Positions 1 to 64,000 of a stretch of DNA of 64,000 nucleotides are shown here, one piece after another. The notes under the pieces are model-generated. The model saw only the letters and a program-made list of their open reading frames with translations. It did no database searches and was not told the origin of the DNA. This DNA comes from Streptomyces sp. P3 (GTDB lineage Bacteria > Actinomycetota > Actinomycetes > Streptomycetales > Streptomycetaceae): the NCBI RefSeq assembly GCF_003032475.1, contig NZ_CP028369.1, positions 4,278,001 through 4,342,000 of the forward strand, given 5' to 3'. Position 1 is the first letter of the stretch, and every line of letters begins with the position of its first letter. Made by a program: the position numbers and the translations under genes.

Positions 1-431
1 GGACCCGGGTCGCCATGCCCAAGACGATGCCGGTCAAGGGCATCACCCCGGCGGACGTCGCCAGGACCGGCACCACCCGCTGGTACACCACGGTCCGCAG
101 GTTCTGGGTCGAACCCGTCACCGGGGCACCCGTCAACGGCGAGGAGATCCACCAGGAGGAACTGCGCGGCGGCACCCTCCTCGGCGGCCGCGCCAAGGTC
201 ACCGCGTTCGCCGGGCACGTCAAGATGCGTGAGGACTACATCGACCACACGGTGTCCGTCGTCAAGGCCAACCGCACCCTGGTCCTGCTGATGACCTCCT
301 ATCTGCCGTGGAGCTTCCTCCTGCTGGCTCTCCTGCTCCTGTCGCTCTCCCTGTACCTGGAGGCCCGCGCCCGCCGCACCCGCCCGCGCGCTCCCGCGGC
401 CCGCGCCACACCGCAGCCGGTCACCGCCTGA
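1..431 (+). CDS. DUF3068 (PorA-like) membrane protein, 3' part
   Basis: Only the last 142 residues are visible. The frame is open from the first base, so the start lies outside the window and the in-frame ATG at 15 is probably internal. The visible part is an extracytoplasmic region containing YIDHTVSVVKANRTLVL, then one strong membrane segment (about residues 100-122) and a short Arg/Ala/Pro-rich cytoplasmic tail. This layout fits the C-terminus of DUF3068/porin-PorA-family proteins of actinobacteria; the family call is from memory and the molecular role is unknown. The last 11 bases overlap the end of the convergent hrpB. Confidence 0.7.
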   Translation, partial: TRVAMPKTMPVKGITPADVARTGTTRWYTTVRRFWVEPVTGAPVNGEEIHQEELRGGTLLGGRAKVTAFAGHVKMREDYIDHTVSVVKANRTLVLLMTSYLPWSFLLLALLLLSLSLYLEARARRTRPRAPAARATPQPVTA

Positions 432-2967
432 GCCGCGCGTTGGTGTGCCGGGTCGGCTCGGCGCCCGCCGGATCCTCCGGCCAGGGATGCTTCGGATACC
501 GGCCGCGCAACTCCGCCCGCACCCCCTTGTAGCCCTCCCGCCAGAAGGACGCGAGGTCCGCGGTGACGGCCACGGGCCGCCCGGCGGGCGACAGCAGATG
601 CACCAGCAACGGCACTCCCGCCACCCGCGGCGACTCCTGCAGCCCGAACATCTCCTGCAACTTCACCGCCAGAACCGGCTGCTGCGGATCCGCGTAGTCG
701 ATCCGCACCCGGGACCCGCTGGGGACGGCGATCCGCTCGGGCGCCAGCTCGTCCAGCCGGCCCGCCGCGCCGGACGCCCACGGCAGCAGCCGCCCGAGCG
801 CCGCCCCGGCGTCGATCCGCCCGAGATCGCTCCGCCGCCGCGCCCGGCCCAGCTCCGGCTCCAGCCATTCGTCCACGCGCGCGTACAACGACGCGTCGCA
901 GACGTCGGGCCACGGCTCACCGAGCCGCAACCGCAGAAAGGCGAGCCGCTGTCGCAGGACGGCCGCCTCGGCCGACCAGCGCAGCAGCCCCAGCCCCTCC
1001 TTCTCCAGCCCCTCCACCAGCGCACCGCGTAGGAGCGCAGGGTCGGCGTCCCGCAGCGGCCGCGCCCCGAGCTGCACCGCCCCGAGGCGCTCCACCCGCC
1101 GCGCCACCACCTCCCCGCCGGCCCAGTGCACCTCGTCCCGCTCGTCCAGCAGCGCACCCGCCGCCAGCCGCGCCACCTCCTCGTCCACCGCCGCCGCCAG
1201 CTGCACACGCGCGTGCCCCCTGCCGACCGGCCGGTCCGCGACGGCGACGGCCAGCCAGCGTGCGCCCCGCAGACCCGATCCGTCCCGCACCTCCGCCCGG
1301 GTCCCCGACACCATCAGCCACGACCCGCCGTCGGACTTCGCGACCCGCTCCGGAAAGGCCAGGGCCACCACACGGCCGACGGCGAGATCCTCACCGTCGA
1401 CCGCCCCGCCCCCCGCGCTCCCCGCAGCCGACGACGCCTGCCGCGCGGGCGGCACGTCGACGTCCGCCGCGACGGCCCGCAGCCGCCGCACCTCCGACCG
1501 CCACCTCCCGGCGTAGGCGTCACCCCCACGCCGGGCGCCGCGCAGCGCCGCCGCCAGATCGTCGCCGTACTCCCGCGGCGCCTCCTCGCTCAGCAGCGCC
1601 ACCACCTCCGCCGCCCGCTCCACCCCCACCAGCGCCGCCCCGTCCAGCAACGCCCGCCCCAGCCGCGGATGCAGCCCCAACCGCGCCAGCCGCACCCCGC
1701 GGGCCGTCGCGCGGCCCGTAGCGTCCACCGCGCCGATCGCCGTCAACAGCTCCCGAGCCGCCGCCATCGCCCCGGCCGGCGGCGCGTCCAGCAACGCCAG
1801 CCCCGACGCGTCCGGATCGCCCCAGCAGGCCGCCTGCAGCGCGAACCCCGTCAGATCGGCCACCTTGATCTCCGGAGCCGGGAACGCCGGCAGCCGGCCG
1901 TCCTCCGCCTGCGCCCAGCACCGGTACACCGCCCCCGGCGCCTCGCGCCCGGCCCGTCCAGCCCGCTGCCGTCCCGCAGCCTGCGAGGCCCGCACGGTCG
2001 TCAGCGCACTCAGCCCGCGCGCGTGGTCCACCCGCGGCTCCCGCGCCAGACCCGAGTCCACCACCACCCGCACACCCGGCACGGTCAGCGACGACTCCGC
2101 CACGGACGTGGCGAGCACCACCCTGCGCCGCTCACCGGGCGACAGCACCGCGTCCTGCACGGCCGCCGGCGAGCGACCGTGCACCTGCAGCACGTCCACC
2201 CCGGCCGGCGCCCCCAGCTGCCCCGCGACCCGCGCGATCTCCCCGACACCCGGCAGGAAGCACAGCACGTCCCCCGACCGTTCCGCGAGCGCCCGCCGCA
2301 CCACCGACGCCACATGCGCCGGCAGCGCCGGATCCACCCGCATCCCGTGCGGCGGCCGCACGGCACGCACCGGCGGCGCCCACACCACCTCGACGTCGAA
2401 CGCCGAGCCGTGGGCCCGGACCACCGGAGCCCCGCCCAGCAGCCGCGCCCAACCGGCCGTGTCCGTCGTCGCGGAAGCGGCCACCAGCCGCAGCTCGGGC
2501 CGCAGCGTCTCCCGCACGTCCCACAGGAACGCGGCCGAGGCGTCCGCGTCGAGATGGCGCTCATGGCACTCGTCCAGCACCACCACGTCGACACCCGTCA
2601 GCTCCTGGTCGCGCTGGAGCCGCTGCAGCAGCACACCGGTCGTGACCACCTCCACGCGCGTGTGCCGCCCCACGACCCGCTCCCCGCGCACGGTGTGACC
2701 GACGCTGTCCCCGGGCCGCTCGCCCAGCAGCCAGGCCATCCGCCGTGCCGCGGCCCGCGCCGCGATACGCCGCGGCTCGGCCACCACCACCCGCCGTGCG
2801 GGCCCCTCGCCCAGCAGCCCGGCCAACACCAGCGGTACCAGCGTCGTCTTGCCGGTGCCGGGCGGCGCGGCGAGCACGGCCGCGCCGTGCCCCTCCAGAG
2901 CGTCGTTCAGATCAGGCAGGGCGGCCCGCACGGGCAGCGCGTCCAGGGCGTCGAAACGGGGGATCAC
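421..2967 (-). CDS. hrpB: ATP-dependent RNA helicase HrpB
   Basis: This 848-residue protein is a DEAH-box helicase of the HrpB family, of full family length. Walker A is APPGTGKTT (about residues 35-43) and the Walker B/DEAH-type motif is VVLDECHERHLD. Next come the SATTD motif III and the helicase-C motifs ATSVAESSLTVPGV and GRAGREAPG, then the HA2 and HrpB_C domains with the typical FLRLRLGEPWPDV and WL.YLLP-like ending. It should unwind RNA using ATP in the cytoplasm; the physiological target of HrpB is not established. It converges with the DUF3068 gene and overlaps it by 11 nt. A 20-bp palindrome lies 30-49 bases upstream of the start. Confidence 0.93.
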   Translation of the reverse strand: MIPRFDALDALPVRAALPDLNDALEGHGAAVLAAPPGTGKTTLVPLVLAGLLGEGPARRVVVAEPRRIAARAAARRMAWLLGERPGDSVGHTVRGERVVGRHTRVEVVTTGVLLQRLQRDQELTGVDVVVLDECHERHLDADASAAFLWDVRETLRPELRLVAASATTDTAGWARLLGGAPVVRAHGSAFDVEVVWAPPVRAVRPPHGMRVDPALPAHVASVVRRALAERSGDVLCFLPGVGEIARVAGQLGAPAGVDVLQVHGRSPAAVQDAVLSPGERRRVVLATSVAESSLTVPGVRVVVDSGLAREPRVDHARGLSALTTVRASQAAGRQRAGRAGREAPGAVYRCWAQAEDGRLPAFPAPEIKVADLTGFALQAACWGDPDASGLALLDAPPAGAMAAARELLTAIGAVDATGRATARGVRLARLGLHPRLGRALLDGAALVGVERAAEVVALLSEEAPREYGDDLAAALRGARRGGDAYAGRWRSEVRRLRAVAADVDVPPARQASSAAGSAGGGAVDGEDLAVGRVVALAFPERVAKSDGGSWLMVSGTRAEVRDGSGLRGARWLAVAVADRPVGRGHARVQLAAAVDEEVARLAAGALLDERDEVHWAGGEVVARRVERLGAVQLGARPLRDADPALLRGALVEGLEKEGLGLLRWSAEAAVLRQRLAFLRLRLGEPWPDVCDASLYARVDEWLEPELGRARRRSDLGRIDAGAALGRLLPWASGAAGRLDELAPERIAVPSGSRVRIDYADPQQPVLAVKLQEMFGLQESPRVAGVPLLVHLLSPAGRPVAVTADLASFWREGYKGVRAELRGRYPKHPWPEDPAGAEPTRHTNARLRR

Positions 2968-2996
2968 GCACCCAGTGTCGTACGCCCCGCCCTCCC

Positions 2997-3016
2997 TCCC
3001 GTACGCGCGTACGGGA
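2997..3016. repeat. Perfect 20-bp palindrome upstream of hrpB
   Basis: The sequence tcccgtacgcgcgtacggga is its own reverse complement. It lies 30-49 bases upstream of the hrpB start, where an operator would be expected. There is no T-tract, so a terminator is less likely. No regulator is known. Confidence 0.6.
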
Positions 3017-3035
3017 ACGGGCAGGGAGGCACGGC

Positions 3036-3065
3036 GGACGGCAGGACGGCAGGACGGCAGGACGG
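3036..3065. repeat. Short tandem repeat, 8-bp unit ggacggca
   Basis: Three full copies of ggacggca and a partial fourth lie head to tail in the gap between hrpB and the methyltransferase gene. Copy number could vary by slippage. No function is apparent. Confidence 0.75.
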
Positions 3066-3085
3066 AACGAGTGGTCGCAGAGGTC

Positions 3086-3748
3086 CTAGTCCCGCTCGCA
3101 GACGAAGACGGCCGTCCCCGGGATCAGGTTTCCGCGCAACGGGGACCAGCCGCCCCACTCCGACGAGTTCCAGGCCGGCCACTCCGGTTCGACCAGGTCC
3201 ACCAGCCGGAACCCGCCCGCCACGATGTCGCGGACCCGGTCGCCGAGCGTGCGGTGATGCTCCACGTACACGGCGCGCCCCTGATCGTCCTGCTCGACGT
3301 AGGGAGTGCGGTCGAAGTAGGAGGCGGACACCGACAGGCCCTCGGGACCCGGCTCGTCGGGAAACGCCCAGCGGATCGGATGGGTCACCGAGAACACGAA
3401 ACGCCCGCCGGGACGCAGCACCCGCCGCACCTCCCGCAGCACCAGCACCGGATCGGCGACGAACGGCAGCGCCCCGTACGCCGAGCAGGCCAGATCGAAG
3501 GAGGCGTCCGCGAAGGGCAGCGCGCCCGCGTCGGCGCACACCAGCGGGAACGAGCCGCCGATGCGCAGCGCGTGCTGGAGCTGCCGGTGGGAGAGGTCCA
3601 GCGCGACCGGACGGGCGCCCTGCGCGGCCAGCCAGCGCGCACACTGCGCCGCGCCGGCCCCGATCTCCAGGACCGACCTGCCCTTCAGTTCCTCCGGCGG
3701 GCCGAGCAGCTCGGCCTCCACCTCGTCCAGACCCTCGGGTCCCCACAC
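3086..3748 (-). CDS. Class I SAM-dependent methyltransferase with unclear start
   Basis: The protein has the SAM-binding motif I VLEIGAGAAQCARWL followed by an acidic strand end (VALDLS), motif II FDLACSAYGALPFV and the post-motif VLRPGGRFVFSVTHP, as in Methyltransf_11 enzymes. The substrate cannot be predicted. The given start is the GTG at 3748, the only ATG, GTG, TTG or CTG in the frame. However, the frame stays open upstream to the stop at 3998-4000 and encodes WWDRNADEYQVEHGTFLGDD just upstream. That segment looks like the normal N-terminus of this family, so the real start is probably near 3905-3930. There the frame offers only ATC (3910 and 3907) or ACG codons, preceded by GGAAGAG and GAGGGAG. 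The gene is divergent from rpsA. Confidence 0.8.
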   Translation of the reverse strand: MWGPEGLDEVEAELLGPPEELKGRSVLEIGAGAAQCARWLAAQGARPVALDLSHRQLQHALRIGGSFPLVCADAGALPFADASFDLACSAYGALPFVADPVLVLREVRRVLRPGGRFVFSVTHPIRWAFPDEPGPEGLSVSASYFDRTPYVEQDDQGRAVYVEHHRTLGDRVRDIVAGGFRLVDLVEPEWPAWNSSEWGGWSPLRGNLIPGTAVFVCERD

Positions 3749-4058
3749 GAAGCGGTCGTCGCCGAGGAAGGTGCCGTGCTCGACCTGGTATTCGTCCGCG
3801 TTGCGGTCCCACCAGCCCCGGTTGGCCCGGGAGCTCTCGGCGACGTCGGCGTCGCGTCGGGTGGCTTCCGGCTCGAAGGCCGGCTCGGACGATGCGGGCT
3901 CTTGGATGATGGGCTCCCTCGTCGTACTCTTCCGTGCAACCCGCCCGACGGCGCACCGAGGTGTCGCCGGAGAGGCTTCCTGCGGCCTGCGTCGGCCTCA
4001 GGAGAAAGGTTGTGTGCCGGATATGCGGTGATCCGCCCCGGGTGTGCGCCTTCGCGCA

Positions 4059-4087
4059 TTGACCCTGCCCGGCTGCCCCCGTATGCT
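4059..4087 (+). promoter_or_regulatory. Predicted HrdB-type promoter of rpsA
   Basis: TTGACC at 4059-4064, a 17-nt spacer and TATGCT at 4082-4087 closely match the vegetative sigma consensus. Transcription would start near 4094, giving a 5' leader of about 190 nt before rpsA. No gene is seen between about 3911 and 4286 apart from this promoter and the leader hairpin. Confidence 0.75.
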
Positions 4088-4102
4088 ACAAGTTGCGCTG
4101 CG

Positions 4103-4130
4103 AGCCTGCGCACCTCAGACGTAGCAGGCT
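4103..4130 (+). other. Hairpin in the rpsA leader
   Basis: The arms agcctgc (4103-4109) and gcaggct (4124-4130) form a 7-bp stem shortly after the predicted transcription start. Structured leaders of rpsA mRNAs take part in S1 autoregulation in other bacteria; whether this one does is not known. Confidence 0.4.
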
Positions 4131-4286
4131 GCGCTCGCATCTGTTGTATGTCCCCTCGGTTTTCGAGGCGTCGTCACCAGTTCCTGGTGGGGCGCGTCCT
4201 TGGCTGTCCGGCTTCTTCAGAGCGACACGGGCTCCCGGCGTAGCAGTACCTACGACTTTCTGTCCGTAACCGGAGCCCTTTCCCAC

Positions 4287-5789
4287 ATGACGAGCAGCAC
4301 CGAGACCACCGCCACCACCCCGCAGGTTGCGGTCAACGACATCGGTAACGAGGAAGCCTTCCTCGCCGCGATCGACGAGACGATCAAGTACTTCAACGAC
4401 GGCGACATCGTCGACGGCGTCATCGTGAAGGTCGACCGGGACGAGGTCCTGCTCGACATCGGTTACAAGACCGAAGGTGTCATCCCGAGCCGCGAACTCT
4501 CGATCAAGCACGACGTCGACCCCAACGAGGTCGTCGCCGTCGGTGACGAGATCGAAGCCCTTGTTCTCCAGAAGGAGGACAAGGAAGGCCGCCTGATCCT
4601 CTCGAAGAAGCGCGCCCAGTACGAGCGCGCCTGGGGCACGATCGAGAAGATCAAGGAAGAGGACGGCATCGTCACCGGCACCGTCATCGAGGTCGTCAAG
4701 GGTGGTCTCATCCTCGACATCGGCCTCCGTGGCTTCCTGCCGGCCTCCCTCGTCGAGATGCGCCGCGTCCGCGACCTCCAGCCCTACGTGGGCAAGGAGC
4801 TCGAGGCCAAGATCATCGAGCTGGACAAGAACCGCAACAACGTGGTCCTGTCCCGCCGCGCCTGGCTGGAGCAGACCCAGTCCGAGGTGCGCCAGACGTT
4901 CCTCACGACCCTCCAGAAGGGTCAGGTCCGCTCCGGCGTCGTCTCCTCGATCGTCAACTTCGGTGCCTTCGTGGACCTGGGTGGCGTCGACGGTCTGGTC
5001 CACGTCTCCGAGCTGTCCTGGAAGCACATCGACCACCCCTCCGAGGTCGTCGAGGTCGGCCAGGAGGTCACGGTCGAGGTCCTCGACGTCGACATGGACC
5101 GCGAGCGCGTCTCCCTGTCGCTGAAGGCGACCCAGGAAGACCCGTGGCAGCAGTTCGCCCGCACCCACCAGATCGGCCAGGTCGTGCCCGGCAAGGTCAC
5201 GAAGCTGGTTCCGTTCGGTGCGTTCGTCCGGGTGGACGAGGGCATCGAGGGTCTGGTCCACATCTCCGAGCTGGCCGAGCGCCACGTGGAGATCCCGGAG
5301 CAGGTCGTCCAGGTCAACGACGAGATCTTCGTCAAGGTCATCGACATCGACCTCGAGCGTCGCCGGATCTCGCTGTCGCTGAAGCAGGCCAACGAGTCCT
5401 TCGGCTCCGACCCGGCCTCGGTCGAGTTCGACCCGACGCTCTACGGCATGGCCGCGTCGTACGACGACCAGGGCAACTACATCTACCCCGAGGGCTTCGA
5501 CCCCGAGACCAACGACTGGCTCGAGGGCTTCGAGTCGCAGCGTGAGGTCTGGGAGAACCAGTACGCCGAGGCGCAGACGCGCTTCGAGCAGCACCAGGCT
5601 CAGGTCATCAAGTCCCGCGAGGCGGACGAGAAGGCCGCCGCCGAGGGCGGCGACACCGCCGGTGCGGCTCCGGCCGCGTCCAGCGGTGGCGGCTCCTACT
5701 CCTCCGAGGGCGCCGACACGTCCGGCGCGCTGGCCTCGGACGAGGCGCTTGCCGCGCTGCGCGAGAAGCTGGCCGGCGGCCAGAGCTGA
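4287..5789 (+). CDS. rpsA: 30S ribosomal protein S1
   Basis: This 500-residue protein has four S1 RNA-binding repeats, at about residues 36-105, 122-187, 208-276 and 293-362. Hallmark segments include VDGVIVKVDRDEVLLDIGYK, FGAFVDLGGVDGLVHVSELSW and FGAFVRVDEGIEGLVHISEL. S1 binds mRNA at the small ribosomal subunit and helps initiate translation. The actinobacterial form has four repeats rather than six, followed by an acidic and Ala/Gly/Ser-rich tail. The start is the ATG at 4287, with GGAG 11 nt upstream; longer in-frame extensions lack family similarity. It has its own promoter and a strong terminator downstream. Confidence 0.97.
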   Translation: MTSSTETTATTPQVAVNDIGNEEAFLAAIDETIKYFNDGDIVDGVIVKVDRDEVLLDIGYKTEGVIPSRELSIKHDVDPNEVVAVGDEIEALVLQKEDKEGRLILSKKRAQYERAWGTIEKIKEEDGIVTGTVIEVVKGGLILDIGLRGFLPASLVEMRRVRDLQPYVGKELEAKIIELDKNRNNVVLSRRAWLEQTQSEVRQTFLTTLQKGQVRSGVVSSIVNFGAFVDLGGVDGLVHVSELSWKHIDHPSEVVEVGQEVTVEVLDVDMDRERVSLSLKATQEDPWQQFARTHQIGQVVPGKVTKLVPFGAFVRVDEGIEGLVHISELAERHVEIPEQVVQVNDEIFVKVIDIDLERRRISLSLKQANESFGSDPASVEFDPTLYGMAASYDDQGNYIYPEGFDPETNDWLEGFESQREVWENQYAEAQTRFEQHQAQVIKSREADEKAAAEGGDTAGAAPAASSGGGSYSSEGADTSGALASDEALAALREKLAGGQS

Positions 5790-5844
5790 TCAGCAGATCG
5801 CAGCAGGTGGCCGCAGATAGCAGCCACTGAGGCGTAGTACATGG

Positions 5845-5880
5845 CCGAGGGCCCGCACCTTTCGAGGTGCGGGCCCTCGG
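5845..5880 (+). terminator. Hairpin terminator after rpsA
   Basis: A perfect 16-bp stem (ccgagggcccgcacct and its complement) is closed by a TTCG tetraloop, 55 bases after the rpsA stop. There is no long T-tract, as is usual for Streptomyces terminators. Confidence 0.9.
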
Positions 5881-5989
5881 TGCTGACCCCGCCCCGCCCC
5901 GCACGAATCGTTCGATCATGAGGCGCGGACGGGAATGCCCACGCTCCCAAGGGCGTTGTCCGAAAGGAACACGAGGAGGAGCGGTCCAA

Positions 5990-6928
5990 GTGCTTGATCC
6001 GCAGAGTCTGTACGCATGGGAGCCGAAGGGCCTGGCAGTCGTCGACATGGCGCTGGCCCAGGAGTCGGCCGGACTTGTCATGCTCTACCACTTCGACGGA
6101 TACATCGACGCGGGCGAGACCGGCGACCAGATCGTCGAGCGGCTTCTCGACTCGCTGCCCCACCAACTCGTCGCCCGCTTCGACCACGACCGGCTCGTCG
6201 ACTACCGCGCACGCCGCCCACTGCTCACCTTCAAACGCGACCGGTGGAGCGACTACGAGGAACCGGCCATCGAGGTACGGCTCCTCCAGGACACCACCGG
6301 CGCGCCCTTCCTCCTGCTGTCGGGCCCCGAGCCGGACGTCGAGTGGGAGCGCTTCGCCGCCGCCGTGCAGCAGATCGTCGAGCGGCTCGGCGTCCGCCTG
6401 TCCGTGAACTTCCACGGCATCCCCATGGGCGTGCCGCACACGCGCCCCGTGGGCCTCACCCCGCACGGCAACCGCACCGACCTCATGCCCGGCCACCGCA
6501 GCCCCTTCGACGAGGCCCAGGTCCCCGGCAGCGCCGAAGCGCTCGTCGAATACCGCCTCATGGAAGCCGGCCACGACATCCTGGGCGTCGCCGCCCACGT
6601 GCCGCACTACATCGCCCGCTCCGCCTACCCCGACGCCGCTCTGACGGTCCTCGAGGCGATCACCGCGGCGACCGGCCTGGTCCTGCCCGCCATCGCCCAC
6701 GCCCTGCGCACCGACGCCCACCGCACGCAGACCGAGATCGACCGCCAGATCCAGGAAGGCGACGAAGAGCTCACCTCGCTCGTCCAGGGCCTCGAGCACC
6801 AGTACGACGCCGCCGCCGGCGCGGAGACCCGCGGAAACATGCTCGCCGAGCCGGTCGACATCCCCTCCGCCGACGAGATCGGCCTGGAATTCGAACGCTT
6901 CCTGGCGGAACGGGAGGGCGAGGGCTGA
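5990..6928 (+). CDS. PAC2 family protein (proteasome-assembly-chaperone-like)
   Basis: This 312-residue protein belongs to the PAC2 family. Typical segments are [20 protein letters not shown] near the N-terminus, the PVGLTPHGN region, and [20 protein letters not shown] followed by a helical C-terminus with FERFLAE. PAC2 proteins are related to eukaryotic proteasome assembly chaperones; the role in actinobacteria is unproven, although the phylum has proteasomes. The GTG start at 5990 is chosen because aggagga lies about 9 nt upstream and the conserved region begins at once. The gene lies between two hairpin terminators, so it is probably monocistronic. Confidence 0.9.
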
Positions 6929-6935
6929 GCGGCCG

Positions 6936-6983
6936 ACTGCTTCCCGGGCGACACCGCGCAGAGAACTCCGCCCGGGAAGCAGT
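6936..6983 (+). terminator. Hairpin between the PAC2 gene and coaE
   Basis: The perfect 15-bp inverted repeat actgcttcccgggcg ... cgcccgggaagcagt encloses an 18-nt loop and begins 8 bases after the PAC2 stop codon. It most likely ends the PAC2 transcript. Confidence 0.8.
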
Positions 6984-7034
6984 GGGCCGGGACCGCCGGG
7001 CGCACCGCCACCGGCAGGCCCTAAGCTTTCGCTC

Positions 7035-7655
7035 ATGCTGAAGGTGGGCCTGACCGGCGGAATCGGCGCCGGCAAGAGCGAGGTGTCACGGTTGCTCGTC
7101 CAGCGCGGAGCCGTGCTCATCGACGCGGACCGCATCGCACGCGAGGTCGTCGCCCCGGGAACCCCGGGTCTCGCGGCGGTCGTCGACGCCTTCGGCAAGG
7201 ACGTGCTGACACCCGACGGCACCCTCGACCGTCCCCGGCTGGGTTCCGTCGTCTTCGCCGACCCCGAGCGACTCGCCCTCCTCAACTCGATCGTGCACCC
7301 CCTCGTCGGCGCCCGCTCCCACGACCTCGAGACGGCGGCCCCCGAGGACGCCGTCGTCGTCCACGACGTCCCCCTTCTCACCGAGAACGGCCTCGCCCCC
7401 CTGTACGACGTCGTCATCGTCGTCGACGCGGGACCCGACACCCAGCTCGACCGGCTCGTCCGGCTGCGCGGCATGACCGAGGAGGACGCCCGCGCCCGCA
7501 TGGCCGCCCAGGCGAGCCGCGAGAACCGCCGCGCGATCGCCGACATCGTGATCGACAACGACGTGCCACTGGCGGAGCTCGAACAACGCGTGCAGGACGT
7601 GTGGGACGACCTCGCGCGCCGAGCACACGCGCGACGCGAGGCCTCCCCGGAATAG
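7035..7655 (+). CDS. coaE: Dephospho-CoA kinase
   Basis: This 206-residue enzyme catalyses the last step of coenzyme A synthesis, phosphorylating the 3'-hydroxyl of dephospho-CoA with ATP. The P-loop [11 protein letters not shown] lies at residues 5-15, followed by [12 protein letters not shown], the substrate-site segment [21 protein letters not shown] and RMAAQ. It has the length of a stand-alone bacterial CoaE and lacks the C-terminal GrpB-type extension seen in some mycobacteria. The ATG at 7035 places the P-loop at the normal distance. A TPR protein gene follows after 50 bases and may be cotranscribed. Confidence 0.96.
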
Positions 7656-7705
7656 CGCCGCCGACTCCGCGCGTTGAACCCTTCCAGCAAGGGAAGGATT
7701 TTTCC

Positions 7706-8086
7706 GTGCCCAATACCGCAGGTTCGACCGGACGTACTCCGGAGACGCACGTCATCGACTTCCGTGCCGCGGAACAGCTCCTCGCCGCACGGGACCCGCG
7801 GGGCGCGGTGAAATTGCTCGACTCGGTCATCGCCGCACACCCCGAGAACACCGCCGCCCGGCTCCTGCGGGCGCGCGCCTTCTTCGCCGCCGCTCAACTA
7901 CGCCCCGCCGAGCTGGAGTTCACCGTCGTGCTGGAGCGCGAGCCGGACAACGCGTTCGCGCACTTCGCACTCGGCCGTACCTACGAGCGGCAGGGCCGCG
8001 GCGACCAGGCCAAACGTCACTTCCGGCTGGCCGCCGCACTCGATCCCAACCCCGAGTACCTGAAGGCCGCCCGCTTCGACGGCTGA
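7706..8086 (+). CDS. Tetratricopeptide repeat protein
   Basis: This is a small soluble protein of 126 residues. After a 20-residue polar leader it has about three TPR-like helical pairs: [40 protein letters not shown] and FAHFALGRTYERQGRGDQAK. TPRs mediate protein-protein contacts; the partner is unknown. The GTG start at 7706 has the ribosome site ggaagga 7 nt upstream. It follows coaE closely on the same strand and converges with the small membrane protein gene, a hairpin spanning both ends. Confidence 0.85.
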   Translation: MPNTAGSTGRTPETHVIDFRAAEQLLAARDPRGAVKLLDSVIAAHPENTAARLLRARAFFAAAQLRPAELEFTVVLEREPDNAFAHFALGRTYERQGRGDQAKRHFRLAAALDPNPEYLKAARFDG

Positions 8087-8098
8087 GGCGGAGCCGTC
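8078..8098. terminator. Hairpin at a convergent gene end
   Basis: The arms gacggct (8078-8084) and agccgtc (8092-8098) form a 7-bp stem with a 7-nt loop. The hairpin overlaps the stop codons of both the TPR gene and the convergent gene, so it may act in both directions. Confidence 0.55.
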
Positions 8099-8372
8099 AC
8101 CGCGGACGACGCTCCGGCGGCAGGTACGGAGGAACGTCCCGGCCGGGCTGGTAGTGGGGGCCCTGCCGCATGTGCCTGACGACGACCGCCATGTCGACGG
8201 TGATCACCAGCCACAGGGCCCCGCAGGCCGCCGCCCACCCCGGGCGTCCCACCACGGCGAACGCGGCGGTCCCGAAGACCGCCCAGGCCAGCCCCCACAG
8301 GGACAGCCACAGACGCATCCGCAGCGCACTGCGCGCTGTCGTCGGCTCACTGCCCGTACGCATCCCGATCAC
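8097..8372 (-). CDS. Small two-helix membrane protein, unknown function
   Basis: This 91-residue protein has two hydrophobic segments, LWLSLWGLAWAVFGTAAFAV and WAAACGALWLVITVDMAVVV, and a basic, Pro-rich C-terminal tail (YQPGRDVPPYLPPERRPR). No known domain was recognised. Similar small proteins of the DUF6343 type occur in Streptomyces; that match is a guess. The GTG at 8372 is preferred because gaggtga, part of a perfect ribosome site, lies 6 nt upstream; an ATG three codons later is possible. The gene converges with the TPR gene. Confidence 0.75.
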   Translation of the reverse strand: MIGMRTGSEPTTARSALRMRLWLSLWGLAWAVFGTAAFAVVGRPGWAAACGALWLVITVDMAVVVRHMRQGPHYQPGRDVPPYLPPERRPR

Positions 8373-8523
8373 GGCTCCTCACCTCAACGTACTCCTCCGC
8401 CCGGACGTCATCCACGGGCTCCTTCGCCCCCCGGCAGACGCGCTCGAACAGCGGGCCATCCCTCGAACGGGTGAACCGGCAGGGAGCGGGAACGGCCCTC
8501 GGCAACCCGTCCGTTGGACGGGT

Positions 8524-9402
8524 ATGACACGAGAAATGCGCGACGGACACCAGGGAACCGGCCCCGGTGCGATCACCCCCGACGGCTGCGCGGTCGAGTT
8601 CTACGCCCGGCTCCCCGTCGGGAGCGAGCCGGACGTCATCGCGGCGGCGGTGCCCGCCGGCGCCCACATCCTGGAACTCGGCTGCGGCGTCGGTCGAGTG
8701 ACCCACGCCCTGCTGCAGCGAGGATTCACCGTCACCGCCGTCGACGAGTCCGCCGAGATGCTCGACCGGGTCCGTCGAGCACGCACGATATGCAGCCCCA
8801 TCGAGCACCTCGACCTGGGCGAGACGTTCGACGTGGTCATGCTCGCCTCCTTCCTCGTGCACAGCGGAGACGTCGAGGTCCGGCGCGGGATGCTGCGAAC
8901 CTGCTTACGCCATGTCGCCGCGGGCGGGTGTGTGCTGATCCAACGGGAGGGCGAGGACTACCACACCGACCTGCCCCGCGAACGGGTCGACCCCAGCGGC
9001 TTCACGACGCGGATCGTCTCCGCCGAGCCCGTCGGGGAGGGCGTCCACTCCGTGCGCGCGGAACTCGAGTTCCCCGACGCCGTCTGGACACAGACCTTTC
9101 TGTCCCGGCCCCTGACCCGAGAACAGTTCGAGGAGGCACTGGCCGAAGCCGGCCTGCGGGTGGACCGGTACCTGACGGAGGACAGGGTCTGGGTGCGGGC
9201 GGTGCCGATGACGGCCTGGAAACCGGAAGGGAGTCGGGAGCCTGCGGAGAACCGCCGCACAGCAGGTGAGCGGGACGAAGCCACCACGGGCGTCGGGGGA
9301 GGAGGAGACGGAGAGAAGGCAGAGGAAGGGCGGGGAGGCGAAGGGCGGAGGGAGGACAGCGCGGAGGCGAAGGGCCGGGAGGAAGGGCGAGGGGATTCCT
9401 GA
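8524..9402 (+). CDS. Class I SAM-dependent methyltransferase
   Basis: This 292-residue protein has a clear Methyltransf core: motif I HILELGCGVGRVTHALLQRG, the acidic motif VTAVDESAEMLDRVRR, motif II FDVVMLASFLVHSGD and the post-motif AAGGCVLIQREGE. The substrate is unknown. The last 70 residues are a low-complexity Glu/Gly/Arg tail unlike the core, and may be a recent C-terminal extension. The ATG at 8524 has no good ribosome site; it is preceded by the small inverted repeat cccgtcc/ggacggg. Confidence 0.85.
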   Translation: MTREMRDGHQGTGPGAITPDGCAVEFYARLPVGSEPDVIAAAVPAGAHILELGCGVGRVTHALLQRGFTVTAVDESAEMLDRVRRARTICSPIEHLDLGETFDVVMLASFLVHSGDVEVRRGMLRTCLRHVAAGGCVLIQREGEDYHTDLPRERVDPSGFTTRIVSAEPVGEGVHSVRAELEFPDAVWTQTFLSRPLTREQFEEALAEAGLRVDRYLTEDRVWVRAVPMTAWKPEGSREPAENRRTAGERDEATTGVGGGGDGEKAEEGRGGEGRREDSAEAKGREEGRGDS

Positions 9403-9505
9403 CGGGTGGGAAATCCCGCTGTGAGGCGATGAGTTGGGTGTCGGAGGCCGGTCTACCTCTGCGACGGACGACACCACGACGGACCGCACACCACAGGAGA
9501 ACCCC

Positions 9506-9952
9506 ATGTCCGAGACAGACGCTCCGCTCGCCGCCGCGACCGACTCCCCCTCCGCTCCCACCGGCGGAGGCCGCCGCGCCAGGATCGCCCTGCGGGGCCT
9601 GCAGGTGACCCTCGCCCTGTTCTACGGGATCGCCGGCGCGCTCCCGAAGCTGATCGCGCACCCGTCGGCTTCCGAGATCTTCGCGGAAATGGGCTGGGGC
9701 AACGCCGGCATGTACACCATCGGCGCCCTCGAACTCGCCGGTGCCGTCGCCCTGTTGATCCCGGTCCTCCAGTCGCTGGCGGCGATCGGTCTGGCGGCGC
9801 TGATGGCGGGCGCGTTCGTCGTCCAGGTCGCGGTCCTCGACGGTCAGAACGCGGCGACTCCGCTCATCCTGATGGTGCCGCTCGCGCTCATCGCCTGGAC
9901 CCGACGTGAGTCGAACGCGGATCTGCTGCGGGCTGCACGACGCCGGGTGTGA
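9506..9952 (+). CDS. DoxX family membrane protein
   Basis: This 148-residue protein has four predicted membrane helices, including GLQVTLALFYGIAGALPKLI, MYTIGALELAGAVALLIPVL, GLAALMAGAFVVQVAVL and TPLILMVPLALIAW. The GALELAGAVALLIP segment is typical of DoxX/DoxD-like proteins, which act in redox-linked membrane complexes in some bacteria; the role here is not known. The ATG at 9506 has caggaga 6 nt upstream. It converges with the GntR regulator gene. Confidence 0.85.
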   Translation: MSETDAPLAAATDSPSAPTGGGRRARIALRGLQVTLALFYGIAGALPKLIAHPSASEIFAEMGWGNAGMYTIGALELAGAVALLIPVLQSLAAIGLAALMAGAFVVQVAVLDGQNAATPLILMVPLALIAWTRRESNADLLRAARRRV

Positions 9953-10054
9953 CGGGGAGGAGGGGCGCCGGCCACCGGTGGGGCGAGGGCGCGCGGCCCG
10001 TGGCCGTGGGCGGGAGGTCGGCGACCGCGGCGGTTGAACTCCCGGCGGCGGGAT

Positions 10055-10720
10055 TCAGGCGGACGGGGCGTCGTGGACGTCTTGGAAGAGGTGCCGCACG
10101 GTGGAGCGGTAGTTGGCCTGCACGTGGTGGAGGGCGTGCGTGCGGGCGCGGTCGGGGTCGCCGGAGGCGATGGCGTCGTAGAGCTCCTGGTGTTCGGTGA
10201 GGAGCTGGGGCCATTCCTCGTTGCGCCGGGTGAGCCACTGCAGGCGTCCGGCGACGGGTTCCATGACCGAGATCAGCAGGGCGTTGCCGGCCATCGCGAG
10301 AAGGCGGTCGTGGAAGCGGGTGTTGATGTCGGTGATCGTCTCGGCGTCGCCGGCTTCGGTGGCGCTCGCCGCGCGAGTCAGGAGTTCACGCAGCTCGGCG
10401 AGGTCCTCCGGGGTGGCGCGGGCGGCGGCCAGCCCGGCCGCGTAGACCTCCAGGGCCTCGCGCAGTTCGAAGAGCTCGGTGACGTCGGTGGGGCTCAGGG
10501 GGCGTACCACGGTACGGCGCGGGGTTTCGAACAGGACGAAACCCTCGGCCACCAGGGCCCGGATGGCTTCGCGCACCGGAACCCTGGAGACGCCGAACCG
10601 CTCGGCGAGCTCACGCTCGACGAGTCGGTCTCCGGGGCGGAGACTGCCGGCGATGATCTCCTGCCGAAGGGCGCCCAGCACCCGCTCGCGCACCGCTCCG
10701 AGCGGTTCGATCTTCGTCAT
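10055..10720 (-). CDS. GntR family regulator, FadR/FCD subfamily
   Basis: This 221-residue regulator has an N-terminal winged helix-turn-helix (GDRLVERELAERFGVSRVPVREAIRALVAEGFV, about residues 31-63), joined to an all-helical FCD ligand-binding domain with the metal/ligand signature FHDRLLAMAGN and LTEHQELYDAIASGDPDRA. Members usually repress a neighbouring catabolic or transport operon and release it on binding a small acid or related ligand. It is divergent from the NCS1 permease and racemase-fold genes, with a 16-bp palindrome of FadR-type core in between, so it probably controls those genes. Confidence 0.93.
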   Translation of the reverse strand: MTKIEPLGAVRERVLGALRQEIIAGSLRPGDRLVERELAERFGVSRVPVREAIRALVAEGFVLFETPRRTVVRPLSPTDVTELFELREALEVYAAGLAAARATPEDLAELRELLTRAASATEAGDAETITDINTRFHDRLLAMAGNALLISVMEPVAGRLQWLTRRNEEWPQLLTEHQELYDAIASGDPDRARTHALHHVQANYRSTVRHLFQDVHDAPSA

Positions 10721-10811
10721 GGACCCATCCTCGCCGATGCGAGGGGGCTTTTACCGGGCCGTAACGGGACGGACATCGGTCAGAACGCTTGACGGCGGGA
10801 CCATGTCCGCA

Positions 10812-10827
10812 GTTTGGTATACCAAAC
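10812..10827. promoter_or_regulatory. Predicted operator for the GntR regulator
   Basis: The perfect palindrome GTTTGGTATACCAAAC lies about 92 bases upstream of the GntR gene and 48 bases upstream of the permease. Its core, TTGGTATACCAA, fits the TNGTNNNACNA pattern bound by FadR-subfamily regulators. Confidence 0.8.
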
Positions 10828-10874
10828 GACCGGTCGTAGTCCTCCTCCTCCGTCCCCTCGCCCAGGGAGGCCCC

Positions 10875-12353
10875 GTGTCCCTCGCCGACAGCGCCGAAGT
10901 CACCGGCGCGCCAGCGTTCGTCCCCGATCCCCGGCTCACCAACGAAGACCTCGCACCCGCCGACAAGCGGAACTGGAAGGTCTTCGACCTCTTCGCCATG
11001 TGGATGTCGGACGTCCACAACCTCGGCAACTACACCTTCGCCGCCGGTCTGCTGGTCCTCGGCATGAACGTCTGGCAGATCTTCACGTCCCTCCTCGTGG
11101 GCTTCGTGCTCATCTACGTCGGCATGAACTGGATGGGCAGGATCGGCCAGCGTCACGGGGTGCCCTTCCCGGTCGTCAGCCGCATCAGCTTCGGAGTCTG
11201 GGGGGCCAACATCCCGGCCCTCATCCGGGCCGTGATCGCCATCATGTGGTACGGCATCCAGACGTACCTGGCCTCCGTCGCCGTCAACGTGATGCTGCTG
11301 GCGGCCTGGCCGGGTCTCGAGTCCTGGACGCACAGCTCGTTCCTGGGTCTGGACGCGCTCGGCTGGGTGTCGTTCGTGTCCCTGTGGCTGGTCCAGGCGC
11401 TGATCATCAGCCGGGGCATGGAATCGGTGCGCAAGTTCCAGGACTTCTGCGGTCCGGCGATCTGGCTGGTGATGATCGCACTGGCGGTGTGGGTGCTGTC
11501 CAAGGCGGGCTGGACCATCTCGCTCACCTCCACCCCGCACCCGGTTTCGGTGGGGGAGCAGTGGCGGCAGTGGTTCGGCGCGATCGGCCTGATCCTCGCC
11601 ACCTACGGCACGCTGATGCTGAACTTCTGCGACTTCTCCCGCTTCGCGCCCGACTACCGGACGGTCCGGCGTGGCAACTTCTGGGGTCTGCCGCTCAACT
11701 CGACTGCCTTCGTGGTGGTTTCCGTGATCGTGACGGCCGGCTCGCTGGAGGTGTTCGGCGAGGCCATCACCGACCCGGCCGAACTGGTCGCCAAGGTCGG
11801 CAACACCTGGGTGCTCGTCCTGGGGGCGCTCACCTTCGCTGTCGCGACCATGGGCGTCAACATCGTGGCCAATTTCGTCTCCCCGGCCTACGACCTCGCC
11901 AACGTCTGGCCGCAGAAGATCACGTTCAAGATCGGCGGCATGATCAGCACGGTCGCCGCCCTGGTCGTCACGCCCTGGAACCTCTTCTCCAACCCCACCG
12001 TCGTCAACTACTTTCTCGGCGGCCTCGGGGCCTTCCTCGGCCCGCTGTTCGGCGTGATCATGGTCGACTACTACTGGGTGAAGCGCGGCCGGGTCGACGT
12101 GCAGGAGCTCTTCGACGGACGGCCCGGCTCCCGGTACTACTACCGCAAGGGCGTCAACCCCAGGGCCCTGTGGGCGTTCCTGCCCTCCGCGGCGGTCGCG
12201 GCGGTCCTCGCGCTGGTGAAGACGTTCAGCGATGTCGCTCCCTACTCCTGGTTCATCGGTACCGCCCTCGGCGCCGGCCTCTACGTCCTGCTGTGCCGCG
12301 ACGAGCGGACGTCCGGCGCCGCGGCCCTCGACGAGAAGCCGGTGGAGGTCTGA
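10875..12353 (+). CDS. NCS1 family nucleobase/allantoin/hydantoin permease
   Basis: This 492-residue integral membrane protein has about 12 helices and belongs to the nucleobase:cation symporter-1 family. The signature segment FDLFAMWMSDVHNLGNYTFA, the RISFGVWGANIPALIRAV motif and NFCDFSRFAPDYR are diagnostic. Substrates of the family include uracil, cytosine, allantoin and hydantoins. The racemase-fold gene downstream favours a hydantoin or allantoin-type ring compound, but this is inference. The GTG at 10875 follows gggagg by 4 nt and starts a normal-length protein. The gene is probably controlled by the divergent GntR protein. Confidence 0.92.
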   Translation: MSLADSAEVTGAPAFVPDPRLTNEDLAPADKRNWKVFDLFAMWMSDVHNLGNYTFAAGLLVLGMNVWQIFTSLLVGFVLIYVGMNWMGRIGQRHGVPFPVVSRISFGVWGANIPALIRAVIAIMWYGIQTYLASVAVNVMLLAAWPGLESWTHSSFLGLDALGWVSFVSLWLVQALIISRGMESVRKFQDFCGPAIWLVMIALAVWVLSKAGWTISLTSTPHPVSVGEQWRQWFGAIGLILATYGTLMLNFCDFSRFAPDYRTVRRGNFWGLPLNSTAFVVVSVIVTAGSLEVFGEAITDPAELVAKVGNTWVLVLGALTFAVATMGVNIVANFVSPAYDLANVWPQKITFKIGGMISTVAALVVTPWNLFSNPTVVNYFLGGLGAFLGPLFGVIMVDYYWVKRGRVDVQELFDGRPGSRYYYRKGVNPRALWAFLPSAAVAAVLALVKTFSDVAPYSWFIGTALGAGLYVLLCRDERTSGAAALDEKPVEV

Positions 12354-12358
12354 CCAGG

Positions 12359-13111
12359 GTGCGGAACGTGCGGATCGTCGTCACCAACTGCAACACCACG
12401 CGGGAGATGACCGAGGAGATCGTGCGAGGCGCCCGGGCCGCGGCAGGCCCGGGCACCGCCGTGACCGGACTGACCCCCGCGTGGGGGCCCGAGTCGGCGG
12501 AGAGCTGGCTGGACAGCTATCTCTCCGCGGCGGCGGTCATGGACGCGTTGCGGACCTATGAGGGACCGCCCTACGACGCCGTCGTCATGGCTGGTTTCGG
12601 CGAGCACGGCCGGGAGGGCGTGCGGGAGCTGGTCGAGGTGCCCGTCGTCGACATCACCGAGGCCGCGGCGCATCTGGCGTGTCTGCTCGGGCGCCGGTAC
12701 GGGGTGGTGACCACGCTGGAGCGCTCCTGCGGTCAGATCGAGGACAGCCTGGAGCTCGCCGGAGTGGGCCGCAACTGCGCCGCCGTCGTCGGCACCGGGC
12801 TCGGCGTTCTCGACCTCGGCGACTCCGAGCGCACCGAGGCCGCCTTTCTGGCCGCGGCCGAACGGGCCCGGCAGGCGGGGGCCGAGGTGCTGGTCCTCGG
12901 GTGCGCCGGGATGACGGGGCTGCAGCGGGTGGTGGGGGACAAGCTGGGCCTCCCGGTCGTCGACGGAGTGGGGGCGGCGGTGAAGCTGGCGGAGGGGCTG
13001 GTGGGGTTGGGCCTGACGACCAGCCGGGCCGGGAGCTTCGCGAAACCGGAGACCAAGAGGAGGGCATGGCGGCCCGCACGGACGGACGGCTCGGAGCCGT
13101 CCGCCCGGTGA
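12359..13111 (+). CDS. Asp/Glu/hydantoin racemase-fold protein
   Basis: This 250-residue protein is of the Asp/Glu/hydantoin racemase superfamily. The N-terminal strand-turn RIVVTNCNTT stands where hydantoin racemases have NPNTS, and the second catalytic cysteine is present in LVLGCAGMTGL. The place of the first catalytic cysteine reads VVMAGFGEHGREG, with Gly where true racemases have Cys, so a standard two-base racemisation is doubtful. It starts 5 nt after the permease stop, with GGAGG 10 nt before the GTG, so it is translationally linked to the permease. A second GTG at 12368 is an alternative start. Confidence 0.85.
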   Translation: MRNVRIVVTNCNTTREMTEEIVRGARAAAGPGTAVTGLTPAWGPESAESWLDSYLSAAAVMDALRTYEGPPYDAVVMAGFGEHGREGVRELVEVPVVDITEAAAHLACLLGRRYGVVTTLERSCGQIEDSLELAGVGRNCAAVVGTGLGVLDLGDSERTEAAFLAAAERARQAGAEVLVLGCAGMTGLQRVVGDKLGLPVVDGVGAAVKLAEGLVGLGLTTSRAGSFAKPETKRRAWRPARTDGSEPSAR

Positions 13112-13363
13112 CGTGAGGGCCGGCCGGGCGAGGGGGAGGCGCGGGCACGGCCCCGGAGCGGCGACTGACCGTTCGCAGGTCACCTCCGCCCGCACCCGCC
13201 GAGCGCGCGGCTGGCGCCCACCCGCGGCGGAATTAACCGTTGGACAGCGCGGAGCATCTTCGCCAGGCTTCCTGCCATGCGCAGCAAGAACCTGGGCCGT
13301 TTCACGGCGGCGGACTTCTAGCGGGTCACGCCGGAAGTTCCGGCGGCCCCCAGGAGGTCTGCC
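13112..13363. other. Intergenic region with a possible 14-codon ORF
   Basis: This 252-bp gap precedes a small hypothetical gene. It holds a short AT-richer patch (ggaattaaccgttgg, about 13229-13243) that could be part of a promoter. It also holds a 14-codon frame at 13277-13321 reading MRSKNLGRFTAADF, with no clear ribosome site. No attenuator structure was recognised. Confidence 0.35.
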
Positions 13364-13741
13364 ATGTCCCGAACCGTCCATCACGTCCCTCCCCGGCATC
13401 GCGTCGAGCCCCTTCACCTGCCCGACGGGGGCGGGCACCTCGTCACCGGGCACTGTCTCGTGGAACTCCGTTACCACGCGGCGGATCTGACTCGTGCGCG
13501 GCGTGAGCGGCGACGTCCGACGCCCGTACTGCTGGTCCGGGCGTTCCGCGCCCACACCTTTCCCCGCAGTCTGAACGCGCGGGTCGACGGCCCTTACGAG
13601 CGGCGTGCCCGCGCTGCCCTGGCCGTTTTCCGCTCGACGGCCCGCAACCGTCTGCGTGCCGCCCCGTCCGGAGCACTCCTCGCCGCGGCCGAGGAACTGG
13701 ACCATCCGCCGACCCGCCACCGTCACATGAACCTGTGGTAG
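13364..13741 (+). CDS. Small basic hypothetical protein
   Basis: This 125-residue protein is rich in Arg, His and Ala and is not recognised. Its N-terminus reads MSRTVHHVPPRHRVEPLHLP and its C-terminus ends in RHRHMNLW. It has no membrane segment or signal peptide. It is accepted as a gene because a strong ribosome site (aggagg, 7 nt before the ATG) is present and third positions are GC-rich. The highly basic composition is compatible with nucleic-acid binding, but no motif supports this. Confidence 0.6.
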   Translation: MSRTVHHVPPRHRVEPLHLPDGGGHLVTGHCLVELRYHAADLTRARRERRRPTPVLLVRAFRAHTFPRSLNARVDGPYERRARAALAVFRSTARNRLRAAPSGALLAAAEELDHPPTRHRHMNLW

Positions 13742-14058
13742 TGCTGACCGGCACGGCGCAGGCGAAAGCCGTGCGCGCGAGGGTCGAAGACGCCGCGGAC
13801 GCGGTGCGCCCGGTGCGCCCCGCGTCGGCGCGAGGAGCGGATGGACCGTACGGGACGCCCCGTTTCGGCACCAGAGGCGCTCTTCGGGCGTTGCGTTCAT
13901 AAAGAATCCGGGATCGGCCGCAGCCGTCACCTCGTCGCAACGCAACGGCCCCGCTTCGCACAGAACCACCACCTACCGTGGACACCACAGCTCACCGCTG
14001 ACCGCCCCGGCCACCGTCGCCCGAAGGCACACCCCGCCCTCGTCCCGACAGGAGCTCC
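13742..14058. other. Intergenic region without recognised features
   Basis: This 317-bp gap lies before the FUSC gene. No convincing reading frame, repeat or terminator hairpin was found. The only AT-richer stretch is cataaagaatccggg (13900-13914), which could belong to a promoter. Confidence 0.4.
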
Positions 14059-15963
14059 GTGTTCCCGCGCCCGCACATTTCCGCTCGCGCACATGCCGTT
14101 CTGCCGCCCTGGCTCTCCCACGCCCTGCGCACCCAGCGCGGGCCAGTGCCGTGGAGCGCGGTCACCCGCGGGGCGTTGTCGGCAGGCCCCCTCCTCCTGG
14201 CCGCCCTGCTCGCCGGCCAGATCTCCCTCGGGGTCGTCGCCGCCATCGCCGCCATGCTCGCCGGAATCAACGACCGGCCCGGCAGCCGGCGGGCCTCCGT
14301 CAAGCGGCTGGGGGCGCCCGCGCTCGCCGGGGCGGCCGGACTGGTCGTCGGCACGTACGGCGGCGACCGGTTGGGGGCCGTCGCGCTGACGGCCGTCCTG
14401 ACCGGCCTCGGGCTCGTCGCCGGCGGGATGAGCGCGATCGGGCCGGTCGCCTCCGCGGCGGGTACGCAGTTGCTGGTCGGCGCGGCGGTCGGGGCCGGGA
14501 TGCCGCTGCCGGAGGCGGGATGGACGCGTGCTCTCGCCTACCTCGCGGGGGCGGGCTGGCTGCTGGCACTGCGGCTCGCGCTGCCCACGCCGGGCGCGCT
14601 GGCCGGCGACTTCCGCTTCGACGGGGAGCGGGACGCGGTGGCCCGCGTCTACGACGCGGTCGCGGAGCTCCTCGACACCGTCGGCACGGGGCTCGCCACC
14701 GAGCGCAGGGCCGCGCTCACCACCGCCCTCGACCACGCCCAGGACGCCCTGGCCGGGCCCCGGCTGCGCCGCCGGGCGGGCTCCACGGCCGAGCGGCGGC
14801 TGCACGCCCGGTACGCCGCCGCACTGCCGCTCGCCGAGGCCGCGACCGCGCTGGCCTGGACCGGGGAACCGCTCTCGGATCGGGCGTCCGTCGGACCCCG
14901 TCGACTGGCCGGCGCGGTGCGCCGGAACACGCCCGCCGGTCCGCTGCCGGCGCCCTGCCGGTCCGCCCCCGCGCTGCGCGCCCTCGACGACGCCCTGCTG
15001 CACGCCGCCGACGCCTTCGACCAGGGGCGCGGGAGCGATCTGCACACCCGGCGGCGCGGCGCGCGCGACCTGCTGCGCGCCGCGTTCGGGGCGGGCGGCC
15101 GGGAGTACGGGCTACGGGTCGCGCTGTCCTTCGGCGCCGCCGTCGCCGTCGCGCAGGCCCTGTACCACTCGCACGAGTACGGGCGGCACCCGCACTGGTA
15201 CTGGCTGCCCGCCACGGCCGTCTTCCTGGTGAAACCCGACCTCGGGCCCCTGGTGTCCCGGGTGCTCTGCCGGGCGGCGGGGACCGTGCTCGGTGCGCTG
15301 CTCTTCGCCGGCTTCGCCGTCGTGCTGCCCCGGCCGGAGGGGCTGGTCGCGCTGGTCGCCGTATGCGGTGCGCTGATACCGGTCGCCACCCGGCACTTCG
15401 CCGCCCAGACCGCCGTCGCCACCGTCCTCGTCCTGGCGCTGGTGATGGTGGGCGGGGAGCCGCAGGCCTCGGTCAGCCGGATCGTGGAGACCCTGCTGGC
15501 CTGCGCGATCGTGCTGATCGTCGGGCATCTGCCGATGCCGACGGAGCGCGGCGGGCAGGTGCGCGCCCAGCTTGCCGCGGCCGCGGACGCCGCATACGCC
15601 TACCTCGCCCACGTCCTCGACGGCTCCGGCGACCGCTCCGTGCGCTGGACGCTGCGCCGTGAGGCCTACCGCACGCTTTCCGAGGCGCGTACCGCCAGCG
15701 CTCTCGCCGCCCACGAACTGCCCGCGCTCGCCCGCCACTCGCAGGGCACGGACGAGGTCGCCGCCGTCCTGGAACGGCTCGTCGACACGACCACCGCCTG
15801 CGCGGTCCACCTCGACGACACCGGACGGCTCACCGCCCGGCACCGCAAACGCCTCACCGAACTCCTCGGCGAACTCGCGGCGGGCAGCGCACGGGTGGGG
15901 CTGCCCGGCCCGGCGCCCTCCCTGCCTCCCGCGACGCGGGCGAACCTCTCCGTGCCGGGCTGA
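14059..15963 (+). CDS. FUSC family membrane protein (aromatic-acid/fusaric-acid exporter type)
   Basis: This 634-residue protein has two membrane blocks joined by a soluble helical region, the layout of FUSC proteins. The first block covers about residues 40-165 (LSAGPLLLAALLAGQISLGV onwards). The second, about residues 350-510, contains the FUSC_2 signature HWYWLPATAVFLVKPDLG and AGTVLGALLFAGFAVVLP. A cytoplasmic helical domain follows. Relatives export aromatic acids or fusaric acid; the substrate here is unknown. The GTG at 14059 has aggag about 6 nt upstream. Confidence 0.85.
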   Translation: MFPRPHISARAHAVLPPWLSHALRTQRGPVPWSAVTRGALSAGPLLLAALLAGQISLGVVAAIAAMLAGINDRPGSRRASVKRLGAPALAGAAGLVVGTYGGDRLGAVALTAVLTGLGLVAGGMSAIGPVASAAGTQLLVGAAVGAGMPLPEAGWTRALAYLAGAGWLLALRLALPTPGALAGDFRFDGERDAVARVYDAVAELLDTVGTGLATERRAALTTALDHAQDALAGPRLRRRAGSTAERRLHARYAAALPLAEAATALAWTGEPLSDRASVGPRRLAGAVRRNTPAGPLPAPCRSAPALRALDDALLHAADAFDQGRGSDLHTRRRGARDLLRAAFGAGGREYGLRVALSFGAAVAVAQALYHSHEYGRHPHWYWLPATAVFLVKPDLGPLVSRVLCRAAGTVLGALLFAGFAVVLPRPEGLVALVAVCGALIPVATRHFAAQTAVATVLVLALVMVGGEPQASVSRIVETLLACAIVLIVGHLPMPTERGGQVRAQLAAAADAAYAYLAHVLDGSGDRSVRWTLRREAYRTLSEARTASALAAHELPALARHSQGTDEVAAVLERLVDTTTACAVHLDDTGRLTARHRKRLTELLGELAAGSARVGLPGPAPSLPPATRANLSVPG

Positions 15964-16493
15964 GGTCTTCCGCGACGGCGAACGAGTTCCGGACGGCCCG
16001 TCAGCCAGCCCTGCGACGGCCCGTTGCGCAGGAGAGGCAGCCCTGGGCGTATCCGGAACCGCCGGAGGCCGTCTCGCGCGCAGTGGCGTGTCGCGCGCGA
16101 GGAAGTGCCGGTCCAGGGAGCAGCACCGGCACGCGCGCGTGACGTGCTCAACGCCGAGCGGCGCGCCCCGCCCGTCGTGGAGGTCGGCGAGGAATGTCGT
16201 GGAGGTCGGCACGGAATTGCGTCTTCCAGGGGCGGCTGGGGCAGGGCCGGACTCCTCGACCACCGGGCTGCTGGGCCTCACCGTGCCGGGTTCCGGGAGC
16301 CGTGTGCGCCTGCGTCGTGACGACGCGTACGACTGCTGACACGCGAGGTGCCCGGGTTGCTCGTCAGGTGACCGGATACTGACACTCCGCACCTAACGCG
16401 TGTCACCTATGTCTCAGTCCCGCAACCGGGCGAGGCGATCGGCCTCCGTGAAGCGTTAACTCCTACAAGCACGACGCTGATCGGAGGTGCGAG
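15964..16493. other. 530-bp intergenic region with a direct repeat
   Basis: Several overlapping frames exist on both strands, but none has both a ribosome site and a steady codon bias. The clearest feature is a 15-bp direct repeat, gtcgtggaggtcggc, at 16174-16188 and 16196-16210 (22-bp period). The last 50 bases (around gttaactcctacaagc) probably hold the promoter of the next small gene. Confidence 0.45.
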
Positions 16494-16670
16494 ATGGTGA
16501 ACGGGCGAACCGTGCTCGAGCGCTTTCCCGCGGGCGGCCCACGCGGGTCGTGGCCCGCGGAGGAGTTCGCGCACGCCCGGCGCATGGAGGGACTGGCCGC
16601 CGAGGTCGTCATGGACCTCGCCACGGACACGTTCCTGGTGGTCGTCCGCAGCGTCGACGCCTCGCGGTGA
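16494..16670 (+). CDS. Small hypothetical protein, 58 residues
   Basis: The protein reads MVNGRTVLERFPAGGPRGSW at the start and ends DTFLVVVRSVDASR. It has no membrane segment and no recognised family. It is called a gene because cggaggtg, a near-perfect ribosome site, lies 5 nt upstream of the ATG and the codons are strongly GC-biased at the third position. The C-terminal half, with MDLATDTFLVVV, looks like a helix-strand unit of a folded protein. Small conserved proteins like this are common in Streptomyces. It converges with the ABC transporter gene. Confidence 0.65.
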   Translation: MVNGRTVLERFPAGGPRGSWPAEEFAHARRMEGLAAEVVMDLATDTFLVVVRSVDASR

Positions 16671-16711
16671 GACGACGGCCGCCCGGTGCCCCGGTGGCCC
16701 CGTGTCGGCGG

Positions 16712-16766
16712 CCGGTGACCCGGCCCGGTGACCCGGTGGCCCGACGCCGGCCCGCCGGTGACCGGG
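16712..16766. repeat. Short GC-rich repeats, ccggtgacccgg
   Basis: Ccggtgacccgg occurs at 16712-16723 and 16725-16736, with the variant ccggtgaccggg at 16755-16766. It lies in the gap between two convergent genes. Confidence 0.6.
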
Positions 16767-16771
16767 GGACG

Positions 16772-16790
16772 GCCGCCCGTGAGGGGCGGC
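16772..16790. terminator. Hairpin between convergent genes
   Basis: The perfect 7-bp stem gccgccc/gggcggc has a 5-nt loop and lies 22 bases before the ABC transporter stop codon, between convergent genes. It is a plausible bidirectional terminator. Confidence 0.5.
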
Positions 16791-16812
16791 GGCAGCCCGC
16801 GGGTGACGGGTG

Positions 16813-18906
16813 TCAGCCCGACGGGGACCGGGCCGGCGCCTGCACCGTGAACTGCTCGGCCTGCAGCGCGTACAGCTCGGCGTAGACGCCGCCGCCCGCC
16901 AGCAACTCGTCCGGCGTCCCGGACTCCACCAGCCGGCCCTGGTCGAGGACGTGCACCAGGTCGGCGTGCCGGACCGACGCCAGCCGATGGGTGATCAGGA
17001 CGACCGTCTGGCCGTTGTCGGCCAGCGCGCGGATCTTCTCGAAGACCTCCAGCTCGGCCCGGGCGTCCAGGGCCGCCGTCGGCTCGTCCACGATCAGGAT
17101 GCGCCCGCGCCGGTACGCCGCCCGCGCGATGCCCAGTCGCTGCCACTGGCCGCCGGACAGCTCGTGGCCGCCGCTGAAGTGCCGGGCGAGCAGGGTGTCC
17201 AGACCGCGCGGCAGATCCGCGACGACCTCCCCGGCCCCCGCCTCCGCGATCGAGGCGGCCAGCCGTTCCTCGGTCAACGGCGCGGCGGAACGCCCGACGG
17301 CGATGTTGACCCGGGCGGTGAACGGCCACCGTTTGAAGTCCTGCGCCACCATCGCGATCCGCTCGGCGAGTCGGTGCCGGTCCGCCTCGGCGGCGTCCAC
17401 ACCGTCCCACAGGATCCGTCCCCGGTCCGGCTTGTACAGCCCGGCCAGCAGTTTCACCAGCGTCGTCTTGCCGGAGCCGTTCTCGCCGACCAGCGCGACG
17501 ATCCGGCCCAGCGGGAGCGAGAGGGTGACGTCGTCCAGGGCGGGCCGCGCCGACTCGCCCGGATAGCCGAAGGTGACGTTCTCGAAGCGGATCTCGCGCG
17601 GGTCCTCCGGGAGGGCCACGCCGCCCACCGGGATCGCCCGTTCGGCCGCCTCGACGTACAGCCGCTGCAGATCGCCCACGAACAGTGCCTCCTCGTGCAG
17701 CTGGTTGACCTCCAGGACCAGGGTGTTGAGGCTCGCGGAGCCGCTGCGGATCGCGATGACGGCCGTCCCCGCCACCGCCAGCGCCATCGTCCCGGTGAAC
17801 AGCAGTCCGCCGAGCGTGGCGTACGTGGCCAGCGTGGCCACCCCCGTCCAGGTCGCGGCGACCAGTCCGGTGCGGGCGGCGAGCCGGGCCAGCCGGGCCT
17901 GCTCCGCCTCGGCGGTCTCCGACATCGCGCGGAAGTGCCGCAGCAGGAACGGGCCGACCCCGTGGACGCGGATCTCGGGCGCCGCCGCCGGCTCGGTGAG
18001 CAGACCGGCGATGAGGTGCCCCGCGCGCGCGTGCTGCACCCAGGTGTGGAAGGACTCGTAGCGGCGCCGGGCGTTCGTCAGGGCGCTCCAGGCGCTGGGC
18101 AGGGTCATCGTCACCAGCAACGGCAGCAGGAGCGGATGCAGCACCGTCAGGACGCCGGCCGAGGCGATCAGCGAGATCAGCGCGTTCACCACGCGCGTGC
18201 CGTGGCTGATCATGTAGCGGCTGGAGCGGGCTCCGTACTGCGCGGTGTCCAGCAGCTTGTGGAAGGCGTGGTCCTCGATCGCGGCGAGCTCGACCGCGGC
18301 CGCCCGCTCCAGATACAGCTCCGTCGCCACCCGCTCCACCTTGGGCTCCAGCCGCCCGGTGGCATACGTCGACGCGGCCCTCAGCAGCGCCGCGAGCAGG
18401 AGCACGACGGCCATCAGGGCCAGCGCCGGGGCGGCCCCGCGCAGCCGGTCCTCGATCACGCCGCCGCTGATCAGCCGGCCCAGTACGGCGTTCATCGCCA
18501 GCAGGCCGACCGCCTGCGCCGCGCCCCGGGCGATCTCGGCGGCCACCACGATGCGGGCGGCTCGCGGGTCGGCCTGCCGGGCCAGCCGGAGCGTGGCGGT
18601 GAGCAGGGACGGCAGGCGGGTCACCATGGCCCGGAAGTTGAGCTCCAGGAAGGCGTCCCGGTGCTGGTTCCAGCCCGTGTCGTAGCGGAGCGGTCCGCCG
18701 AACAGCAGCCGTTCCGACTCGGAGACGTCACGCTCGTCGGGCCGTGTCCGCTGCGCCTCCGGCACCTCGTGCCGCTCCCGTTCCTCCTGTTCCTCTCCCC
18801 CGGTGTTCTTGCCGCGCTCCGTGGCCCGCACCTCGGCCTGCTCCTGTCCTTCCCGCGCTCCTTGCCGCGCCTGCGTCACCTTGCCCGCCTGTCGTGCCTG
18901 TCCCAC
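16813..18906 (-). CDS. ABC exporter half-transporter (membrane and ATPase domains fused)
   Basis: This 697-residue protein has an unusual charged, Glu/Arg-rich N-terminal extension of about 75 residues. An ABC type-1 membrane domain (about residues 110-440) and a C-terminal ATPase follow. The ATPase has Walker A GENGSGKTT, a Q-loop in VAQDFKRWPFT, signature LSGGQWQRLGIARA, Walker B ILIVDEPTAALD and the H-switch VLITHRL. It should export an unknown substrate as a homodimer. The GTG at 18906 is chosen because gggagg lies 7 nt upstream; frames further up only extend into low-complexity sequence. The small gene at 19062 lies upstream on the same strand. Confidence 0.9.
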   Translation of the reverse strand: MGQARQAGKVTQARQGAREGQEQAEVRATERGKNTGGEEQEERERHEVPEAQRTRPDERDVSESERLLFGGPLRYDTGWNQHRDAFLELNFRAMVTRLPSLLTATLRLARQADPRAARIVVAAEIARGAAQAVGLLAMNAVLGRLISGGVIEDRLRGAAPALALMAVVLLLAALLRAASTYATGRLEPKVERVATELYLERAAAVELAAIEDHAFHKLLDTAQYGARSSRYMISHGTRVVNALISLIASAGVLTVLHPLLLPLLVTMTLPSAWSALTNARRRYESFHTWVQHARAGHLIAGLLTEPAAAPEIRVHGVGPFLLRHFRAMSETAEAEQARLARLAARTGLVAATWTGVATLATYATLGGLLFTGTMALAVAGTAVIAIRSGSASLNTLVLEVNQLHEEALFVGDLQRLYVEAAERAIPVGGVALPEDPREIRFENVTFGYPGESARPALDDVTLSLPLGRIVALVGENGSGKTTLVKLLAGLYKPDRGRILWDGVDAAEADRHRLAERIAMVAQDFKRWPFTARVNIAVGRSAAPLTEERLAASIAEAGAGEVVADLPRGLDTLLARHFSGGHELSGGQWQRLGIARAAYRRGRILIVDEPTAALDARAELEVFEKIRALADNGQTVVLITHRLASVRHADLVHVLDQGRLVESGTPDELLAGGGVYAELYALQAEQFTVQAPARSPSG

Positions 18907-19061
18907 AGTCGCCCTCCCCGGGTCGCGATCGCGGACGAGGGCCACTATCGCGGGAAGAGAAGGCCCGACGGCAGGGCGCAGGAGGAGGGAGACGGCACGC
19001 GCGGGCGTGCGCCGGGACGGTGGGCATGACGGCCGTTCGCCGGAGGCCGGGAAGGTGTCTC

Positions 19062-19508
19062 TCAGGCGCTGATCGGCCGCGACCAGGAGGGCGTCGTGCC
19101 CGTGAGGCGGCACAGGGCCAGGTACAGGGGGATCGGCGGGGTGTACGGCAGGGTGCCGTCCGGTCGGTGGATGAGACCGGGGACCTGCGGGGAGTCCGTG
19201 AGGAGCGCGCCGGTGGCGTAGTGCGCGGGGGCGGGCCATTCCAGCGCGTAGTCGGAGTCCGCGGGGACCAGCCACCACCAGTGCGCCTGGTCGGCGTAGA
19301 CACAGCCGACGCGCGGCAGCCGCGACATCAGCGGCGGGCCCAGGCGGGCGGGGACGGAGACGGCGTCGCAGCCCAGCGGGGCGGTCATGCCCTCCGGGAC
19401 GGCGAGCCGGCGCGGGGGGACGGCGCAGGGCTCGCCGCCGGGTCCGCGGCGCATGCGCACCAGTGTGTCGAGCGTGCGCACCGGGGCCCGGCCGGGGCCG
19501 GGGCTCAC
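19062..19508 (-). CDS. Hypothetical protein coupled to the ATP-binding regulator
   Basis: This 148-residue protein is of no recognised family. Its central part, VYADQAHWWWLVPADSDYAL, carries three successive Trp, and the Pro-rich C-terminal half contains RPDGTLPYTPPIPLYLALCR. The GTG at 19508 overlaps the TGA of the upstream ATP-binding gene in a GTGA arrangement, which implies translational coupling and a shared function. It ends 155 bases before the ABC transporter gene on the same strand. Confidence 0.7.
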   Translation of the reverse strand: MSPGPGRAPVRTLDTLVRMRRGPGGEPCAVPPRRLAVPEGMTAPLGCDAVSVPARLGPPLMSRLPRVGCVYADQAHWWWLVPADSDYALEWPAPAHYATGALLTDSPQVPGLIHRPDGTLPYTPPIPLYLALCRLTGTTPSWSRPISA

Positions 19509-20449
19509 GTCCTTCCCCGCTCGCGACCGTGCTCGAGCGGGTGGGGGAGCGGCAGCGGGAGTGCGGCCGCGGTGTGGCCGGGCACCCGGCCGTGTCGGGT
19601 GTCGCGGCCCTCGACCACGTTGGGGTCGGCCGCGCGGTGCTGCCACTGCGGTGCCACGCGGGAGGCCAGGACGCCGGTGCCGGACGCGGGGTGCGGGCGG
19701 GCCGCCGCCGGGCCGGCCGGCGCGTGGACTCGCTGTTCGGCGGGCTCGTCCCCGTCGGCCGGGTCGTCGCCCGTCCCCGGTTTCGGGCGGGCGCTCCAGC
19801 CGAGGTCGTTGCGCGGTCCTGCGGAGTCGGCGGACGGTCGTGCGGCGCCGTCGTGGAACTCGTCCCGGGTGTCGAGGAGGCCGCCGAGGTCGCAGGGGTG
19901 CGGTGCGGCGGCGTCGCCGTCGAGGCTGTTGCGGGGTTCGGCCGGGTCACGAGGCACGTCGGCCTTGCGCGGCAGGTCGGCCCAGACCAGCAGGCCGGGC
20001 CCGTGTTCCTGGGCGCCCCAGGAGTGACAGAGGGCCTCGACCAGGATCAGTCCCCGCCCGTGCTCCTCCTCGGGCCGCTGCGGAGAGGGATGCGGCTCAC
20101 CGGGCGCGCAGCCCTGGTCGCGCACGGCTATGCGGACCAGGTCGTCGCCGTCGTGCAGCTCGCAGACGACGATGTCGCTCGCGGTGTGCACGATCGCGTT
20201 GGTGACCAGCTCGGAGACGACCAGGGCGGCGGTGTCGCAAGTGTCCTCGCACACCGACCAACCCGTCAGCCGGGCCCTCGTCAGGCGTCTGGCCTGGGCG
20301 GGGGAACCCGGGTGGGCGGCCAGTTCGAATCGGAACCGGCGCTCGGCAGCGGCCTGGTCGGGGCCTGCTCCCGCGCTGGCACCGAGACCCTGGGGGCGGC
20401 CTGCGGCGGCGTCTGTTCCTAAGGGCGCGGACGGAATCACGCTTGCCAC
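19505..20449 (-). CDS. ATP-binding protein, anti-sigma-factor-kinase (RsbW/HATPase_c) type
   Basis: Residues about 35-160 form a small GHKL ATPase domain of the RsbW type. The N-box is VVSELVTNAIVHT and the G1 box VRIAVRDQGCAPG, followed by EEEHGRGLILVEALCHSWG. These single-domain proteins in Streptomyces act as regulators, often by binding partner proteins rather than as membrane kinases. The C-terminal 150 residues are Pro/Asp/Arg-rich and probably disordered. The GTG at 20449 is preferred over the TTG at 20476, which lies inside a palindrome. The gene is divergent from the XRE and DUF397 genes, the layout of the WhiJ/AbaA-like loci. Confidence 0.85.
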   Translation of the reverse strand: MASVIPSAPLGTDAAAGRPQGLGASAGAGPDQAAAERRFRFELAAHPGSPAQARRLTRARLTGWSVCEDTCDTAALVVSELVTNAIVHTASDIVVCELHDGDDLVRIAVRDQGCAPGEPHPSPQRPEEEHGRGLILVEALCHSWGAQEHGPGLLVWADLPRKADVPRDPAEPRNSLDGDAAAPHPCDLGGLLDTRDEFHDGAARPSADSAGPRNDLGWSARPKPGTGDDPADGDEPAEQRVHAPAGPAAARPHPASGTGVLASRVAPQWQHRAADPNVVEGRDTRHGRVPGHTAAALPLPLPHPLEHGRERGRT

Positions 20450-20465
20450 TATCGCCCCGCCGTGA

Positions 20466-20501
20466 ACACTTGGCAAGTGTCACTCTGAAAAATGCAGAGT
20501 G
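20466..20501. promoter_or_regulatory. Two adjacent dyads in a divergent promoter region
   Basis: ACACTTG-G-CAAGTGT (20466-20480) is followed at once by CACTCTG-aaaaatg-CAGAGTG (20481-20501). Both have 7-bp perfect arms. They lie just upstream of the ATP-binding gene and about 220 bases upstream of the XRE gene, the likely regulator. Confidence 0.65.
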
Positions 20502-20717
20502 CTGTGTGACGCGGTGGAGGGCCGTGGCACACTGCTCCGCAACAGCACGTAGAACGGCGCCGGTCGGGACCGGCCGGAGATCCGTACTCATCCGTACAGA
20601 TCTTCGGACACGTCCTCGAGTGGCGCCGTAGGGCTGTCGGGATTCTTTTCGTGGACCGGCCGGGGCGGGGCTCGTGGGCCCCCGCGCGACCGGCCGGGCT
20701 CTTCGTGGAGGTGGAGC

Positions 20718-21578
20718 GTGAGCGAACCGCGGTCCGCGCCGACGGTCGGACAGGTCGTCCTCGGTCGGCGTCTGCTGGACCTGCGGGAACGCGCCGGGCT
20801 CAAGCGCGAGGAAGCCGCCGGCATCCTGCGCGTCGCGCCCGCCACGGTCCGGCGCATGGAGATGGCGGAGGTCAGCCTCAAGATCCCGTACCTTCAGCTG
20901 CTGCTGAAGGCCTACGGGGTCACCGACGAGGAGGCCGAGGGCTTCGTCCAGCTCGCCGAGGACGCCAACAAGCCGGGCTGGTGGCAGCGCTTCCACGACG
21001 TCCTGCCCGGCTGGTTCTCGATGCACGTCAGCCTGGAGGGCGCCGCGGCCCTCATCCGCCAGTACGAGCCCCACTTCGTCCCCGGACTGCTCCAGACCGA
21101 GGACTACGCGCGCGGAGTCCTGCGGTCCGGCGCCATCGGCCAGACCAGGCCGGAGGACATCGAGCGCCTCGTCGCGCTGCGCATACAACGCCAGGATCTG
21201 CTCACCCGCGAAGACGCGCCCCGGTTGTGGGTCGTGATGGACGAGACAGTTCTGCGCCGCCCGGCCGGCGCCCCGGAGGTGATGCGCGCGCAGATCGACA
21301 AACTGCTCGAGACCGCGGAGCTGCCGAACGTGACGTTGCAGGTCGCCCCGTTCGCCAACGGGCCGCACCCGGGCACGTACGGGCCCTTCGTGCTCTTCCG
21401 ATTCGCCATGCCGGAGCTTCCGGACATGGTCTACAGCGAGTACCTGACCGGCGCGGTCTATCTGGACGCGCGCACCGAGGTGGCGACCCACCTCGAGGTC
21501 ATGGACCGCATGGCGGCACAGGCCGCTACAGCACATCGCACGAAGGAGATCCTCCGGGATCTCCGCAAGGAGTTGTGA
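20718..21578 (+). CDS. XRE-type regulator with DUF5753 (WhiJ-like)
   Basis: This 286-residue protein has an N-terminal helix-turn-helix of the XRE/Xre-Scr1 type (LGRRLLDLRERAGLKREEAAGILRV, about residues 13-37), followed by the DUF5753 domain. Diagnostic segments are EPHFVPGLLQTEDYARGVL, LWVVMDETVLRRPAG and VAPFANGPHPGTYGPFVL. It is the same architecture as WhiJ and its many Streptomyces paralogues, which regulate development or antibiotic production together with a small DUF397 protein. The GTG at 20718 has ggaggtggag directly upstream. Confidence 0.93.
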   Translation: MSEPRSAPTVGQVVLGRRLLDLRERAGLKREEAAGILRVAPATVRRMEMAEVSLKIPYLQLLLKAYGVTDEEAEGFVQLAEDANKPGWWQRFHDVLPGWFSMHVSLEGAAALIRQYEPHFVPGLLQTEDYARGVLRSGAIGQTRPEDIERLVALRIQRQDLLTREDAPRLWVVMDETVLRRPAGAPEVMRAQIDKLLETAELPNVTLQVAPFANGPHPGTYGPFVLFRFAMPELPDMVYSEYLTGAVYLDARTEVATHLEVMDRMAAQAATAHRTKEILRDLRKEL

Positions 21579-21833
21579 ATGGATCGCATCAAGCCGCGCA
21601 AACGGGTCTACAACGGCATGCCCGCGCGGGACTTGGGCAGCGAAGGCTGGCACAAGCCGTGGAGCGGCGGGAACGGCGGGAACTGCCTGGAGGCGATGAA
21701 GCTCGCCGACGGCCGGATCGCCGTCCGTCAGTCCACCGACCCGGACGGTCCGGCGTTGATCTACACCACCGACGAGATGACGGCCTTCATCGAGGGAGCG
21801 AAGGCGGGAGAGGCGGACTTCCTGTTGTCCTGA
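21579..21833 (+). CDS. DUF397 domain protein
   Basis: This 84-residue protein is a partner of the XRE/DUF5753 regulator. It has the DUF397 hallmarks W...S.....NCLEAMKLADGRIAVRQSTDP with the conserved D near the end (FIEGAKAGEADF). It starts directly after the upstream stop codon, with aaggag 7 nt before the ATG, so the two proteins are made together. In known pairs of this type the small protein appears to modulate the DNA-binding protein; that role is transferred by family. Confidence 0.92.
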   Translation: MDRIKPRKRVYNGMPARDLGSEGWHKPWSGGNGGNCLEAMKLADGRIAVRQSTDPDGPALIYTTDEMTAFIEGAKAGEADFLLS

Positions 21834-22040
21834 CGTGAGCGGTGACGTTTCTGCGATGCCGCGGCCGTCTACCGATTGCCTTTTTCCCGCTCGACTTCCT
21901 GATTTTGGCACTGGATTGATCTTCATTTGACCGCGTCAGGCGCTTTACGGAGTGCCTCATGACCGACCAGAAAGGACCCGGCCCCCACCGTCGAGACCGA
22001 CACCGGCAAGCCCCGTCCCGCACGGAGATGCGACGGATAG

Positions 22041-22110
22041 CTCGGCGGCCATCTCGGCGGATACCTCGGCGGCAAGGACCACTGCCCCGTCGAGGACCAC
22101 TGCCCCGTCG
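22041..22110. repeat. Cluster of short tandem repeats
   Basis: Ctcggcgg occurs three times at 12-bp spacing (22041, 22053, 22065). It is followed by two perfect tandem copies of the 18-bp unit aggaccactgccccgtcg (22075-22092, 22093-22110). The cluster lies in the 292-bp gap between the convergent DUF397 and MocR genes. Confidence 0.85.
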
Positions 22111-22125
22111 GCGGACGGCCGTGAC

Positions 22126-23568
22126 TCATCCGTCGGCGGGGCGCCGCCGGGGGCCCGGCGGGAGCCCCTGGCACAGCGCCTCCAGGGCCGCCCCGTAGGC
22201 GTGGTCCGGCGGCGTCGCGTATCCGACGACGAGTCCGTCCTGCGCCGCCGTGTCCGTGGCCGGATGACGGAAGGCTGCCAGGCCGTCCAGCGCGACGCCC
22301 TGCCGCGCGGCAGCCTCCAGCGCCGACCGCTCCGTGCCCGGCGGCAGCCGCAGCACCGCGTGGAGACCGGCCGCCACCCCGGTCACCTCGACGTGCGGCG
22401 CCTGCGTGGCGAGCGCCTCGACCAGCCGGTCCCGGCGACCGCGGTACCGCTGCCGCATACGCCGCACGTGACGGTCGTACGACCCTGACGTGATGAAGTC
22501 GGCCAGACTGAGCTGGTCCAGAACGCTCGCCCACGCCTCCCGCTCGCCCTTGGCCGCGAGGACCCCGTCCACGTACCGTCCGGGCAGCGCCATCCACCCG
22601 AGGCGCAACGCGGGCGACAGGCTCTTGCTGACCGAGCCGAGGTAGATCACCCGCTCGGGATCGAGTCCCTGGACCGCACCGACCGGCTTGCGGTCGTAGC
22701 GGAACTCCCCGTCGTAGTCGTCCTCCAGGACGACGCCGCCACGCGCGCGTGCCCAGTCGATCACTGCCGTCCTGCGGTTCGCGTGCAGCGGGCCGCCGGT
22801 CGGGAACTGGTGCGCCGGCGTGAGCAGCACCGCTCGCTCGCGCCCCAGTTGTTCGACGCACGCCCCGTCCTCGTCCAGGGGCAGCGGCGTCGTCCGCACG
22901 CCCGCCGTCGCCAGCAGCTCCCGGTGGAAGCCCAGCCCGTAGGCCTCCACGGCCAGCGGACCGCGCAGCACCCCGCTGCCCGGGGAGAACAGCAGGCGCA
23001 GCGCGTGAGCGAAGCCCGAGCAGATCACCAGGCGCTCGGGTACGGTGCGCACGCCACGCGCGCGTGCCAGGTACTCGGTCAGGGCCTCCCTCAGTTCCAG
23101 GCGTCCCGCGGGGTCGCCGGGCCCGAACGCCTCGGTGGGGGCCTGCTGGAGGGCGCGCCGGTAGGAGGCCAGCCAGGCCGCACGCGGAAACGACGATGCG
23201 TCCGGAACGCCCTGCCGCAGATCGTGCCGGGGGCCACGCGCGCGTGCGGGCGCCCTGACGGCCGCGCGTTCGGACCGACGCGGCGGCTCGGCCCGTTCGG
23301 CCACCCGCGTGCCGGAACCCTGCCGGGCGGTCAGCCAGCCCTCCGCGACCAGCTCCGCGTACGCGTCGGCCACCGTGCTGCGGGCGACGCCGAGGTCGGC
23401 GGCGAGTGAACGGTAGGGCGGCAGCCGGGCCCCCGGAGTGAGCCGTCCGCTGCGCACGGCCTCGCGCAGCGCCCGGATGAGCGCTGCTCGCCGCCCGCCC
23501 GGCCCGGACAGCTCCAGATGCAGGTCCGCGCCGATCCGCCGCGCGGAATCGACCCATGAATCCGCCAT
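22126..23568 (-). CDS. MocR/PdxR-type regulator (GntR helix-turn-helix + aminotransferase fold)
   Basis: This 480-residue protein has a GntR winged helix at residues about 30-95 (GRLTPGARLPPYRSLAADLG, ARSTVADAYAELVAEGWLTA), joined to a class I aminotransferase domain. The PLP-binding lysine is in LGSVSKSLSPALRLGW, with VLEDDYDGEFRYDR just before it. MocR proteins use PLP as a sensor ligand and often control vitamin B6, GABA or taurine genes; the target here is not evident. The gene follows gltD on the same strand. The palindrome CACGCGCGCGTG occurs three times inside it. The ATG at 23568 is chosen by family length. Confidence 0.9.
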   Translation of the reverse strand: MADSWVDSARRIGADLHLELSGPGGRRAALIRALREAVRSGRLTPGARLPPYRSLAADLGVARSTVADAYAELVAEGWLTARQGSGTRVAERAEPPRRSERAAVRAPARARGPRHDLRQGVPDASSFPRAAWLASYRRALQQAPTEAFGPGDPAGRLELREALTEYLARARGVRTVPERLVICSGFAHALRLLFSPGSGVLRGPLAVEAYGLGFHRELLATAGVRTTPLPLDEDGACVEQLGRERAVLLTPAHQFPTGGPLHANRRTAVIDWARARGGVVLEDDYDGEFRYDRKPVGAVQGLDPERVIYLGSVSKSLSPALRLGWMALPGRYVDGVLAAKGEREAWASVLDQLSLADFITSGSYDRHVRRMRQRYRGRRDRLVEALATQAPHVEVTGVAAGLHAVLRLPPGTERSALEAAARQGVALDGLAAFRHPATDTAAQDGLVVGYATPPDHAYGAALEALCQGLPPGPRRRPADG

Positions 23569-23837
23569 GGGAACGCACCCTACCGGCGGTCTTTCCTCTT
23601 CCCGGGGTGGGGCCGGACGACATCTGCGCCGGGGCCGCGGCCCGCTTCGGCGAGTGCGAACCGGCCCGAGGCGCCGGCCCAGGTGCCAACCCTGATCCGC
23701 ACGATCGGCACGTGGAACGGGGCGGCTCCGGCGACGGCGCAGCTCGCGAGGACCGACGGACGGCGCAGCGCGCGAACCCCGCGAAGGCGGGCGGGCGGCC
23801 GGGCGGCCGGATCGGACGCGGCGCGGCGGTCCGTGTC

Positions 23838-25325
23838 CTAGACGCTCATCGGCCGGTCGTACGGTCCGATCGGCGCCGGCAGCCGGGAAGTCCCCGTCAG
23901 ACTGCGGTCGACGGCCGCCGCCACCGCCCGTCCCTCGGCGATGGCCCACACGATCAGCGACTGGCCGCGGGCCGCGTCCCCCGCGGCGAAGACGCCGGGG
24001 ACGTTCGTCGTGAAATCGGCGTCCCGCACGAGCGTCCCGCGCGGCTCCAGAGCCAGACCGAGCTGTTCGACGAGGCCGTCCTCCCGGTCGGGTCCCGAGA
24101 AGCCGAGGGCGAGCAGCACCAGGTCGGCGTGGAGTGCGCGGGCCGTGCCCGCCACCGGCCTGCGTCGCACGTCCACCTCCGTCAGGTGCAGGGACCGCAC
24201 GTGACCGGTCTCGTCCCCGGTGAAACGGAGCGTGGACGCGGCGAACAACCGGGCGTCCGCGTCCGCGGCCGGCGCGGACTCCAGATCGCGCGCCTCCTCG
24301 TGCGCCGGCGAGAGCCGGTAGATCTTCGGATACGTCGGCCAGGGGTCGGCGTCCTCGTCGCGCTCCGCGCCGGGCTGCGCGTAGATGTCCAGCTGGGTCA
24401 CGGACGCGGCGCCCTCGCGCACCGCCGTGCCCAGGCAGTCGGCACCCGTGTCGCCGCCGCCGACGATGACGACGTGCTTGCCGGAGGCGGACATCGGGGA
24501 CGTCTCCAGATCCCCCTCGCACACCCGGTTGGCCAGCGGCAGATACTCCATCGCCTGATGTATGCCGGTCAACTCCCGCCCCGGTACGTGCAGTTCGCGC
24601 CACTCGGTCGCCCCGGTGGCGATCACCACGGCGTCGTAGCGGGTCCGCAGATCCGCGGCCATGACGTCCCGCCCGACGGTGGTCGAGGTACGGAACTTCG
24701 TGCCCTCGGCCCGCATCTGCTCGATCCGGCGTTCGAGATGACGCTTCTCCATCTTGAACGCGGGAATGCCGTACCGCATCAGCCCGCCGACGCGGTCGTC
24801 CTTCTCGTAGACCGCGACCGTGTGCCCGGCCCGGGTGAGCTGCTGCGCGGCGGCCAGTCCGGTGGGCCCGGAGCCGATCACGGCCACCGTCTTGCCCGAC
24901 AGCCGGTCCGGCGGCCGGGGCGGCGTCAGACCGTCGGCCCAGGCCCGGTCGGCGATGGCCGCCTCGACGTTCTTGATGGTGACGGCCGGCTGGTTGATGG
25001 CCAGGACGCAACCGGCCTCGCACGGCGCGGGACACAACCGGCCGGTGAACTCGGGGAAGTTGTTCGTCGCGTGCAGCCGCTCGGCGGCCGCCCGCCAGTC
25101 CTCCCGCGACACCAGGTCGTTGAAGTCCGGGATCAGATTGCCGAGCGGACAGGCGTCGTGGCAGAACGGTACGCCGCAGTCCATGCACCGGTCGGCCTGC
25201 TCGCTGATGAGGGGCAGCAGCGCTCCGGGGACGTACACCTCGTCCCAGTCCGCGACCCGTTCCTCGACCGGCCGACGGGGCCAGTCCCGGCGCGGTGTGG
25301 TCATGAATCCCTTGGGATCGGCCAT
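23838..25325 (-). CDS. gltD: Glutamate synthase small subunit (GltD) or related NADPH oxidoreductase
   Basis: This 495-residue protein has two N-terminal 4Fe-4S cysteine clusters (CMDCGVPFCHDACPLGN and CPAPCEAGCVLAINQPAV), an FAD site (VAVIGSGPTGLAAAQQL) and an NADPH site (VVIVGGGDTGADCLG), followed by NVPGVFAAGDAARGQSLIVWAIAEGR. It would pass NADPH electrons to a partner. The partner in glutamate synthase is GltB, and no gltB is present nearby, so this may be a second, solitary GltD that serves another enzyme. The ATG at 25325 gives the standard N-terminus MADPKGFM. Confidence 0.92.
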   Translation of the reverse strand: MADPKGFMTTPRRDWPRRPVEERVADWDEVYVPGALLPLISEQADRCMDCGVPFCHDACPLGNLIPDFNDLVSREDWRAAAERLHATNNFPEFTGRLCPAPCEAGCVLAINQPAVTIKNVEAAIADRAWADGLTPPRPPDRLSGKTVAVIGSGPTGLAAAQQLTRAGHTVAVYEKDDRVGGLMRYGIPAFKMEKRHLERRIEQMRAEGTKFRTSTTVGRDVMAADLRTRYDAVVIATGATEWRELHVPGRELTGIHQAMEYLPLANRVCEGDLETSPMSASGKHVVIVGGGDTGADCLGTAVREGAASVTQLDIYAQPGAERDEDADPWPTYPKIYRLSPAHEEARDLESAPAADADARLFAASTLRFTGDETGHVRSLHLTEVDVRRRPVAGTARALHADLVLLALGFSGPDREDGLVEQLGLALEPRGTLVRDADFTTNVPGVFAAGDAARGQSLIVWAIAEGRAVAAAVDRSLTGTSRLPAPIGPYDRPMSV

Positions 25326-25440
25326 GGGCGTGCCCCTTGTGTACGCGTACGACAGGCCGAGCGTCGTCGGGCGGCACTCTCCCGGCCACGATACGTTCTG
25401 CCGGCCCCCCATGCAGAGGGGAGTGACAGGGGTGCTTCGG

Positions 25441-25920
25441 TCAGATCAGGGCGAGGACGTACACGGCCGCCGAGCCCGCGGACGCCAGCGTGCGCACATG
25501 GTTCCACCGCGTCCACTCACGCAGGTAGACGGGCCAGTACGCGACGGCCTCCGGTGTGCCCGGCCCCTTCCGCATCAGCGCCTCGTTGCGCGGCACGTTC
25601 GCCACGACGGTCACCCCGAAGGCGCCGCACAGGTACAGCGCGCTGCCCACCAGCAGGCGTGCGGTCCCGTGGTCCGGCCACAACACGAACGTCACCACGG
25701 TGATCACCGCGCACAGCGTCGCGGAGCCGAGGAACAGGACCATGAACACCGGTGTCATGGCCGAGGTGTTGATCGCGTTCATGGCGGCGACGCCCTGCGC
25801 GGGCGGCAGCGCGGCGAGCCCTCGCATCACCAGGACGGAGAAGGCGCAGAAGACCCCGGCCATCAGTCCCGTCGTCAGCGCGCCCAGCACCGCGAGCACC
25901 ACATACGGTCCCTCGATCAT
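25441..25920 (-). CDS. DUF1772 membrane protein (anthrone-oxygenase-like)
   Basis: This 159-residue protein has four membrane helices: the N-terminal VVLAVLGALTTGLMAGVFCA, PVFMVLFLGSATLCAVITVV, LLVGSALYLCGAFGVTVVAN and the C-terminal LASAGSAAVYVLAL. It also has the family segments FCAFSVLVMRGL and VPRNEAL. DUF1772 includes noncanonical anthrone oxygenases of fungal and actinobacterial pathways, but most members are uncharacterised. The ATG at 25920 is chosen; a GTG at 25938 is possible. It lies upstream of gltD on the same strand but 115 bases away, so co-transcription is uncertain. Confidence 0.8.
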   Translation of the reverse strand: MIEGPYVVLAVLGALTTGLMAGVFCAFSVLVMRGLAALPPAQGVAAMNAINTSAMTPVFMVLFLGSATLCAVITVVTFVLWPDHGTARLLVGSALYLCGAFGVTVVANVPRNEALMRKGPGTPEAVAYWPVYLREWTRWNHVRTLASAGSAAVYVLALI

Positions 25921-25974
25921 GACAACGTCAACCCCCACCCGTCGAGCCTGATCCTGCCCGGTGCCGTCGCTCAC

Positions 25975-26234
25975 CTCAAGTGAAAACCCGGTCGTGATCG
26001 TCCACCATCGTCGGGACGCGCGACGACATGCGGGGACGTCCTAACTCGCACCCGGGTGCGCCGGTGCCCGCGTCTTCGCCGTCCCGGCCGCCCCCGCCTT
26101 CCCCGCCGTCCCGAGAGTTCCGGTCCCCGGCGTCCCCGTCCCCGCCGTCCCGGCTGTTCTCGCAGTCCCGGCCGTCCCCGCTGACTCCGCATGCCCCTCC
26201 GCATGGTCCGAACCCGCGCCCCACGTACCCCGCT
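25975..26234. other. Gap with a low-complexity C/T-rich repeat tract
   Basis: No convincing gene is present. Bases 26078-26180 consist of imperfect repeats of ccgtccc(c/g)gg mixed with ccgccgtcc and ccttccccg. Frames across it give Gly/Asp/Arg- or Gly/Thr/Ala-rich collagen-like peptides with no ribosome site, so they are taken as repeat artefacts. Confidence 0.6.
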
Positions 26235-27110
26235 CTACGCCGAGGTTCCGTCCCGGGCCGTCGGGGCGTCCCGATCCTCGCCCCATGTGCGGATCACGGT
26301 CTCCACGTCCGCCGCGATCCGGCGGCGCGCCTCGTGCCGTGGCACGCCGCTCATCAGCAGCCGGTCATACGGCGTGTCCACATGTCGGACGGACGCCCTG
26401 ACCGCGAAGACGACCGCCGCCTCGGACAGGGCCCGCCCGGCGGCGCTGCGGCCGACCCGGCCGCTGCCGCGCAGCGACGCATGCGCGGCGATCCCGCGCG
26501 CCCGGTCCGCCGGACAGCCGGGGAACAGCCGCAGAACCTCGGTCGCGAACAACCCCGTGAAGTGCGCGTCCTGCGCCGACCGCAGCCGGGCGTCGCGCGC
26601 CCGACGCCGACGCCGGGCCTCCGCGTCCGCCAGGCACCGCTCCTCGGCCCGGGCGAGCGCCGCCTCCTCGACCAGGACGCCCTCTCGTTCGTAGCGCCCT
26701 TTGCGCCGGTTGAACCGGACGACCACCACCGACAGCCCGCTCTCCTCCCGTGACCTGCGCGTCAGCGCCGTGTCGCCGCGCGGCAGGAACACCAGGTGCC
26801 CGAGGTCGGCGCAGTCGAGGCAGCGCGGTGCGGCGTCCTCCAGGACCAGCATCGACAGCGGCCCGCGTCGACAGCCGGCGCAGTGTTTCCGCCGCAGCGG
26901 CTGGACGACCAGAAGACCGGTCCCGACACCGACCGCACGTCCGGGTCCGGGGCCGCCGATACCGACCGCGGACCCGATTCCGGGCGCGGGGACGGGGATG
27001 GGTCCAGGCACGGGTCCGGGTTCGGGGGCGGCCACGGGTTCGGTTTCGGGGGTGGGCTCGGGAGTGGGTCCAGGCACGGGTCCGGGGGTGGGGAGGGCTG
27101 CGCTTGCCAT
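26235..27110 (-). CDS. DUF2293 domain protein with a proline-rich N-terminus
   Basis: This 291-residue protein has an N-terminal tract of Pro/Gly repeats (PGPVPGPTPEPTPETEP and similar, about residues 8-45). A segment with two Cys pairs, KHCAGCRRG and CLDCADLG, could bind metal. A basic Arg-rich helix and a C-terminal DUF2293 domain ending VDTPYDRLLMSGVPRHEARR follow. The function of DUF2293 is unknown. The ATG at 27110 keeps the repeat tract; the true start might lie after it. The nucleotide repeat ggtccaggcacgggtccggg appears twice in the tract. It is divergent from the kinase-like gene. Confidence 0.8.
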   Translation of the reverse strand: MASAALPTPGPVPGPTPEPTPETEPVAAPEPGPVPGPIPVPAPGIGSAVGIGGPGPGRAVGVGTGLLVVQPLRRKHCAGCRRGPLSMLVLEDAAPRCLDCADLGHLVFLPRGDTALTRRSREESGLSVVVVRFNRRKGRYEREGVLVEEAALARAEERCLADAEARRRRRARDARLRSAQDAHFTGLFATEVLRLFPGCPADRARGIAAHASLRGSGRVGRSAAGRALSEAAVVFAVRASVRHVDTPYDRLLMSGVPRHEARRRIAADVETVIRTWGEDRDAPTARDGTSA

Positions 27111-27252
27111 GGCGGCTTCATTCCCCGTCCCCGGCGCGGCGGCACCTGTCCGCCGTCCGCCGCGAGCCTCGACGTCCGCCACGAGCCCGCCGCCCGCCCG
27201 CTGGAGACCGCCCGCGGGCCGCCGTGGTGAGCGCCTGGCGCATCATGGCCGT

Positions 27253-27885
27253 GTGCGACTCGAAGCGATCACCTGGGAACGGCTCGGCGACCTCCTCACC
27301 GAGCGCCTGCTCGAACTGGAACCGGCCGACGGCAGCCCCTGGCGGCGCATCGCCTTCGACGGCGCACCGGCGGCCCGCCCCGGAGAGCTCGCCGAGCGCG
27401 TCGCGGAAGCGCTGCGCACCCGCGGCCGGCCCTCGTGCGTCGTGGACACGCACGGCTTTCTGCGCCCGGCCTCCCTCCGGCTGGAGTACGGCCGGCACGA
27501 CGTGGACGCCTACCTCGACGGCTGGTTCGACACCGGCGCCCTGTGGCGCGAGGTGTTCAACCCGCTCGAAGCCGACGGCGACGGGCGGATCCTGCCCGAC
27601 CTGCGGGACCCCGTCACCGACCGGGCCACCCGCAGCGATTACGTCCCGCTGCCCCCGGGAGGCTTTCTGCTGCTGCACGGTCCGCTGCTGCTGCGGCACT
27701 GGTTCCCCTTCGATCTGACGATCCACGCGCTCCTCTCCCCGGCCGCCCTGCGCCGCCGCACCCCCGAGGCCGACCACTGGACGCTGCCCGCCTTCGAGCG
27801 GTACGCCCAGGAGACCGACCCCGCCGCCACCGCCGACGTACTCGTCCGCGCGGACGACCCCCGCCACCCGGCCTGGGGCGGCTGA
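27253..27885 (+). CDS. Uridine-kinase-like protein with a degenerate P-loop
   Basis: This 210-residue protein resembles the nucleoside/uridine kinase P-loop fold. IAFDGAPAARPGELAERVAEAL takes the place of Walker A, VVDTHGFLRPASLRLEYGRH follows like the substrate loop, and FLLLHGPLLLRHWFPFDLTI like the later core strands. The usual GxxGxGKS is missing (GAPAARPGE), so ATP binding is doubtful. The GTG at 27253 has no clear ribosome site and is chosen by family length. It is divergent from the DUF2293 gene and followed by the CBS protein. Confidence 0.75.
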   Translation: MRLEAITWERLGDLLTERLLELEPADGSPWRRIAFDGAPAARPGELAERVAEALRTRGRPSCVVDTHGFLRPASLRLEYGRHDVDAYLDGWFDTGALWREVFNPLEADGDGRILPDLRDPVTDRATRSDYVPLPPGGFLLLHGPLLLRHWFPFDLTIHALLSPAALRRRTPEADHWTLPAFERYAQETDPAATADVLVRADDPRHPAWGG

Positions 27886-28073
27886 CTTCCGGACCGGGCG
27901 GCCGGCTTGCGCGCCCGCGAACCGCACACGGCCAGGGACGTCCCCGGGCGTCTGCGCCCGCGGAGCAGCGCGGAGTTGAGATGCGCCCGCCCGGCGGCGC
28001 GGCGAGAATGAAGGACGCCGGGACTGCGGCGCCCCCCGCGCCGCGCCGGCCGTCCGGCACCGGGAGGTACGTC

Positions 28074-28508
28074 ATGACCACCGCCGGAGACATCATGCAC
28101 CGGGGCGCCCAGTGGATCCCCGCCCACGAGACCCTCGACCGCGCCGCCCAGCTGATGCGCGAACTGAACGTCGGGGCACTGCCGATCAGCGACGAGAACG
28201 AGCGGCTCTGCGGCATCCTCACCGACCGGGACATCGTCGTCGGCTGCGTGGCCGTGGGGCGCGACCCGGCCCAGGTCACCGCCGGGGACATGGCGCAGGG
28301 AACACCGCGCTGGGTCGACGCGGGCGCGGACGTCGGCGAGGTGCTCCAGGAGATGAAGGACCACCAGATCCGCCGGCTTCCCGTCATCGAGAACAAACGC
28401 CTGGTGGGCATGATCAGCGAAGCCGACCTCGCCCGGCACCTGACCGACGACCAGATCGCCGCCTGGGCGGAGAGCGTCTACGCGCGGAGTGGACCGGCCC
28501 CGGCATGA
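28074..28508 (+). CDS. CBS-domain pair protein
   Basis: This 144-residue protein consists of two CBS domains and little else: TAGDIMHRGAQWIPAHETLDRAA then LCGILTDRDIVV, and AGDMAQGTPRWVDAGADVGEVL then LVGMISEADLARHL. CBS pairs bind adenine nucleotides or similar ligands and act as sensors. Stand-alone forms such as mycobacterial Hrp1 are induced by hypoxia; the trigger here is unknown. The ATG at 28074 has gggagg 7 nt upstream. It converges with corA. Confidence 0.9.
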   Translation: MTTAGDIMHRGAQWIPAHETLDRAAQLMRELNVGALPISDENERLCGILTDRDIVVGCVAVGRDPAQVTAGDMAQGTPRWVDAGADVGEVLQEMKDHQIRRLPVIENKRLVGMISEADLARHLTDDQIAAWAESVYARSGPAPA

Positions 28509-28509
28509 C

Positions 28510-28531
28510 GACCCCCCGGGCCCGCGGGGTC
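28510..28531. terminator. Weak hairpin between convergent CBS and corA genes
   Basis: Gacccc (28510-28515) pairs with ggggtc (28526-28531) around a GC-rich loop, immediately after the CBS stop codon and at the corA stop codon. Confidence 0.4.
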
Positions 28532-29657
28532 AGAGCCAGCCGTTGCGCCGGAAACCCCGGTGCAGGATGCGGCAGCCGACGGATATCACCACGATGACCA
28601 AGGGGTAGCCGAACCTCCAGTGCAGCTCCGGCATGGTGTCGAAGTTCATGCCGTACACCCCGCAGATCATCGTGGGCACGGCGATGACCGCCGCCCAGGC
28701 CGTGATCTTGCGCATGTCCTCGTTCTGCGCGACCGTGACCTGCGCCAGATGCGCCTGCAGGATCGAGTTGAGCAGTTCGTCGAAAGCAGCGATCTGCTCG
28801 GTGGCACGCAACAAGTGGTCCGAGACGTCCCGGAAGTAGGCCTGTATCTCCGGGTCGATCACCCGCACCGGCCGGTCCGCGAGGTCGAGGAGCGGACGGC
28901 CGAGCGGGACCACCGCCCGTTTCAGCTGCAGGAGTTCCCGCTTGAGCTGGTAGATGCGCCCCGGATCGGCCCGCGCGCCGTTCTCGGCGAACACGTCCGT
29001 CTCGACCTGGTCGATGTCCGCCTGCACGGCGTCGACGACGTGGAGGTAGTCGTCGACCACGTGGTCCGCGACGGCGTGCAGAACCGCCGACGGCCCCTTG
29101 GCCAGCTGCGCGGCGTCGGATTCCAGCTCCTCGCGCAACGGTCCGAGCGAGCCGTGCCGTCCGTGCCGCACCGTGATCACGAAGTCCCGTCCGACGAACA
29201 CCATGATCTCGCCGGTGTCGACCACTTCGCTGGTCGCGGTGAGCTCCTCGTGCTCGAGGTAGCAGACCGTCTTGAACACCGCGAACAGCGTCTCGCCGTA
29301 CCGCTCGACCTTCGGCCGCTGATGGGCCTCGACGGCGTCCTCGACGGCCAGCGGATGCAGGTCGAAGAGCTGGGCGACGCCGGCGAACTCGTCGTTCGTG
29401 GGCTCGTGCAGACCGAGCCACACGAAGCCGTGACCGCTCCTGCGCGTCCGCTCCACCGTGTCGACCAGATCCACGCCGTGCTCGGCGCGCACGCCGTCCC
29501 GGTACGTCACGCAGTTCACCACCGAGGACCCCAGCGGGGACCGTGCGTGATGACTCAGGTCGACCCGGGGACGTTGCCGCGCCAGCCTCGCCACCCCACG
29601 CAGGCCGCCGACCCTTCCGAGGCCCGTGACCTTCCGCAGATTCCCCGCCATGGTCAT
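28530..29657 (-). CDS. corA: CorA-type magnesium/cobalt transporter
   Basis: This 375-residue protein has the CorA plan: a large cytoplasmic N-terminal domain (GFVWLGLHEPTNDEF, HPLAVEDAVEAHQRPKVERY), a long coiled helix (IYQLKRELLQLKRAVVPL) and two C-terminal membrane helices. The first helix ends in the selectivity motif YGMNF (residues about 336-340). It forms a pentameric channel for Mg2+ or related divalent ions. The ATG at 29657 has aaggag 6 nt upstream; an ATG two codons later is also possible. Confidence 0.94.
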   Translation of the reverse strand: MTMAGNLRKVTGLGRVGGLRGVARLARQRPRVDLSHHARSPLGSSVVNCVTYRDGVRAEHGVDLVDTVERTRRSGHGFVWLGLHEPTNDEFAGVAQLFDLHPLAVEDAVEAHQRPKVERYGETLFAVFKTVCYLEHEELTATSEVVDTGEIMVFVGRDFVITVRHGRHGSLGPLREELESDAAQLAKGPSAVLHAVADHVVDDYLHVVDAVQADIDQVETDVFAENGARADPGRIYQLKRELLQLKRAVVPLGRPLLDLADRPVRVIDPEIQAYFRDVSDHLLRATEQIAAFDELLNSILQAHLAQVTVAQNEDMRKITAWAAVIAVPTMICGVYGMNFDTMPELHWRFGYPLVIVVISVGCRILHRGFRRNGWL

Positions 29658-29889
29658 CCGGGTCTCCTTGCGTGTTTCCCCTCGCGCCGCGACCTGCGCC
29701 CTGGCACGCCAGTCTGCCAGGCCACCGCATGTCGGGGGCAGGCCTGTGGAAAGGAGCAATTCCGTTTTGTTCCCGGCTGTGGACGAAGGGGCTTCGCACT
29801 GCTGAGGGAGCTGCTACCGCCCCTCCCGACACGGGATCCCGGCCGCGTCGACCACCTCCGGCGAGTCGCACGGCTGGGATGATCGGCGT

Positions 29890-30684
29890 ATGACGCGACC
29901 CGACGGATACCTCCTCGACAACCGGCAGCCCGAGGCGGGGGAACGCTTCGACGCCTTCGCCGCCCTCTTCGACCCGACCACGTTCCGTCATCTCGAAGGG
30001 CTCGGGGTCGGTCCCGGCTGGCGCTGCTGGGAAGCCGGCGCGGGCGGCACCTCCGTCGTGTCCTGGCTGGCGAAGAAGGTCGGTCCGACGGGCAAGGTCC
30101 TCGCGACCGACATCGACACCTCCCGCCTGACGTCGGCCGCCCGCCCGCCGGTCGAGGTCCGCGTCCACGACCTCGGCGCCGGCGAGCCGCCGACGGAGGG
30201 CTTCGATCTGGTGCACGCCCGCCTCGTGCTGGTCCACGTACCGGACCGGGAGCGGGCGTTGCGGTCCTTGGTGGGCGCTCTGCGCCCGGGCGGACGGCTG
30301 CTGATCGAGGACGCCGACCCCGCCCTGCAGCCCCTGCTCTGCCCCGACGAGCACGGCCCCGAGCAACAGCTCGCGAACCGTCTGCGGCACGGTTTCCGCC
30401 AGCTCCTCGCCGGCCGGGGCGCCGACCTCGCCTACGGCCGCAAGCTGCCACGTCTGCTGCGCGAGGCCGGACTGCGCCGCGTCGAGGCCGACGCCTACTT
30501 CCCCGTCGCCTCGCCCGCCTGCGCCGCCCTGGAGTCCGCGACGGTGCGCCAGATCCGCGAGCAGCTCGTCGGGGCGGGCGTCGCGACGGACGAGGAGATC
30601 GACCGTCATCTGGCGAACGTCGCCGAGGGCAGCATGGACCTGGCGACGGCCCCGCTGATCTCGGCCTGGGGACGCAAGGAGTAA
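29890..30684 (+). CDS. SAM-dependent methyltransferase
   Basis: This 264-residue protein is a class I methyltransferase. Motif I is modified to WRCWEAGAGGTSVVSWLA, followed by VLATDIDTSRLTS, FDLVHARLVLVHVPDRERAL and LRPGGRLLIEDADPALQPL. The C-terminal half, with CAALESATVRQIREQLV, is typical of a Streptomyces family of unknown substrate. The ATG at 29890 begins the conserved region. It is divergent from corA, with a 232-bp gap that shows no clear promoter. Confidence 0.88.
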   Translation: MTRPDGYLLDNRQPEAGERFDAFAALFDPTTFRHLEGLGVGPGWRCWEAGAGGTSVVSWLAKKVGPTGKVLATDIDTSRLTSAARPPVEVRVHDLGAGEPPTEGFDLVHARLVLVHVPDRERALRSLVGALRPGGRLLIEDADPALQPLLCPDEHGPEQQLANRLRHGFRQLLAGRGADLAYGRKLPRLLREAGLRRVEADAYFPVASPACAALESATVRQIREQLVGAGVATDEEIDRHLANVAEGSMDLATAPLISAWGRKE

Positions 30685-30811
30685 GGAGTGGCGAGGCCGC
30701 GGAGGCCGCGCACGGACGAAGGCTCGCCGCGGAGTCGACGCAGTGAGGGCGCACGCCGGGGACGGGCGGCTCGGTGCCCGCCCGGAGTGCCGACAGGGGC
30801 GTCGCGCGGCG

Positions 30812-31969
30812 TCAGCCCGCCACGCCGGTCCGGTCCGTCGTCGCGCTCTCCTGCGGGGTCGGCGGTCTGCCGCCCACCCGTTCCACGGCCCGGGCTCCAG
30901 CCCGGCATCCCTCGACCGCCGCGACCGAGGTGTCGACGCCCGCGAGCAGTGCGGCGAGGAACGCGCCGGTGAAGGCGTCGCCGGCGCCCGTGGTGTCCCG
31001 GGGAGTGGCGGGGGCAGCGGGAACGCGGGCGAGGACCGTGCCCCCGCGGGCCACGAGCGCGCCGTCCGCACCCTGCTTGGCCACCACCAGCGGCACGTGG
31101 CGGCTCAGCTCGGCCGCAGCGTCCGCGCCGTCGGGCACCCCGGTGAGCAGCCGGGCCTCGTCACGGCTGGGCAGCAGCACGTCCACGTCCGTGACGAGGC
31201 CCAGGAAGCGGGGGAGGCCCAGTTCCACCAGAAAGCCCGCCGACGCCGGATCGAGGCTCACCGGGATGCCCCGCGCGCGTGCCGACCCCGACGCCGTCCG
31301 CACCAGTGCCCGCCCCGACTCCGAGAACAGCAGGTAGCCGGAGAGATGGAGCCGGCCGACGCCGTCCAGCAGGGAGTCCGACCAGTCGGCGGGGGCGAGG
31401 CGCAGGGAGGCGCCGCTGTCGGTGAGGAACGTCCGCTCCGCCGCCGCGTCCGTGTCGACGAGGCAGATCACCGTGCCGGTCGACGCCTGCCGGTCCACGA
31501 CGAGCAGGGGCCGCACCCCGCCGGCGGTCAGCGCCCGTTCGTGCCAGGTCACCGATTCCGCGCCCACCCGGCCGAGCAGCCGGACATCCGCGCAGCCCCA
31601 GTGGGCGGCCCAGCACGCCACGTTGGCGCCCGCGCCGCCCGGCAGGGTCCGGATCACCGCGACCGTGTCCGTTCCCGAGGCCAGCGGACCCCGGTGCCGG
31701 GCGACGACGTCCGTCACCACGTCCCCGACGACCAGCAGCGCCCCGCCTCCCGGGGGCCCCGTCGGCCCGCGACCGGACGGTCGCTCGGACACGGCCGTCG
31801 CCTCCGGGCCGGCCGTCGCCCCGGATCCGCCCCGCACGGCCGCGCCGGACGTGCCGTGCGCGCCGGACGCGCCCTCCGCGTCCGCGGTCGGCCCCGCGCC
31901 CGCGGGCGCCTTCGGGCTCCGGACCGGGTCGGCGTGATCACGGATCGCCCCGTCCGGTCGCGCCGTCAT
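30812..31969 (-). CDS. psuK: PfkB-family kinase, predicted pseudouridine kinase
   Basis: This 385-residue protein is a ribokinase-family enzyme. The N-terminal motif is LPGGAGANVACWAAHWG and the C-terminal anion hole and catalytic Asp are in DTTGAGDAFTGAFLAALL. Linked to psuG, it most likely phosphorylates pseudouridine to pseudouridine 5'-phosphate, which PsuG then cleaves. An unusual N-terminal extension of about 75 Gly/Ala/Pro-rich residues precedes the kinase core. Its ATG overlaps the psuG stop codon in ATGA, so the two are translationally coupled. Confidence 0.88.
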   Translation of the reverse strand: MTARPDGAIRDHADPVRSPKAPAGAGPTADAEGASGAHGTSGAAVRGGSGATAGPEATAVSERPSGRGPTGPPGGGALLVVGDVVTDVVARHRGPLASGTDTVAVIRTLPGGAGANVACWAAHWGCADVRLLGRVGAESVTWHERALTAGGVRPLLVVDRQASTGTVICLVDTDAAAERTFLTDSGASLRLAPADWSDSLLDGVGRLHLSGYLLFSESGRALVRTASGSARARGIPVSLDPASAGFLVELGLPRFLGLVTDVDVLLPSRDEARLLTGVPDGADAAAELSRHVPLVVAKQGADGALVARGGTVLARVPAAPATPRDTTGAGDAFTGAFLAALLAGVDTSVAAVEGCRAGARAVERVGGRPPTPQESATTDRTGVAG

Positions 31970-32874
31970 GCCGAGGACCACGCCGTCGCGATCCGCGCCG
32001 CCAAACGCACGTTGCCGCGCACCGCCGCCAGGTTGGCGCCCAGGGACGCGCCGTCGGTGTGCCGGACGAGATAGTCGAGCAGGAACGGCGTGACGCCCTG
32101 GCCGGAGACGCCGGCCTCCTCGCACGCGTGCAGCGCGTCGGCGAGCACACGCGCGTGCAGCGCGGGATCCAGCTGCTCCTCCTCGGGGACCGGATTGGCG
32201 ACGATCAGGGCCGAGTGGGGCACGCCGAGCGCGTCCTGGGCCCGCATCACGTCGGCCACCTGCTCCGGAGTGTGCACCGTCCAGTCCACCGGATGACCCG
32301 AGTCGGACAGGTAGAACCCGGGGAAGCGGTCGGTGCCGTACCCGGCGACCGCGACGCCCAGCGTCTCCAGCCGTTGCAGGGTCGCGGGCACGTCGAGGAT
32401 CGACTTGACCCCCGCGCAGACCACCGTGACCCGTGTGCTCGCCAGCAGCCCCAGGTCGGCCGACTCGTCCTGGGTGACCGTCCACTGCCGGTGCACCCCG
32501 CCGAGGCCGCCCGTCGCGAACACCCGCACGCCCGCCAGCGCCGCCAGCAGCGCCGTCGCCGACACCGTGGTCGCGCCGCTCGCACCGGAGGCCACCGCCA
32601 GCGGCAGGTCGCGATGGCCCAGCTTGCGGAACCCGTCCTCGTTGGCGACCCGCTCCAGCTGCTTCTCGTCCAGGCCCACATGGGGCCGCCCGTCGAGCAC
32701 GGCGATCGTCGCCGGCACCGCGCCCCCGGCGCGCACGACGGCCTCCAGTTCCGCCGCCACCTCAAGATTGCGCGGGCGCGGCAGCCCGTGCGAGATGATC
32801 GTTGACTCCAGCGCCACCACGGGTTGACGCGCGTCGACCGCGTTCCGCACCTCTTCCGACACCACCAGCACCAC
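31966..32874 (-). CDS. psuG: Pseudouridine-5'-phosphate glycosidase
   Basis: This 302-residue enzyme reversibly splits pseudouridine 5'-phosphate into uracil and ribose 5-phosphate. Family motifs are VVALESTIISHGLPRPRNLE at the N-terminus, KLGHRDLPLAVASGASGATTVSAT, FATGGLGGVHR, CAGVKSILDVPATLQRLET and GYGTDRFPGFY. The GTG at 32874 is chosen because aggagg lies 7 nt upstream. It is the first gene of a two-gene operon with psuK. The pathway lets cells recycle modified nucleosides from RNA turnover. Confidence 0.95.
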   Translation of the reverse strand: MVLVVSEEVRNAVDARQPVVALESTIISHGLPRPRNLEVAAELEAVVRAGGAVPATIAVLDGRPHVGLDEKQLERVANEDGFRKLGHRDLPLAVASGASGATTVSATALLAALAGVRVFATGGLGGVHRQWTVTQDESADLGLLASTRVTVVCAGVKSILDVPATLQRLETLGVAVAGYGTDRFPGFYLSDSGHPVDWTVHTPEQVADVMRAQDALGVPHSALIVANPVPEEEQLDPALHARVLADALHACEEAGVSGQGVTPFLLDYLVRHTDGASLGANLAAVRGNVRLAARIATAWSSA

Positions 32875-32973
32875 GCGCCCGCCTCCTGTCCGTTTCTCTC
32901 CCCTCATCTCTGGCGGGCGGCGCGCCCGGTCAAACCCTTGCGTCCTGTGGGGCAGGACACCAGCCTGGACGGC

Positions 32974-33402
32974 ATGACGCAGCACACGGCACGCCTCGAC
33001 CACGTCGTCCTGTGGGTGCGCGATCCGGCGGCCGCAGCCGACTTCTACGAGCAGGCCGTCGGGCTGACGCCCGTCAGGCTCGCCGCGTTCGTCGCGGGCG
33101 AGGAGCCCTTCCCCTCCGTCCGCGTCAGCGAGGACTGTCTGCTCGACCTGATGCCGTCGGCGGCGGCGCCGCAGATGAAGATGCTTCCCGGCGCCGCCGA
33201 CAGCGCGGGGCATCCCGTCAACCACGTCTGTCTCGCCCTGCCGAGGGGAGACTTCGACGCCCTCCGCACCCGTCTGGAGGAGCGCGCCGTTCCGGTCTCG
33301 GACGTCACGCACGGCTCCTTCGGCGCCCGCGGTGACGCCACGGGCAGTTTCTACTTCCGCGACCCGGACGGCAACGTCGTGGAGGCGCGGCACTACGACT
33401 GA
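32974..33402 (+). CDS. VOC (glyoxalase/dioxygenase fold) protein
   Basis: This 142-residue protein is a single vicinal-oxygen-chelate domain made of two beta-alpha-beta-beta-beta halves. The first half has LDHVVLWVRDPAAAADFYEQAVGL and the second HVCLALPRGDFDALRTRL, ending with SFYFRDPDGNVVEARH, which carries the likely metal-ligand Glu. Substrate and reaction are unknown; the fold serves glyoxalases, dioxygenases and resistance proteins. The ATG at 32974 has a weak ribosome site. Its last 10 bases overlap the convergent MFS gene. Confidence 0.88.
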   Translation: MTQHTARLDHVVLWVRDPAAAADFYEQAVGLTPVRLAAFVAGEEPFPSVRVSEDCLLDLMPSAAAPQMKMLPGAADSAGHPVNHVCLALPRGDFDALRTRLEERAVPVSDVTHGSFGARGDATGSFYFRDPDGNVVEARHYD

Positions 33403-34685
33403 CGAGCGCCGCCTTCGCCGCCGCGGCTCCCGTTCCGGGTGAGCAACGCCAGGGCGGCCAGCGGGAGGAGCAGGGTCGCCGCGGCCACGTTGAGCCACCC
33501 GTAACTCGCCCGCGCCACCACGAGCCCCGCGATCGCCCCGCCCACACCCGCCGAGGTGTTCATGGTGAGGTCGGAGATTCCCTGCGCGGCGGCCCGCGCG
33601 GACTGCGGCACCGCGTCGGTGAGCAGTGCCGAGCCGGAGACCAGCCCGGCCGACCAGCCGAGGCCCAGGACGAACAGTCCGGCGGCGGTCTGCCGGTGGT
33701 CGTCGCCGGCCGTCCCGGCCAGGAACAGGGCCACGGCCAGCAGCCCGGCGGCGAGGCCCGTCACGGAGAGGCGCCCCACCCGGTCGGCCAGCCGCCCCAT
33801 CAACGGCGCGAACGCGTACATGCCGGCGATGTGCCCGCTGATGACCAGCCCGATCAGCTCGATGCTCGCGCCGTGGTGGGAGAGGTCCACCGGGGTCATC
33901 GACATGACCGAGACCATCGCGGTGTGCGACACCGCCACCGTCACCAGCGCCAGCCGCGCGTACGGCGATGCGGCGACGGCCGTCAGCCCCGCCCGCAGGG
34001 AACGGGCCCCGGGGGAGCACTCGTCCTCCGGGGCGAGCGCGCGGGCCGTCAGCAGCGGGTCAGGGCGCAGCAGGACCGCCACGACCACCGCAGCCAGGAC
34101 GAAGATGCCGCCCGCCCACAGGAAGGGGCCCGCCGCCGCGGGTATCCCCAGCCCGGCGATGCTGCGGCCGGCCGGCGCGGCGATGTTCGGGCCGAGGACC
34201 GCTCCGATGGTCGTCGCCCACACGACGTGGGAGATGGCCCGCGCGCGATGCTGCGGCTCGGCGAGGTCGGCGGCGGCGAACCGGGCCTGCAGATTCGCCG
34301 AGGAGGCCGCGCCGAACGCGGCCATGCCGCACAGCAGCAGCGGAAAGTTCCCGAGGCGCGCAGCCATCACCACGACGCCCGCTCCCAACGCGCCGACCAG
34401 GTAGGCCAGCACCAGCCCGGGCCTGCGCCCGCGCGCGGTCATCAGCGCGGCCATCGGCATCGACAGCACGGCCGTACCGGCGACGGTGGCGGTGGGTGCG
34501 AGCCCGGACAGGGCCTCGGTGCCGCTGACCTGCCGGGCCAGGACGGCGGCCAGCGCGATACCGGTGGCGACGCCGAGCCCGCCGAGGATCTGGCTGGAGA
34601 TGAGCACGGCGGTCGTGCGCCGGCGCAGTGTGGGCAGGTGCACAGCGTCCACGTGCGGCGCCGCGGCGCGCTCGGCGGCGGTCAC
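33393..34685 (-). CDS. Major facilitator superfamily transporter
   Basis: This 430-residue protein has 12 predicted membrane helices. The second-half MFS loop motif is GRLADRVGRLSVTG; the first-half loop is the less typical TARGRRPGLVLAY. Helical segments such as FVLGLGWSAGLVSGSALLTD fit drug-efflux-type MFS members of Streptomyces. The substrate is unknown. The GTG at 34685 has gaggag 6 nt upstream. It overlaps the end of the VOC gene by 10 nt and lies downstream of ogt on the same strand, but 200 bases away. Confidence 0.88.
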   Translation of the reverse strand: MTAAERAAAPHVDAVHLPTLRRRTTAVLISSQILGGLGVATGIALAAVLARQVSGTEALSGLAPTATVAGTAVLSMPMAALMTARGRRPGLVLAYLVGALGAGVVVMAARLGNFPLLLCGMAAFGAASSANLQARFAAADLAEPQHRARAISHVVWATTIGAVLGPNIAAPAGRSIAGLGIPAAAGPFLWAGGIFVLAAVVVAVLLRPDPLLTARALAPEDECSPGARSLRAGLTAVAASPYARLALVTVAVSHTAMVSVMSMTPVDLSHHGASIELIGLVISGHIAGMYAFAPLMGRLADRVGRLSVTGLAAGLLAVALFLAGTAGDDHRQTAAGLFVLGLGWSAGLVSGSALLTDAVPQSARAAAQGISDLTMNTSAGVGGAIAGLVVARASYGWLNVAAATLLLPLAALALLTRNGSRGGEGGARQS

Positions 34686-34887
34686 ATCAGGCTCCTCTCG
34701 ACGGCACGGGTCGGCGTCGCCGCACGGAAGACCCGCACCACGACAGAGACCTGAGCCACCGCGTGGCCGTGCGCGACGGCCCGGCCACGCGGACAGACGG
34801 ACATCCGGGTCACCGGCGCAGTCTCCCCCCTCCGCCCCGTGCCGCCCAGACCCCTGCGGAGCGGCTCGGGCCACCGGAACGAACGGT

Positions 34888-35442
34888 TCAGAACAACGGT
34901 TCGGGCAGGACCCCCTCCAGGGCGAGCAGCTTCCGCTTGGTCTCCAGACCGCCCCCGAAGCCGCCGATGCCGCCGTCCCTCTCCACCACCCGGTGGCAGG
35001 GCACGACGACCGGCAGCGGGTTGGACCCCATCGCGGCGCCCACCGCCTGCGCGGCCCCCGGCTGCCCCACCCGCTCCGCCAGATCGCCGTAACCCACGAC
35101 GGCCCCGTAGGGAACACCGGTGGCCAGTTCCCGCAACACCTGACGGTTGAAGCCCGAGATCAGGGACCAGTCCAGGGGCAGCTCGAAGACCTGCCGCTCA
35201 CCGGAGAAATAGGCCTGGAACTGGCGTATCGCCTCGGCCAGCAACGGGGAGCCGGGCGCCTCGACGGGCTCCGTTCCCAGCCGATCCGCCAGCCTTGAGA
35301 GCGCCTTGTCGCGCACCACGTCGGTGGCGTGGAAGACCACGTTGAGCAGTCCCTCGGAGCTCGCCGCCAGCATCAGCGGCCCGATGTCGGTGTTCACGAC
35401 GGCCCACACGACCCGCTGTCCGTACTCCGCATGGCTGTCCAT
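34888..35442 (-). CDS. ogt: Methylated-DNA-protein cysteine methyltransferase
   Basis: This 184-residue suicide repair protein transfers methyl groups from O6-methylguanine in DNA to its own cysteine. The active-site motif PCHRVV is present, with Asn-rich SNPLPVVVPCHRVV before it and the GGFGGGLETKRKLLALEG ending. The helix-turn-helix region is TGVPYGAVVGYGDLAERVG. A PafBC-type promoter lies immediately upstream, its -10 element ending 6 nt before the ATG, so the gene is probably DNA-damage-inducible and leaderless. Confidence 0.95.
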   Translation of the reverse strand: MDSHAEYGQRVVWAVVNTDIGPLMLAASSEGLLNVVFHATDVVRDKALSRLADRLGTEPVEAPGSPLLAEAIRQFQAYFSGERQVFELPLDWSLISGFNRQVLRELATGVPYGAVVGYGDLAERVGQPGAAQAVGAAMGSNPLPVVVPCHRVVERDGGIGGFGGGLETKRKLLALEGVLPEPLF

Positions 35443-35448
35443 GCGCCC

Positions 35449-35471
35449 ACGGTACGGGCAGCCACCGACAA
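35449..35471 (-). promoter_or_regulatory. PafBC/RecA-NDp-type promoter of ogt
   Basis: On the minus strand TTGTCGGTG (35471-35463), exactly 8 bases, then TACCGT (35454-35449) match the TTGTCRGTG-N8-TAnnnT consensus in full. The ATG of ogt begins 6 bases further on. Confidence 0.85.
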
Positions 35472-35491
35472 CGCCCTGCGAGGGCCGCGCG

Positions 35492-36364
35492 TCAGAACCA
35501 GTACAGCGCCCGCCGCACCACGTCGGGCCGGTCGGTGATGACGCCGTCGACGCCGTACCCGGCGACGGCCCGGGCGGTCTCCGCGTCGTCGACGGTCCAG
35601 GTGAACACCTTCATCGGCCGCCCGTGCGGTCCGGTGAGCTCCTGCACCGCGGCGACGTACGCCTGGGAGAGGCCGGTGCAGGACGGGTTGATCTGGTCGG
35701 CGAACACCGAGATCCGGGGCAGGTCCGACAGGGCCGGCTTGCCGAGCAGGCCGATGCGCACCGCGGGCATCAGCCGGTGGACCGTCCGCAGGCAGTCGGC
35801 GCTGAAACTCTGCACGACCAACCGGCTGGCGAGGTGGTGCTCGTCCAGCCACACCTCGTCGCCCAGGAGTCCGAGGACCTCCTGCTCGATGCCCGGGTAG
35901 AGCTCGGGATTCTTGATCTCCAGAAGCAGGTTCTGGTGGTTGCGGTCGACCCGGTCGAGGTACTGCGTCAACGTCGGCACGCGCACGCCCGCGTAGGCGG
36001 GGCCGAACCAGCTTCCCGCGTCGAGCCGCGCGACCTCGGCGGCGGTGAAGTCCTTCACTTTCCAGGGGGCGCGGCCCGGAAAGACCTCTTCCACGTCCGT
36101 CGTCCGGCGGAGGCTGTCGTCGTGGACGACGACGAGCTCGCCGTCCCGGGTGCGCTGGACGTCGTTCTCCACCCAGAGGGTGCCCAGCGACTTCGCGCGG
36201 TCGACGGCCTCCAGGGTGTTCTCCGGAGCGACGGCGGAGGCGCCCCGGTGGGCGACCACCGCAGGCCGCAGCGCGATGCCCGCGCGGGCGCTGTGGACGG
36301 GGAGCAGGAGCGCCACGGTGCCCAGGATCACGGTGGTCATGACGGCAACTACGCGTGTGTGCAT
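35492..36364 (-). CDS. Secreted glycerophosphodiester phosphodiesterase
   Basis: This 290-residue protein starts with a signal peptide (VVAVMTTVILGTVALLLPVHSARA). The GDPD TIM-barrel fold follows, with the catalytic motif VAHRGASAVAPENTLEAV, then WVENDVQRTRDGELVVVHDDSL, supplying the His, Glu and Asp ligands, and GVDGVITDRPDVVRRAL at the end. It would hydrolyse glycerophosphodiesters outside the cell to glycerol 3-phosphate and an alcohol, a route to phosphate or carbon. The ATG at 36364 has gaggag 7 nt upstream. It is divergent from the MHYT gene. Confidence 0.94.
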   Translation of the reverse strand: MHTRVVAVMTTVILGTVALLLPVHSARAGIALRPAVVAHRGASAVAPENTLEAVDRAKSLGTLWVENDVQRTRDGELVVVHDDSLRRTTDVEEVFPGRAPWKVKDFTAAEVARLDAGSWFGPAYAGVRVPTLTQYLDRVDRNHQNLLLEIKNPELYPGIEQEVLGLLGDEVWLDEHHLASRLVVQSFSADCLRTVHRLMPAVRIGLLGKPALSDLPRISVFADQINPSCTGLSQAYVAAVQELTGPHGRPMKVFTWTVDDAETARAVAGYGVDGVITDRPDVVRRALYWF

Positions 36365-36528
36365 GCGTACTCCTCGCGTCGAGCGATCACATACAGCTCA
36401 ACTGTGACAGCGAAGGGTCCACGACGGCGGGGTGGCGCGGGGCGGTCACACGAAGGGAGGAGACACCCGACGCCCCTCACCGGTGCCGCACATGTGGGGC
36501 AAGGACGTGTTTCTTTGCCGGAAAATCG

Positions 36529-36557
36529 TTCGACCATTCCGGTGGGAGTCATACTTT
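36529..36557 (+). promoter_or_regulatory. Possible promoter of the MHYT gene
   Basis: TTCGAC (36529-36534), a 17-nt spacer and TACTTT (36552-36557) resemble a vegetative promoter. It lies in the 284-bp divergent gap between the GDPD and MHYT genes. No gene is recognised in that gap. Confidence 0.4.
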
Positions 36558-36648
36558 CCCTCAGCCTTGACCGCGCGCAGCGGTCCTGGAAGGCCGCGTT
36601 CCAGAGGCATCGGGCAAGATCCGGCAACAGGGCGAAGGGCAACCGCGC

Positions 36649-37515
36649 ATGCACGGCACGGTCGACGGTTTCAGCTACGGACTCGTCACCCCGCTGGTGG
36701 CCTACGTCATGGCCTGCCTCGGCGGTGCGCTGGGCCTGCGCTGCACCACCAGAGCCCTGCTCGTCGCCCACTCCTGGCGGCCGGGCTGGCTCGCCCTCGG
36801 CTCCGCGGCGATCGGCTCCGGCATCTGGACCATGCATTTCGTCGCGATGATCGGCTTCACCGTCCGGGGAGCCCCGATCCACTACGACAAACCCATGACC
36901 TACGGCAGCCTGGGCGTCGCCGTCGTCATGGTGGGCGTCGGGGTCTTCATCGTCGGCTACCGCGGCGCGACCGGAACCGCGCTGTTCACCGGAGGGACCC
37001 TCACCGGTCTCGGCATCGCGTCCATGCACTACCTCGGCATGGCCGGGATGCGCCTGAACGGCACGTTCACGTACAACACGCTCACCGTCGCGGTCTCCGT
37101 CGCGATCGCCATGGCCGCCGCCACCGTCGCCCTGTGGGCCGCGGGGCAGGTCAGGGGCTTCCTGTGGAGCGTGGGCGCCGGCCTGGTCATGGGGCTCGCC
37201 GTCACCGGCATGCACTACACCGGCATGGCCGCCCTCAGCGTTCATCTGCACACGGGCGGCGCCCCGACGGCGGGCGACCCGCCGGCCACCCTGCTCGCAC
37301 CCATGCTGATCGGCCCCCTCGCGTTCCTCTGCCTGGCCGGCGCCGTGGTGCTGTTCGACCCGCTGATGGTGATGGGCAAGCCGGACCGGGCCCCCGTCCC
37401 GCACCGCCCCGGCGTCCCGGCGCACCGGCCCGTCGGACATCCGGCGCGCGGCGCCCGCCTCCGCGGCCGCCGGGACGTGGCCCCCCGGGAGTCCCGCACC
37501 CCGCAGAACCGCTGA
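36649..37515 (+). CDS. MHYT-domain membrane sensor protein
   Basis: This 288-residue protein has about seven membrane helices carrying the three MHYT-type motifs that give the domain its name: WTMHFVAM, SMHYLGM and GMHYTGM. These are predicted to bind copper, and so to sense oxygen, CO or NO. Unlike many relatives it has no GGDEF/EAL output domain; the C-terminal 45 residues are only Pro/Arg/His-rich, so it must signal through another protein or act in a different way. The ATG at 36649 is chosen by family start. Confidence 0.9.
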   Translation: MHGTVDGFSYGLVTPLVAYVMACLGGALGLRCTTRALLVAHSWRPGWLALGSAAIGSGIWTMHFVAMIGFTVRGAPIHYDKPMTYGSLGVAVVMVGVGVFIVGYRGATGTALFTGGTLTGLGIASMHYLGMAGMRLNGTFTYNTLTVAVSVAIAMAAATVALWAAGQVRGFLWSVGAGLVMGLAVTGMHYTGMAALSVHLHTGGAPTAGDPPATLLAPMLIGPLAFLCLAGAVVLFDPLMVMGKPDRAPVPHRPGVPAHRPVGHPARGARLRGRRDVAPRESRTPQNR

Positions 37516-37557
37516 GCCGGCGCCTGCGCACGCCCCGAAACCCCTGATCGGACCCCG

Positions 37558-37580
37558 TTGTCAGTGGGGGGTCGTACGGT
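37558..37580 (+). promoter_or_regulatory. PafBC/RecA-NDp-type promoter of uvrB
   Basis: TTGTCAGTG (37558-37566), 8 bases and TACGGT (37575-37580) match TTGTCRGTG-N8-TAnnnT completely. Only 7 bases separate the -10 element from the uvrB ATG, so the transcript would be leaderless or nearly so. Confidence 0.85.
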
Positions 37581-37587
37581 GGATGGC

Positions 37588-39732
<2,145 letters not shown>

Positions 39733-39757
39733 CGGACCCGTGCGACTCCTGTGCCCG

Positions 39758-39801
39758 GGCCCGCACGTGCTGTGTTGCAAGACCGACACAAAGTGCGGGC
39801 C
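39758..39801 (+). terminator. Hairpin after uvrB
   Basis: Ggcccgcac (39758-39766) pairs with gtgcgggcc (39793-39801), a 9-bp stem with a 26-nt loop, 26 bases past the uvrB stop. It probably ends the uvrB transcript. Confidence 0.6.
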
Positions 39802-39812
39802 TGGGTGCGGCA

Positions 39813-39835
39813 CTGTCAGTGCCTTTGCGTAGGGT
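39813..39835 (+). promoter_or_regulatory. PafBC/RecA-NDp-type promoter of terD
   Basis: CTGTCAGTG (39813-39821), 8 bases and TAGGGT (39830-39835). Only the first base departs from TTGTCRGTG, and TAGGGT is the preferred -10. The -35 half also lies in the palindrome ggcactg-t-cagtgcc (39809-39823). The terD start is 57 bases downstream. Confidence 0.8.
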
Positions 39836-39892
39836 TTCCGTCAACCGCGGGCGCCGCGGCAACAGGGGACAGCTCGAGAGGGGAATCAGCGC

Positions 39893-40471
39893 GTGACCGT
39901 CAACATGACCAAGGGTCAGGCCATCAGTCTGCAGAAGAACGACGGGGGCAGCCTGACCGCGGTGCGCATGGGTCTCGGCTGGCAGGCGGCCCCGCGGCGC
40001 GGCCTGTTCGGCTCCCGGACCCGGGAGATCGACCTCGACGCCTCCGCCGTTCTGTTCGCGGACAAGCAGCCGGTCGACGTCGTCTTCTTCCGTCACCTGG
40101 TGAGCGACGACGGCTCCGTCCGCCACACCGGTGACAACCTGGTCGGCGGCGTCGGCCAGGGCGGCGACGACGAGGCGATCCTCGTCGACCTCGCGCGCGT
40201 GCCGGTCCACATCGACCAGATCGTCTTCACCGTGAACTCCTTCACGGGCCAGACGTTCCAGGAGGTGCAGAACGCCTTCTGCCGCCTGGTCGACGAGACC
40301 AACGGCCAGGAGCTGGCGCGCTACACGCTCGCGGGCGGCGGCGCGTACACGGCACAGATCATGGCGAAGGTGCACCGGGTCGGCGGAGGCTGGAACATGA
40401 CGGCCCTCGGGACTCCGGCCAACGGCCGTACCTTCCAGGACCTGATGCCCGCGATCCTGCCGGCGCTGTAG
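39893..40471 (+). CDS. TerD family protein (tellurium resistance / stress)
   Basis: This 192-residue single TerD domain binds Ca2+ in known members. Motifs are TKGQAISLQKNDGGSLTAVR, GLGWQ, REIDLDASAVLF, the acidic loop GGVGQGGDDEAILVDLARV, and QTFQEVQNAFCRLVDE. TerD proteins protect against tellurite, phage and membrane or DNA stress, by an unknown mechanism. The GTG at 39893 has gagggg 8 nt upstream. A DNA-damage-type promoter precedes it, and the second TerD-domain gene follows after 62 bases, probably in the same operon. Confidence 0.94.
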   Translation: MTVNMTKGQAISLQKNDGGSLTAVRMGLGWQAAPRRGLFGSRTREIDLDASAVLFADKQPVDVVFFRHLVSDDGSVRHTGDNLVGGVGQGGDDEAILVDLARVPVHIDQIVFTVNSFTGQTFQEVQNAFCRLVDETNGQELARYTLAGGGAYTAQIMAKVHRVGGGWNMTALGTPANGRTFQDLMPAILPAL

Positions 40472-40533
40472 GGCCGCCGGCCGGCGAGCGGCACCACCAC
40501 AACACCACACGTGACGCAGGGGGACGACAGGCG

Positions 40534-42582
40534 ATGACGGCCGAGCTGGTGCGGGGGCAGAACCACCCGCTCTCCCAGGTCCGGCTCGAGATCCGGATCT
40601 CGGCCGGCAAGCCCGTCGTGGCGACGGCCGTTCTCGGCGACGAGAGCGGCAGGATCCACGGCGTCGAGCGGGTGGCCCATCCGGGCGTGCCCACACTGCC
40701 CGGCCTGGAGGTTTCCCGCCAGGCCGCCGCGGACCACCGCCTCGCGGTGGACCTCGACGCGGTACCGGCGGCCGTGCACCGGGTGGGCGTCGTGCTGGCG
40801 CTGCCCACGGGAGTCGGCGGACCGGTCGGCTTCGGCTCGGTCGCGGCCCCCTTCGTCGCGGTCACCGGCCTCGACGGGGCCGAGATCGTCACCTTCACCC
40901 TCACCGGCCTGGACGCGGAGTCGGCCGTCATCGCGCTGGAGCTGTACCGGCGGCAGGGCGCATGGAAGGTGCGCGCCGTCGGGCAGGGCTATGCGGGCGG
41001 CCTCGCCGAACTCCTCACCGACCAGGGGCTGCCGCAGGCACATCAGCTCGCGACCGAGATCAACGAGGCCGTGGTGCGGGGCCTGGCCCGCTCGGTGCCG
41101 GCCCCGCCGCCCCCCACGTCCGACGGCGACCGCTCCCGCCAGACGGCCGCGCTCGGCCCGGACCAGAGCGGCTCGCCGTACAACCCCCAGAACACCCCCG
41201 GAGCCCAGGCAACGCACGGTGCCCAGGGCATCCCCGGGAGCCAGGGCGTCGGCGGCCCCTACGGAGCGACGTCGAGCGCCCACGGGACCGCGAGCCCGGC
41301 GGGCGGTGCCACGCCGTCCGACCCCGAGCCCGCGCAGTCGGCGTCCGCGCCCCCCGCCGGTGGTCCGATCGACTACAGCCATCCGCGCCGGCAGAACACC
41401 GCTCCGCCTCCGCCGCCGCCCACCGCGCCCCCGGCACAGCCCGGGGAGCCCGCCCGGCCGGTGGCCGGCGACGCGACCGGCTGGTCCATGGAGGAGCGGC
41501 TCTACAACCAGGTCTGGGGCATGTTCGAGGACCTGGCCCGCAGCACCGCCGCGTTTCGCAGCGCGGTCGACTTCGCCGACGCGCGGATGGAGAAGGAGCT
41601 CGACCAGGTCCTGTCCGACCCGCGCAGCAGGATCGGCGGCCAGGGCGAGGCCGCCCGTGAGGCGGCCCAGGCCAAGCACAGCCGGCTCGTCGACCAGGCC
41701 CGGGAGGCCCTGGACCGCGACCTCGGCCAGCTCGGCGCCGAGGCCGACGTAGTGGAACCGGCGCTGCCCGCCGCGTACGCGCGCTGGGACAGCCCCGTCT
41801 GGCACGCCTACCGCGTCCCCATGGAGATGCCCATGGCGCTGCGTCTGGGCGACCTCCACGTGCCCGAGAGCGAACCGCTGCGCATCCCGATGCTGGTCCG
41901 GCTCCCGCTCGAACGGGGGCTGTGGATCGACAGCGGACGCACCGGCTCGTCCGACGGGCTGTTCACCGACGCGCACGACATGCGCCGCCTGGCCATGGAG
42001 TCGGCCGTGGCGCACACGGCCCGGCTGCTCGCGGTGCATCCGGCCGGCGAGTTCACCGTGCACGTCCTCGACCCGGCCGGTTCGGCCGCCGGGGAGCTGT
42101 CGCCGCTGGTGCGGTCCGGGGTCCTCGCGGCTCCGCCCGCGGCCGGCGCGGCGGGTGTGGCAGCGGTCCTGGGGCAGCTCACCGAGCGCGTCGACCTGGT
42201 GCAGATGGCGGTACGCGGCGGGGTGGCCGACTCGCTGCCGCCCGGGTTCGACACCGCCCAGCAGTTGCTGGTCGTCAACGACTTCCCGCACGGTTTCGAC
42301 GACCGTGCGGTGACCCAGTTGCGCTATCTCGCGGACGAGGGCCCGGCCGTCGGCGTGCACCTGATGATGGTCGCCGACCGGGAGGACGCGGCCGGTTACG
42401 GTCCGTTGCTGGATCCCCTGTGGCGTGGGCTGCTGCGGCTGACCCCGGTGGCCGACGACCACCTCGCCGACCCCTGGGTGGGCCATGCGTGGACGTACGA
42501 ACCGGCTCTCGTGCCACCCGGTAGTCAGGTGCTGCAGCAGGTGCTGGCCCAGGTGGCGGCGGCCCGCACCAACTATCAGTAA
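40534..42582 (+). CDS. TerD-domain protein fused to an FtsK/HerA-like degenerate ATPase domain
   Basis: This 682-residue protein has three parts. Residues 1-190 form a TerD-like domain (VRGQNHPLSQVRLEIRISAG, FVAVTGLDGAEIVTFTLTGL, GGLAELLTDQGLP). Residues about 190-310 are a disordered Gly/Pro/Gln/Ser-rich linker. The C-terminal part (about 315-682) starts with a helix-rich segment and continues into a domain resembling FtsK/HerA P-loop ATPases: the place of Walker A is GLWIDSGRTGSSDG without GKS, the Walker B-like strand is QQLLVVNDFPHGFDDRAV and GVHLMMVADRED follows as in sensor strands. The loss of Walker A suggests a binding, non-catalytic role. The FtsK relation is inference. The ATG at 40534 has aggggg upstream. 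Confidence 0.85.
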   Translation: MTAELVRGQNHPLSQVRLEIRISAGKPVVATAVLGDESGRIHGVERVAHPGVPTLPGLEVSRQAAADHRLAVDLDAVPAAVHRVGVVLALPTGVGGPVGFGSVAAPFVAVTGLDGAEIVTFTLTGLDAESAVIALELYRRQGAWKVRAVGQGYAGGLAELLTDQGLPQAHQLATEINEAVVRGLARSVPAPPPPTSDGDRSRQTAALGPDQSGSPYNPQNTPGAQATHGAQGIPGSQGVGGPYGATSSAHGTASPAGGATPSDPEPAQSASAPPAGGPIDYSHPRRQNTAPPPPPPTAPPAQPGEPARPVAGDATGWSMEERLYNQVWGMFEDLARSTAAFRSAVDFADARMEKELDQVLSDPRSRIGGQGEAAREAAQAKHSRLVDQAREALDRDLGQLGAEADVVEPALPAAYARWDSPVWHAYRVPMEMPMALRLGDLHVPESEPLRIPMLVRLPLERGLWIDSGRTGSSDGLFTDAHDMRRLAMESAVAHTARLLAVHPAGEFTVHVLDPAGSAAGELSPLVRSGVLAAPPAAGAAGVAAVLGQLTERVDLVQMAVRGGVADSLPPGFDTAQQLLVVNDFPHGFDDRAVTQLRYLADEGPAVGVHLMMVADREDAAGYGPLLDPLWRGLLRLTPVADDHLADPWVGHAWTYEPALVPPGSQVLQQVLAQVAAARTNYQ

Positions 42583-42662
42583 ACCCTCCTGACCAGCGAA
42601 CTTGGGTTTGTTTTTACCAATCCCTTTACCTTCTCTTGGTGATTGGGGTACTCTTCTTCTCA

Positions 42663-42755
42663 CGGAGGGGAGTACTCCCTGCTGCGGCGTACCCGTCAAT
42701 ACGGATCAGGCCTGATCCCGGGGCGCCGGCCCGTCTCGGGTGGAAGAGACCTCCG
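42663..42755 (+). promoter_or_regulatory. yybP-ykoY manganese riboswitch upstream of terC
   Basis: This leader carries the yybP-ykoY conserved elements: the 5' GGGGAGTA, an internal gtcaatacg segment and the 3' GAGACCTCCGG. P1 is formed by cggagg (42663-42668) with cctccg (42750-42755). The class senses Mn2+ and often controls TerC/MntP-type membrane proteins. A possible promoter, TTTACC-18-TACTCT, lies just upstream. No gene is present between 42583 and 42804. Confidence 0.88.
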
Positions 42756-42800
42756 GCAGCGCGACGGCGCTGTTCACTTGCCGTTACGTACTGCCGGAGG
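42750..42800 (+). promoter_or_regulatory. Expression platform sequestering the terC ribosome site
   Basis: Cctccggcag (42750-42759), which includes the P1 3' strand, is perfectly complementary over 10 bp to ctgccggagg (42791-42800), which contains the ggagg ribosome site of terC. With P1 formed the ribosome site is free; without it the site is paired. Confidence 0.8.
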
Positions 42801-42804
42801 CGCA

Positions 42805-43806
42805 GTGGATGTTTCCGTGAATCTGTGGGTTCTGACCATCGTCGGCCTGGCCGCCCTGATCGCGGTCGACTTCTTCATCGGCCGCAAACCGCACGACGTC
42901 TCGATCAAGGAAGCCGGGATCTGGACGGTCGTCTGGATCGCCCTGGCCGGGCTGTTCGGCCTCGGCCTGTTCCTCTTCTCCGGGGGACAGCCCGCCGGAG
43001 AGTTCTTCGCGGGCTTCATCACCGAGAAGTCGCTCAGCGTCGACAACCTCTTCGTGTTCGTCCTGATCATGGGCAAGTTCGCGGTCCCGTCGCAGTACCA
43101 GCAGCGGGTCCTGCTCGTCGGCGTCCTCATAGCCCTGGTCCTGCGGGCCGTCTTCATCGCGGCCGGTGCGGCGATCCTCGCCAGCTTCGCGTGGGTCTTC
43201 TACCTCTTCGGCGCCTTCCTGATCTGGACGGCCTGGAAGCTCATCCAGGAGGCCCGCGCCGACGACGAGGACGAGGAGTTCGAGGAGAACAAGCTGCTCA
43301 AGGCTGCGGAGAAGCGTTTCGGCGTGGCGGACCGCTACCACGGCACGAAGCTGTGGATCGAGCAGAACGGCAAGCGGGTCATGACCCCGATGCTGGTCGT
43401 GATGCTGGCGATCGGCACGACCGACGTGCTCTTCGCCCTCGACTCCATCCCCGCCATCTTCGGGCTGACGCAGGACCCGTACATCGTCTTCACCGCGAAC
43501 GCCTTCGCGCTGATGGGTCTGCGGCAGCTGTACTTCCTCATCGGCGGTCTGCTGAGGAAGCTGGTCCACCTCAGCTACGGTCTGTCGATCATCCTCGGCT
43601 TCATCGGCGTGAAGCTGGTGCTGCACGCGCTGCACGAGTCCGGGGTGCACGTGCCCGAGATCAGCATCCCGGTCTCGCTCGGCGTCATCTGTTCGGTCCT
43701 GATCGTCACCACGATCACCAGCCTGCGGGCCTCCCGGAAGCAGGCGGCGGCCGAGGAGGCGCGGACGGCGAGTGAAGGCGCTCCGAAGGATCGCATCGGA
43801 GCCTGA
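42805..43806 (+). CDS. terC: TerC family integral membrane protein (manganese export)
   Basis: This 333-residue protein has about eight or nine membrane helices of the TerC/Alx family. Signature segments are ITEKSLSVDNLFVFVLIM, FGAFLIWTAWKLI, LAIGTTDVLFALDSIPAIFG and LRQLYFLIGGLL; the acidic residues within membrane helices (SVDN, TTDVLFALDS) are the expected metal ligands. Members with Mn2+ riboswitches are thought to export Mn2+ or help load metal into exported proteins. The GTG at 42805 follows the ggagg by only 4 nt; a GTG at 42817 is the alternative start. Confidence 0.95.
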   Translation: MDVSVNLWVLTIVGLAALIAVDFFIGRKPHDVSIKEAGIWTVVWIALAGLFGLGLFLFSGGQPAGEFFAGFITEKSLSVDNLFVFVLIMGKFAVPSQYQQRVLLVGVLIALVLRAVFIAAGAAILASFAWVFYLFGAFLIWTAWKLIQEARADDEDEEFEENKLLKAAEKRFGVADRYHGTKLWIEQNGKRVMTPMLVVMLAIGTTDVLFALDSIPAIFGLTQDPYIVFTANAFALMGLRQLYFLIGGLLRKLVHLSYGLSIILGFIGVKLVLHALHESGVHVPEISIPVSLGVICSVLIVTTITSLRASRKQAAAEEARTASEGAPKDRIGA

Positions 43807-43935
43807 CCATGTACGACGTAGGGACAACCACCCCCGGGAGCGGTGCGCGGCGAATTGCCGACCACCGCTTCCGGTGCTTCCTTGGTAGCCGGGCGTTTCC
43901 ACTTCGGGACGCCGCAGCCGGGGCGTGGAGGCACC

Positions 43936-44247
43936 ATGAGCACGTCGCAGAAGTTCGTGCAGATCATCGACCTCGAGACCGACCGCATCGACGAGATGCG
44001 CGCCCTCGCCGAGGAAGGGGAACGGAACTTCGCGGGCCGGGAGGACGCCCCGAAGCGCCGGCTCGTCCTCAGGGACAGGAACCGGCCGAACCATTACCTC
44101 GTGGTGGTCGAGTTCGACTCCTACGAGGCGGCCATGCGCAACAGCGAGGCCGAGGAGACGGGGAAGTTCGCGGAGGGCATGGCGGCGCTGTGCACCCGGC
44201 CGCCGTCCTTCACCGACTGCGACGTCGTGGACGCCGCCGAGTTCTGA
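43936..44247 (+). CDS. Small ferredoxin-like-fold (ABM-type) protein
   Basis: This 103-residue protein resembles dimeric alpha/beta-barrel (antibiotic biosynthesis monooxygenase-like) proteins: a first strand FVQIIDLET, a helix RIDEMRALAEEGERNF, a strand HYLVVVEFDSYEAAMRNSE and a closing strand. No catalytic residues can be assigned, so the fold call is inference. The ATG at 43936 has gtggagg 5 nt upstream. It lies 129 bases after terC on the same strand. Confidence 0.75.
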   Translation: MSTSQKFVQIIDLETDRIDEMRALAEEGERNFAGREDAPKRRLVLRDRNRPNHYLVVVEFDSYEAAMRNSEAEETGKFAEGMAALCTRPPSFTDCDVVDAAEF

Positions 44248-44368
44248 GGACTCCGCCGGCCGCGGTGTCGTACGGGCATGGGCCGCCCGGGGCCGCAGGG
44301 CCGACCGGAGCCGGTCCGGCCGTGCGGACCGGAGTGCGCGGCCCGCACGGCTCTGCGACGATCACAGC

Positions 44369-45469
44369 ATGATCGCTCGGCTCAGGTCGGTCACGACCCG
44401 GTGGACGGTCCTCGTGCCGGCGCTGGCGGTCGTGCTGCTGGTCCTGACCTGGGGGCGCGACCTGCCGGGCCCGCTGGTCGCGCTGCTGACGATGGTCCTC
44501 GCCGGAGCGGTCCTGGCCGCCGTGCACCACGCGGAGGTCGTCGCCCATCGGGTGGGTGAGCCGTTCGGCTCGCTCGTCCTCGCCGTCGCGGTGACGATCA
44601 TCGAGGTGGCACTGATCGTCACCCTGATGGCCGACGGCGGCGACAAGAGCTCGACGCTGGCCAGGGACACGGTCTTCGCGGCCGTGATGATCACCTGCAA
44701 CGGCATCGTCGGCCTCTGCCTGCTGGTGGCGTCCCTGCGTCACGGCACGGCGGTCTTCAACCCGGAGGGCACGGGAGCCGCCCTGGCGACCGTCGCCACA
44801 CTGGCCACGCTGAGCCTCGTCCTGCCGACCTTCACCACCAGCAAGCCGGGCCCGGAGTTCTCCGGTGTCCAGCTCACGTTCGCCGCCGTCTCCTCACTGA
44901 TCCTCTACGGCCTCTTCGTGGCGACGCAGACCGTACGGCACCGCGACTACTTCCTGCCGGTCACCCGTCAGGGAGACGTGATCACCGCGGACGACCACGC
45001 AGGCGTCCCCACCTCCCGGACCGCCCTGATCAGCCTCGGGATGCTCGGTCTCGCCCTGATCGGCGTGGTGGGACTCGCCAAAGGGGTCTCGCCCACGATC
45101 GAGGCCGGGGTGGACGCGGCCGGACTTCATCACGCGGTCGTCGGCGTGGTCATCGCACTGCTCGTGCTGCTCCCCGAGACCATCGCCGCGCTGCGCTCCG
45201 CACGCCGCGACCGGGTGCAGACCAGCCTCAACCTGGCGCTCGGCTCCGCGATGGCGAGCATCGGCCTGACCATCCCCGCGGTCGCCCTGGCCTCGATCTG
45301 GCTCTCGGGCCCCCTCGTCCTCGGCCTCGGCGCCACCCACATGGTGCTGCTGGCGCTCACCATCGTGGTCAGCTCGCTGACGGTGGTCCCGGGACGGGCC
45401 ACCCCGCTGCAGGGCGGCGTCCATCTGGTGCTCTTCGCCGCCTACCTGGAACTGGCGATCAATCCGTAG
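44369..45469 (+). CDS. chaA: Calcium/proton antiporter, ChaA/CaCA family
   Basis: This 366-residue protein has about 11 membrane helices with the two inverted alpha-repeat motifs of the Ca2+/cation antiporter superfamily: GEPFGSLVLAVAVTIIEVAL in the first half and LPETIAALRSARRDR, then NLALGSAMASIGLTIPAVAL, in the second. The conserved Glu in each is the ion-binding residue. It exchanges cytoplasmic Ca2+ or Na+/K+ for H+. The ATG at 44369 fits the family start. Confidence 0.93.
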   Translation: MIARLRSVTTRWTVLVPALAVVLLVLTWGRDLPGPLVALLTMVLAGAVLAAVHHAEVVAHRVGEPFGSLVLAVAVTIIEVALIVTLMADGGDKSSTLARDTVFAAVMITCNGIVGLCLLVASLRHGTAVFNPEGTGAALATVATLATLSLVLPTFTTSKPGPEFSGVQLTFAAVSSLILYGLFVATQTVRHRDYFLPVTRQGDVITADDHAGVPTSRTALISLGMLGLALIGVVGLAKGVSPTIEAGVDAAGLHHAVVGVVIALLVLLPETIAALRSARRDRVQTSLNLALGSAMASIGLTIPAVALASIWLSGPLVLGLGATHMVLLALTIVVSSLTVVPGRATPLQGGVHLVLFAAYLELAINP

Positions 45470-45637
45470 CGGCGGCCCTCCGCCCACTGCCGCAGGTCGC
45501 CGCCGGGGCCCGCCCCCGCTGCCCGCCCGAGGCGGATCGCGTACGACGTCGGGGGCTCGGCGGGGGCGTTCTCCCGACGGTCCGTCCGTGACCCCGAGGC
45601 GGGCTCATCAGCAGAACCACCAGTCACATCCTCACTG

Positions 45638-46684
45638 TCAGTAGGTGACCGTAATGCGCCGGGCCGGACCGTCCACGCGTACCGTGCCGCCGTACGGGAG
45701 GACCAGCTGGGGGTCCGTGTGGCCGAAGTCGACGTCGAAGACGGCCGACGTGTCGGGGGCGTAGGCGGCCAGCACGTGCTCCACCGCCGCGCGCTGCTCG
45801 GCGGCGTACCGGGCGGCCGCCTCCGGGGAGTTGGGGTGCTCGAAGGACCACGTCCTGGCACGGCCCATGAGCAGTGCGGGAAAACGCCGCAGCAGGCCGC
45901 GCTCGCCCATGGCGCGCAGGATCCGGAAGACGGCCGTGGCGCTCGGAAGCTCCTCCGAGGTCTCGAGGATCAGCACGCCGCCGTCGTACGTCGACGGATC
46001 GGGGGAGACCTCGCGGTCGGCCATCAGCAGGCAGGAGAGGGTCTCCAGTTCTCCGCCCCAACTGCGGCCCTCCACCACGCGGTCGGGGCCCCGCCAGGTC
46101 CAGCCGCCCTCCTTCGGGGTCTCCGGCTCGGCCGCGAAGGTCGCCGGATCGGCCCAGTCGCCGTTGACGTTGTTCCAGCGCTCGGCGGGGCGCAGCTCGT
46201 AGGGGCCGGAGGTGAACAGCGCGGCCCGCAGCGAGTCGACGGTCTGTGGATGCATGGCTCCCGGTCGGCCCAGCTCGACCATCACGCTCGTGCCGTGGTA
46301 GCCGACGACACCGCAGTTGTACAGGAACGCCAGCAGGTTGGTGTTGTCGCTCATCCCGAAGAACGGCTTGGGGTGGGCGCGGATCAACTCCCGGTCCAGG
46401 AAGGGCAGCACGGTGATCTGGTCGTCGCCGCCGATCGACGCCATCACCGCGGTGATGTCCGGGTCGGCGAAGGCGGCGTGGATGTCGTCGGCGCGCGCTT
46501 GCGGCGTCGCCTCCATCGTGCGCGTGGTCGGGTACTCGACCGGTTCCAGGCCGAAGTCCTCGCGCAGCCGGGTGAGACCCAGTTCGAAGGGACGGGGGTA
46601 GAGCGCGGGCAGGCCGGCCGAGGGCGAGAGGACGGCTATGCGGTCTCCGGGCGAGGGTTTGGGCGGATACACAGGGGTGGCCAT
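45638..46684 (-). CDS. S66 family peptidase (LD-carboxypeptidase / MccF-like)
   Basis: This 348-residue protein is a serine peptidase of family S66. The nucleophile elbow is [16 protein letters not shown], the catalytic Glu is in [11 protein letters not shown] and the His is in [15 protein letters not shown]. Enzymes of the family trim L,D-peptides of murein tetrapeptide or inactivate microcin C-like antibiotics (MccF). With no murein-recycling neighbours and no signal peptide, an MccF-like cytoplasmic role is at least as likely. The ATG at 46684 begins the family N-terminus ([20 protein letters not shown]). It is divergent from aroQ. Confidence 0.92.
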
Positions 46685-46780
46685 GCGCGGAGCGTAGGGC
46701 TTCCCGTCCGGCTCCCGCACCGTGATAAACCGGGGTCGAGCGGCGGCCTCGGACGGCTGCCCCGAAGGACCGGAGGAACC

Positions 46781-47254
46781 GTGCCCCGCAGCCTGGCCAA
46801 CGCACCGATCATGATTCTCAACGGCCCCAATCTGAACCTGCTGGGGCAGCGGCAGCCGGAGATCTACGGTAGCGACACCCTGGCCGACGTCGAGGCGATG
46901 TGTGTCCTGGCGGCGGCCGGGCACGGCGGCACGGTGGACTTCCGCCAGTCCAACCACGAGGGCGAGCTGGTCGACTGGATCCACGAGGCGCGGCTGAACC
47001 ACTGCGGCATCGTGATCAACCCCGGCGCCTACTCGCACACGTCCGTCGCGATCCTCGACGCGCTCAACACCTGCGACGGCCTGCCCGTGCTGGAGGTCCA
47101 CATCTCCAACATCCACCGGCGCGAGTCGTTCCGGCACCACTCCTACGTTTCGTTGCGCGCCGACGGGGTCATCGCGGGCTGCGGGGTGCAGGGGTACGTG
47201 TTCGGCGTGGAGCGGGTCGCGGCGCTCGCGGGACCGGGCAAGGCCGACGCGTAG
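46781..47254 (+). CDS. aroQ: Type II 3-dehydroquinate dehydratase
   Basis: This 157-residue enzyme performs the third step of the shikimate pathway, dehydrating 3-dehydroquinate to 3-dehydroshikimate. The motifs of the dodecameric type II enzyme are all present: [20 protein letters not shown] with the catalytic Tyr and Arg, [34 protein letters not shown] with the catalytic His region, and [20 protein letters not shown]. The GTG at 46781 has cggaggaa 2 nt upstream. A strong hairpin follows the gene. Confidence 0.97.
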
Positions 47255-47275
47255 GGACGGGGCGGGGGTTCGCCC

Positions 47276-47315
47276 GGGCCGCCGGTCGAGGGCGGGGAAC
47301 GTGGACCGGCGGCCC
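47276..47315 (+). terminator. Hairpin terminator after aroQ
   Basis: Gggccgccggtc (47276-47287) pairs perfectly with gaccggcggccc (47304-47315), a 12-bp stem with a 16-nt loop, 22 bases after the aroQ stop. Confidence 0.85.
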
Positions 47316-47467
47316 ATCCGCGCCGGAGCCGTCATCCCGCGCGGGGCTGCAATCAGTTGACCGCGCAACCACGTATGAGGGGGAGCGCGCGTGGAGCGTC
47401 GGCGCGTGCACGCGATTCACACGGGGCGCGCGTTCAAAGGCGCGCGCCCCGTGCGGTGAGAGGTCAC

Positions 47468-47602
47468 CACCCGCGCGTGCCACTGCGGCAGGTGCGGCAG
47501 GTGCGGCAGGTGCGGCCGCTCGGCGTCCCGCGTCATGTCGTCGCCGTGTCCCGCATGGACCAGACAGACCCAGGTCTCGTCCGGACACACGTCGAAAATC
47601 TT
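47468..47602 (-). pseudogene. Fragment of a metallo-beta-lactamase-fold hydrolase gene
   Basis: The minus strand reads KIFDVCPDETWVCLVHAGHG, then DDMTRDAERPHLP four times over, then QWHARV. This aligns with the last 35 residues of the intact MBL-fold gene at 51280-51933 (KIFDVLPDETWVYPGHGNDT, AERPHLPEWRARGW). It has a small insertion, an HLP repeat expansion and no upstream part, since similarity stops at the KIF position. It has no start codon and is a decayed remnant. Confidence 0.8.
47483..47518. repeat. 9-bp tandem repeat, four copies
   Basis: Four units of (g/c)tgcggcag, the last ending ccg, lie head to tail inside the MBL fragment and read as repeated His-Leu-Pro on the minus strand. 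The intact gene has a single HLP, so this is a local slippage expansion. Confidence 0.85.
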
Positions 47603-47631
47603 CGTCCTCCTCGACGTCGTGGATCAGACGC

Positions 47632-47961
47632 GTGAAGGTCTCCGGCCCTTACGGCTCCGAGGAGAACGGCTGGGAGGCCGGCGGCGAGTACGTCGAGAAC
47701 GACGTTTCCGCCCATTCGGGTGAGGAGTGCCCCGCACGCGAGCGGCTGATGGTCGACGCCCCGCTCGGCCGCTACAGCTTCACCGCCTCGACCCCGACCG
47801 CCGCCGCCCTGCGCCCGCTGAGCTACGTGGACGCGATCGAGCGGGACGAGGGCGACGAAGGCGCGGACTCGACACCCCCTTCGGGTGACGCGGGCATATC
47901 AGGTGGCCGGATGCTCGAAAATCGCGAGTACCGGCAGGGGAGCCGCTGTCAGGCCGCCTGA
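47632..47961 (+). CDS. Orphan reading frame, possibly a gene remnant
   Basis: This 109-residue frame has strong third-position GC for about 80 codons (VKVSGPYGSEENGWEAGGEY onwards, to YVDAIERDEGDEG), so it is or was coding. There is no ribosome site at the GTG at 47632. The coding bias fades toward the end, and the frame just upstream is GC-biased in a different phase. It lies beside the MBL fragment in a degraded stretch. No family was recognised; a truncated or frameshifted gene is as likely as an intact small one. Confidence 0.4.
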   Translation: MKVSGPYGSEENGWEAGGEYVENDVSAHSGEECPARERLMVDAPLGRYSFTASTPTAAALRPLSYVDAIERDEGDEGADSTPPSGDAGISGGRMLENREYRQGSRCQAA

Positions 47962-47967
47962 GATGTC

Positions 47968-48555
47968 CTACCAGGCCTTGATCGATGCGGCCGATCGGGC
48001 GGCCTGCTCGATCTTCGCGCAGTGGGCTGCGCGGGCTTCCTCGTCGATTTGCTTCTCGTGTTCGGCGCGCAACCCGGTCCGGCCGTCGAGGCCCTCCCGC
48101 AGGATGTCGGCGTGCCCGGCATGCCGGACGGACTCGCCGAGGACATGGACCATGATGGCGAACAGGTTCGTGTTGGGATGAGGTTCCGGCCACCACGGCA
48201 CGTGGCCTGGGGCGTCGAGGGGAAGCGCGGTGATCGTCGCGTCCGAGTGTTCCCACGTGCGCCGGTAGAACCCGATGATCTGAGCGCGAGTCTCGTCCTC
48301 GGTCGCCCACTGGTCGCTGCCGTCGGAGTCCTGCCACCGGGACAGCGTTTCAGGGGAAGGGCGGTCGAAGACCTCGCCGAAGTACCTCGCCTCGACGGTG
48401 GCCACGTGTTTGACCAGGCCGAGGAGGTTGGTCCCGGTCGCCGTCAGAGGTCTGCGGGCGTCGTACTCGGACAAGCCGTCGAGTTTCCAGAGCAGCGCCT
48501 CGCGGTCCCGCCGCAGTCTCCCGTGCAGGTTGGCCTTCGCGAATTCATCGATCAT
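47968..48555 (-). CDS. DinB family protein (DUF664 type)
   Basis: This 195-residue protein is of the DinB/YfiT-like four-helix-bundle superfamily. The metal-binding pattern is spread over three helices: LLGLVKHVATVEARYF, the VLGESVRHAGHADILREGL segment with two His, and an acidic segment between. In actinobacteria these proteins are candidate mycothiol- or metal-dependent enzymes; the substrate is unknown. The ATG at 48555 is chosen because ggaagg lies 10 nt upstream; an ATG 18 bases earlier is possible. Confidence 0.9.
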   Translation of the reverse strand: MIDEFAKANLHGRLRRDREALLWKLDGLSEYDARRPLTATGTNLLGLVKHVATVEARYFGEVFDRPSPETLSRWQDSDGSDQWATEDETRAQIIGFYRRTWEHSDATITALPLDAPGHVPWWPEPHPNTNLFAIMVHVLGESVRHAGHADILREGLDGRTGLRAEHEKQIDEEARAAHCAKIEQAARSAASIKAW

Positions 48556-48736
48556 GTGGCATGAACCTTCCATGGGTTGTTCGGGGTCTCGAGATCCCGT
48601 ACCTGGTCCGCAACGCGGGCAGAGCCGAGGCGTAGGACTCCTGACGCCATGAGCCGCCGGGAACGACTGGCTGTCAGGGAGACGTGGGGTGGGGGGCGGG
48701 GTGCGGGACGGCTCGCGGCCGACCGGCCTGCGACGG

Positions 48737-50053
48737 TCACCGCACAGGACAGCTGCGCGCATGCTGTTCGGTGCCGTTCTCTGATCCCGTTGAGCGGTCC
48801 GGGACGGGGACCGGGGAGGTGGGCGGGCGCCAGGTGAGGATCCAGCCGGCGGTAAGCACCGCCGCGCCCCCTGCCAGGGCGATCGCGCCGCCTGTTCCGA
48901 GGCCCGCGGCCATCGAGCCGAAGCAGGCCGGCCCGACGCCCTGCAGCGTCATGCCGGCGGAGCCGAGCAGACCGAACGCCTGGCCCCGGCCGTCCTGCGG
49001 CAGGGCGTCCAGGAACGGCCGTTGCAGGCCGAGGCCGTAGGGCAATCCGAAGCCGCAGAGCAGCAGCAGACAGGACGAGACGCCCACTCCGGGTTCGGTG
49101 GCGAAGCCGAGCAGCGGCAGTCCCGTCAGCGCGATCAACGGGACTACCAGTCGCTCCCGGGTGGGTGGCCGTAGCAGTCGACCCACCACCAGGTCACCGA
49201 CGAGCATGCCGACCGGCGGACAGCCCATCAGCACCGCGTACCAGCCGGGCGCGAAGTGGCGTCCTCCCGCGTAGGCGACGATCAGACCTTCCGCGCCCGT
49301 GACGAAGGCGGGCGGAAGCCACTGAGCCAGCATCAGTCGTCGTACCCTCTGTCCGCGCAGCAGCAGGACGGCGCCGTGCAGGCTTGCCCGGACGGCCCCG
49401 CCGTCGCCCCGAGCGCTGCCCGGTGTGCCGCCGAACTCTCCCGGCTCCAGCCGGGGCAGCCGGATGCGGACGGCGAGCGCGCAGCCGAGGTACAGGGCGG
49501 CGCTCACCACGAGCGCCCGGTGCGGGCCGAGCACCGCGACGACCGCACCTCCCAGCGCCAGACCGGACAATTGCGCGCCGGAGGATGCGATGTTGTTCAG
49601 TGAACGGCCCAGTACATAGGCGTCGCCCTCCAGCGACTGGGCGACCAGCCGACTCGACGCGCCGTGAAACACCGGTGTGGCGAGGGAGACCAGCGCCACG
49701 ACACCGAGGCTTGCCGCGATCGGCATCCGCACCAGGGCGAGCAGCAGGGCGCTGGCGCACGTCAAGGCGTAGCCGCCGGTGATGAGCGCGCGGGGCGGCA
49801 GCCGGTCGGCCAGCGAGCCCAGCAGCAGCGAGCCGAACAGCTGCGGGACGAAGCCGATGCCGAAAGCCACTGCGCTCAGCAGCGGGGAGCCGGTGGCCGA
49901 GAAGACCAGCACCGAGAACGTGGTGATCCGCAGCGCGTCCGCAGTGATCGCGACGGCGCGGGTCGAGAAGAGCAGCCGGAAGCGAGGCTCGGCCAGCACC
50001 TCCCGGTAGGTGGCGCGGTAATTGCCCTGCGCGGGTTCGGCGGTTGGGGTCAT
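48737..50053 (-). CDS. MFS exporter
   Basis: This 438-residue membrane protein has 12 predicted helices in the MFS fold. Typical segments are LFSTRAVAITADALRITTFS, GSLADRLPPRALITGGYALT and the central HGAVLLLRGQRVRRLMLAQW, as in MFS_3/enterobactin-exporter-like members. It probably exports a drug or metabolite. It is divergent from an ArsR-type regulator, with an operator-like dyad between them, so it is likely induced by its substrate. Confidence 0.9.
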   Translation of the reverse strand: MTPTAEPAQGNYRATYREVLAEPRFRLLFSTRAVAITADALRITTFSVLVFSATGSPLLSAVAFGIGFVPQLFGSLLLGSLADRLPPRALITGGYALTCASALLLALVRMPIAASLGVVALVSLATPVFHGASSRLVAQSLEGDAYVLGRSLNNIASSGAQLSGLALGGAVVAVLGPHRALVVSAALYLGCALAVRIRLPRLEPGEFGGTPGSARGDGGAVRASLHGAVLLLRGQRVRRLMLAQWLPPAFVTGAEGLIVAYAGGRHFAPGWYAVLMGCPPVGMLVGDLVVGRLLRPPTRERLVVPLIALTGLPLLGFATEPGVGVSSCLLLLCGFGLPYGLGLQRPFLDALPQDGRGQAFGLLGSAGMTLQGVGPACFGSMAAGLGTGGAIALAGGAAVLTAGWILTWRPPTSPVPVPDRSTGSENGTEQHARSCPVR

Positions 50054-50092
50054 GGCGCCCAGCCTCGACGTGCGCCGACGCCACTCACCAAT

Positions 50093-50112
50093 GATTCGTC
50101 GCTGGACGAATC
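50093..50112. promoter_or_regulatory. Predicted operator between the MFS and ArsR-type genes
   Basis: GATTCGTC-gctg-GACGAATC is a perfect dyad with 8-bp arms and a 4-bp spacer in the 88-bp divergent gap. It is the probable binding site of the regulator encoded at 50142. Confidence 0.8.
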
Positions 50113-50141
50113 GGAACAGCATCCCGCAGTAGCATGGCAGA

Positions 50142-51125
50142 GTGCTGCGCTTCGAAGTCTCCGTCGAGGACCTGCTGCGCAGCCGGTTCGCACTGTCGCC
50201 GGCGCTGGACCTCTGCCTGCTGCTGCGCTCGCTCGCCGACCACGACCGGCCGCTGCCGCGAGCATGGGCCACCCGACTCATGCCGGCCTTTGAGCGCCTT
50301 CGCCGCGAGACCGAACTGAACGCCGCCCTCGCCCTGCACACCACGCGCGGGGGCGGACCGAACTTCGTCGCCCCGCCTCCACGCGGCCTCAACCAGACCT
50401 GGGCAGACGACCTGGCCATGATCCGGGCCACACCGCTGGAAGCGGCCCGCCAAGAAATCGCCGCCAACGCCACCGGCCCGGCCGCCCGTGATCCCCGGGT
50501 ACGCGCAGTGCTGGACTCCACGGACGCCGTCTCCAGGATCGCCGAGGCGATGGACCAGGCGTGGCAGGAGCTGCTCGCCGCGGACTGGCCGCAACTGCGC
50601 GCGATCTGTGAGCGCGATGTCGTGCACCGGGTGGGTGTGATCGGCGAACACGGATGGGCCACGACCATCGAGAGCCTGCACCCGAGCATCGCCTGGCAAG
50701 CCGGCGGCATCGAGGTCGGCCACTTCCCTCAAGTCGGAACGGTCCGCCTCGCCGGCGACGGGCTACTGCTGATCCCTTCGGTCTTCGTCGAGAACATCGC
50801 CGCCCACCTGGAAGACCCCTGGCCCAGGACCTTGGTCTATCCTGCCCGCGGTACCGCCGCCCTGTGGGGCGAACAGGCGACCGTCCCCAGGCCGGACGCG
50901 CTGACCGCTCTGGTCGGCCGGGCCCGAGCCCGGCTGCTGGTGGCGCTGGACGCCCCGGCCAGTACCAGCCACCTCGCCCGAAGCCTGGCCATGGCACCGG
51001 GCGCGGTCGGAGATCACCTCGCCATCCTGCGAGACGCGGGGCTGCTCGTCCGCGCCCGGTCCGGACGGTCGGTGCTCTACCGGCGTACCCCGCTCGGCGA
51101 GGCGCTGGTCGCCGGTTCGGGCTGA
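50142..51125 (+). CDS. ArsR-type helix-turn-helix regulator with DUF5937 N-terminal region
   Basis: This 327-residue protein has a C-terminal winged helix-turn-helix of the ArsR type (STSHLARSLAMAPGAVGDHLAILRDAGLLVRARSGRSVLYRRT, about residues 270-315). A long N-terminal helical domain (RFEVSVEDLLRSRFALSP onwards, DUF5937-like) probably senses a ligand. Such proteins often repress a neighbouring MFS exporter. It is divergent from one, with a perfect dyad operator between. The GTG at 50142 is chosen by the family N-terminus. Confidence 0.88.
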   Translation: MLRFEVSVEDLLRSRFALSPALDLCLLLRSLADHDRPLPRAWATRLMPAFERLRRETELNAALALHTTRGGGPNFVAPPPRGLNQTWADDLAMIRATPLEAARQEIAANATGPAARDPRVRAVLDSTDAVSRIAEAMDQAWQELLAADWPQLRAICERDVVHRVGVIGEHGWATTIESLHPSIAWQAGGIEVGHFPQVGTVRLAGDGLLLIPSVFVENIAAHLEDPWPRTLVYPARGTAALWGEQATVPRPDALTALVGRARARLLVALDAPASTSHLARSLAMAPGAVGDHLAILRDAGLLVRARSGRSVLYRRTPLGEALVAGSG

Positions 51126-51279
51126 GGCTCCGGGGCCGTGTCCGTACGCAACGGGCGCCGCGAGATCGGCGCGAGATCTCGGTGCGGGGGAGCGCCTTGC
51201 CGGAAGCAGCTGGTGGAGCTGCGGGGCGTGCACAGCGGCACCGCTGCCTCCGGGGCCTCAAGGGGGCGTGGACCTCGCT

Positions 51280-51933
51280 CTACCAGCCCCGTGCGCGCCA
51301 CTCCGGAAGGTGCGGGCGCTCCGCGCCGAGCGTCGTATCGTTGCCGTGGCCGGGATAGACCCACGTCTCGTCCGGGAGCACGTCGAAAATCTTGGTCTCG
51401 ATTCCCGACATCAGGGACTGGAAGTCCTCGGGGCGCGTTGTCCTCCCGGGGCCGCCCGGGAACAGGCAGTCGCCGGTGAAGACGTGGGGGTGGCCGTGCG
51501 GGTCGTCGTAGACCAGGGCGATCGAGCCCGGCGTGTGCCCGACCAGATGGCGTGCCGTCAACTCCACGTTCCCCACCCGGATGACGTCCCCGTCGACGAC
51601 CGGGACGTCGGTCGGCACCGGGATGCCGTCGGCGTCCTCGCGGCCGGCGAAGGTGCGCGCCCGCGTGGCCGCCACGACCTCGGCGAGCGCCTGCCAGTGG
51701 TCGCCGTGCTGATGGGTGGTGACGACGGACGCGATGCCGTCGTCACCGATGGTGCCGAGCAGTGCCTGCGCGTCGTTCGCCGCGTCGATCAGCAGTTGCT
51801 CGTCGGTGGCCCGGCAGCGCAGCAGATAGGCGTTGTTGTTCATCGGGCCGACCGCGATCTTGGTGATCATCAGGTCCTTGAGCTCGTGCACGTCGGCCGG
51901 GCCGCCGACCGTCACCTGTCCGCTGTACGTCAT
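51280..51933 (-). CDS. Metallo-beta-lactamase-fold hydrolase (glyoxalase II-like)
   Basis: This 217-residue protein has the metal-binding motif THQHGDH (HxHxDH), the later ligands in HLVGHTPGSI and VFTGDCLFPGG, and the final His in VYPGHGNDT. It hydrolyses a thioester or similar bond in many relatives; in actinobacteria a mycothiol-linked substrate is possible. The ATG at 51933 starts the protein. The upstream isomerase-fold gene on the same strand ends 9 bases before, so the two likely form an operon. A decayed copy of its 3' end lies at 47468-47602. Confidence 0.92.
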   Translation of the reverse strand: MTYSGQVTVGGPADVHELKDLMITKIAVGPMNNNAYLLRCRATDEQLLIDAANDAQALLGTIGDDGIASVVTTHQHGDHWQALAEVVAATRARTFAGREDADGIPVPTDVPVVDGDVIRVGNVELTARHLVGHTPGSIALVYDDPHGHPHVFTGDCLFPGGPGRTTRPEDFQSLMSGIETKIFDVLPDETWVYPGHGNDTTLGAERPHLPEWRARGW

Positions 51934-51942
51934 GGCGGCAGC

Positions 51943-52629
51943 CTATAGCGGGGGAAGGGCCGGGAGCGGCCCGCCGTCGACCGTCAGCCCGGCGCCGTCA
52001 CGGCGTCCGGCGAGCCAGCCGAGGAGGTCCGCCGGGGTGCCGGTGACGGTCACCTCGGGCTCGTCGGCCTTGCGGCCCGTGCGCCACGCGCGCGTGCCGT
52101 CCGTGAGGCGCGTCGGCGGCACGTCGGGATGCCCGGTGAACCGCTCGGCGAGGAACTCGGTCTCCCGCTCGGTGAACTCCGCCGGCAGGTCCTCGAGCTC
52201 GTAGCCGATGCCGAGGTCCACGGCATGCAGCTCGACTTCCGCCCACCGCCGGAACGGCACGCGGGCCGCCGCGTCGACGATGCCGTTGCGCAGCTCCACC
52301 GTGCGCGACCAGTCCGCGGGCGCGGCTCCGGCCGCCTGCAAGCGGGCCGCGCTCTCCCGGACGTCCGCGAGCTGGACCTGAAGGGGCCGCGGGGCGTCCC
52401 GCTCGATGTCGGCGTCGCGTACCTGTGCGTCGGCGTACATGGGACGGCCCTCGAGGACGTTCACCAGGGCGTCCGCGTTGCGGGCGAGGTGGGCGAGGAC
52501 ATGGCCGCGGCTCCAGCCGGGCAGCCGCGACGGCTCGGCGACCGACGCGTCGTCCCGGCCGGCGACCGCGTTGAGCAGCCGTTCGGTCGCGGTGCGTACG
52601 GACTCCAGGTCATGAGCGTGATCAATCAT
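51943..52629 (-). CDS. Maleylpyruvate-isomerase-family protein (mycothiol-dependent type)
   Basis: This 228-residue protein has the DinB-like N-terminal bundle of mycothiol-dependent maleylpyruvate isomerases. The first ligand His is in GHVLAHLARNADALV and the later ones in RRWAEVELHAVDLGIGY; a C-terminal MDMPI_C-like domain with ADLLGWLAGR follows. The members carry out mycothiol-dependent isomerisation or detoxification. The neighbouring MBL hydrolase fits a mycothiol-linked pathway, but this is inference. The ATG at 52629 is the family start. Confidence 0.88.
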   Translation of the reverse strand: MIDHAHDLESVRTATERLLNAVAGRDDASVAEPSRLPGWSRGHVLAHLARNADALVNVLEGRPMYADAQVRDADIERDAPRPLQVQLADVRESAARLQAAGAAPADWSRTVELRNGIVDAAARVPFRRWAEVELHAVDLGIGYELEDLPAEFTERETEFLAERFTGHPDVPPTRLTDGTRAWRTGRKADEPEVTVTGTPADLLGWLAGRRDGAGLTVDGGPLPALPPL

Positions 52630-52785
52630 GGTGCTGACCTTAGCCTCGCCACTCGTTCGGGTGAAGGTGGTCGCCCGAGCCCGCTATTCGAATGCACGTG
52701 CTATAAGGTCGGTGGCGGCGTCAGGCATGCTGGAAGGCCGGGGATTGTTGTGAACCGGTGAACCCCGGCTGAATCCCGACCGGCG

Positions 52786-52808
52786 TTGTCAGTGGCTCGC
52801 CCTAGTCT
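52786..52808 (+). promoter_or_regulatory. PafBC/RecA-NDp-type promoter of uvrA
   Basis: TTGTCAGTG (52786-52794), 8 bases and TAGTCT (52803-52808) match TTGTCRGTG-N8-TAnnnT completely. The uvrA start is 55 bases downstream of the -10, so this mRNA has a leader. Confidence 0.85.
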
Positions 52809-52863
52809 GAGGAAGACGGGGGCCCCGCCCCTGTCACTTCTCTCAAGAAAGGTGCGGACCGGC

Positions 52864-55890
<3,027 letters not shown>

Positions 55891-55941
55891 CGCGGGCACT
55901 CCGTGCGCGTGGGCCCGGCCTGCCACGCGCAACGGCGAAAG

Positions 55942-55993
55942 GACGGCGCCCCGCGGGGCTCTTGGGTTCTACTGATCCCCGCGGGGCGCCGTC
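55942..55993 (+). terminator. Strong hairpin terminator after uvrA
   Basis: Gacggcgccccgcgggg (55942-55958) pairs perfectly with its complement (55977-55993), a 17-bp stem with an 18-nt loop, 51 bases after the uvrA stop. Confidence 0.9.
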
Positions 55994-56357
55994 GCGTTCT
56001 CGCCGTGAGCGCCCGCAGGCGCGGCCCGGGAAGGGTTCCGCCCATCGCGTCGCCCGGCTCGGCACCCGGCTCGGCGGCGCGCGGCGGTTTCCGCGCCGGC
56101 CCGGGAGCGAGCGACCGCCGCCGTGGGCCGCGCACCGCGCCGGCCGCCCCGCCGTCGCCGCCCGGCGCGGCGGCGGTCACGCGCTCCCGGAGACGGGGCG
56201 TCGCGCGCCGGGAGAGCCGTGCGGCAGGGCCGCGTGCGCGGTGTCCCCGGTGGCGACGGCGTCCACGACACCGATGGTGTCCACGATGTCGCCCCGCTCA
56301 CCCGGCGCCGAGTCGGCGCGCGCCCGGTAGGTCCCCGTCCCATCGGCGCGCGCCCGG
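55994..56357. other. Intergenic region with a short direct repeat
   Basis: No convincing gene is present. Frames on both strands are Arg/Gly/Pro-rich shadows without ribosome sites. The 16-bp direct repeat tcggcgcgcgcccggt occurs at 56313-56328 and 56343-56358, the second copy reaching the stop codon of the next gene. Confidence 0.5.
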
Positions 56358-57326
56358 TCAGGCCCAGTCCCAGCCGATGCCCACCATGCCCGACCGAACC
56401 CGCGGCTCCACGAGGTGCACCGAGCGGTGCCGGCCGCTGAGCGCCAGTTCCTGGAGGCCGCCGCGCGGAGCCGCCGCCGAGTGCTGGGTGAAGCGGTGGC
56501 AGTGCACCGGAAGCGTGTTCTCCGTGAAGCGGATCTGGAGGGCGTACTGGCCGCCGGCCGTCCCGAAGCCGCGCACGTACTCGCGACACACGCCGGCGGT
56601 GCCGTCCTCGACGCCGTAGCGGAAGAGGAACGTGTCGCCGGCCCGCAGCCGGGTGTCGAACAGGAACTCCGCCACGAGCACGCCGGCGTCGTGATGACGG
56701 CGGACGCGGCCGGCCCGGCAGTTCTCCAGGGCATGCACGGTCATCCGCTCCGGCGCGCAGCCCGGGTCACCGTGATGGACGGCGACGAAGCGGTCGACGC
56801 CGTCGCGATGGGCGCGCACGATGTGCTGCGACTCCCGGCCGGACAGCTCCCGGCGCGCCCCGATGCGCACCCGCTCGTGATGGCCGAGCGTGTGCAGACC
56901 CCCGTCCACGGAGCACTCCAGTTCGCCGAGCAGTTGTTCGAGAGCCCCGGAGGCCTGGAGCAGCGAACGGTAGGAGCGGCCCGCGGACGCCCTCGCCGAC
57001 GCGCTCCCGTGTGCGTCGTCGGACTCCGCGAGCAGCCGGATGAGGGACTCGTCCGGTAGTTGCAGGATCTCCTCCAGCGCGCGCACGGCGCGCAGCGACT
57101 CGGGGCGCTGCGGCCGCCGGGCGCCCTGCTGCCAGTAGCTCAGGCTGGTGACGCCCACCCGGACCCCGTACCGCGACAGATGATGCTGGACGCGTTGCAG
57201 CGGCAGTCCGCGGGCGGCGATCGCGGCACGCAGCGCCACGTGGAAGGGGCCGCCCTGCAGGGCCGTGTCCAGTTCCGCGGCGGGGGCCTGGCCGGCGGTG
57301 TCCGCGTGCTGTGGGGCGTGCGGCAT
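56358..57326 (-). CDS. XRE-like regulatory protein, unknown
   Basis: This 322-residue protein has an N-terminal helix-turn-helix-like segment (AIAARGLPLQRVQHHLSRYG, VTSLSYWQQGARRPQR, about residues 35-75), as in transcription regulators that pair with the LGT-type XRE motif. A beta-rich C-terminal half has LQIRFTENTLPVHCHRF and ends near GRHRSVHLVEP. The target and the ligand are unknown. The ATG at 57326 has aaagg 8 nt upstream; a GTG 27 bases earlier is possible. It is divergent from the uvrC operon. Confidence 0.75.
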   Translation of the reverse strand: MPHAPQHADTAGQAPAAELDTALQGGPFHVALRAAIAARGLPLQRVQHHLSRYGVRVGVTSLSYWQQGARRPQRPESLRAVRALEEILQLPDESLIRLLAESDDAHGSASARASAGRSYRSLLQASGALEQLLGELECSVDGGLHTLGHHERVRIGARRELSGRESQHIVRAHRDGVDRFVAVHHGDPGCAPERMTVHALENCRAGRVRRHHDAGVLVAEFLFDTRLRAGDTFLFRYGVEDGTAGVCREYVRGFGTAGGQYALQIRFTENTLPVHCHRFTQHSAAAPRGGLQELALSGRHRSVHLVEPRVRSGMVGIGWDWA

Positions 57327-57628
57327 GCAAGGGGCCTTTCTGTGAATGCTCACGACGGTTGGTCGGACCGTTCGTGCGAAGGGCCGGGGCCTGGCCGGCC
57401 ACGCGGAGCGTCTTCACATCCGAAAGGCGGCGTTCAGGTCCCGAGTTCCCCCGCATTGAAGCGTGTTGACCAAGTCCCGACAACACCTGATGCCCGAGTG
57501 GCATGTGCGTGTGGCCGAGTCGACGCCCTCGGCCCCACCTCTGTCGCGCCCCGGCCCCGCCCGTCCCGTGCCCGTGCCCGCACGGGGCCCGGAAGGCCGC
57601 CCCGGCCGTTGTCCACAGCCCCACCGGA

Positions 57629-57651
57629 GTGTCACCCCGCGCCAGTAGGGT
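57629..57651 (+). promoter_or_regulatory. Weak PafBC-type promoter of uvrC
   Basis: GTGTCACCC (57629-57637), 8 bases and TAGGGT (57646-57651). Only the core TGTCA of the -35 box matches, but the -10 is the preferred TAGGGT and it ends 7 bases before the uvrC ATG, the same geometry as uvrB. The remaining gap, 57327-57628, shows nothing else. Confidence 0.5.
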
Positions 57652-57658
57652 GTGAGAC

Positions 57659-59851
57659 ATGGCCGATCCCTCCAGCTACCGCCCCAAGCCGGGACAGATC
57701 CCGGACTCTCCCGGGGTGTACCGGTTCCGCGACGAGCACCGCCGGGTGATCTACGTCGGGAAGGCGAAGAGCCTGCGCCAGCGCCTGGCGAACTACTTCC
57801 AGGATCTGGCGGGCCTGCACCCGCGCACCCGCTCGATGGTCACCACGGCCGCGTCGGTGGAGTGGACGGTGGTGTCCACGGAGGTCGAGGCGCTGCAGCT
57901 GGAGTACTCCTGGATCAAGGAGTACGACCCCCGGTTCAACGTCAAGTACCGCGACGACAAGAGCTACCCGTACCTCGCGGTCACGATGAACGAGGAGTAC
58001 CCGCGCGTGCAGGTGATGCGCGGCCAGAAGAAGAAGGGCGTCAGGTACTTCGGGCCGTACGCGCACGCGTGGGCGATCCGGGACACGGTCGACCTGCTGC
58101 TGCGCGTCTTCCCCGTGCGCACCTGCTCCGCCGGCGTCTTCAAGAACGCGTCGCGCACCGGCAGGCCCTGTCTGCTCGGCTACATCGGCAAGTGCTCCGC
58201 GCCCTGTGTGGACCGCATCGGCGCCGACGACCACCGGGAACTGGCCGACGAGTTCTGCGACTTCATGACCGGCCGCACCGGCACCTACCTGCGCCGTCTG
58301 GAGAAGCAGATGGCGCAGGCGGCCGACGAGATGGAGTACGAGCGGGCCGCCCGTCTGCGCGACGACATCGAGGCCCTGAAGAAGGCCATGGAGAAGAACG
58401 CGGTCGTGCTCGCGGACGCGACCGACGCCGACCTGATCGCCGTCGCCGAGGACGAGCTGGAGGCGGCCGTCCAGATCTTCCACGTCCGCGGCGGGCGGGT
58501 GCGCGGTCAGCGCGGCTGGGTGACCGACAAGGTCGAGGACGTCACGACCGGCGCCCTCGTCGAGCACGCCCTCCAGCAGTTGTACGGCGAGGAGCGCGGC
58601 GACTCCGTCCCCAAGGAGGTCCTGGTTCCCGCCCTGCCCGAGCCCGTGGAACCCGTCCAGGACTGGCTCACCGGGCGCCGCGGGTCGAACGTGTCCCTGC
58701 GCATCCCGCAGCGCGGCGACAAGAAGGCCCTGATGGAGACCGTCGAGCGCAACGCGCAGCAGGCGCTCGTGCTGCACAAGACCAGGCGCGCCTCCGACCT
58801 GACCACACGCTCGCGTGCCCTGGAGGAGATCGCCGAGGCGCTCGACCTGGACAGCGCCCCGCTGCGGATCGAGTGCTACGACATCTCCCACCTCCAGGGC
58901 GACGACGTGGTGGCCTCCATGGTCGTCTTCGAGGACGGCCTCCAGCGCAAGAGCGAGTACCGCCGCTTCCAGATCAAGGGTTTCGAGGGCCAGGACGACG
59001 TCCGCTCCATGCACGAGGTGATCACCCGCCGCTTCCGCCGCTACCTCGTGGAGAAGGAGCGGACGGGCGAGTGGACCGACGGCGAGAGCATCTCCGCCGA
59101 GGAGGCAGGGCTGCCTCCCGCCGACGAGGCAGGGCTGCCTCCCGGCGACGGCGCGGACGGCGTTCCCGGGCACGCCACCCAGGGCACGCGTGCCCACGAC
59201 GCCGGGGAGCTGCTGACCGACGCGGCCGAAGCGCCCCTGACCAGCAGCCTCAAGGACGAGGACGGTCGTCCCAGGCGCTTCGCCTACCCGCCGCAACTCG
59301 TCGTCGTCGACGGCGGACAGCCGCAGGTGGCGGCCGCCAGACGGGCGCTGGACGAGCTGGGCATCGACGACATCGCGGTCTGCGGCCTCGCCAAGCGTCT
59401 GGAGGAGGTCTGGCTGCCGGGTGACGACGACCCGGTCGTCCTGCCCCGCAGCAGCGAGGGCCTCTACCTCCTCCAGCGCGTCCGCGACGAGGCCCACCGC
59501 TTCGCGATCACCTACCAGCGCACCAAGCGGGCCAAGCGCTTCCGCTCCGGGCCGCTCGACGAGGTGCCGGGTCTCGGAGAGACCCGCAAGCAGGCGCTGA
59601 TCAAGCACTTCGGCTCGGTGAAGAAGCTGCGGGCCGCGACGATCCAGCAGATCTGCGAGGTCCCGGGGATAGGCCGCAAGACGGCCGAGACCATCGCCGC
59701 GGCCCTCGCCCGGGCGGTGCCGCCCGCCCCCGCCGTGAACACGGCCACCGGAGAGATCATTGAGGAAGAGGAACCCGGTGCCACGCCGGATTCCCCCGGA
59801 GACCCCGTCACCGCGGGCGCCCCGGAAGAACGACGGGGGCAGGAGACATGA
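57659..59851 (+). CDS. uvrC: Excinuclease ABC subunit C
   Basis: UvrC makes the two incisions of nucleotide excision repair. The 730 residues begin with a GIY-YIG nuclease domain ([20 protein letters not shown], about residues 18-37). Next come a cysteine segment near [20 protein letters not shown], the UVR motif that binds UvrB ([20 protein letters not shown]), the RNase H-like domain ([27 protein letters not shown]) and tandem helix-hairpin-helix motifs ([18 protein letters not shown]). A low-complexity insertion with a 24-bp repeat lies between the nuclease halves. The gene ends with an ATGA overlap onto rapZ. Confidence 0.97.
59102..59143. repeat. Duplicated inverted repeat inside uvrC
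   Basis: The 18-bp unit gaggcagggctgcctccc occurs twice at a 24-bp period (59102-59119, 59126-59143). Each unit contains the hairpin gaggcag-gg-ctgcctc. It encodes EAGLPP repeats in an insertion between UvrC domains. Confidence 0.8.
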
Positions 59852-60903
59852 CCGAGCACGACGCAGACCCCACGGACCGGCGGGAACCGTCGCCCACTAC
59901 TGTGCCGACAGCCGCGTCCCAGCAGGGACACGGGGATCCCGCCCAGCACCCCGCGGTCCCCGACGGCCCGCAGCCACAAGCACGCCATGAAGACGGAGCA
60001 CAGGTGAGTACCGACGTCTCGCCGCCCGGGATCCCCGAGGCGGCCATCCCCGAGCTGGTGATCATCTCCGGCATGTCCGGGGCCGGCCGTTCGACCGCGG
60101 CCAAGTGTCTGGAGGACCTCGGCTGGTTCGTCGTCGACAACCTGCCGCCCGCCCTGATCCCGACGATGGTCGAGCTGGGCGCCCGTTCCCAGGGCAACGT
60201 GGCGCGGATCGCGGTCGTCGTCGACGTCCGCGGCCGGCGCTTCTTCGACAACCTCCGCGAGTCGCTCGCCGACCTCGAGACGAAGGGCGTCACCCGGCGG
60301 ATCGTCTTCCTCGAGTCCTCCGACGACGCCCTGGTGCGCCGCTTCGAGGGGGTGCGGCGCCCGCACCCCCTGCAGGGGGACGGCCGCATCGTCGACGGCA
60401 TCGCCGCCGAGCGTGAGCTGCTGCGCGAACTGCGCGGCGACGCCGACCTGGTGATCGACACCTCCAGCCTCAACGTGCACGAACTGCGCGCCAAGATGGA
60501 CGCCCAGTTCGCCGGCGAGGAGGAGCCCGAGCTGCGGGCGACCGTCATGTCCTTCGGCTTCAAGTACGGCCTGCCGGTCGACGCCGACCTGGTCGTGGAC
60601 ATGCGCTTCCTGCCCAACCCGCACTGGGTCCCGGAGCTGCGCCCCTACACCGGGCTCAACGAGGAGGTCTCGGCGTACGTCCTCAACCAGCCGGGTGCCA
60701 AGGAGTTCCTGGACCGGTACGCGGAGCTCCTGCAGCTGGTCGCCGCGGGCTACCGCCGCGAAGGCAAGCGCTATGTGACCATCGCGGTCGGCTGCACGGG
60801 CGGCAAGCACCGCTCGGTGGCCATGTCGGAGAAGCTCGCCGCGCGCCTCGCGGCCGAGGGCGTGGAGACGGTGGTCGTGCACCGGGACATGGGACGGGAA
60901 TGA
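59848..60903 (+). CDS. rapZ: RapZ/YvcJ family nucleotide-binding protein
   Basis: This 351-residue protein is of the RapZ family. The N-terminal 65 residues are disordered; Walker [21 protein letters not shown] and Walker [13 protein letters not shown] follow, then the nucleotide-binding domain and the C-terminal RNA-binding/metabolite domain with [15 protein letters not shown]. In E. coli RapZ guides RNase E to a small RNA in amino-sugar control; in Gram-positives the role is less clear. The ATG at 59848 overlaps the uvrC stop, and the gene overlaps yvcK downstream, so translation is coupled along the operon. Confidence 0.95.
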
Positions 60904-61967
60904 CGGGACGTTCTCCACGGCTCGGCCGGCTGCGCAGGGTCGCCCCGGAGGGGCGCACGGGCCGGCCGGCCGAGGCCCGCGGCGGCAAACCACGCCGCCG
61001 CGGCGCCCAGCCCAAGGTGGTCGCCCTGGGCGGCGGCATGGGCCTGTCCGCCTCGCTCACCGCACTGCGCCGGATCACCGGCGACCTCACCGGCGTGGTC
61101 ACGGTGGCCGACGACGGCGGCTCCAGCGGACGCCTGCGCGAGGAACTGGGCGTCCTGCCGCCCGGCGACCTGCGCAAGGCGCTCGCCGCGCTGTGCGGCG
61201 ACGACGACTGGGGTCAGACCTGGGCCCGGGTCATCCAGCACCGCTTCCAGTCGCAGGGCGAGATCAACGGCCACGCGGTGGGCAACCTGCTGATCGTCGC
61301 CCTGTGGGAGCAGCTCGGCGACCACGTGCAGGCCCTCGACCTGGTCGGGCGGCTGCTCGGCGCGCAGGGGCGCGTGCTGCCCATGTCGGCCGTGCCGCTG
61401 GAGCTCCAGGCGTTGGTGAAGGGGCACGATCCCGAGCGGCCCGACGACGTCGACACGGTCCGGGGACAGGCGACCGTGGCGCTGACACCGGGCGAGGTGC
61501 AGTCCGTGCACCTGGTGCCGCACGACCCGCCGGCCGTCCCGGAGGCCGTCGAAGCGGTCCTGGACGCCGACTGGGTGGTGCTGGGGCCGGGCTCCTGGTT
61601 CTCCTCGGTCATGCCGCATCTGCTGGTGCCCGACCTGCTCGACGCGCTCATGGAGACGAAGGCGCGCCGGGTGCTCTCGCTGAACCTCGCTCCGCAACCC
61701 GGTGAAACCGACGGCTTCTCACCGCAGCGTCATTTGGAGGTTTTGGGACGACACGCCCCTAAACTCGCCCTGGACGTGGTGCTGGCCGACGAGGCCGCCG
61801 TGCCCGACCGCGACTCGCTGGCCGACGCCGCCAAGAGGTTCGGAGCCGCGGTCGAGCTGGCGCCGGTGGCCCGGCCCGACGGAACCCCGAGGCACGACCC
61901 GGAGCTGTTGGCCGCCGCGTACGACCGTATTTTTCGGATGCATGGAAGGATCGGCCCATGGCGATGA
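60900..61967 (+). CDS. yvcK: YvcK/GlmR family protein (CofD-like)
   Basis: This 355-residue protein has the glycine-rich nucleotide-sugar-binding start [20 protein letters not shown], then [20 protein letters not shown] and [12 protein letters not shown], as in 2-phospholactate transferase-like proteins. YvcK/GlmR binds UDP-GlcNAc and controls carbon flow to cell-wall precursors in Bacillus and mycobacteria. The ATG overlaps the rapZ stop codon by 4 nt, and the gene overlaps whiA by 10 nt. Confidence 0.95.
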
Positions 61968-62947
61968 CGGCAGCGGTGAAGGACGAGATCTCCCGGCTCC
62001 CCGTCACCCGTACCTGCTGCAGAAAGGCGGAGGTCTCCGCCATCCTGCGGTTCGCCGGCGGCCTCCACCTGGTGAGCGGGCGCATCGTGATCGAGGCGGA
62101 GCTGGACACGGCGATGGCGGCCCGCCGGCTCAAGCGGGACATCCTGGAGATCTTCGGCCACGGCTCGGAGCTGATCGTGATGGCGCCCGGCGGTCTGCGC
62201 CGCGGTTCGCGCTACGTCGTGCGGGTGGTCGCCGGCGGTGACCAGCTCGCCCGGCAGACGGGGCTCGTGGACGGCCGCGGACGCCCCATCCGGGGCCTGC
62301 CCCCGCAGGTGGTCTCCGGCGCGACCTGCGACGCGGAGGCGGCCTGGCGCGGCGCCTTCCTGGCGCACGGTTCGCTCACCGAGCCCGGCCGCTCGTCGTC
62401 GCTGGAGGTGACCTGCCCGGGCCCCGAGGCCGCGCTCGCGCTGGTCGGCGCGGCCCGACGGCTCTCCATCGCGGCGAAGGCCCGCGAGGTGCGCGGGGTC
62501 GACCGGGTCGTGGTCCGCGACGGCGACGCGATCGGCGCCCTGCTTACCCGGCTGGGCGCGCACGAGTCGGTGCTGGCCTGGGAGGAGCGCCGGATGCGCC
62601 GCGAGGTGCGCGCCACGGCCAACCGGCTCGCCAACTTCGACGACGCCAACCTGCGCCGCTCGGCGCGCGCCGCGGTGGCCGCCGGAGCCCGTGTCCAGCG
62701 CGCCCTGGAGATCCTCGGCGACGAGGTGCCCGAGCATCTCGCGGCGGCCGGCCGGCTGCGCATGGACCACAAACAGGCCTCCCTGGAGGAGCTCGGCGCG
62801 CTCGCCGATCCGCCGCTGACGAAGGACGCGGTGGCCGGGCGGATCCGCCGGCTGCTGGCGATGGCCGACAAGCGGGCCTCGGACCTCGGGATCCCGGGCA
62901 CGGAGTGCAACCTGAGTGAGGAGCTCGCCGACAACCTGGTGGGCTGA
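61958..62947 (+). CDS. whiA: Sporulation transcription regulator WhiA
   Basis: WhiA, with WhiB, starts sporulation septation and the halt of aerial growth in Streptomyces. The 329 residues have a LAGLIDADG-like N-terminal domain ([33 protein letters not shown]) and a C-terminal helix-turn-helix ([29 protein letters not shown]), which reads its GACAC-type site. It has the normal length. The ATG at 61958 is the first of two ([10 protein letters not shown]); the second is at 61964. The gene is last in the uvrC-rapZ-yvcK-whiA operon and overlaps yvcK by 10 nt. Confidence 0.97.
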
Positions 62948-62957
62948 TCGGCCGTCA

Positions 62958-63003
62958 GAAGGCCGGTGGGGGCGTCCGATCGGGCGACCTCACCGGCTTT
63001 TGT
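62958..63003 (+). terminator. Terminator after whiA
   Basis: Gccggtg (62962-62968) pairs with caccggc (62991-62997) and is followed by ttttgt, a rho-independent pattern that is unusual for its T-run in this GC-rich genome. Confidence 0.7.
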
Positions 63004-63091
63004 CTGGCTATGAGGCGCTCTTGACTGGATCATGGACTGTCATGAGCCTGGCAGAGTTCGCTGCTGTGGCGAACTCACGCTAGGGGGGTTC

Positions 63092-64000
63092 ATGAGACCT
63101 AGAGCGAGATCGATCCTCGCTGTCGGCGCACTCCTGCTCGGCGGAGCGGCACTCGCGCCCATCGCCCAGGCGCAGCCCGCACACGCACCGAAGCCCGATC
63201 CGGCCGAGGTCAAGGTCTTCCGGGCCGAGGTCAGCGGAGCGCAGGTACCCCTGCTGCTGGCGGCCGGCCAGGACGGGCACGAACTCAGCGAGCAGGTGCC
63301 CGCGAAGGGCACCGCGACCGTCGAGGTCTACCTGACCGACGATCAGGCGAAGAAGCTCGGCAAGCAGGGTGTCCGGCTCGCCGAGCACACGATGTCGGCC
63401 ACGTCCGAGAAGCGCGTGGAGGCCGCCGCCCAGGGCGTGTTCCGCCCGTACAGCGGAAGCGGCGGCCTGCGGGAGGAGATCCTGCGCACCGGCCGGCAGA
63501 ACCCCGGCCTCACCAAGGTCGTCTCCCTCGGCAAGACCGTGAACGGGCAGGACATCCTCGCCCTCAAGCTGACCAGGGACGCGAAGAAGTCCGCCGACGG
63601 CTCCAAGCCCTCGGTGCTGTACATGTCCAACCAGCACGCGCGCGAGTGGATCACCCCCGAGATGACCCGGCGGCTGATGCACTACTACCTGGACAACTAC
63701 CGCACCGACAAACGCGTCAAGAAGATCGTCGACTCCAACGAGCTGTGGTTCGTCCTGTCGGCCAACCCCGACGGCTACGACTACACCTTCAAGAGCACCG
63801 ACAACCGCATGTGGCGCAAGAACCTGCGGGACGTCAACGGCGACGGCGCGATCTCCACCGGTGACGGCGTCGACCTCAACCGCAACTTCGCCTACAAGTG
63901 GGGCTACGACAACGAGGGTTCGTCACCGAACCCCACCAGCGAGACCTACCGCGGCGCGAAACCCGCCTCCGAGCCCGAGACCAGGGCGCTCGACGCCTTC
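63092..64000 (+). CDS. Secreted M14 zinc carboxypeptidase, 5' part
   Basis: The first 303 residues are visible and the gene runs off the window end. An N-terminal signal peptide (SILAVGALLLGGAALAPIAQ then AQPAHA) is followed by a short propeptide. The M14 catalytic domain has the zinc ligands HxxE in SNQHAREWITPEMTRRLMHY, then NPDGYDYTFKSTDNRMWRKN and DGVDLNRNFAYKWGYDNEGS with the substrate-binding Asn-Arg. It would remove C-terminal residues from peptides outside the cell. The ATG at 63092 has gggggg directly upstream. A TTGACT (63022-63027) may be part of its promoter. Confidence 0.92.
   Translation, partial: MRPRARSILAVGALLLGGAALAPIAQAQPAHAPKPDPAEVKVFRAEVSGAQVPLLLAAGQDGHELSEQVPAKGTATVEVYLTDDQAKKLGKQGVRLAEHTMSATSEKRVEAAAQGVFRPYSGSGGLREEILRTGRQNPGLTKVVSLGKTVNGQDILALKLTRDAKKSADGSKPSVLYMSNQHAREWITPEMTRRLMHYYLDNYRTDKRVKKIVDSNELWFVLSANPDGYDYTFKSTDNRMWRKNLRDVNGDGAISTGDGVDLNRNFAYKWGYDNEGSSPNPTSETYRGAKPASEPETRALDAF

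Follow-up and report, generated by a model that had tools for sequence, protein, structure and literature searches.

Results

Genes in the window and the sites preceding them

The analyzed window, a 64-kb stretch of Streptomyces sp. P3 DNA, carries the excinuclease genes uvrA, uvrB and uvrC, the methyltransferase gene ogt and a gene encoding a TerD-domain protein (Table 1). The pattern TTGTCRGTG-N8-TANNNT, which we take to be the RecA-NDp/PafBC promoter consensus of mycobacteria, occurs as an exact match before ogt, uvrB and uvrA and with one mismatch before terD. In agreement with the original prediction, the boxes are separated by 8 nucleotides in all four cases and each site is located between called genes. 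When up to two mismatches were permitted, five matches were obtained in the window, while 1.27 were expected from shuffled sequences (five were reached in 1 of 100 shuffles).

Table 1. Genes and candidate regulatory sites in the window, with positions counted from its first nucleotide.
Feature	Position	Strand	Description
ogt, methylated-DNA-protein cysteine methyltransferase	34888..35442	-	NCBIfam TIGR00589
Putative PafBC-type promoter of ogt	35449..35471	-	exact match; ATG 6 nt past the last T of TACCGT (leaderless geometry)
Putative PafBC-type promoter of uvrB	37558..37580	+	exact match; ATG 7 nt downstream (leaderless geometry)
uvrB	37588..39732	+	NCBIfam TIGR00631
Putative PafBC-type site before terD	39813..39835	+	one mismatch, C at position 1
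TerD-domain protein	39893..40471	+	Pfam PF02342; called start GTG 57 nt past the site
SOS-box-like element before uvrA	52688..52705	+	TCGAATGCACGTGCTATA; conserved in 18 of 20 other Streptomyces
Putative PafBC-type site before uvrA	52786..52808	+	exact match; 55 nt upstream of the GTG start
uvrA	52864..55890	+	NCBIfam TIGR00630
Degraded PafBC-type site of uvrC	57629..57651	+	GTGTCACCCCGCGCCAGTAGGGT; four mismatches; ATG 7 nt downstream
uvrC	57659..59851	+	NCBIfam NF001824; start at 57659, not at 57716 as given by the gene caller

The copy in front of uvrC (GTGTCACCCCGCGCCAGTAGGGT) retains TGTCA and the -10 element TAGGGT, but has lost GTG. Among 30 Streptomyces uvrC loci including this one, seven carry the site with 0–1 mismatch and eight with two mismatches, and therefore the term "degraded" in the original prediction is appropriate.

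Conservation was scored in 20 of 61 genomes, i.e. those with plus-strand matches on long contigs, and differed markedly between the sites. With at most one mismatch, the uvrB site is present in 19/20 Streptomyces relatives, in 13 of these as an exact match, and the ogt site in 14/19. The uvrC site is found in 6/20 relatives at this threshold and in 14/20 when two mismatches are tolerated. The uvrA site reaches the one-mismatch threshold in just 4/20 relatives (exact in three) and is thus limited to part of the genus. The same number (4/20) was obtained for the terD site, whose -10 element TGCGTAGGGT is conserved more widely than its upstream box. Conservation in related genomes, which the original prediction had made a test of its five-gene regulon, thus holds for uvrB and ogt, not for uvrA and terD; in the predicted regulon, uvrB is a firm candidate and uvrC a weak one, and uvrA and terD are weak candidates for the core.

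A probable LexA operator in front of uvrA

The five genes had also been predicted to lack LexA sites. This is not supported for uvrA, because a conserved SOS-box-like element (TCGAATGCACGTGCTATA) precedes the gene. It differs from the SOS box TCGAAC-N4-GTTCGA at three positions and probably represents a LexA operator; in S. venezuelae, LexA binding upstream of uvrA is reported in PMC9380542. The best match at recA has two mismatches; those at ogt (four) and uvrB (three) are no better than random windows.

The motif is over-represented genome-wide and frequent at DNA metabolism genes

Scanning of the whole genome detected 21 exact matches and none for the reversed-pattern control, which contradicts a motif count at chance level. 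With up to one mismatch, 103 sites were obtained as compared to nine in the control. Relaxing the spacer to 5–11 nucleotides returned the identical 21 exact matches, all with a spacer of 8 (control: 1). We examined 90 of the 103 sites; the remaining 13 were not fetched. Intergenic positions account for 72 of the 90, and 69 of these 72 are oriented toward the next gene. The other 18 lie within called genes, 12 of them in antisense orientation. One-mismatch sites with xA in place of TA were first suspected to be a separate repeat. They were kept in one group with the others, albeit without proof, because several share the start-codon geometry and have repair targets (lhr, ligA, dinB).

Of the 67 downstream genes kept, 29 function in DNA repair, recombination or replication, a generic domain being the basis of four of these calls (L014, L015, L065, L076); L086, which is a copy of L085, was left unscanned, and the other 38 of the 67 are not DNA metabolism genes. 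Many DNA-repair genes are thus preceded by the motif. Targets outside the window include recA, ruvC, pcrA, dinG, recQ, radA, dinB and the replisome genes dnaE, dnaB, dnaG, dnaX, holA, holB, priA and ligA.

The gene start is located 6–7 nt past the -10 element in 29 of the 67 cases. ATG occurs 33 times at these offsets in 104 sites, compared to a background of 1.04 per offset. Since so many start codons are found at this distance, the respective transcripts are probably leaderless. This geometry is not a rule of the promoter class, because the start codon of M. tuberculosis Rv1955 lies ~50 nt past the mapped transcription start (PMC2897130).

Across 22 Streptomyces genomes, 535 matches were counted versus four in the control. 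Five other Streptomyces together have 104 exact sites, and 47 of them are located before orthologs of the 67 genes. A repeat accounts for 7 of the 22 exact sites in one genome (G523).

Motif excess accompanies PafC outside the class Actinomycetes

The genome encodes both PafB and PafC (PF19187, 98.5 bits), which match the PafBC chains of M. smegmatis in cryo-EM structures of the PDB with E-values of about 1e-52. PafC is present in 215/217 genomes of the class Actinomycetes, so its presence provides no test inside the class, and the contrast was made outside of it. Both genomes without PafC have no motif match, and in genome scans the exact motif was also absent from several PafC-bearing members of the class (e.g. 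G133, G192, G198). Outside the class, 117 genomes with PafC yielded 30 matches versus six in the control, while 144 genomes lacking PafC yielded 21 versus 24. Thus, an excess over control was seen only together with PafC (Fisher p 0.001). Counted by genome, the contrast is weak (26/117 versus 20/144, p 0.10). Taken together, over-representation, the many DNA-repair targets, the presence of PafB and PafC and the co-occurrence with PafC outside the class support the original assignment of the motif to the RecA-NDp/PafBC type.

Phages carry the motif upstream of an IrrE-like protease and of a recombinase

A new facet is the PafBC-type promoter apparently carried by phages. In many temperate Gordonia and Mycobacterium phages the motif precedes a gene for a repressor-linked, IrrE-like metalloprotease. 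In phages of about 40% GC it is located before genes encoding a RecE-like recombinase and a 92-aa protein. The matches listed in the viral motif scans include chance matches (many in short frames), and the phage counts derive from protein-based searches with queries obtained from these scans; the upstream region was lacking in 8/57 recombinase loci and 2/80 loci of the 92-aa family.

Among eight named phages, the site before the protease gene has at most one mismatch in five and two mismatches in Cashline. No site was detectable near the protease start in Finkle (two mismatches, 92 nt away) and Mbo4 (four mismatches). In phiGD20-1 the gene is annotated to begin 93 nt upstream of the ATG located behind the site, and the site therefore falls inside the annotated gene. 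The protease belongs to PHROG 87 (metallo-protease), and residues H54, E55 and H58 of its HEXXH motif are invariant in 32 aligned sequences; searches returned no Pfam match and no significant PDB sequence match. In annotated phages, its gene adjoins or is near the immunity repressor gene.

Discussion

A predicted PafBC regulon in Streptomyces

Judged by motif, spacing, targets and co-occurrence with PafC, the Streptomyces sites are very probably promoters through which a PafBC-type DNA-damage regulon is controlled independently of RecA and LexA. In mycobacteria, single-stranded DNA binds the WYL domains of PafB-PafC, PafB reads the -26 box, PafC contacts domain 4 of the housekeeping sigma factor, and RNA polymerase starts from TANNNT. 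We infer that PafBC reads the motif in Streptomyces as well and that DNA damage induces the genes. An equivalent arrangement would drive nucleotide-excision repair, firmly through uvrB and weakly through uvrC, and would provide a second input beside LexA at uvrA. It would also control ogt, recA, ruvC, pcrA, dinG, recQ, radA, dinB, ligA and the replisome genes.

That the motif merely reflects chance or repeat-borne sequence has a negligible probability: a repeat family carries it in G523 and 18 of 90 sites lie within called genes, yet the exact matches without any counterpart in the control, the fixed spacer and the targets common to several species speak against this idea. It is also quite improbable that PafBC is not involved and another factor reads the motif, such as ClgR or an alternative sigma factor. 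Recognition of the RecA-independent promoter motif by ClgR is mentioned as a cited report in the Discussion of PMC5656591, and an ECF sigma gene (L004) itself has an exact site here and likewise in 3/5 other Streptomyces. On the other hand, the motif excess tracks PafC outside the class, and in the cryo-EM and in vitro transcription work described in PMC11804915, PafBC with the housekeeping sigma factor uses this promoter class.

A restricted objection concerns uvrA and terD, whose sites could be ordinary promoters resembling the boxes by chance or since recently, with neither gene being PafBC-regulated in most of the genus. The poor conservation of both sites in comparison to their -10 regions and the SOS-like element at uvrA are in favor of this possibility, while the uvrA match is exact with a spacer of 8 here and in three relatives. 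We regard it as unlikely, albeit worth serious consideration.

A possible damage sensor of phages

The location of the phage sites before the protease, recombinase and 92-aa protein genes suggests damage sensing via host PafBC. We tentatively propose, at somewhat less than even confidence, that actinobacterial phages have adopted the PafBC promoter to sense damage themselves. For temperate Gordonia and Mycobacterium phages, the proposed chain of events would begin with the activation of host PafBC by DNA damage and increased synthesis of the protease; the protease would then inactivate the repressor, and the prophage would be induced independently of LexA and RecA. The other phages (about 40% GC) might use the promoter for the RecE-like recombinase and the 92-aa protein. 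If true, there would be a route of prophage induction that does not involve RecA-driven repressor cleavage, with consequences for lysogeny in many soil and water bacteria.

Anti-repressor proteases of the ImmA/IrrE type include ImmA of ICEBs1 and IrrE of Deinococcus. The phage protease resembles them at the sequence level by its HEXXH motif, and by its gene position beside or near an immunity repressor. In contrast, it is small (135–147 aa in the queries), has no Pfam match and, in many phages, is preceded by a putative PafBC-type promoter.

Comparison with known damage responses

The RecA-NDp/PafBC regulon of Mycobacterium was reportedly described by Gamulin in 2004 and Mueller in 2018, and a RecA-NDp promoter at recA of S. 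rimosus is said to have been found by Ahel in 2002. SCO6735 of S. coelicolor has a RecA-NDp promoter and is UV-inducible according to PMC5087735. Both cases share promoter type and genus with the present sites, but as far as these sources are available they address single genes, and neither a regulon at genome scale nor a connection with PafBC in Streptomyces is described there. Among the matches listed, we found no open-access literature on a Streptomyces PafBC regulon or on phage PafBC promoters. The papers listed for PafBC and phages did not concern phage promoters (by title or start of abstract), those listed for the motif letters appeared unrelated by title, and no open-access paper was found that combines uvrB, leaderless transcripts, transcription starts and DNA damage in Streptomyces.

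With the mycobacterial regulon, as outlined in PMC6789036, PMC8223512 and PMC11804915, the Streptomyces set shares promoter type, DNA-repair targets and PafB-PafC, and in both cases recA has a RecA-NDp-type promoter, accompanied in Streptomyces by a putative SOS box as in mycobacteria. The Streptomyces set contains many replisome genes and many leaderless-type starts. The LexA regulon of S. venezuelae (PMC9380542) overlaps at recA, ruvC and uvrA, whereas ogt, dnaB, dnaE, dnaG and dnaX are absent from Table 1 of that paper, which is a selection, and uvrB is not mentioned in its main text. The same study (2022) did not find the M. smegmatis motif conserved in S. venezuelae and regards a PafBC-like response in Streptomyces as still to be shown. 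For this point, a RecA/LexA-independent damage response in Streptomyces, our analysis predicts a positive answer, with a regulon reaching the replisome.

PafBC-type sites in the window and across the genome

According to the original prediction, copies of the motif TTGTCRGTG-N8-TANNNT precede ogt, uvrB, uvrA and terD, and all four were found as placed; the copy at uvrC carries 4 mismatches. The names of these five genes were confirmed by NCBIfam and Pfam. At ≤2 mismatches the window yielded 5 matches versus 1.27 from shuffles. The genome-wide scan (9.85 Mb) placed the motif far above the reversed pattern used as control, with 21 versus 0 exact sites and 103 versus 9 at ≤1 mismatch. Permitting spacers of 5 to 11 returned the same 21 matches (control: 1), each with a spacer of 8, which is unlike chance, as chance matches would be spread over the seven spacings.

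Surroundings were taken for 90 of the 103 sites. By gene-caller boundaries, 72 are intergenic; 69 of these point toward the next gene, one points away, and for the last two no gene was called in the stretch. The other 18 lie inside called genes, 12 antisense and 6 sense, and some of the latter reflect a wrongly called start, given that a start codon directly follows the site.

Features, with positions in the window or, where marked C1, in the genome; L numbers denote individual loci
Feature	Position or loci	Strand	Remark
PafBC-type site of ogt	35449-35471	minus	exact match
PafBC-type site of uvrB	37558-37580	+	exact match
PafBC-type site of terD	39813-39835	+	one mismatch
PafBC-type site of uvrA	52786-52808	+	exact match
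SOS-box-like element TCGAATGYRCGTGCTATA before uvrA	52688-52705		98 nt before PafBC site; kept in 18/20 relatives
DrmA helicase gene	L041, C1:1766212-1769234		one-mismatch site
Unknown protein / AAA_5 ATPase	L005 + L032, C1:1177218-1177323		divergent
ECF sigma factor gene	L004, C1:1091309-1091331		exact site
IrrE-like protease	L402, L265, L495-L548 (viral contigs); L487-L494 (named phages)		temperate Gordonia and Mycobacterium phages
YqaJ/RecE-like recombinase	L549-L605 (viral contigs)		~40% GC phages
92-aa phage protein	L710-L789 (viral contigs)

The sites concentrate on DNA repair and replication genes

Filtering of the downstream genes by coding score, distance and length kept 67. The expected concentration on DNA-repair genes was borne out: 29 of the 67 function in DNA repair, recombination or replication, four of them (L014, L015, L065, L076) being counted on generic domains; a genome-wide share of ~2% would be usual for such genes. 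The 29 comprise recA, uvrA, uvrB, ogt, an alkyltransferase-like protein, ruvC, ung, exonuclease III, XseA and DinB; the helicases DinG/YoaA, RecQ, RecD2, Lhr, a DEAD helicase and two UvrD helicases; the replication proteins LigA, PriA, DnaB, DnaG, DnaE, DnaX, HolA and HolB; a DnaQ-like exonuclease, a PD-(D/E)XK nuclease, a protein with a RecD2-type HHH domain, and RadA, whose identity was read from its domain make-up. Behind exact sites the share is 11 of 20. The remaining 38 genes have other or unknown functions; 14 lack a Pfam match and one was left unscanned. Judged from sequence, the Streptomyces regulon and its reach into the replisome are well-supported predictions on an open question.

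Sites were also observed before the DrmA helicase of a DISARM anti-phage system, facing each gene of a divergent pair, and, as an exact match, at the gene for an ECF sigma factor that carries a SnoaL-like tail; this gene has an exact site in 3 of 5 other Streptomyces as well.

Conservation and start-codon geometry

Conservation in other Streptomyces, which the original prediction had made a test, was seen for part of the sites: at ≤1 mismatch, those of uvrB (19/20) and ogt (14/19) are kept, those of uvrA and terD (4/20 each) are mostly not. The uvrC site is present in 6/20 at this threshold and in 14/20 at ≤2 mismatches. The remaining genes of the same stretches gave 5/348 matches at ≤1 mismatch, which are perhaps real members, since all five are exact. 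Five other Streptomyces genomes together hold 104 exact sites; 47 of them are followed by an ortholog of one of the 67 genes, recA among these in every genome, and the remaining 57 are not. In genome G523, 7 of 22 exact sites belong to a repeat (L606, L621, L651-L655; sequences like TTGTCGGTGGGGCGGCCTACCCT), which imitates the promoter and makes the motif count of that genome too high.

Start codons cluster 6-7 nt past the last T of TANNNT. ATG occupies these offsets at 5 of 21 exact and 21 of 68 one-mismatch sites of the own genome (background 0.24 and 0.69 per offset, respectively) and at 33 of 104 exact sites of the five other species (background 1.04). Among the kept genes, 29 of 67 start there. 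In the window, uvrB and uvrC (both offset 7) and ogt (6) follow this geometry, and uvrA (55) and terD (57) lie outside it. Leaderless mRNA would be the simple reading of such starts. The geometry is not obligatory: in M. tuberculosis, the start mapped for a promoter of this type lies ~50 nt ahead of the Rv1955 start codon (PMC2897130).

At ogt and uvrB, a search for an SOS box found nothing better than random windows. The claim that the regulon lacks LexA sites did not hold for uvrA: TCGAATGYRCGTGCTATA has 3 mismatches to the palindromic SOS box and is unremarkable alone (231/1000 random windows equal or better), but it is conserved, and LexA binds at uvrA in S. venezuelae according to ChIP and SPR data in PMC9380542. 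An SOS-like box carrying 2 mismatches lies at recA.

PafBC as candidate reader of the motif

pafB and pafC are neighbouring genes in the own genome, and each product matches the M. smegmatis PafBC chains (~1e-52). Both PafB proteins share the stretch RMFERDK, which we take to be the recognition helix. About 3 kb past pafC, a helicase gene (L015) has an exact site. We scanned 296 genomes of the phylum for the exact motif and its reversed control, obtaining 288 versus 2 matches in 12 Streptomyces and 135 versus 1 in 23 other members of the class. Beyond the class, 30 versus 6 matches came from the 117 genomes that encode PafC and 21 versus 24 from the 144 that lack it. This excess favours PafBC as the reader, within the limits of a contrast that has p 0.001 when matches are counted and p 0.10 when genomes having one match or more are counted. 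Following the mechanism in PMC11804915, PafBC would be activated by ssDNA, PafB would bind the -26 motif and PafC would contact sigma domain 4.

Phage genes behind PafBC-type promoters

Viral contigs were scanned for copies of the motif with an ATG 6-7 nt behind them, recurring gene families among the matches listed were noted, and the motif was counted in relatives through protein searches with queries from these scans. Three families with 181 loci were obtained, which are related within each family and hence not independent cases.

For an IrrE-like metalloprotease, whose zinc motif does not vary across 32 sequences, the 54 loci divide into 18 with an exact site, 13 at one mismatch, 9 at two and 14 at three or more. 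Thus, 31/54 have a promoter at ≤1 mismatch just before the start, versus 0/2061 random windows of these loci. In eight annotated phages, the protease adjoins, or lies a few genes from, the repressor or a gene in the repressor's place (a hypothetical protein in Mbo4). An integrase is nearby, a DUF3263/HTH gene often lies between protease and repressor, and divergent HTH or antirepressor genes occur in those so annotated. In the Sbash lysogen, genes 40-43 including the repressor and the IrrE-like gene are expressed (PMC6426596), indicating some expression of the protease even ahead of damage, which weakens a simple on/off picture.

For a YqaJ/RecE-like recombinase, 49 loci had 19 exact sites, 17 with one mismatch and 13 with two; ATG is at 6-7 in 49/49 loci with upstream sequence, and the spacer itself is conserved. 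A 92-aa protein without a family match has an exact site in 72/78 loci (24 distinct sequences; ATG at 6 in 66/72) and four or more mismatches in 6/78.

Phage use of this promoter is the most novel part of the analysis, and its mechanism is hypothetical. The promoter class as such is known, and the sites in the window are further, new members of it.
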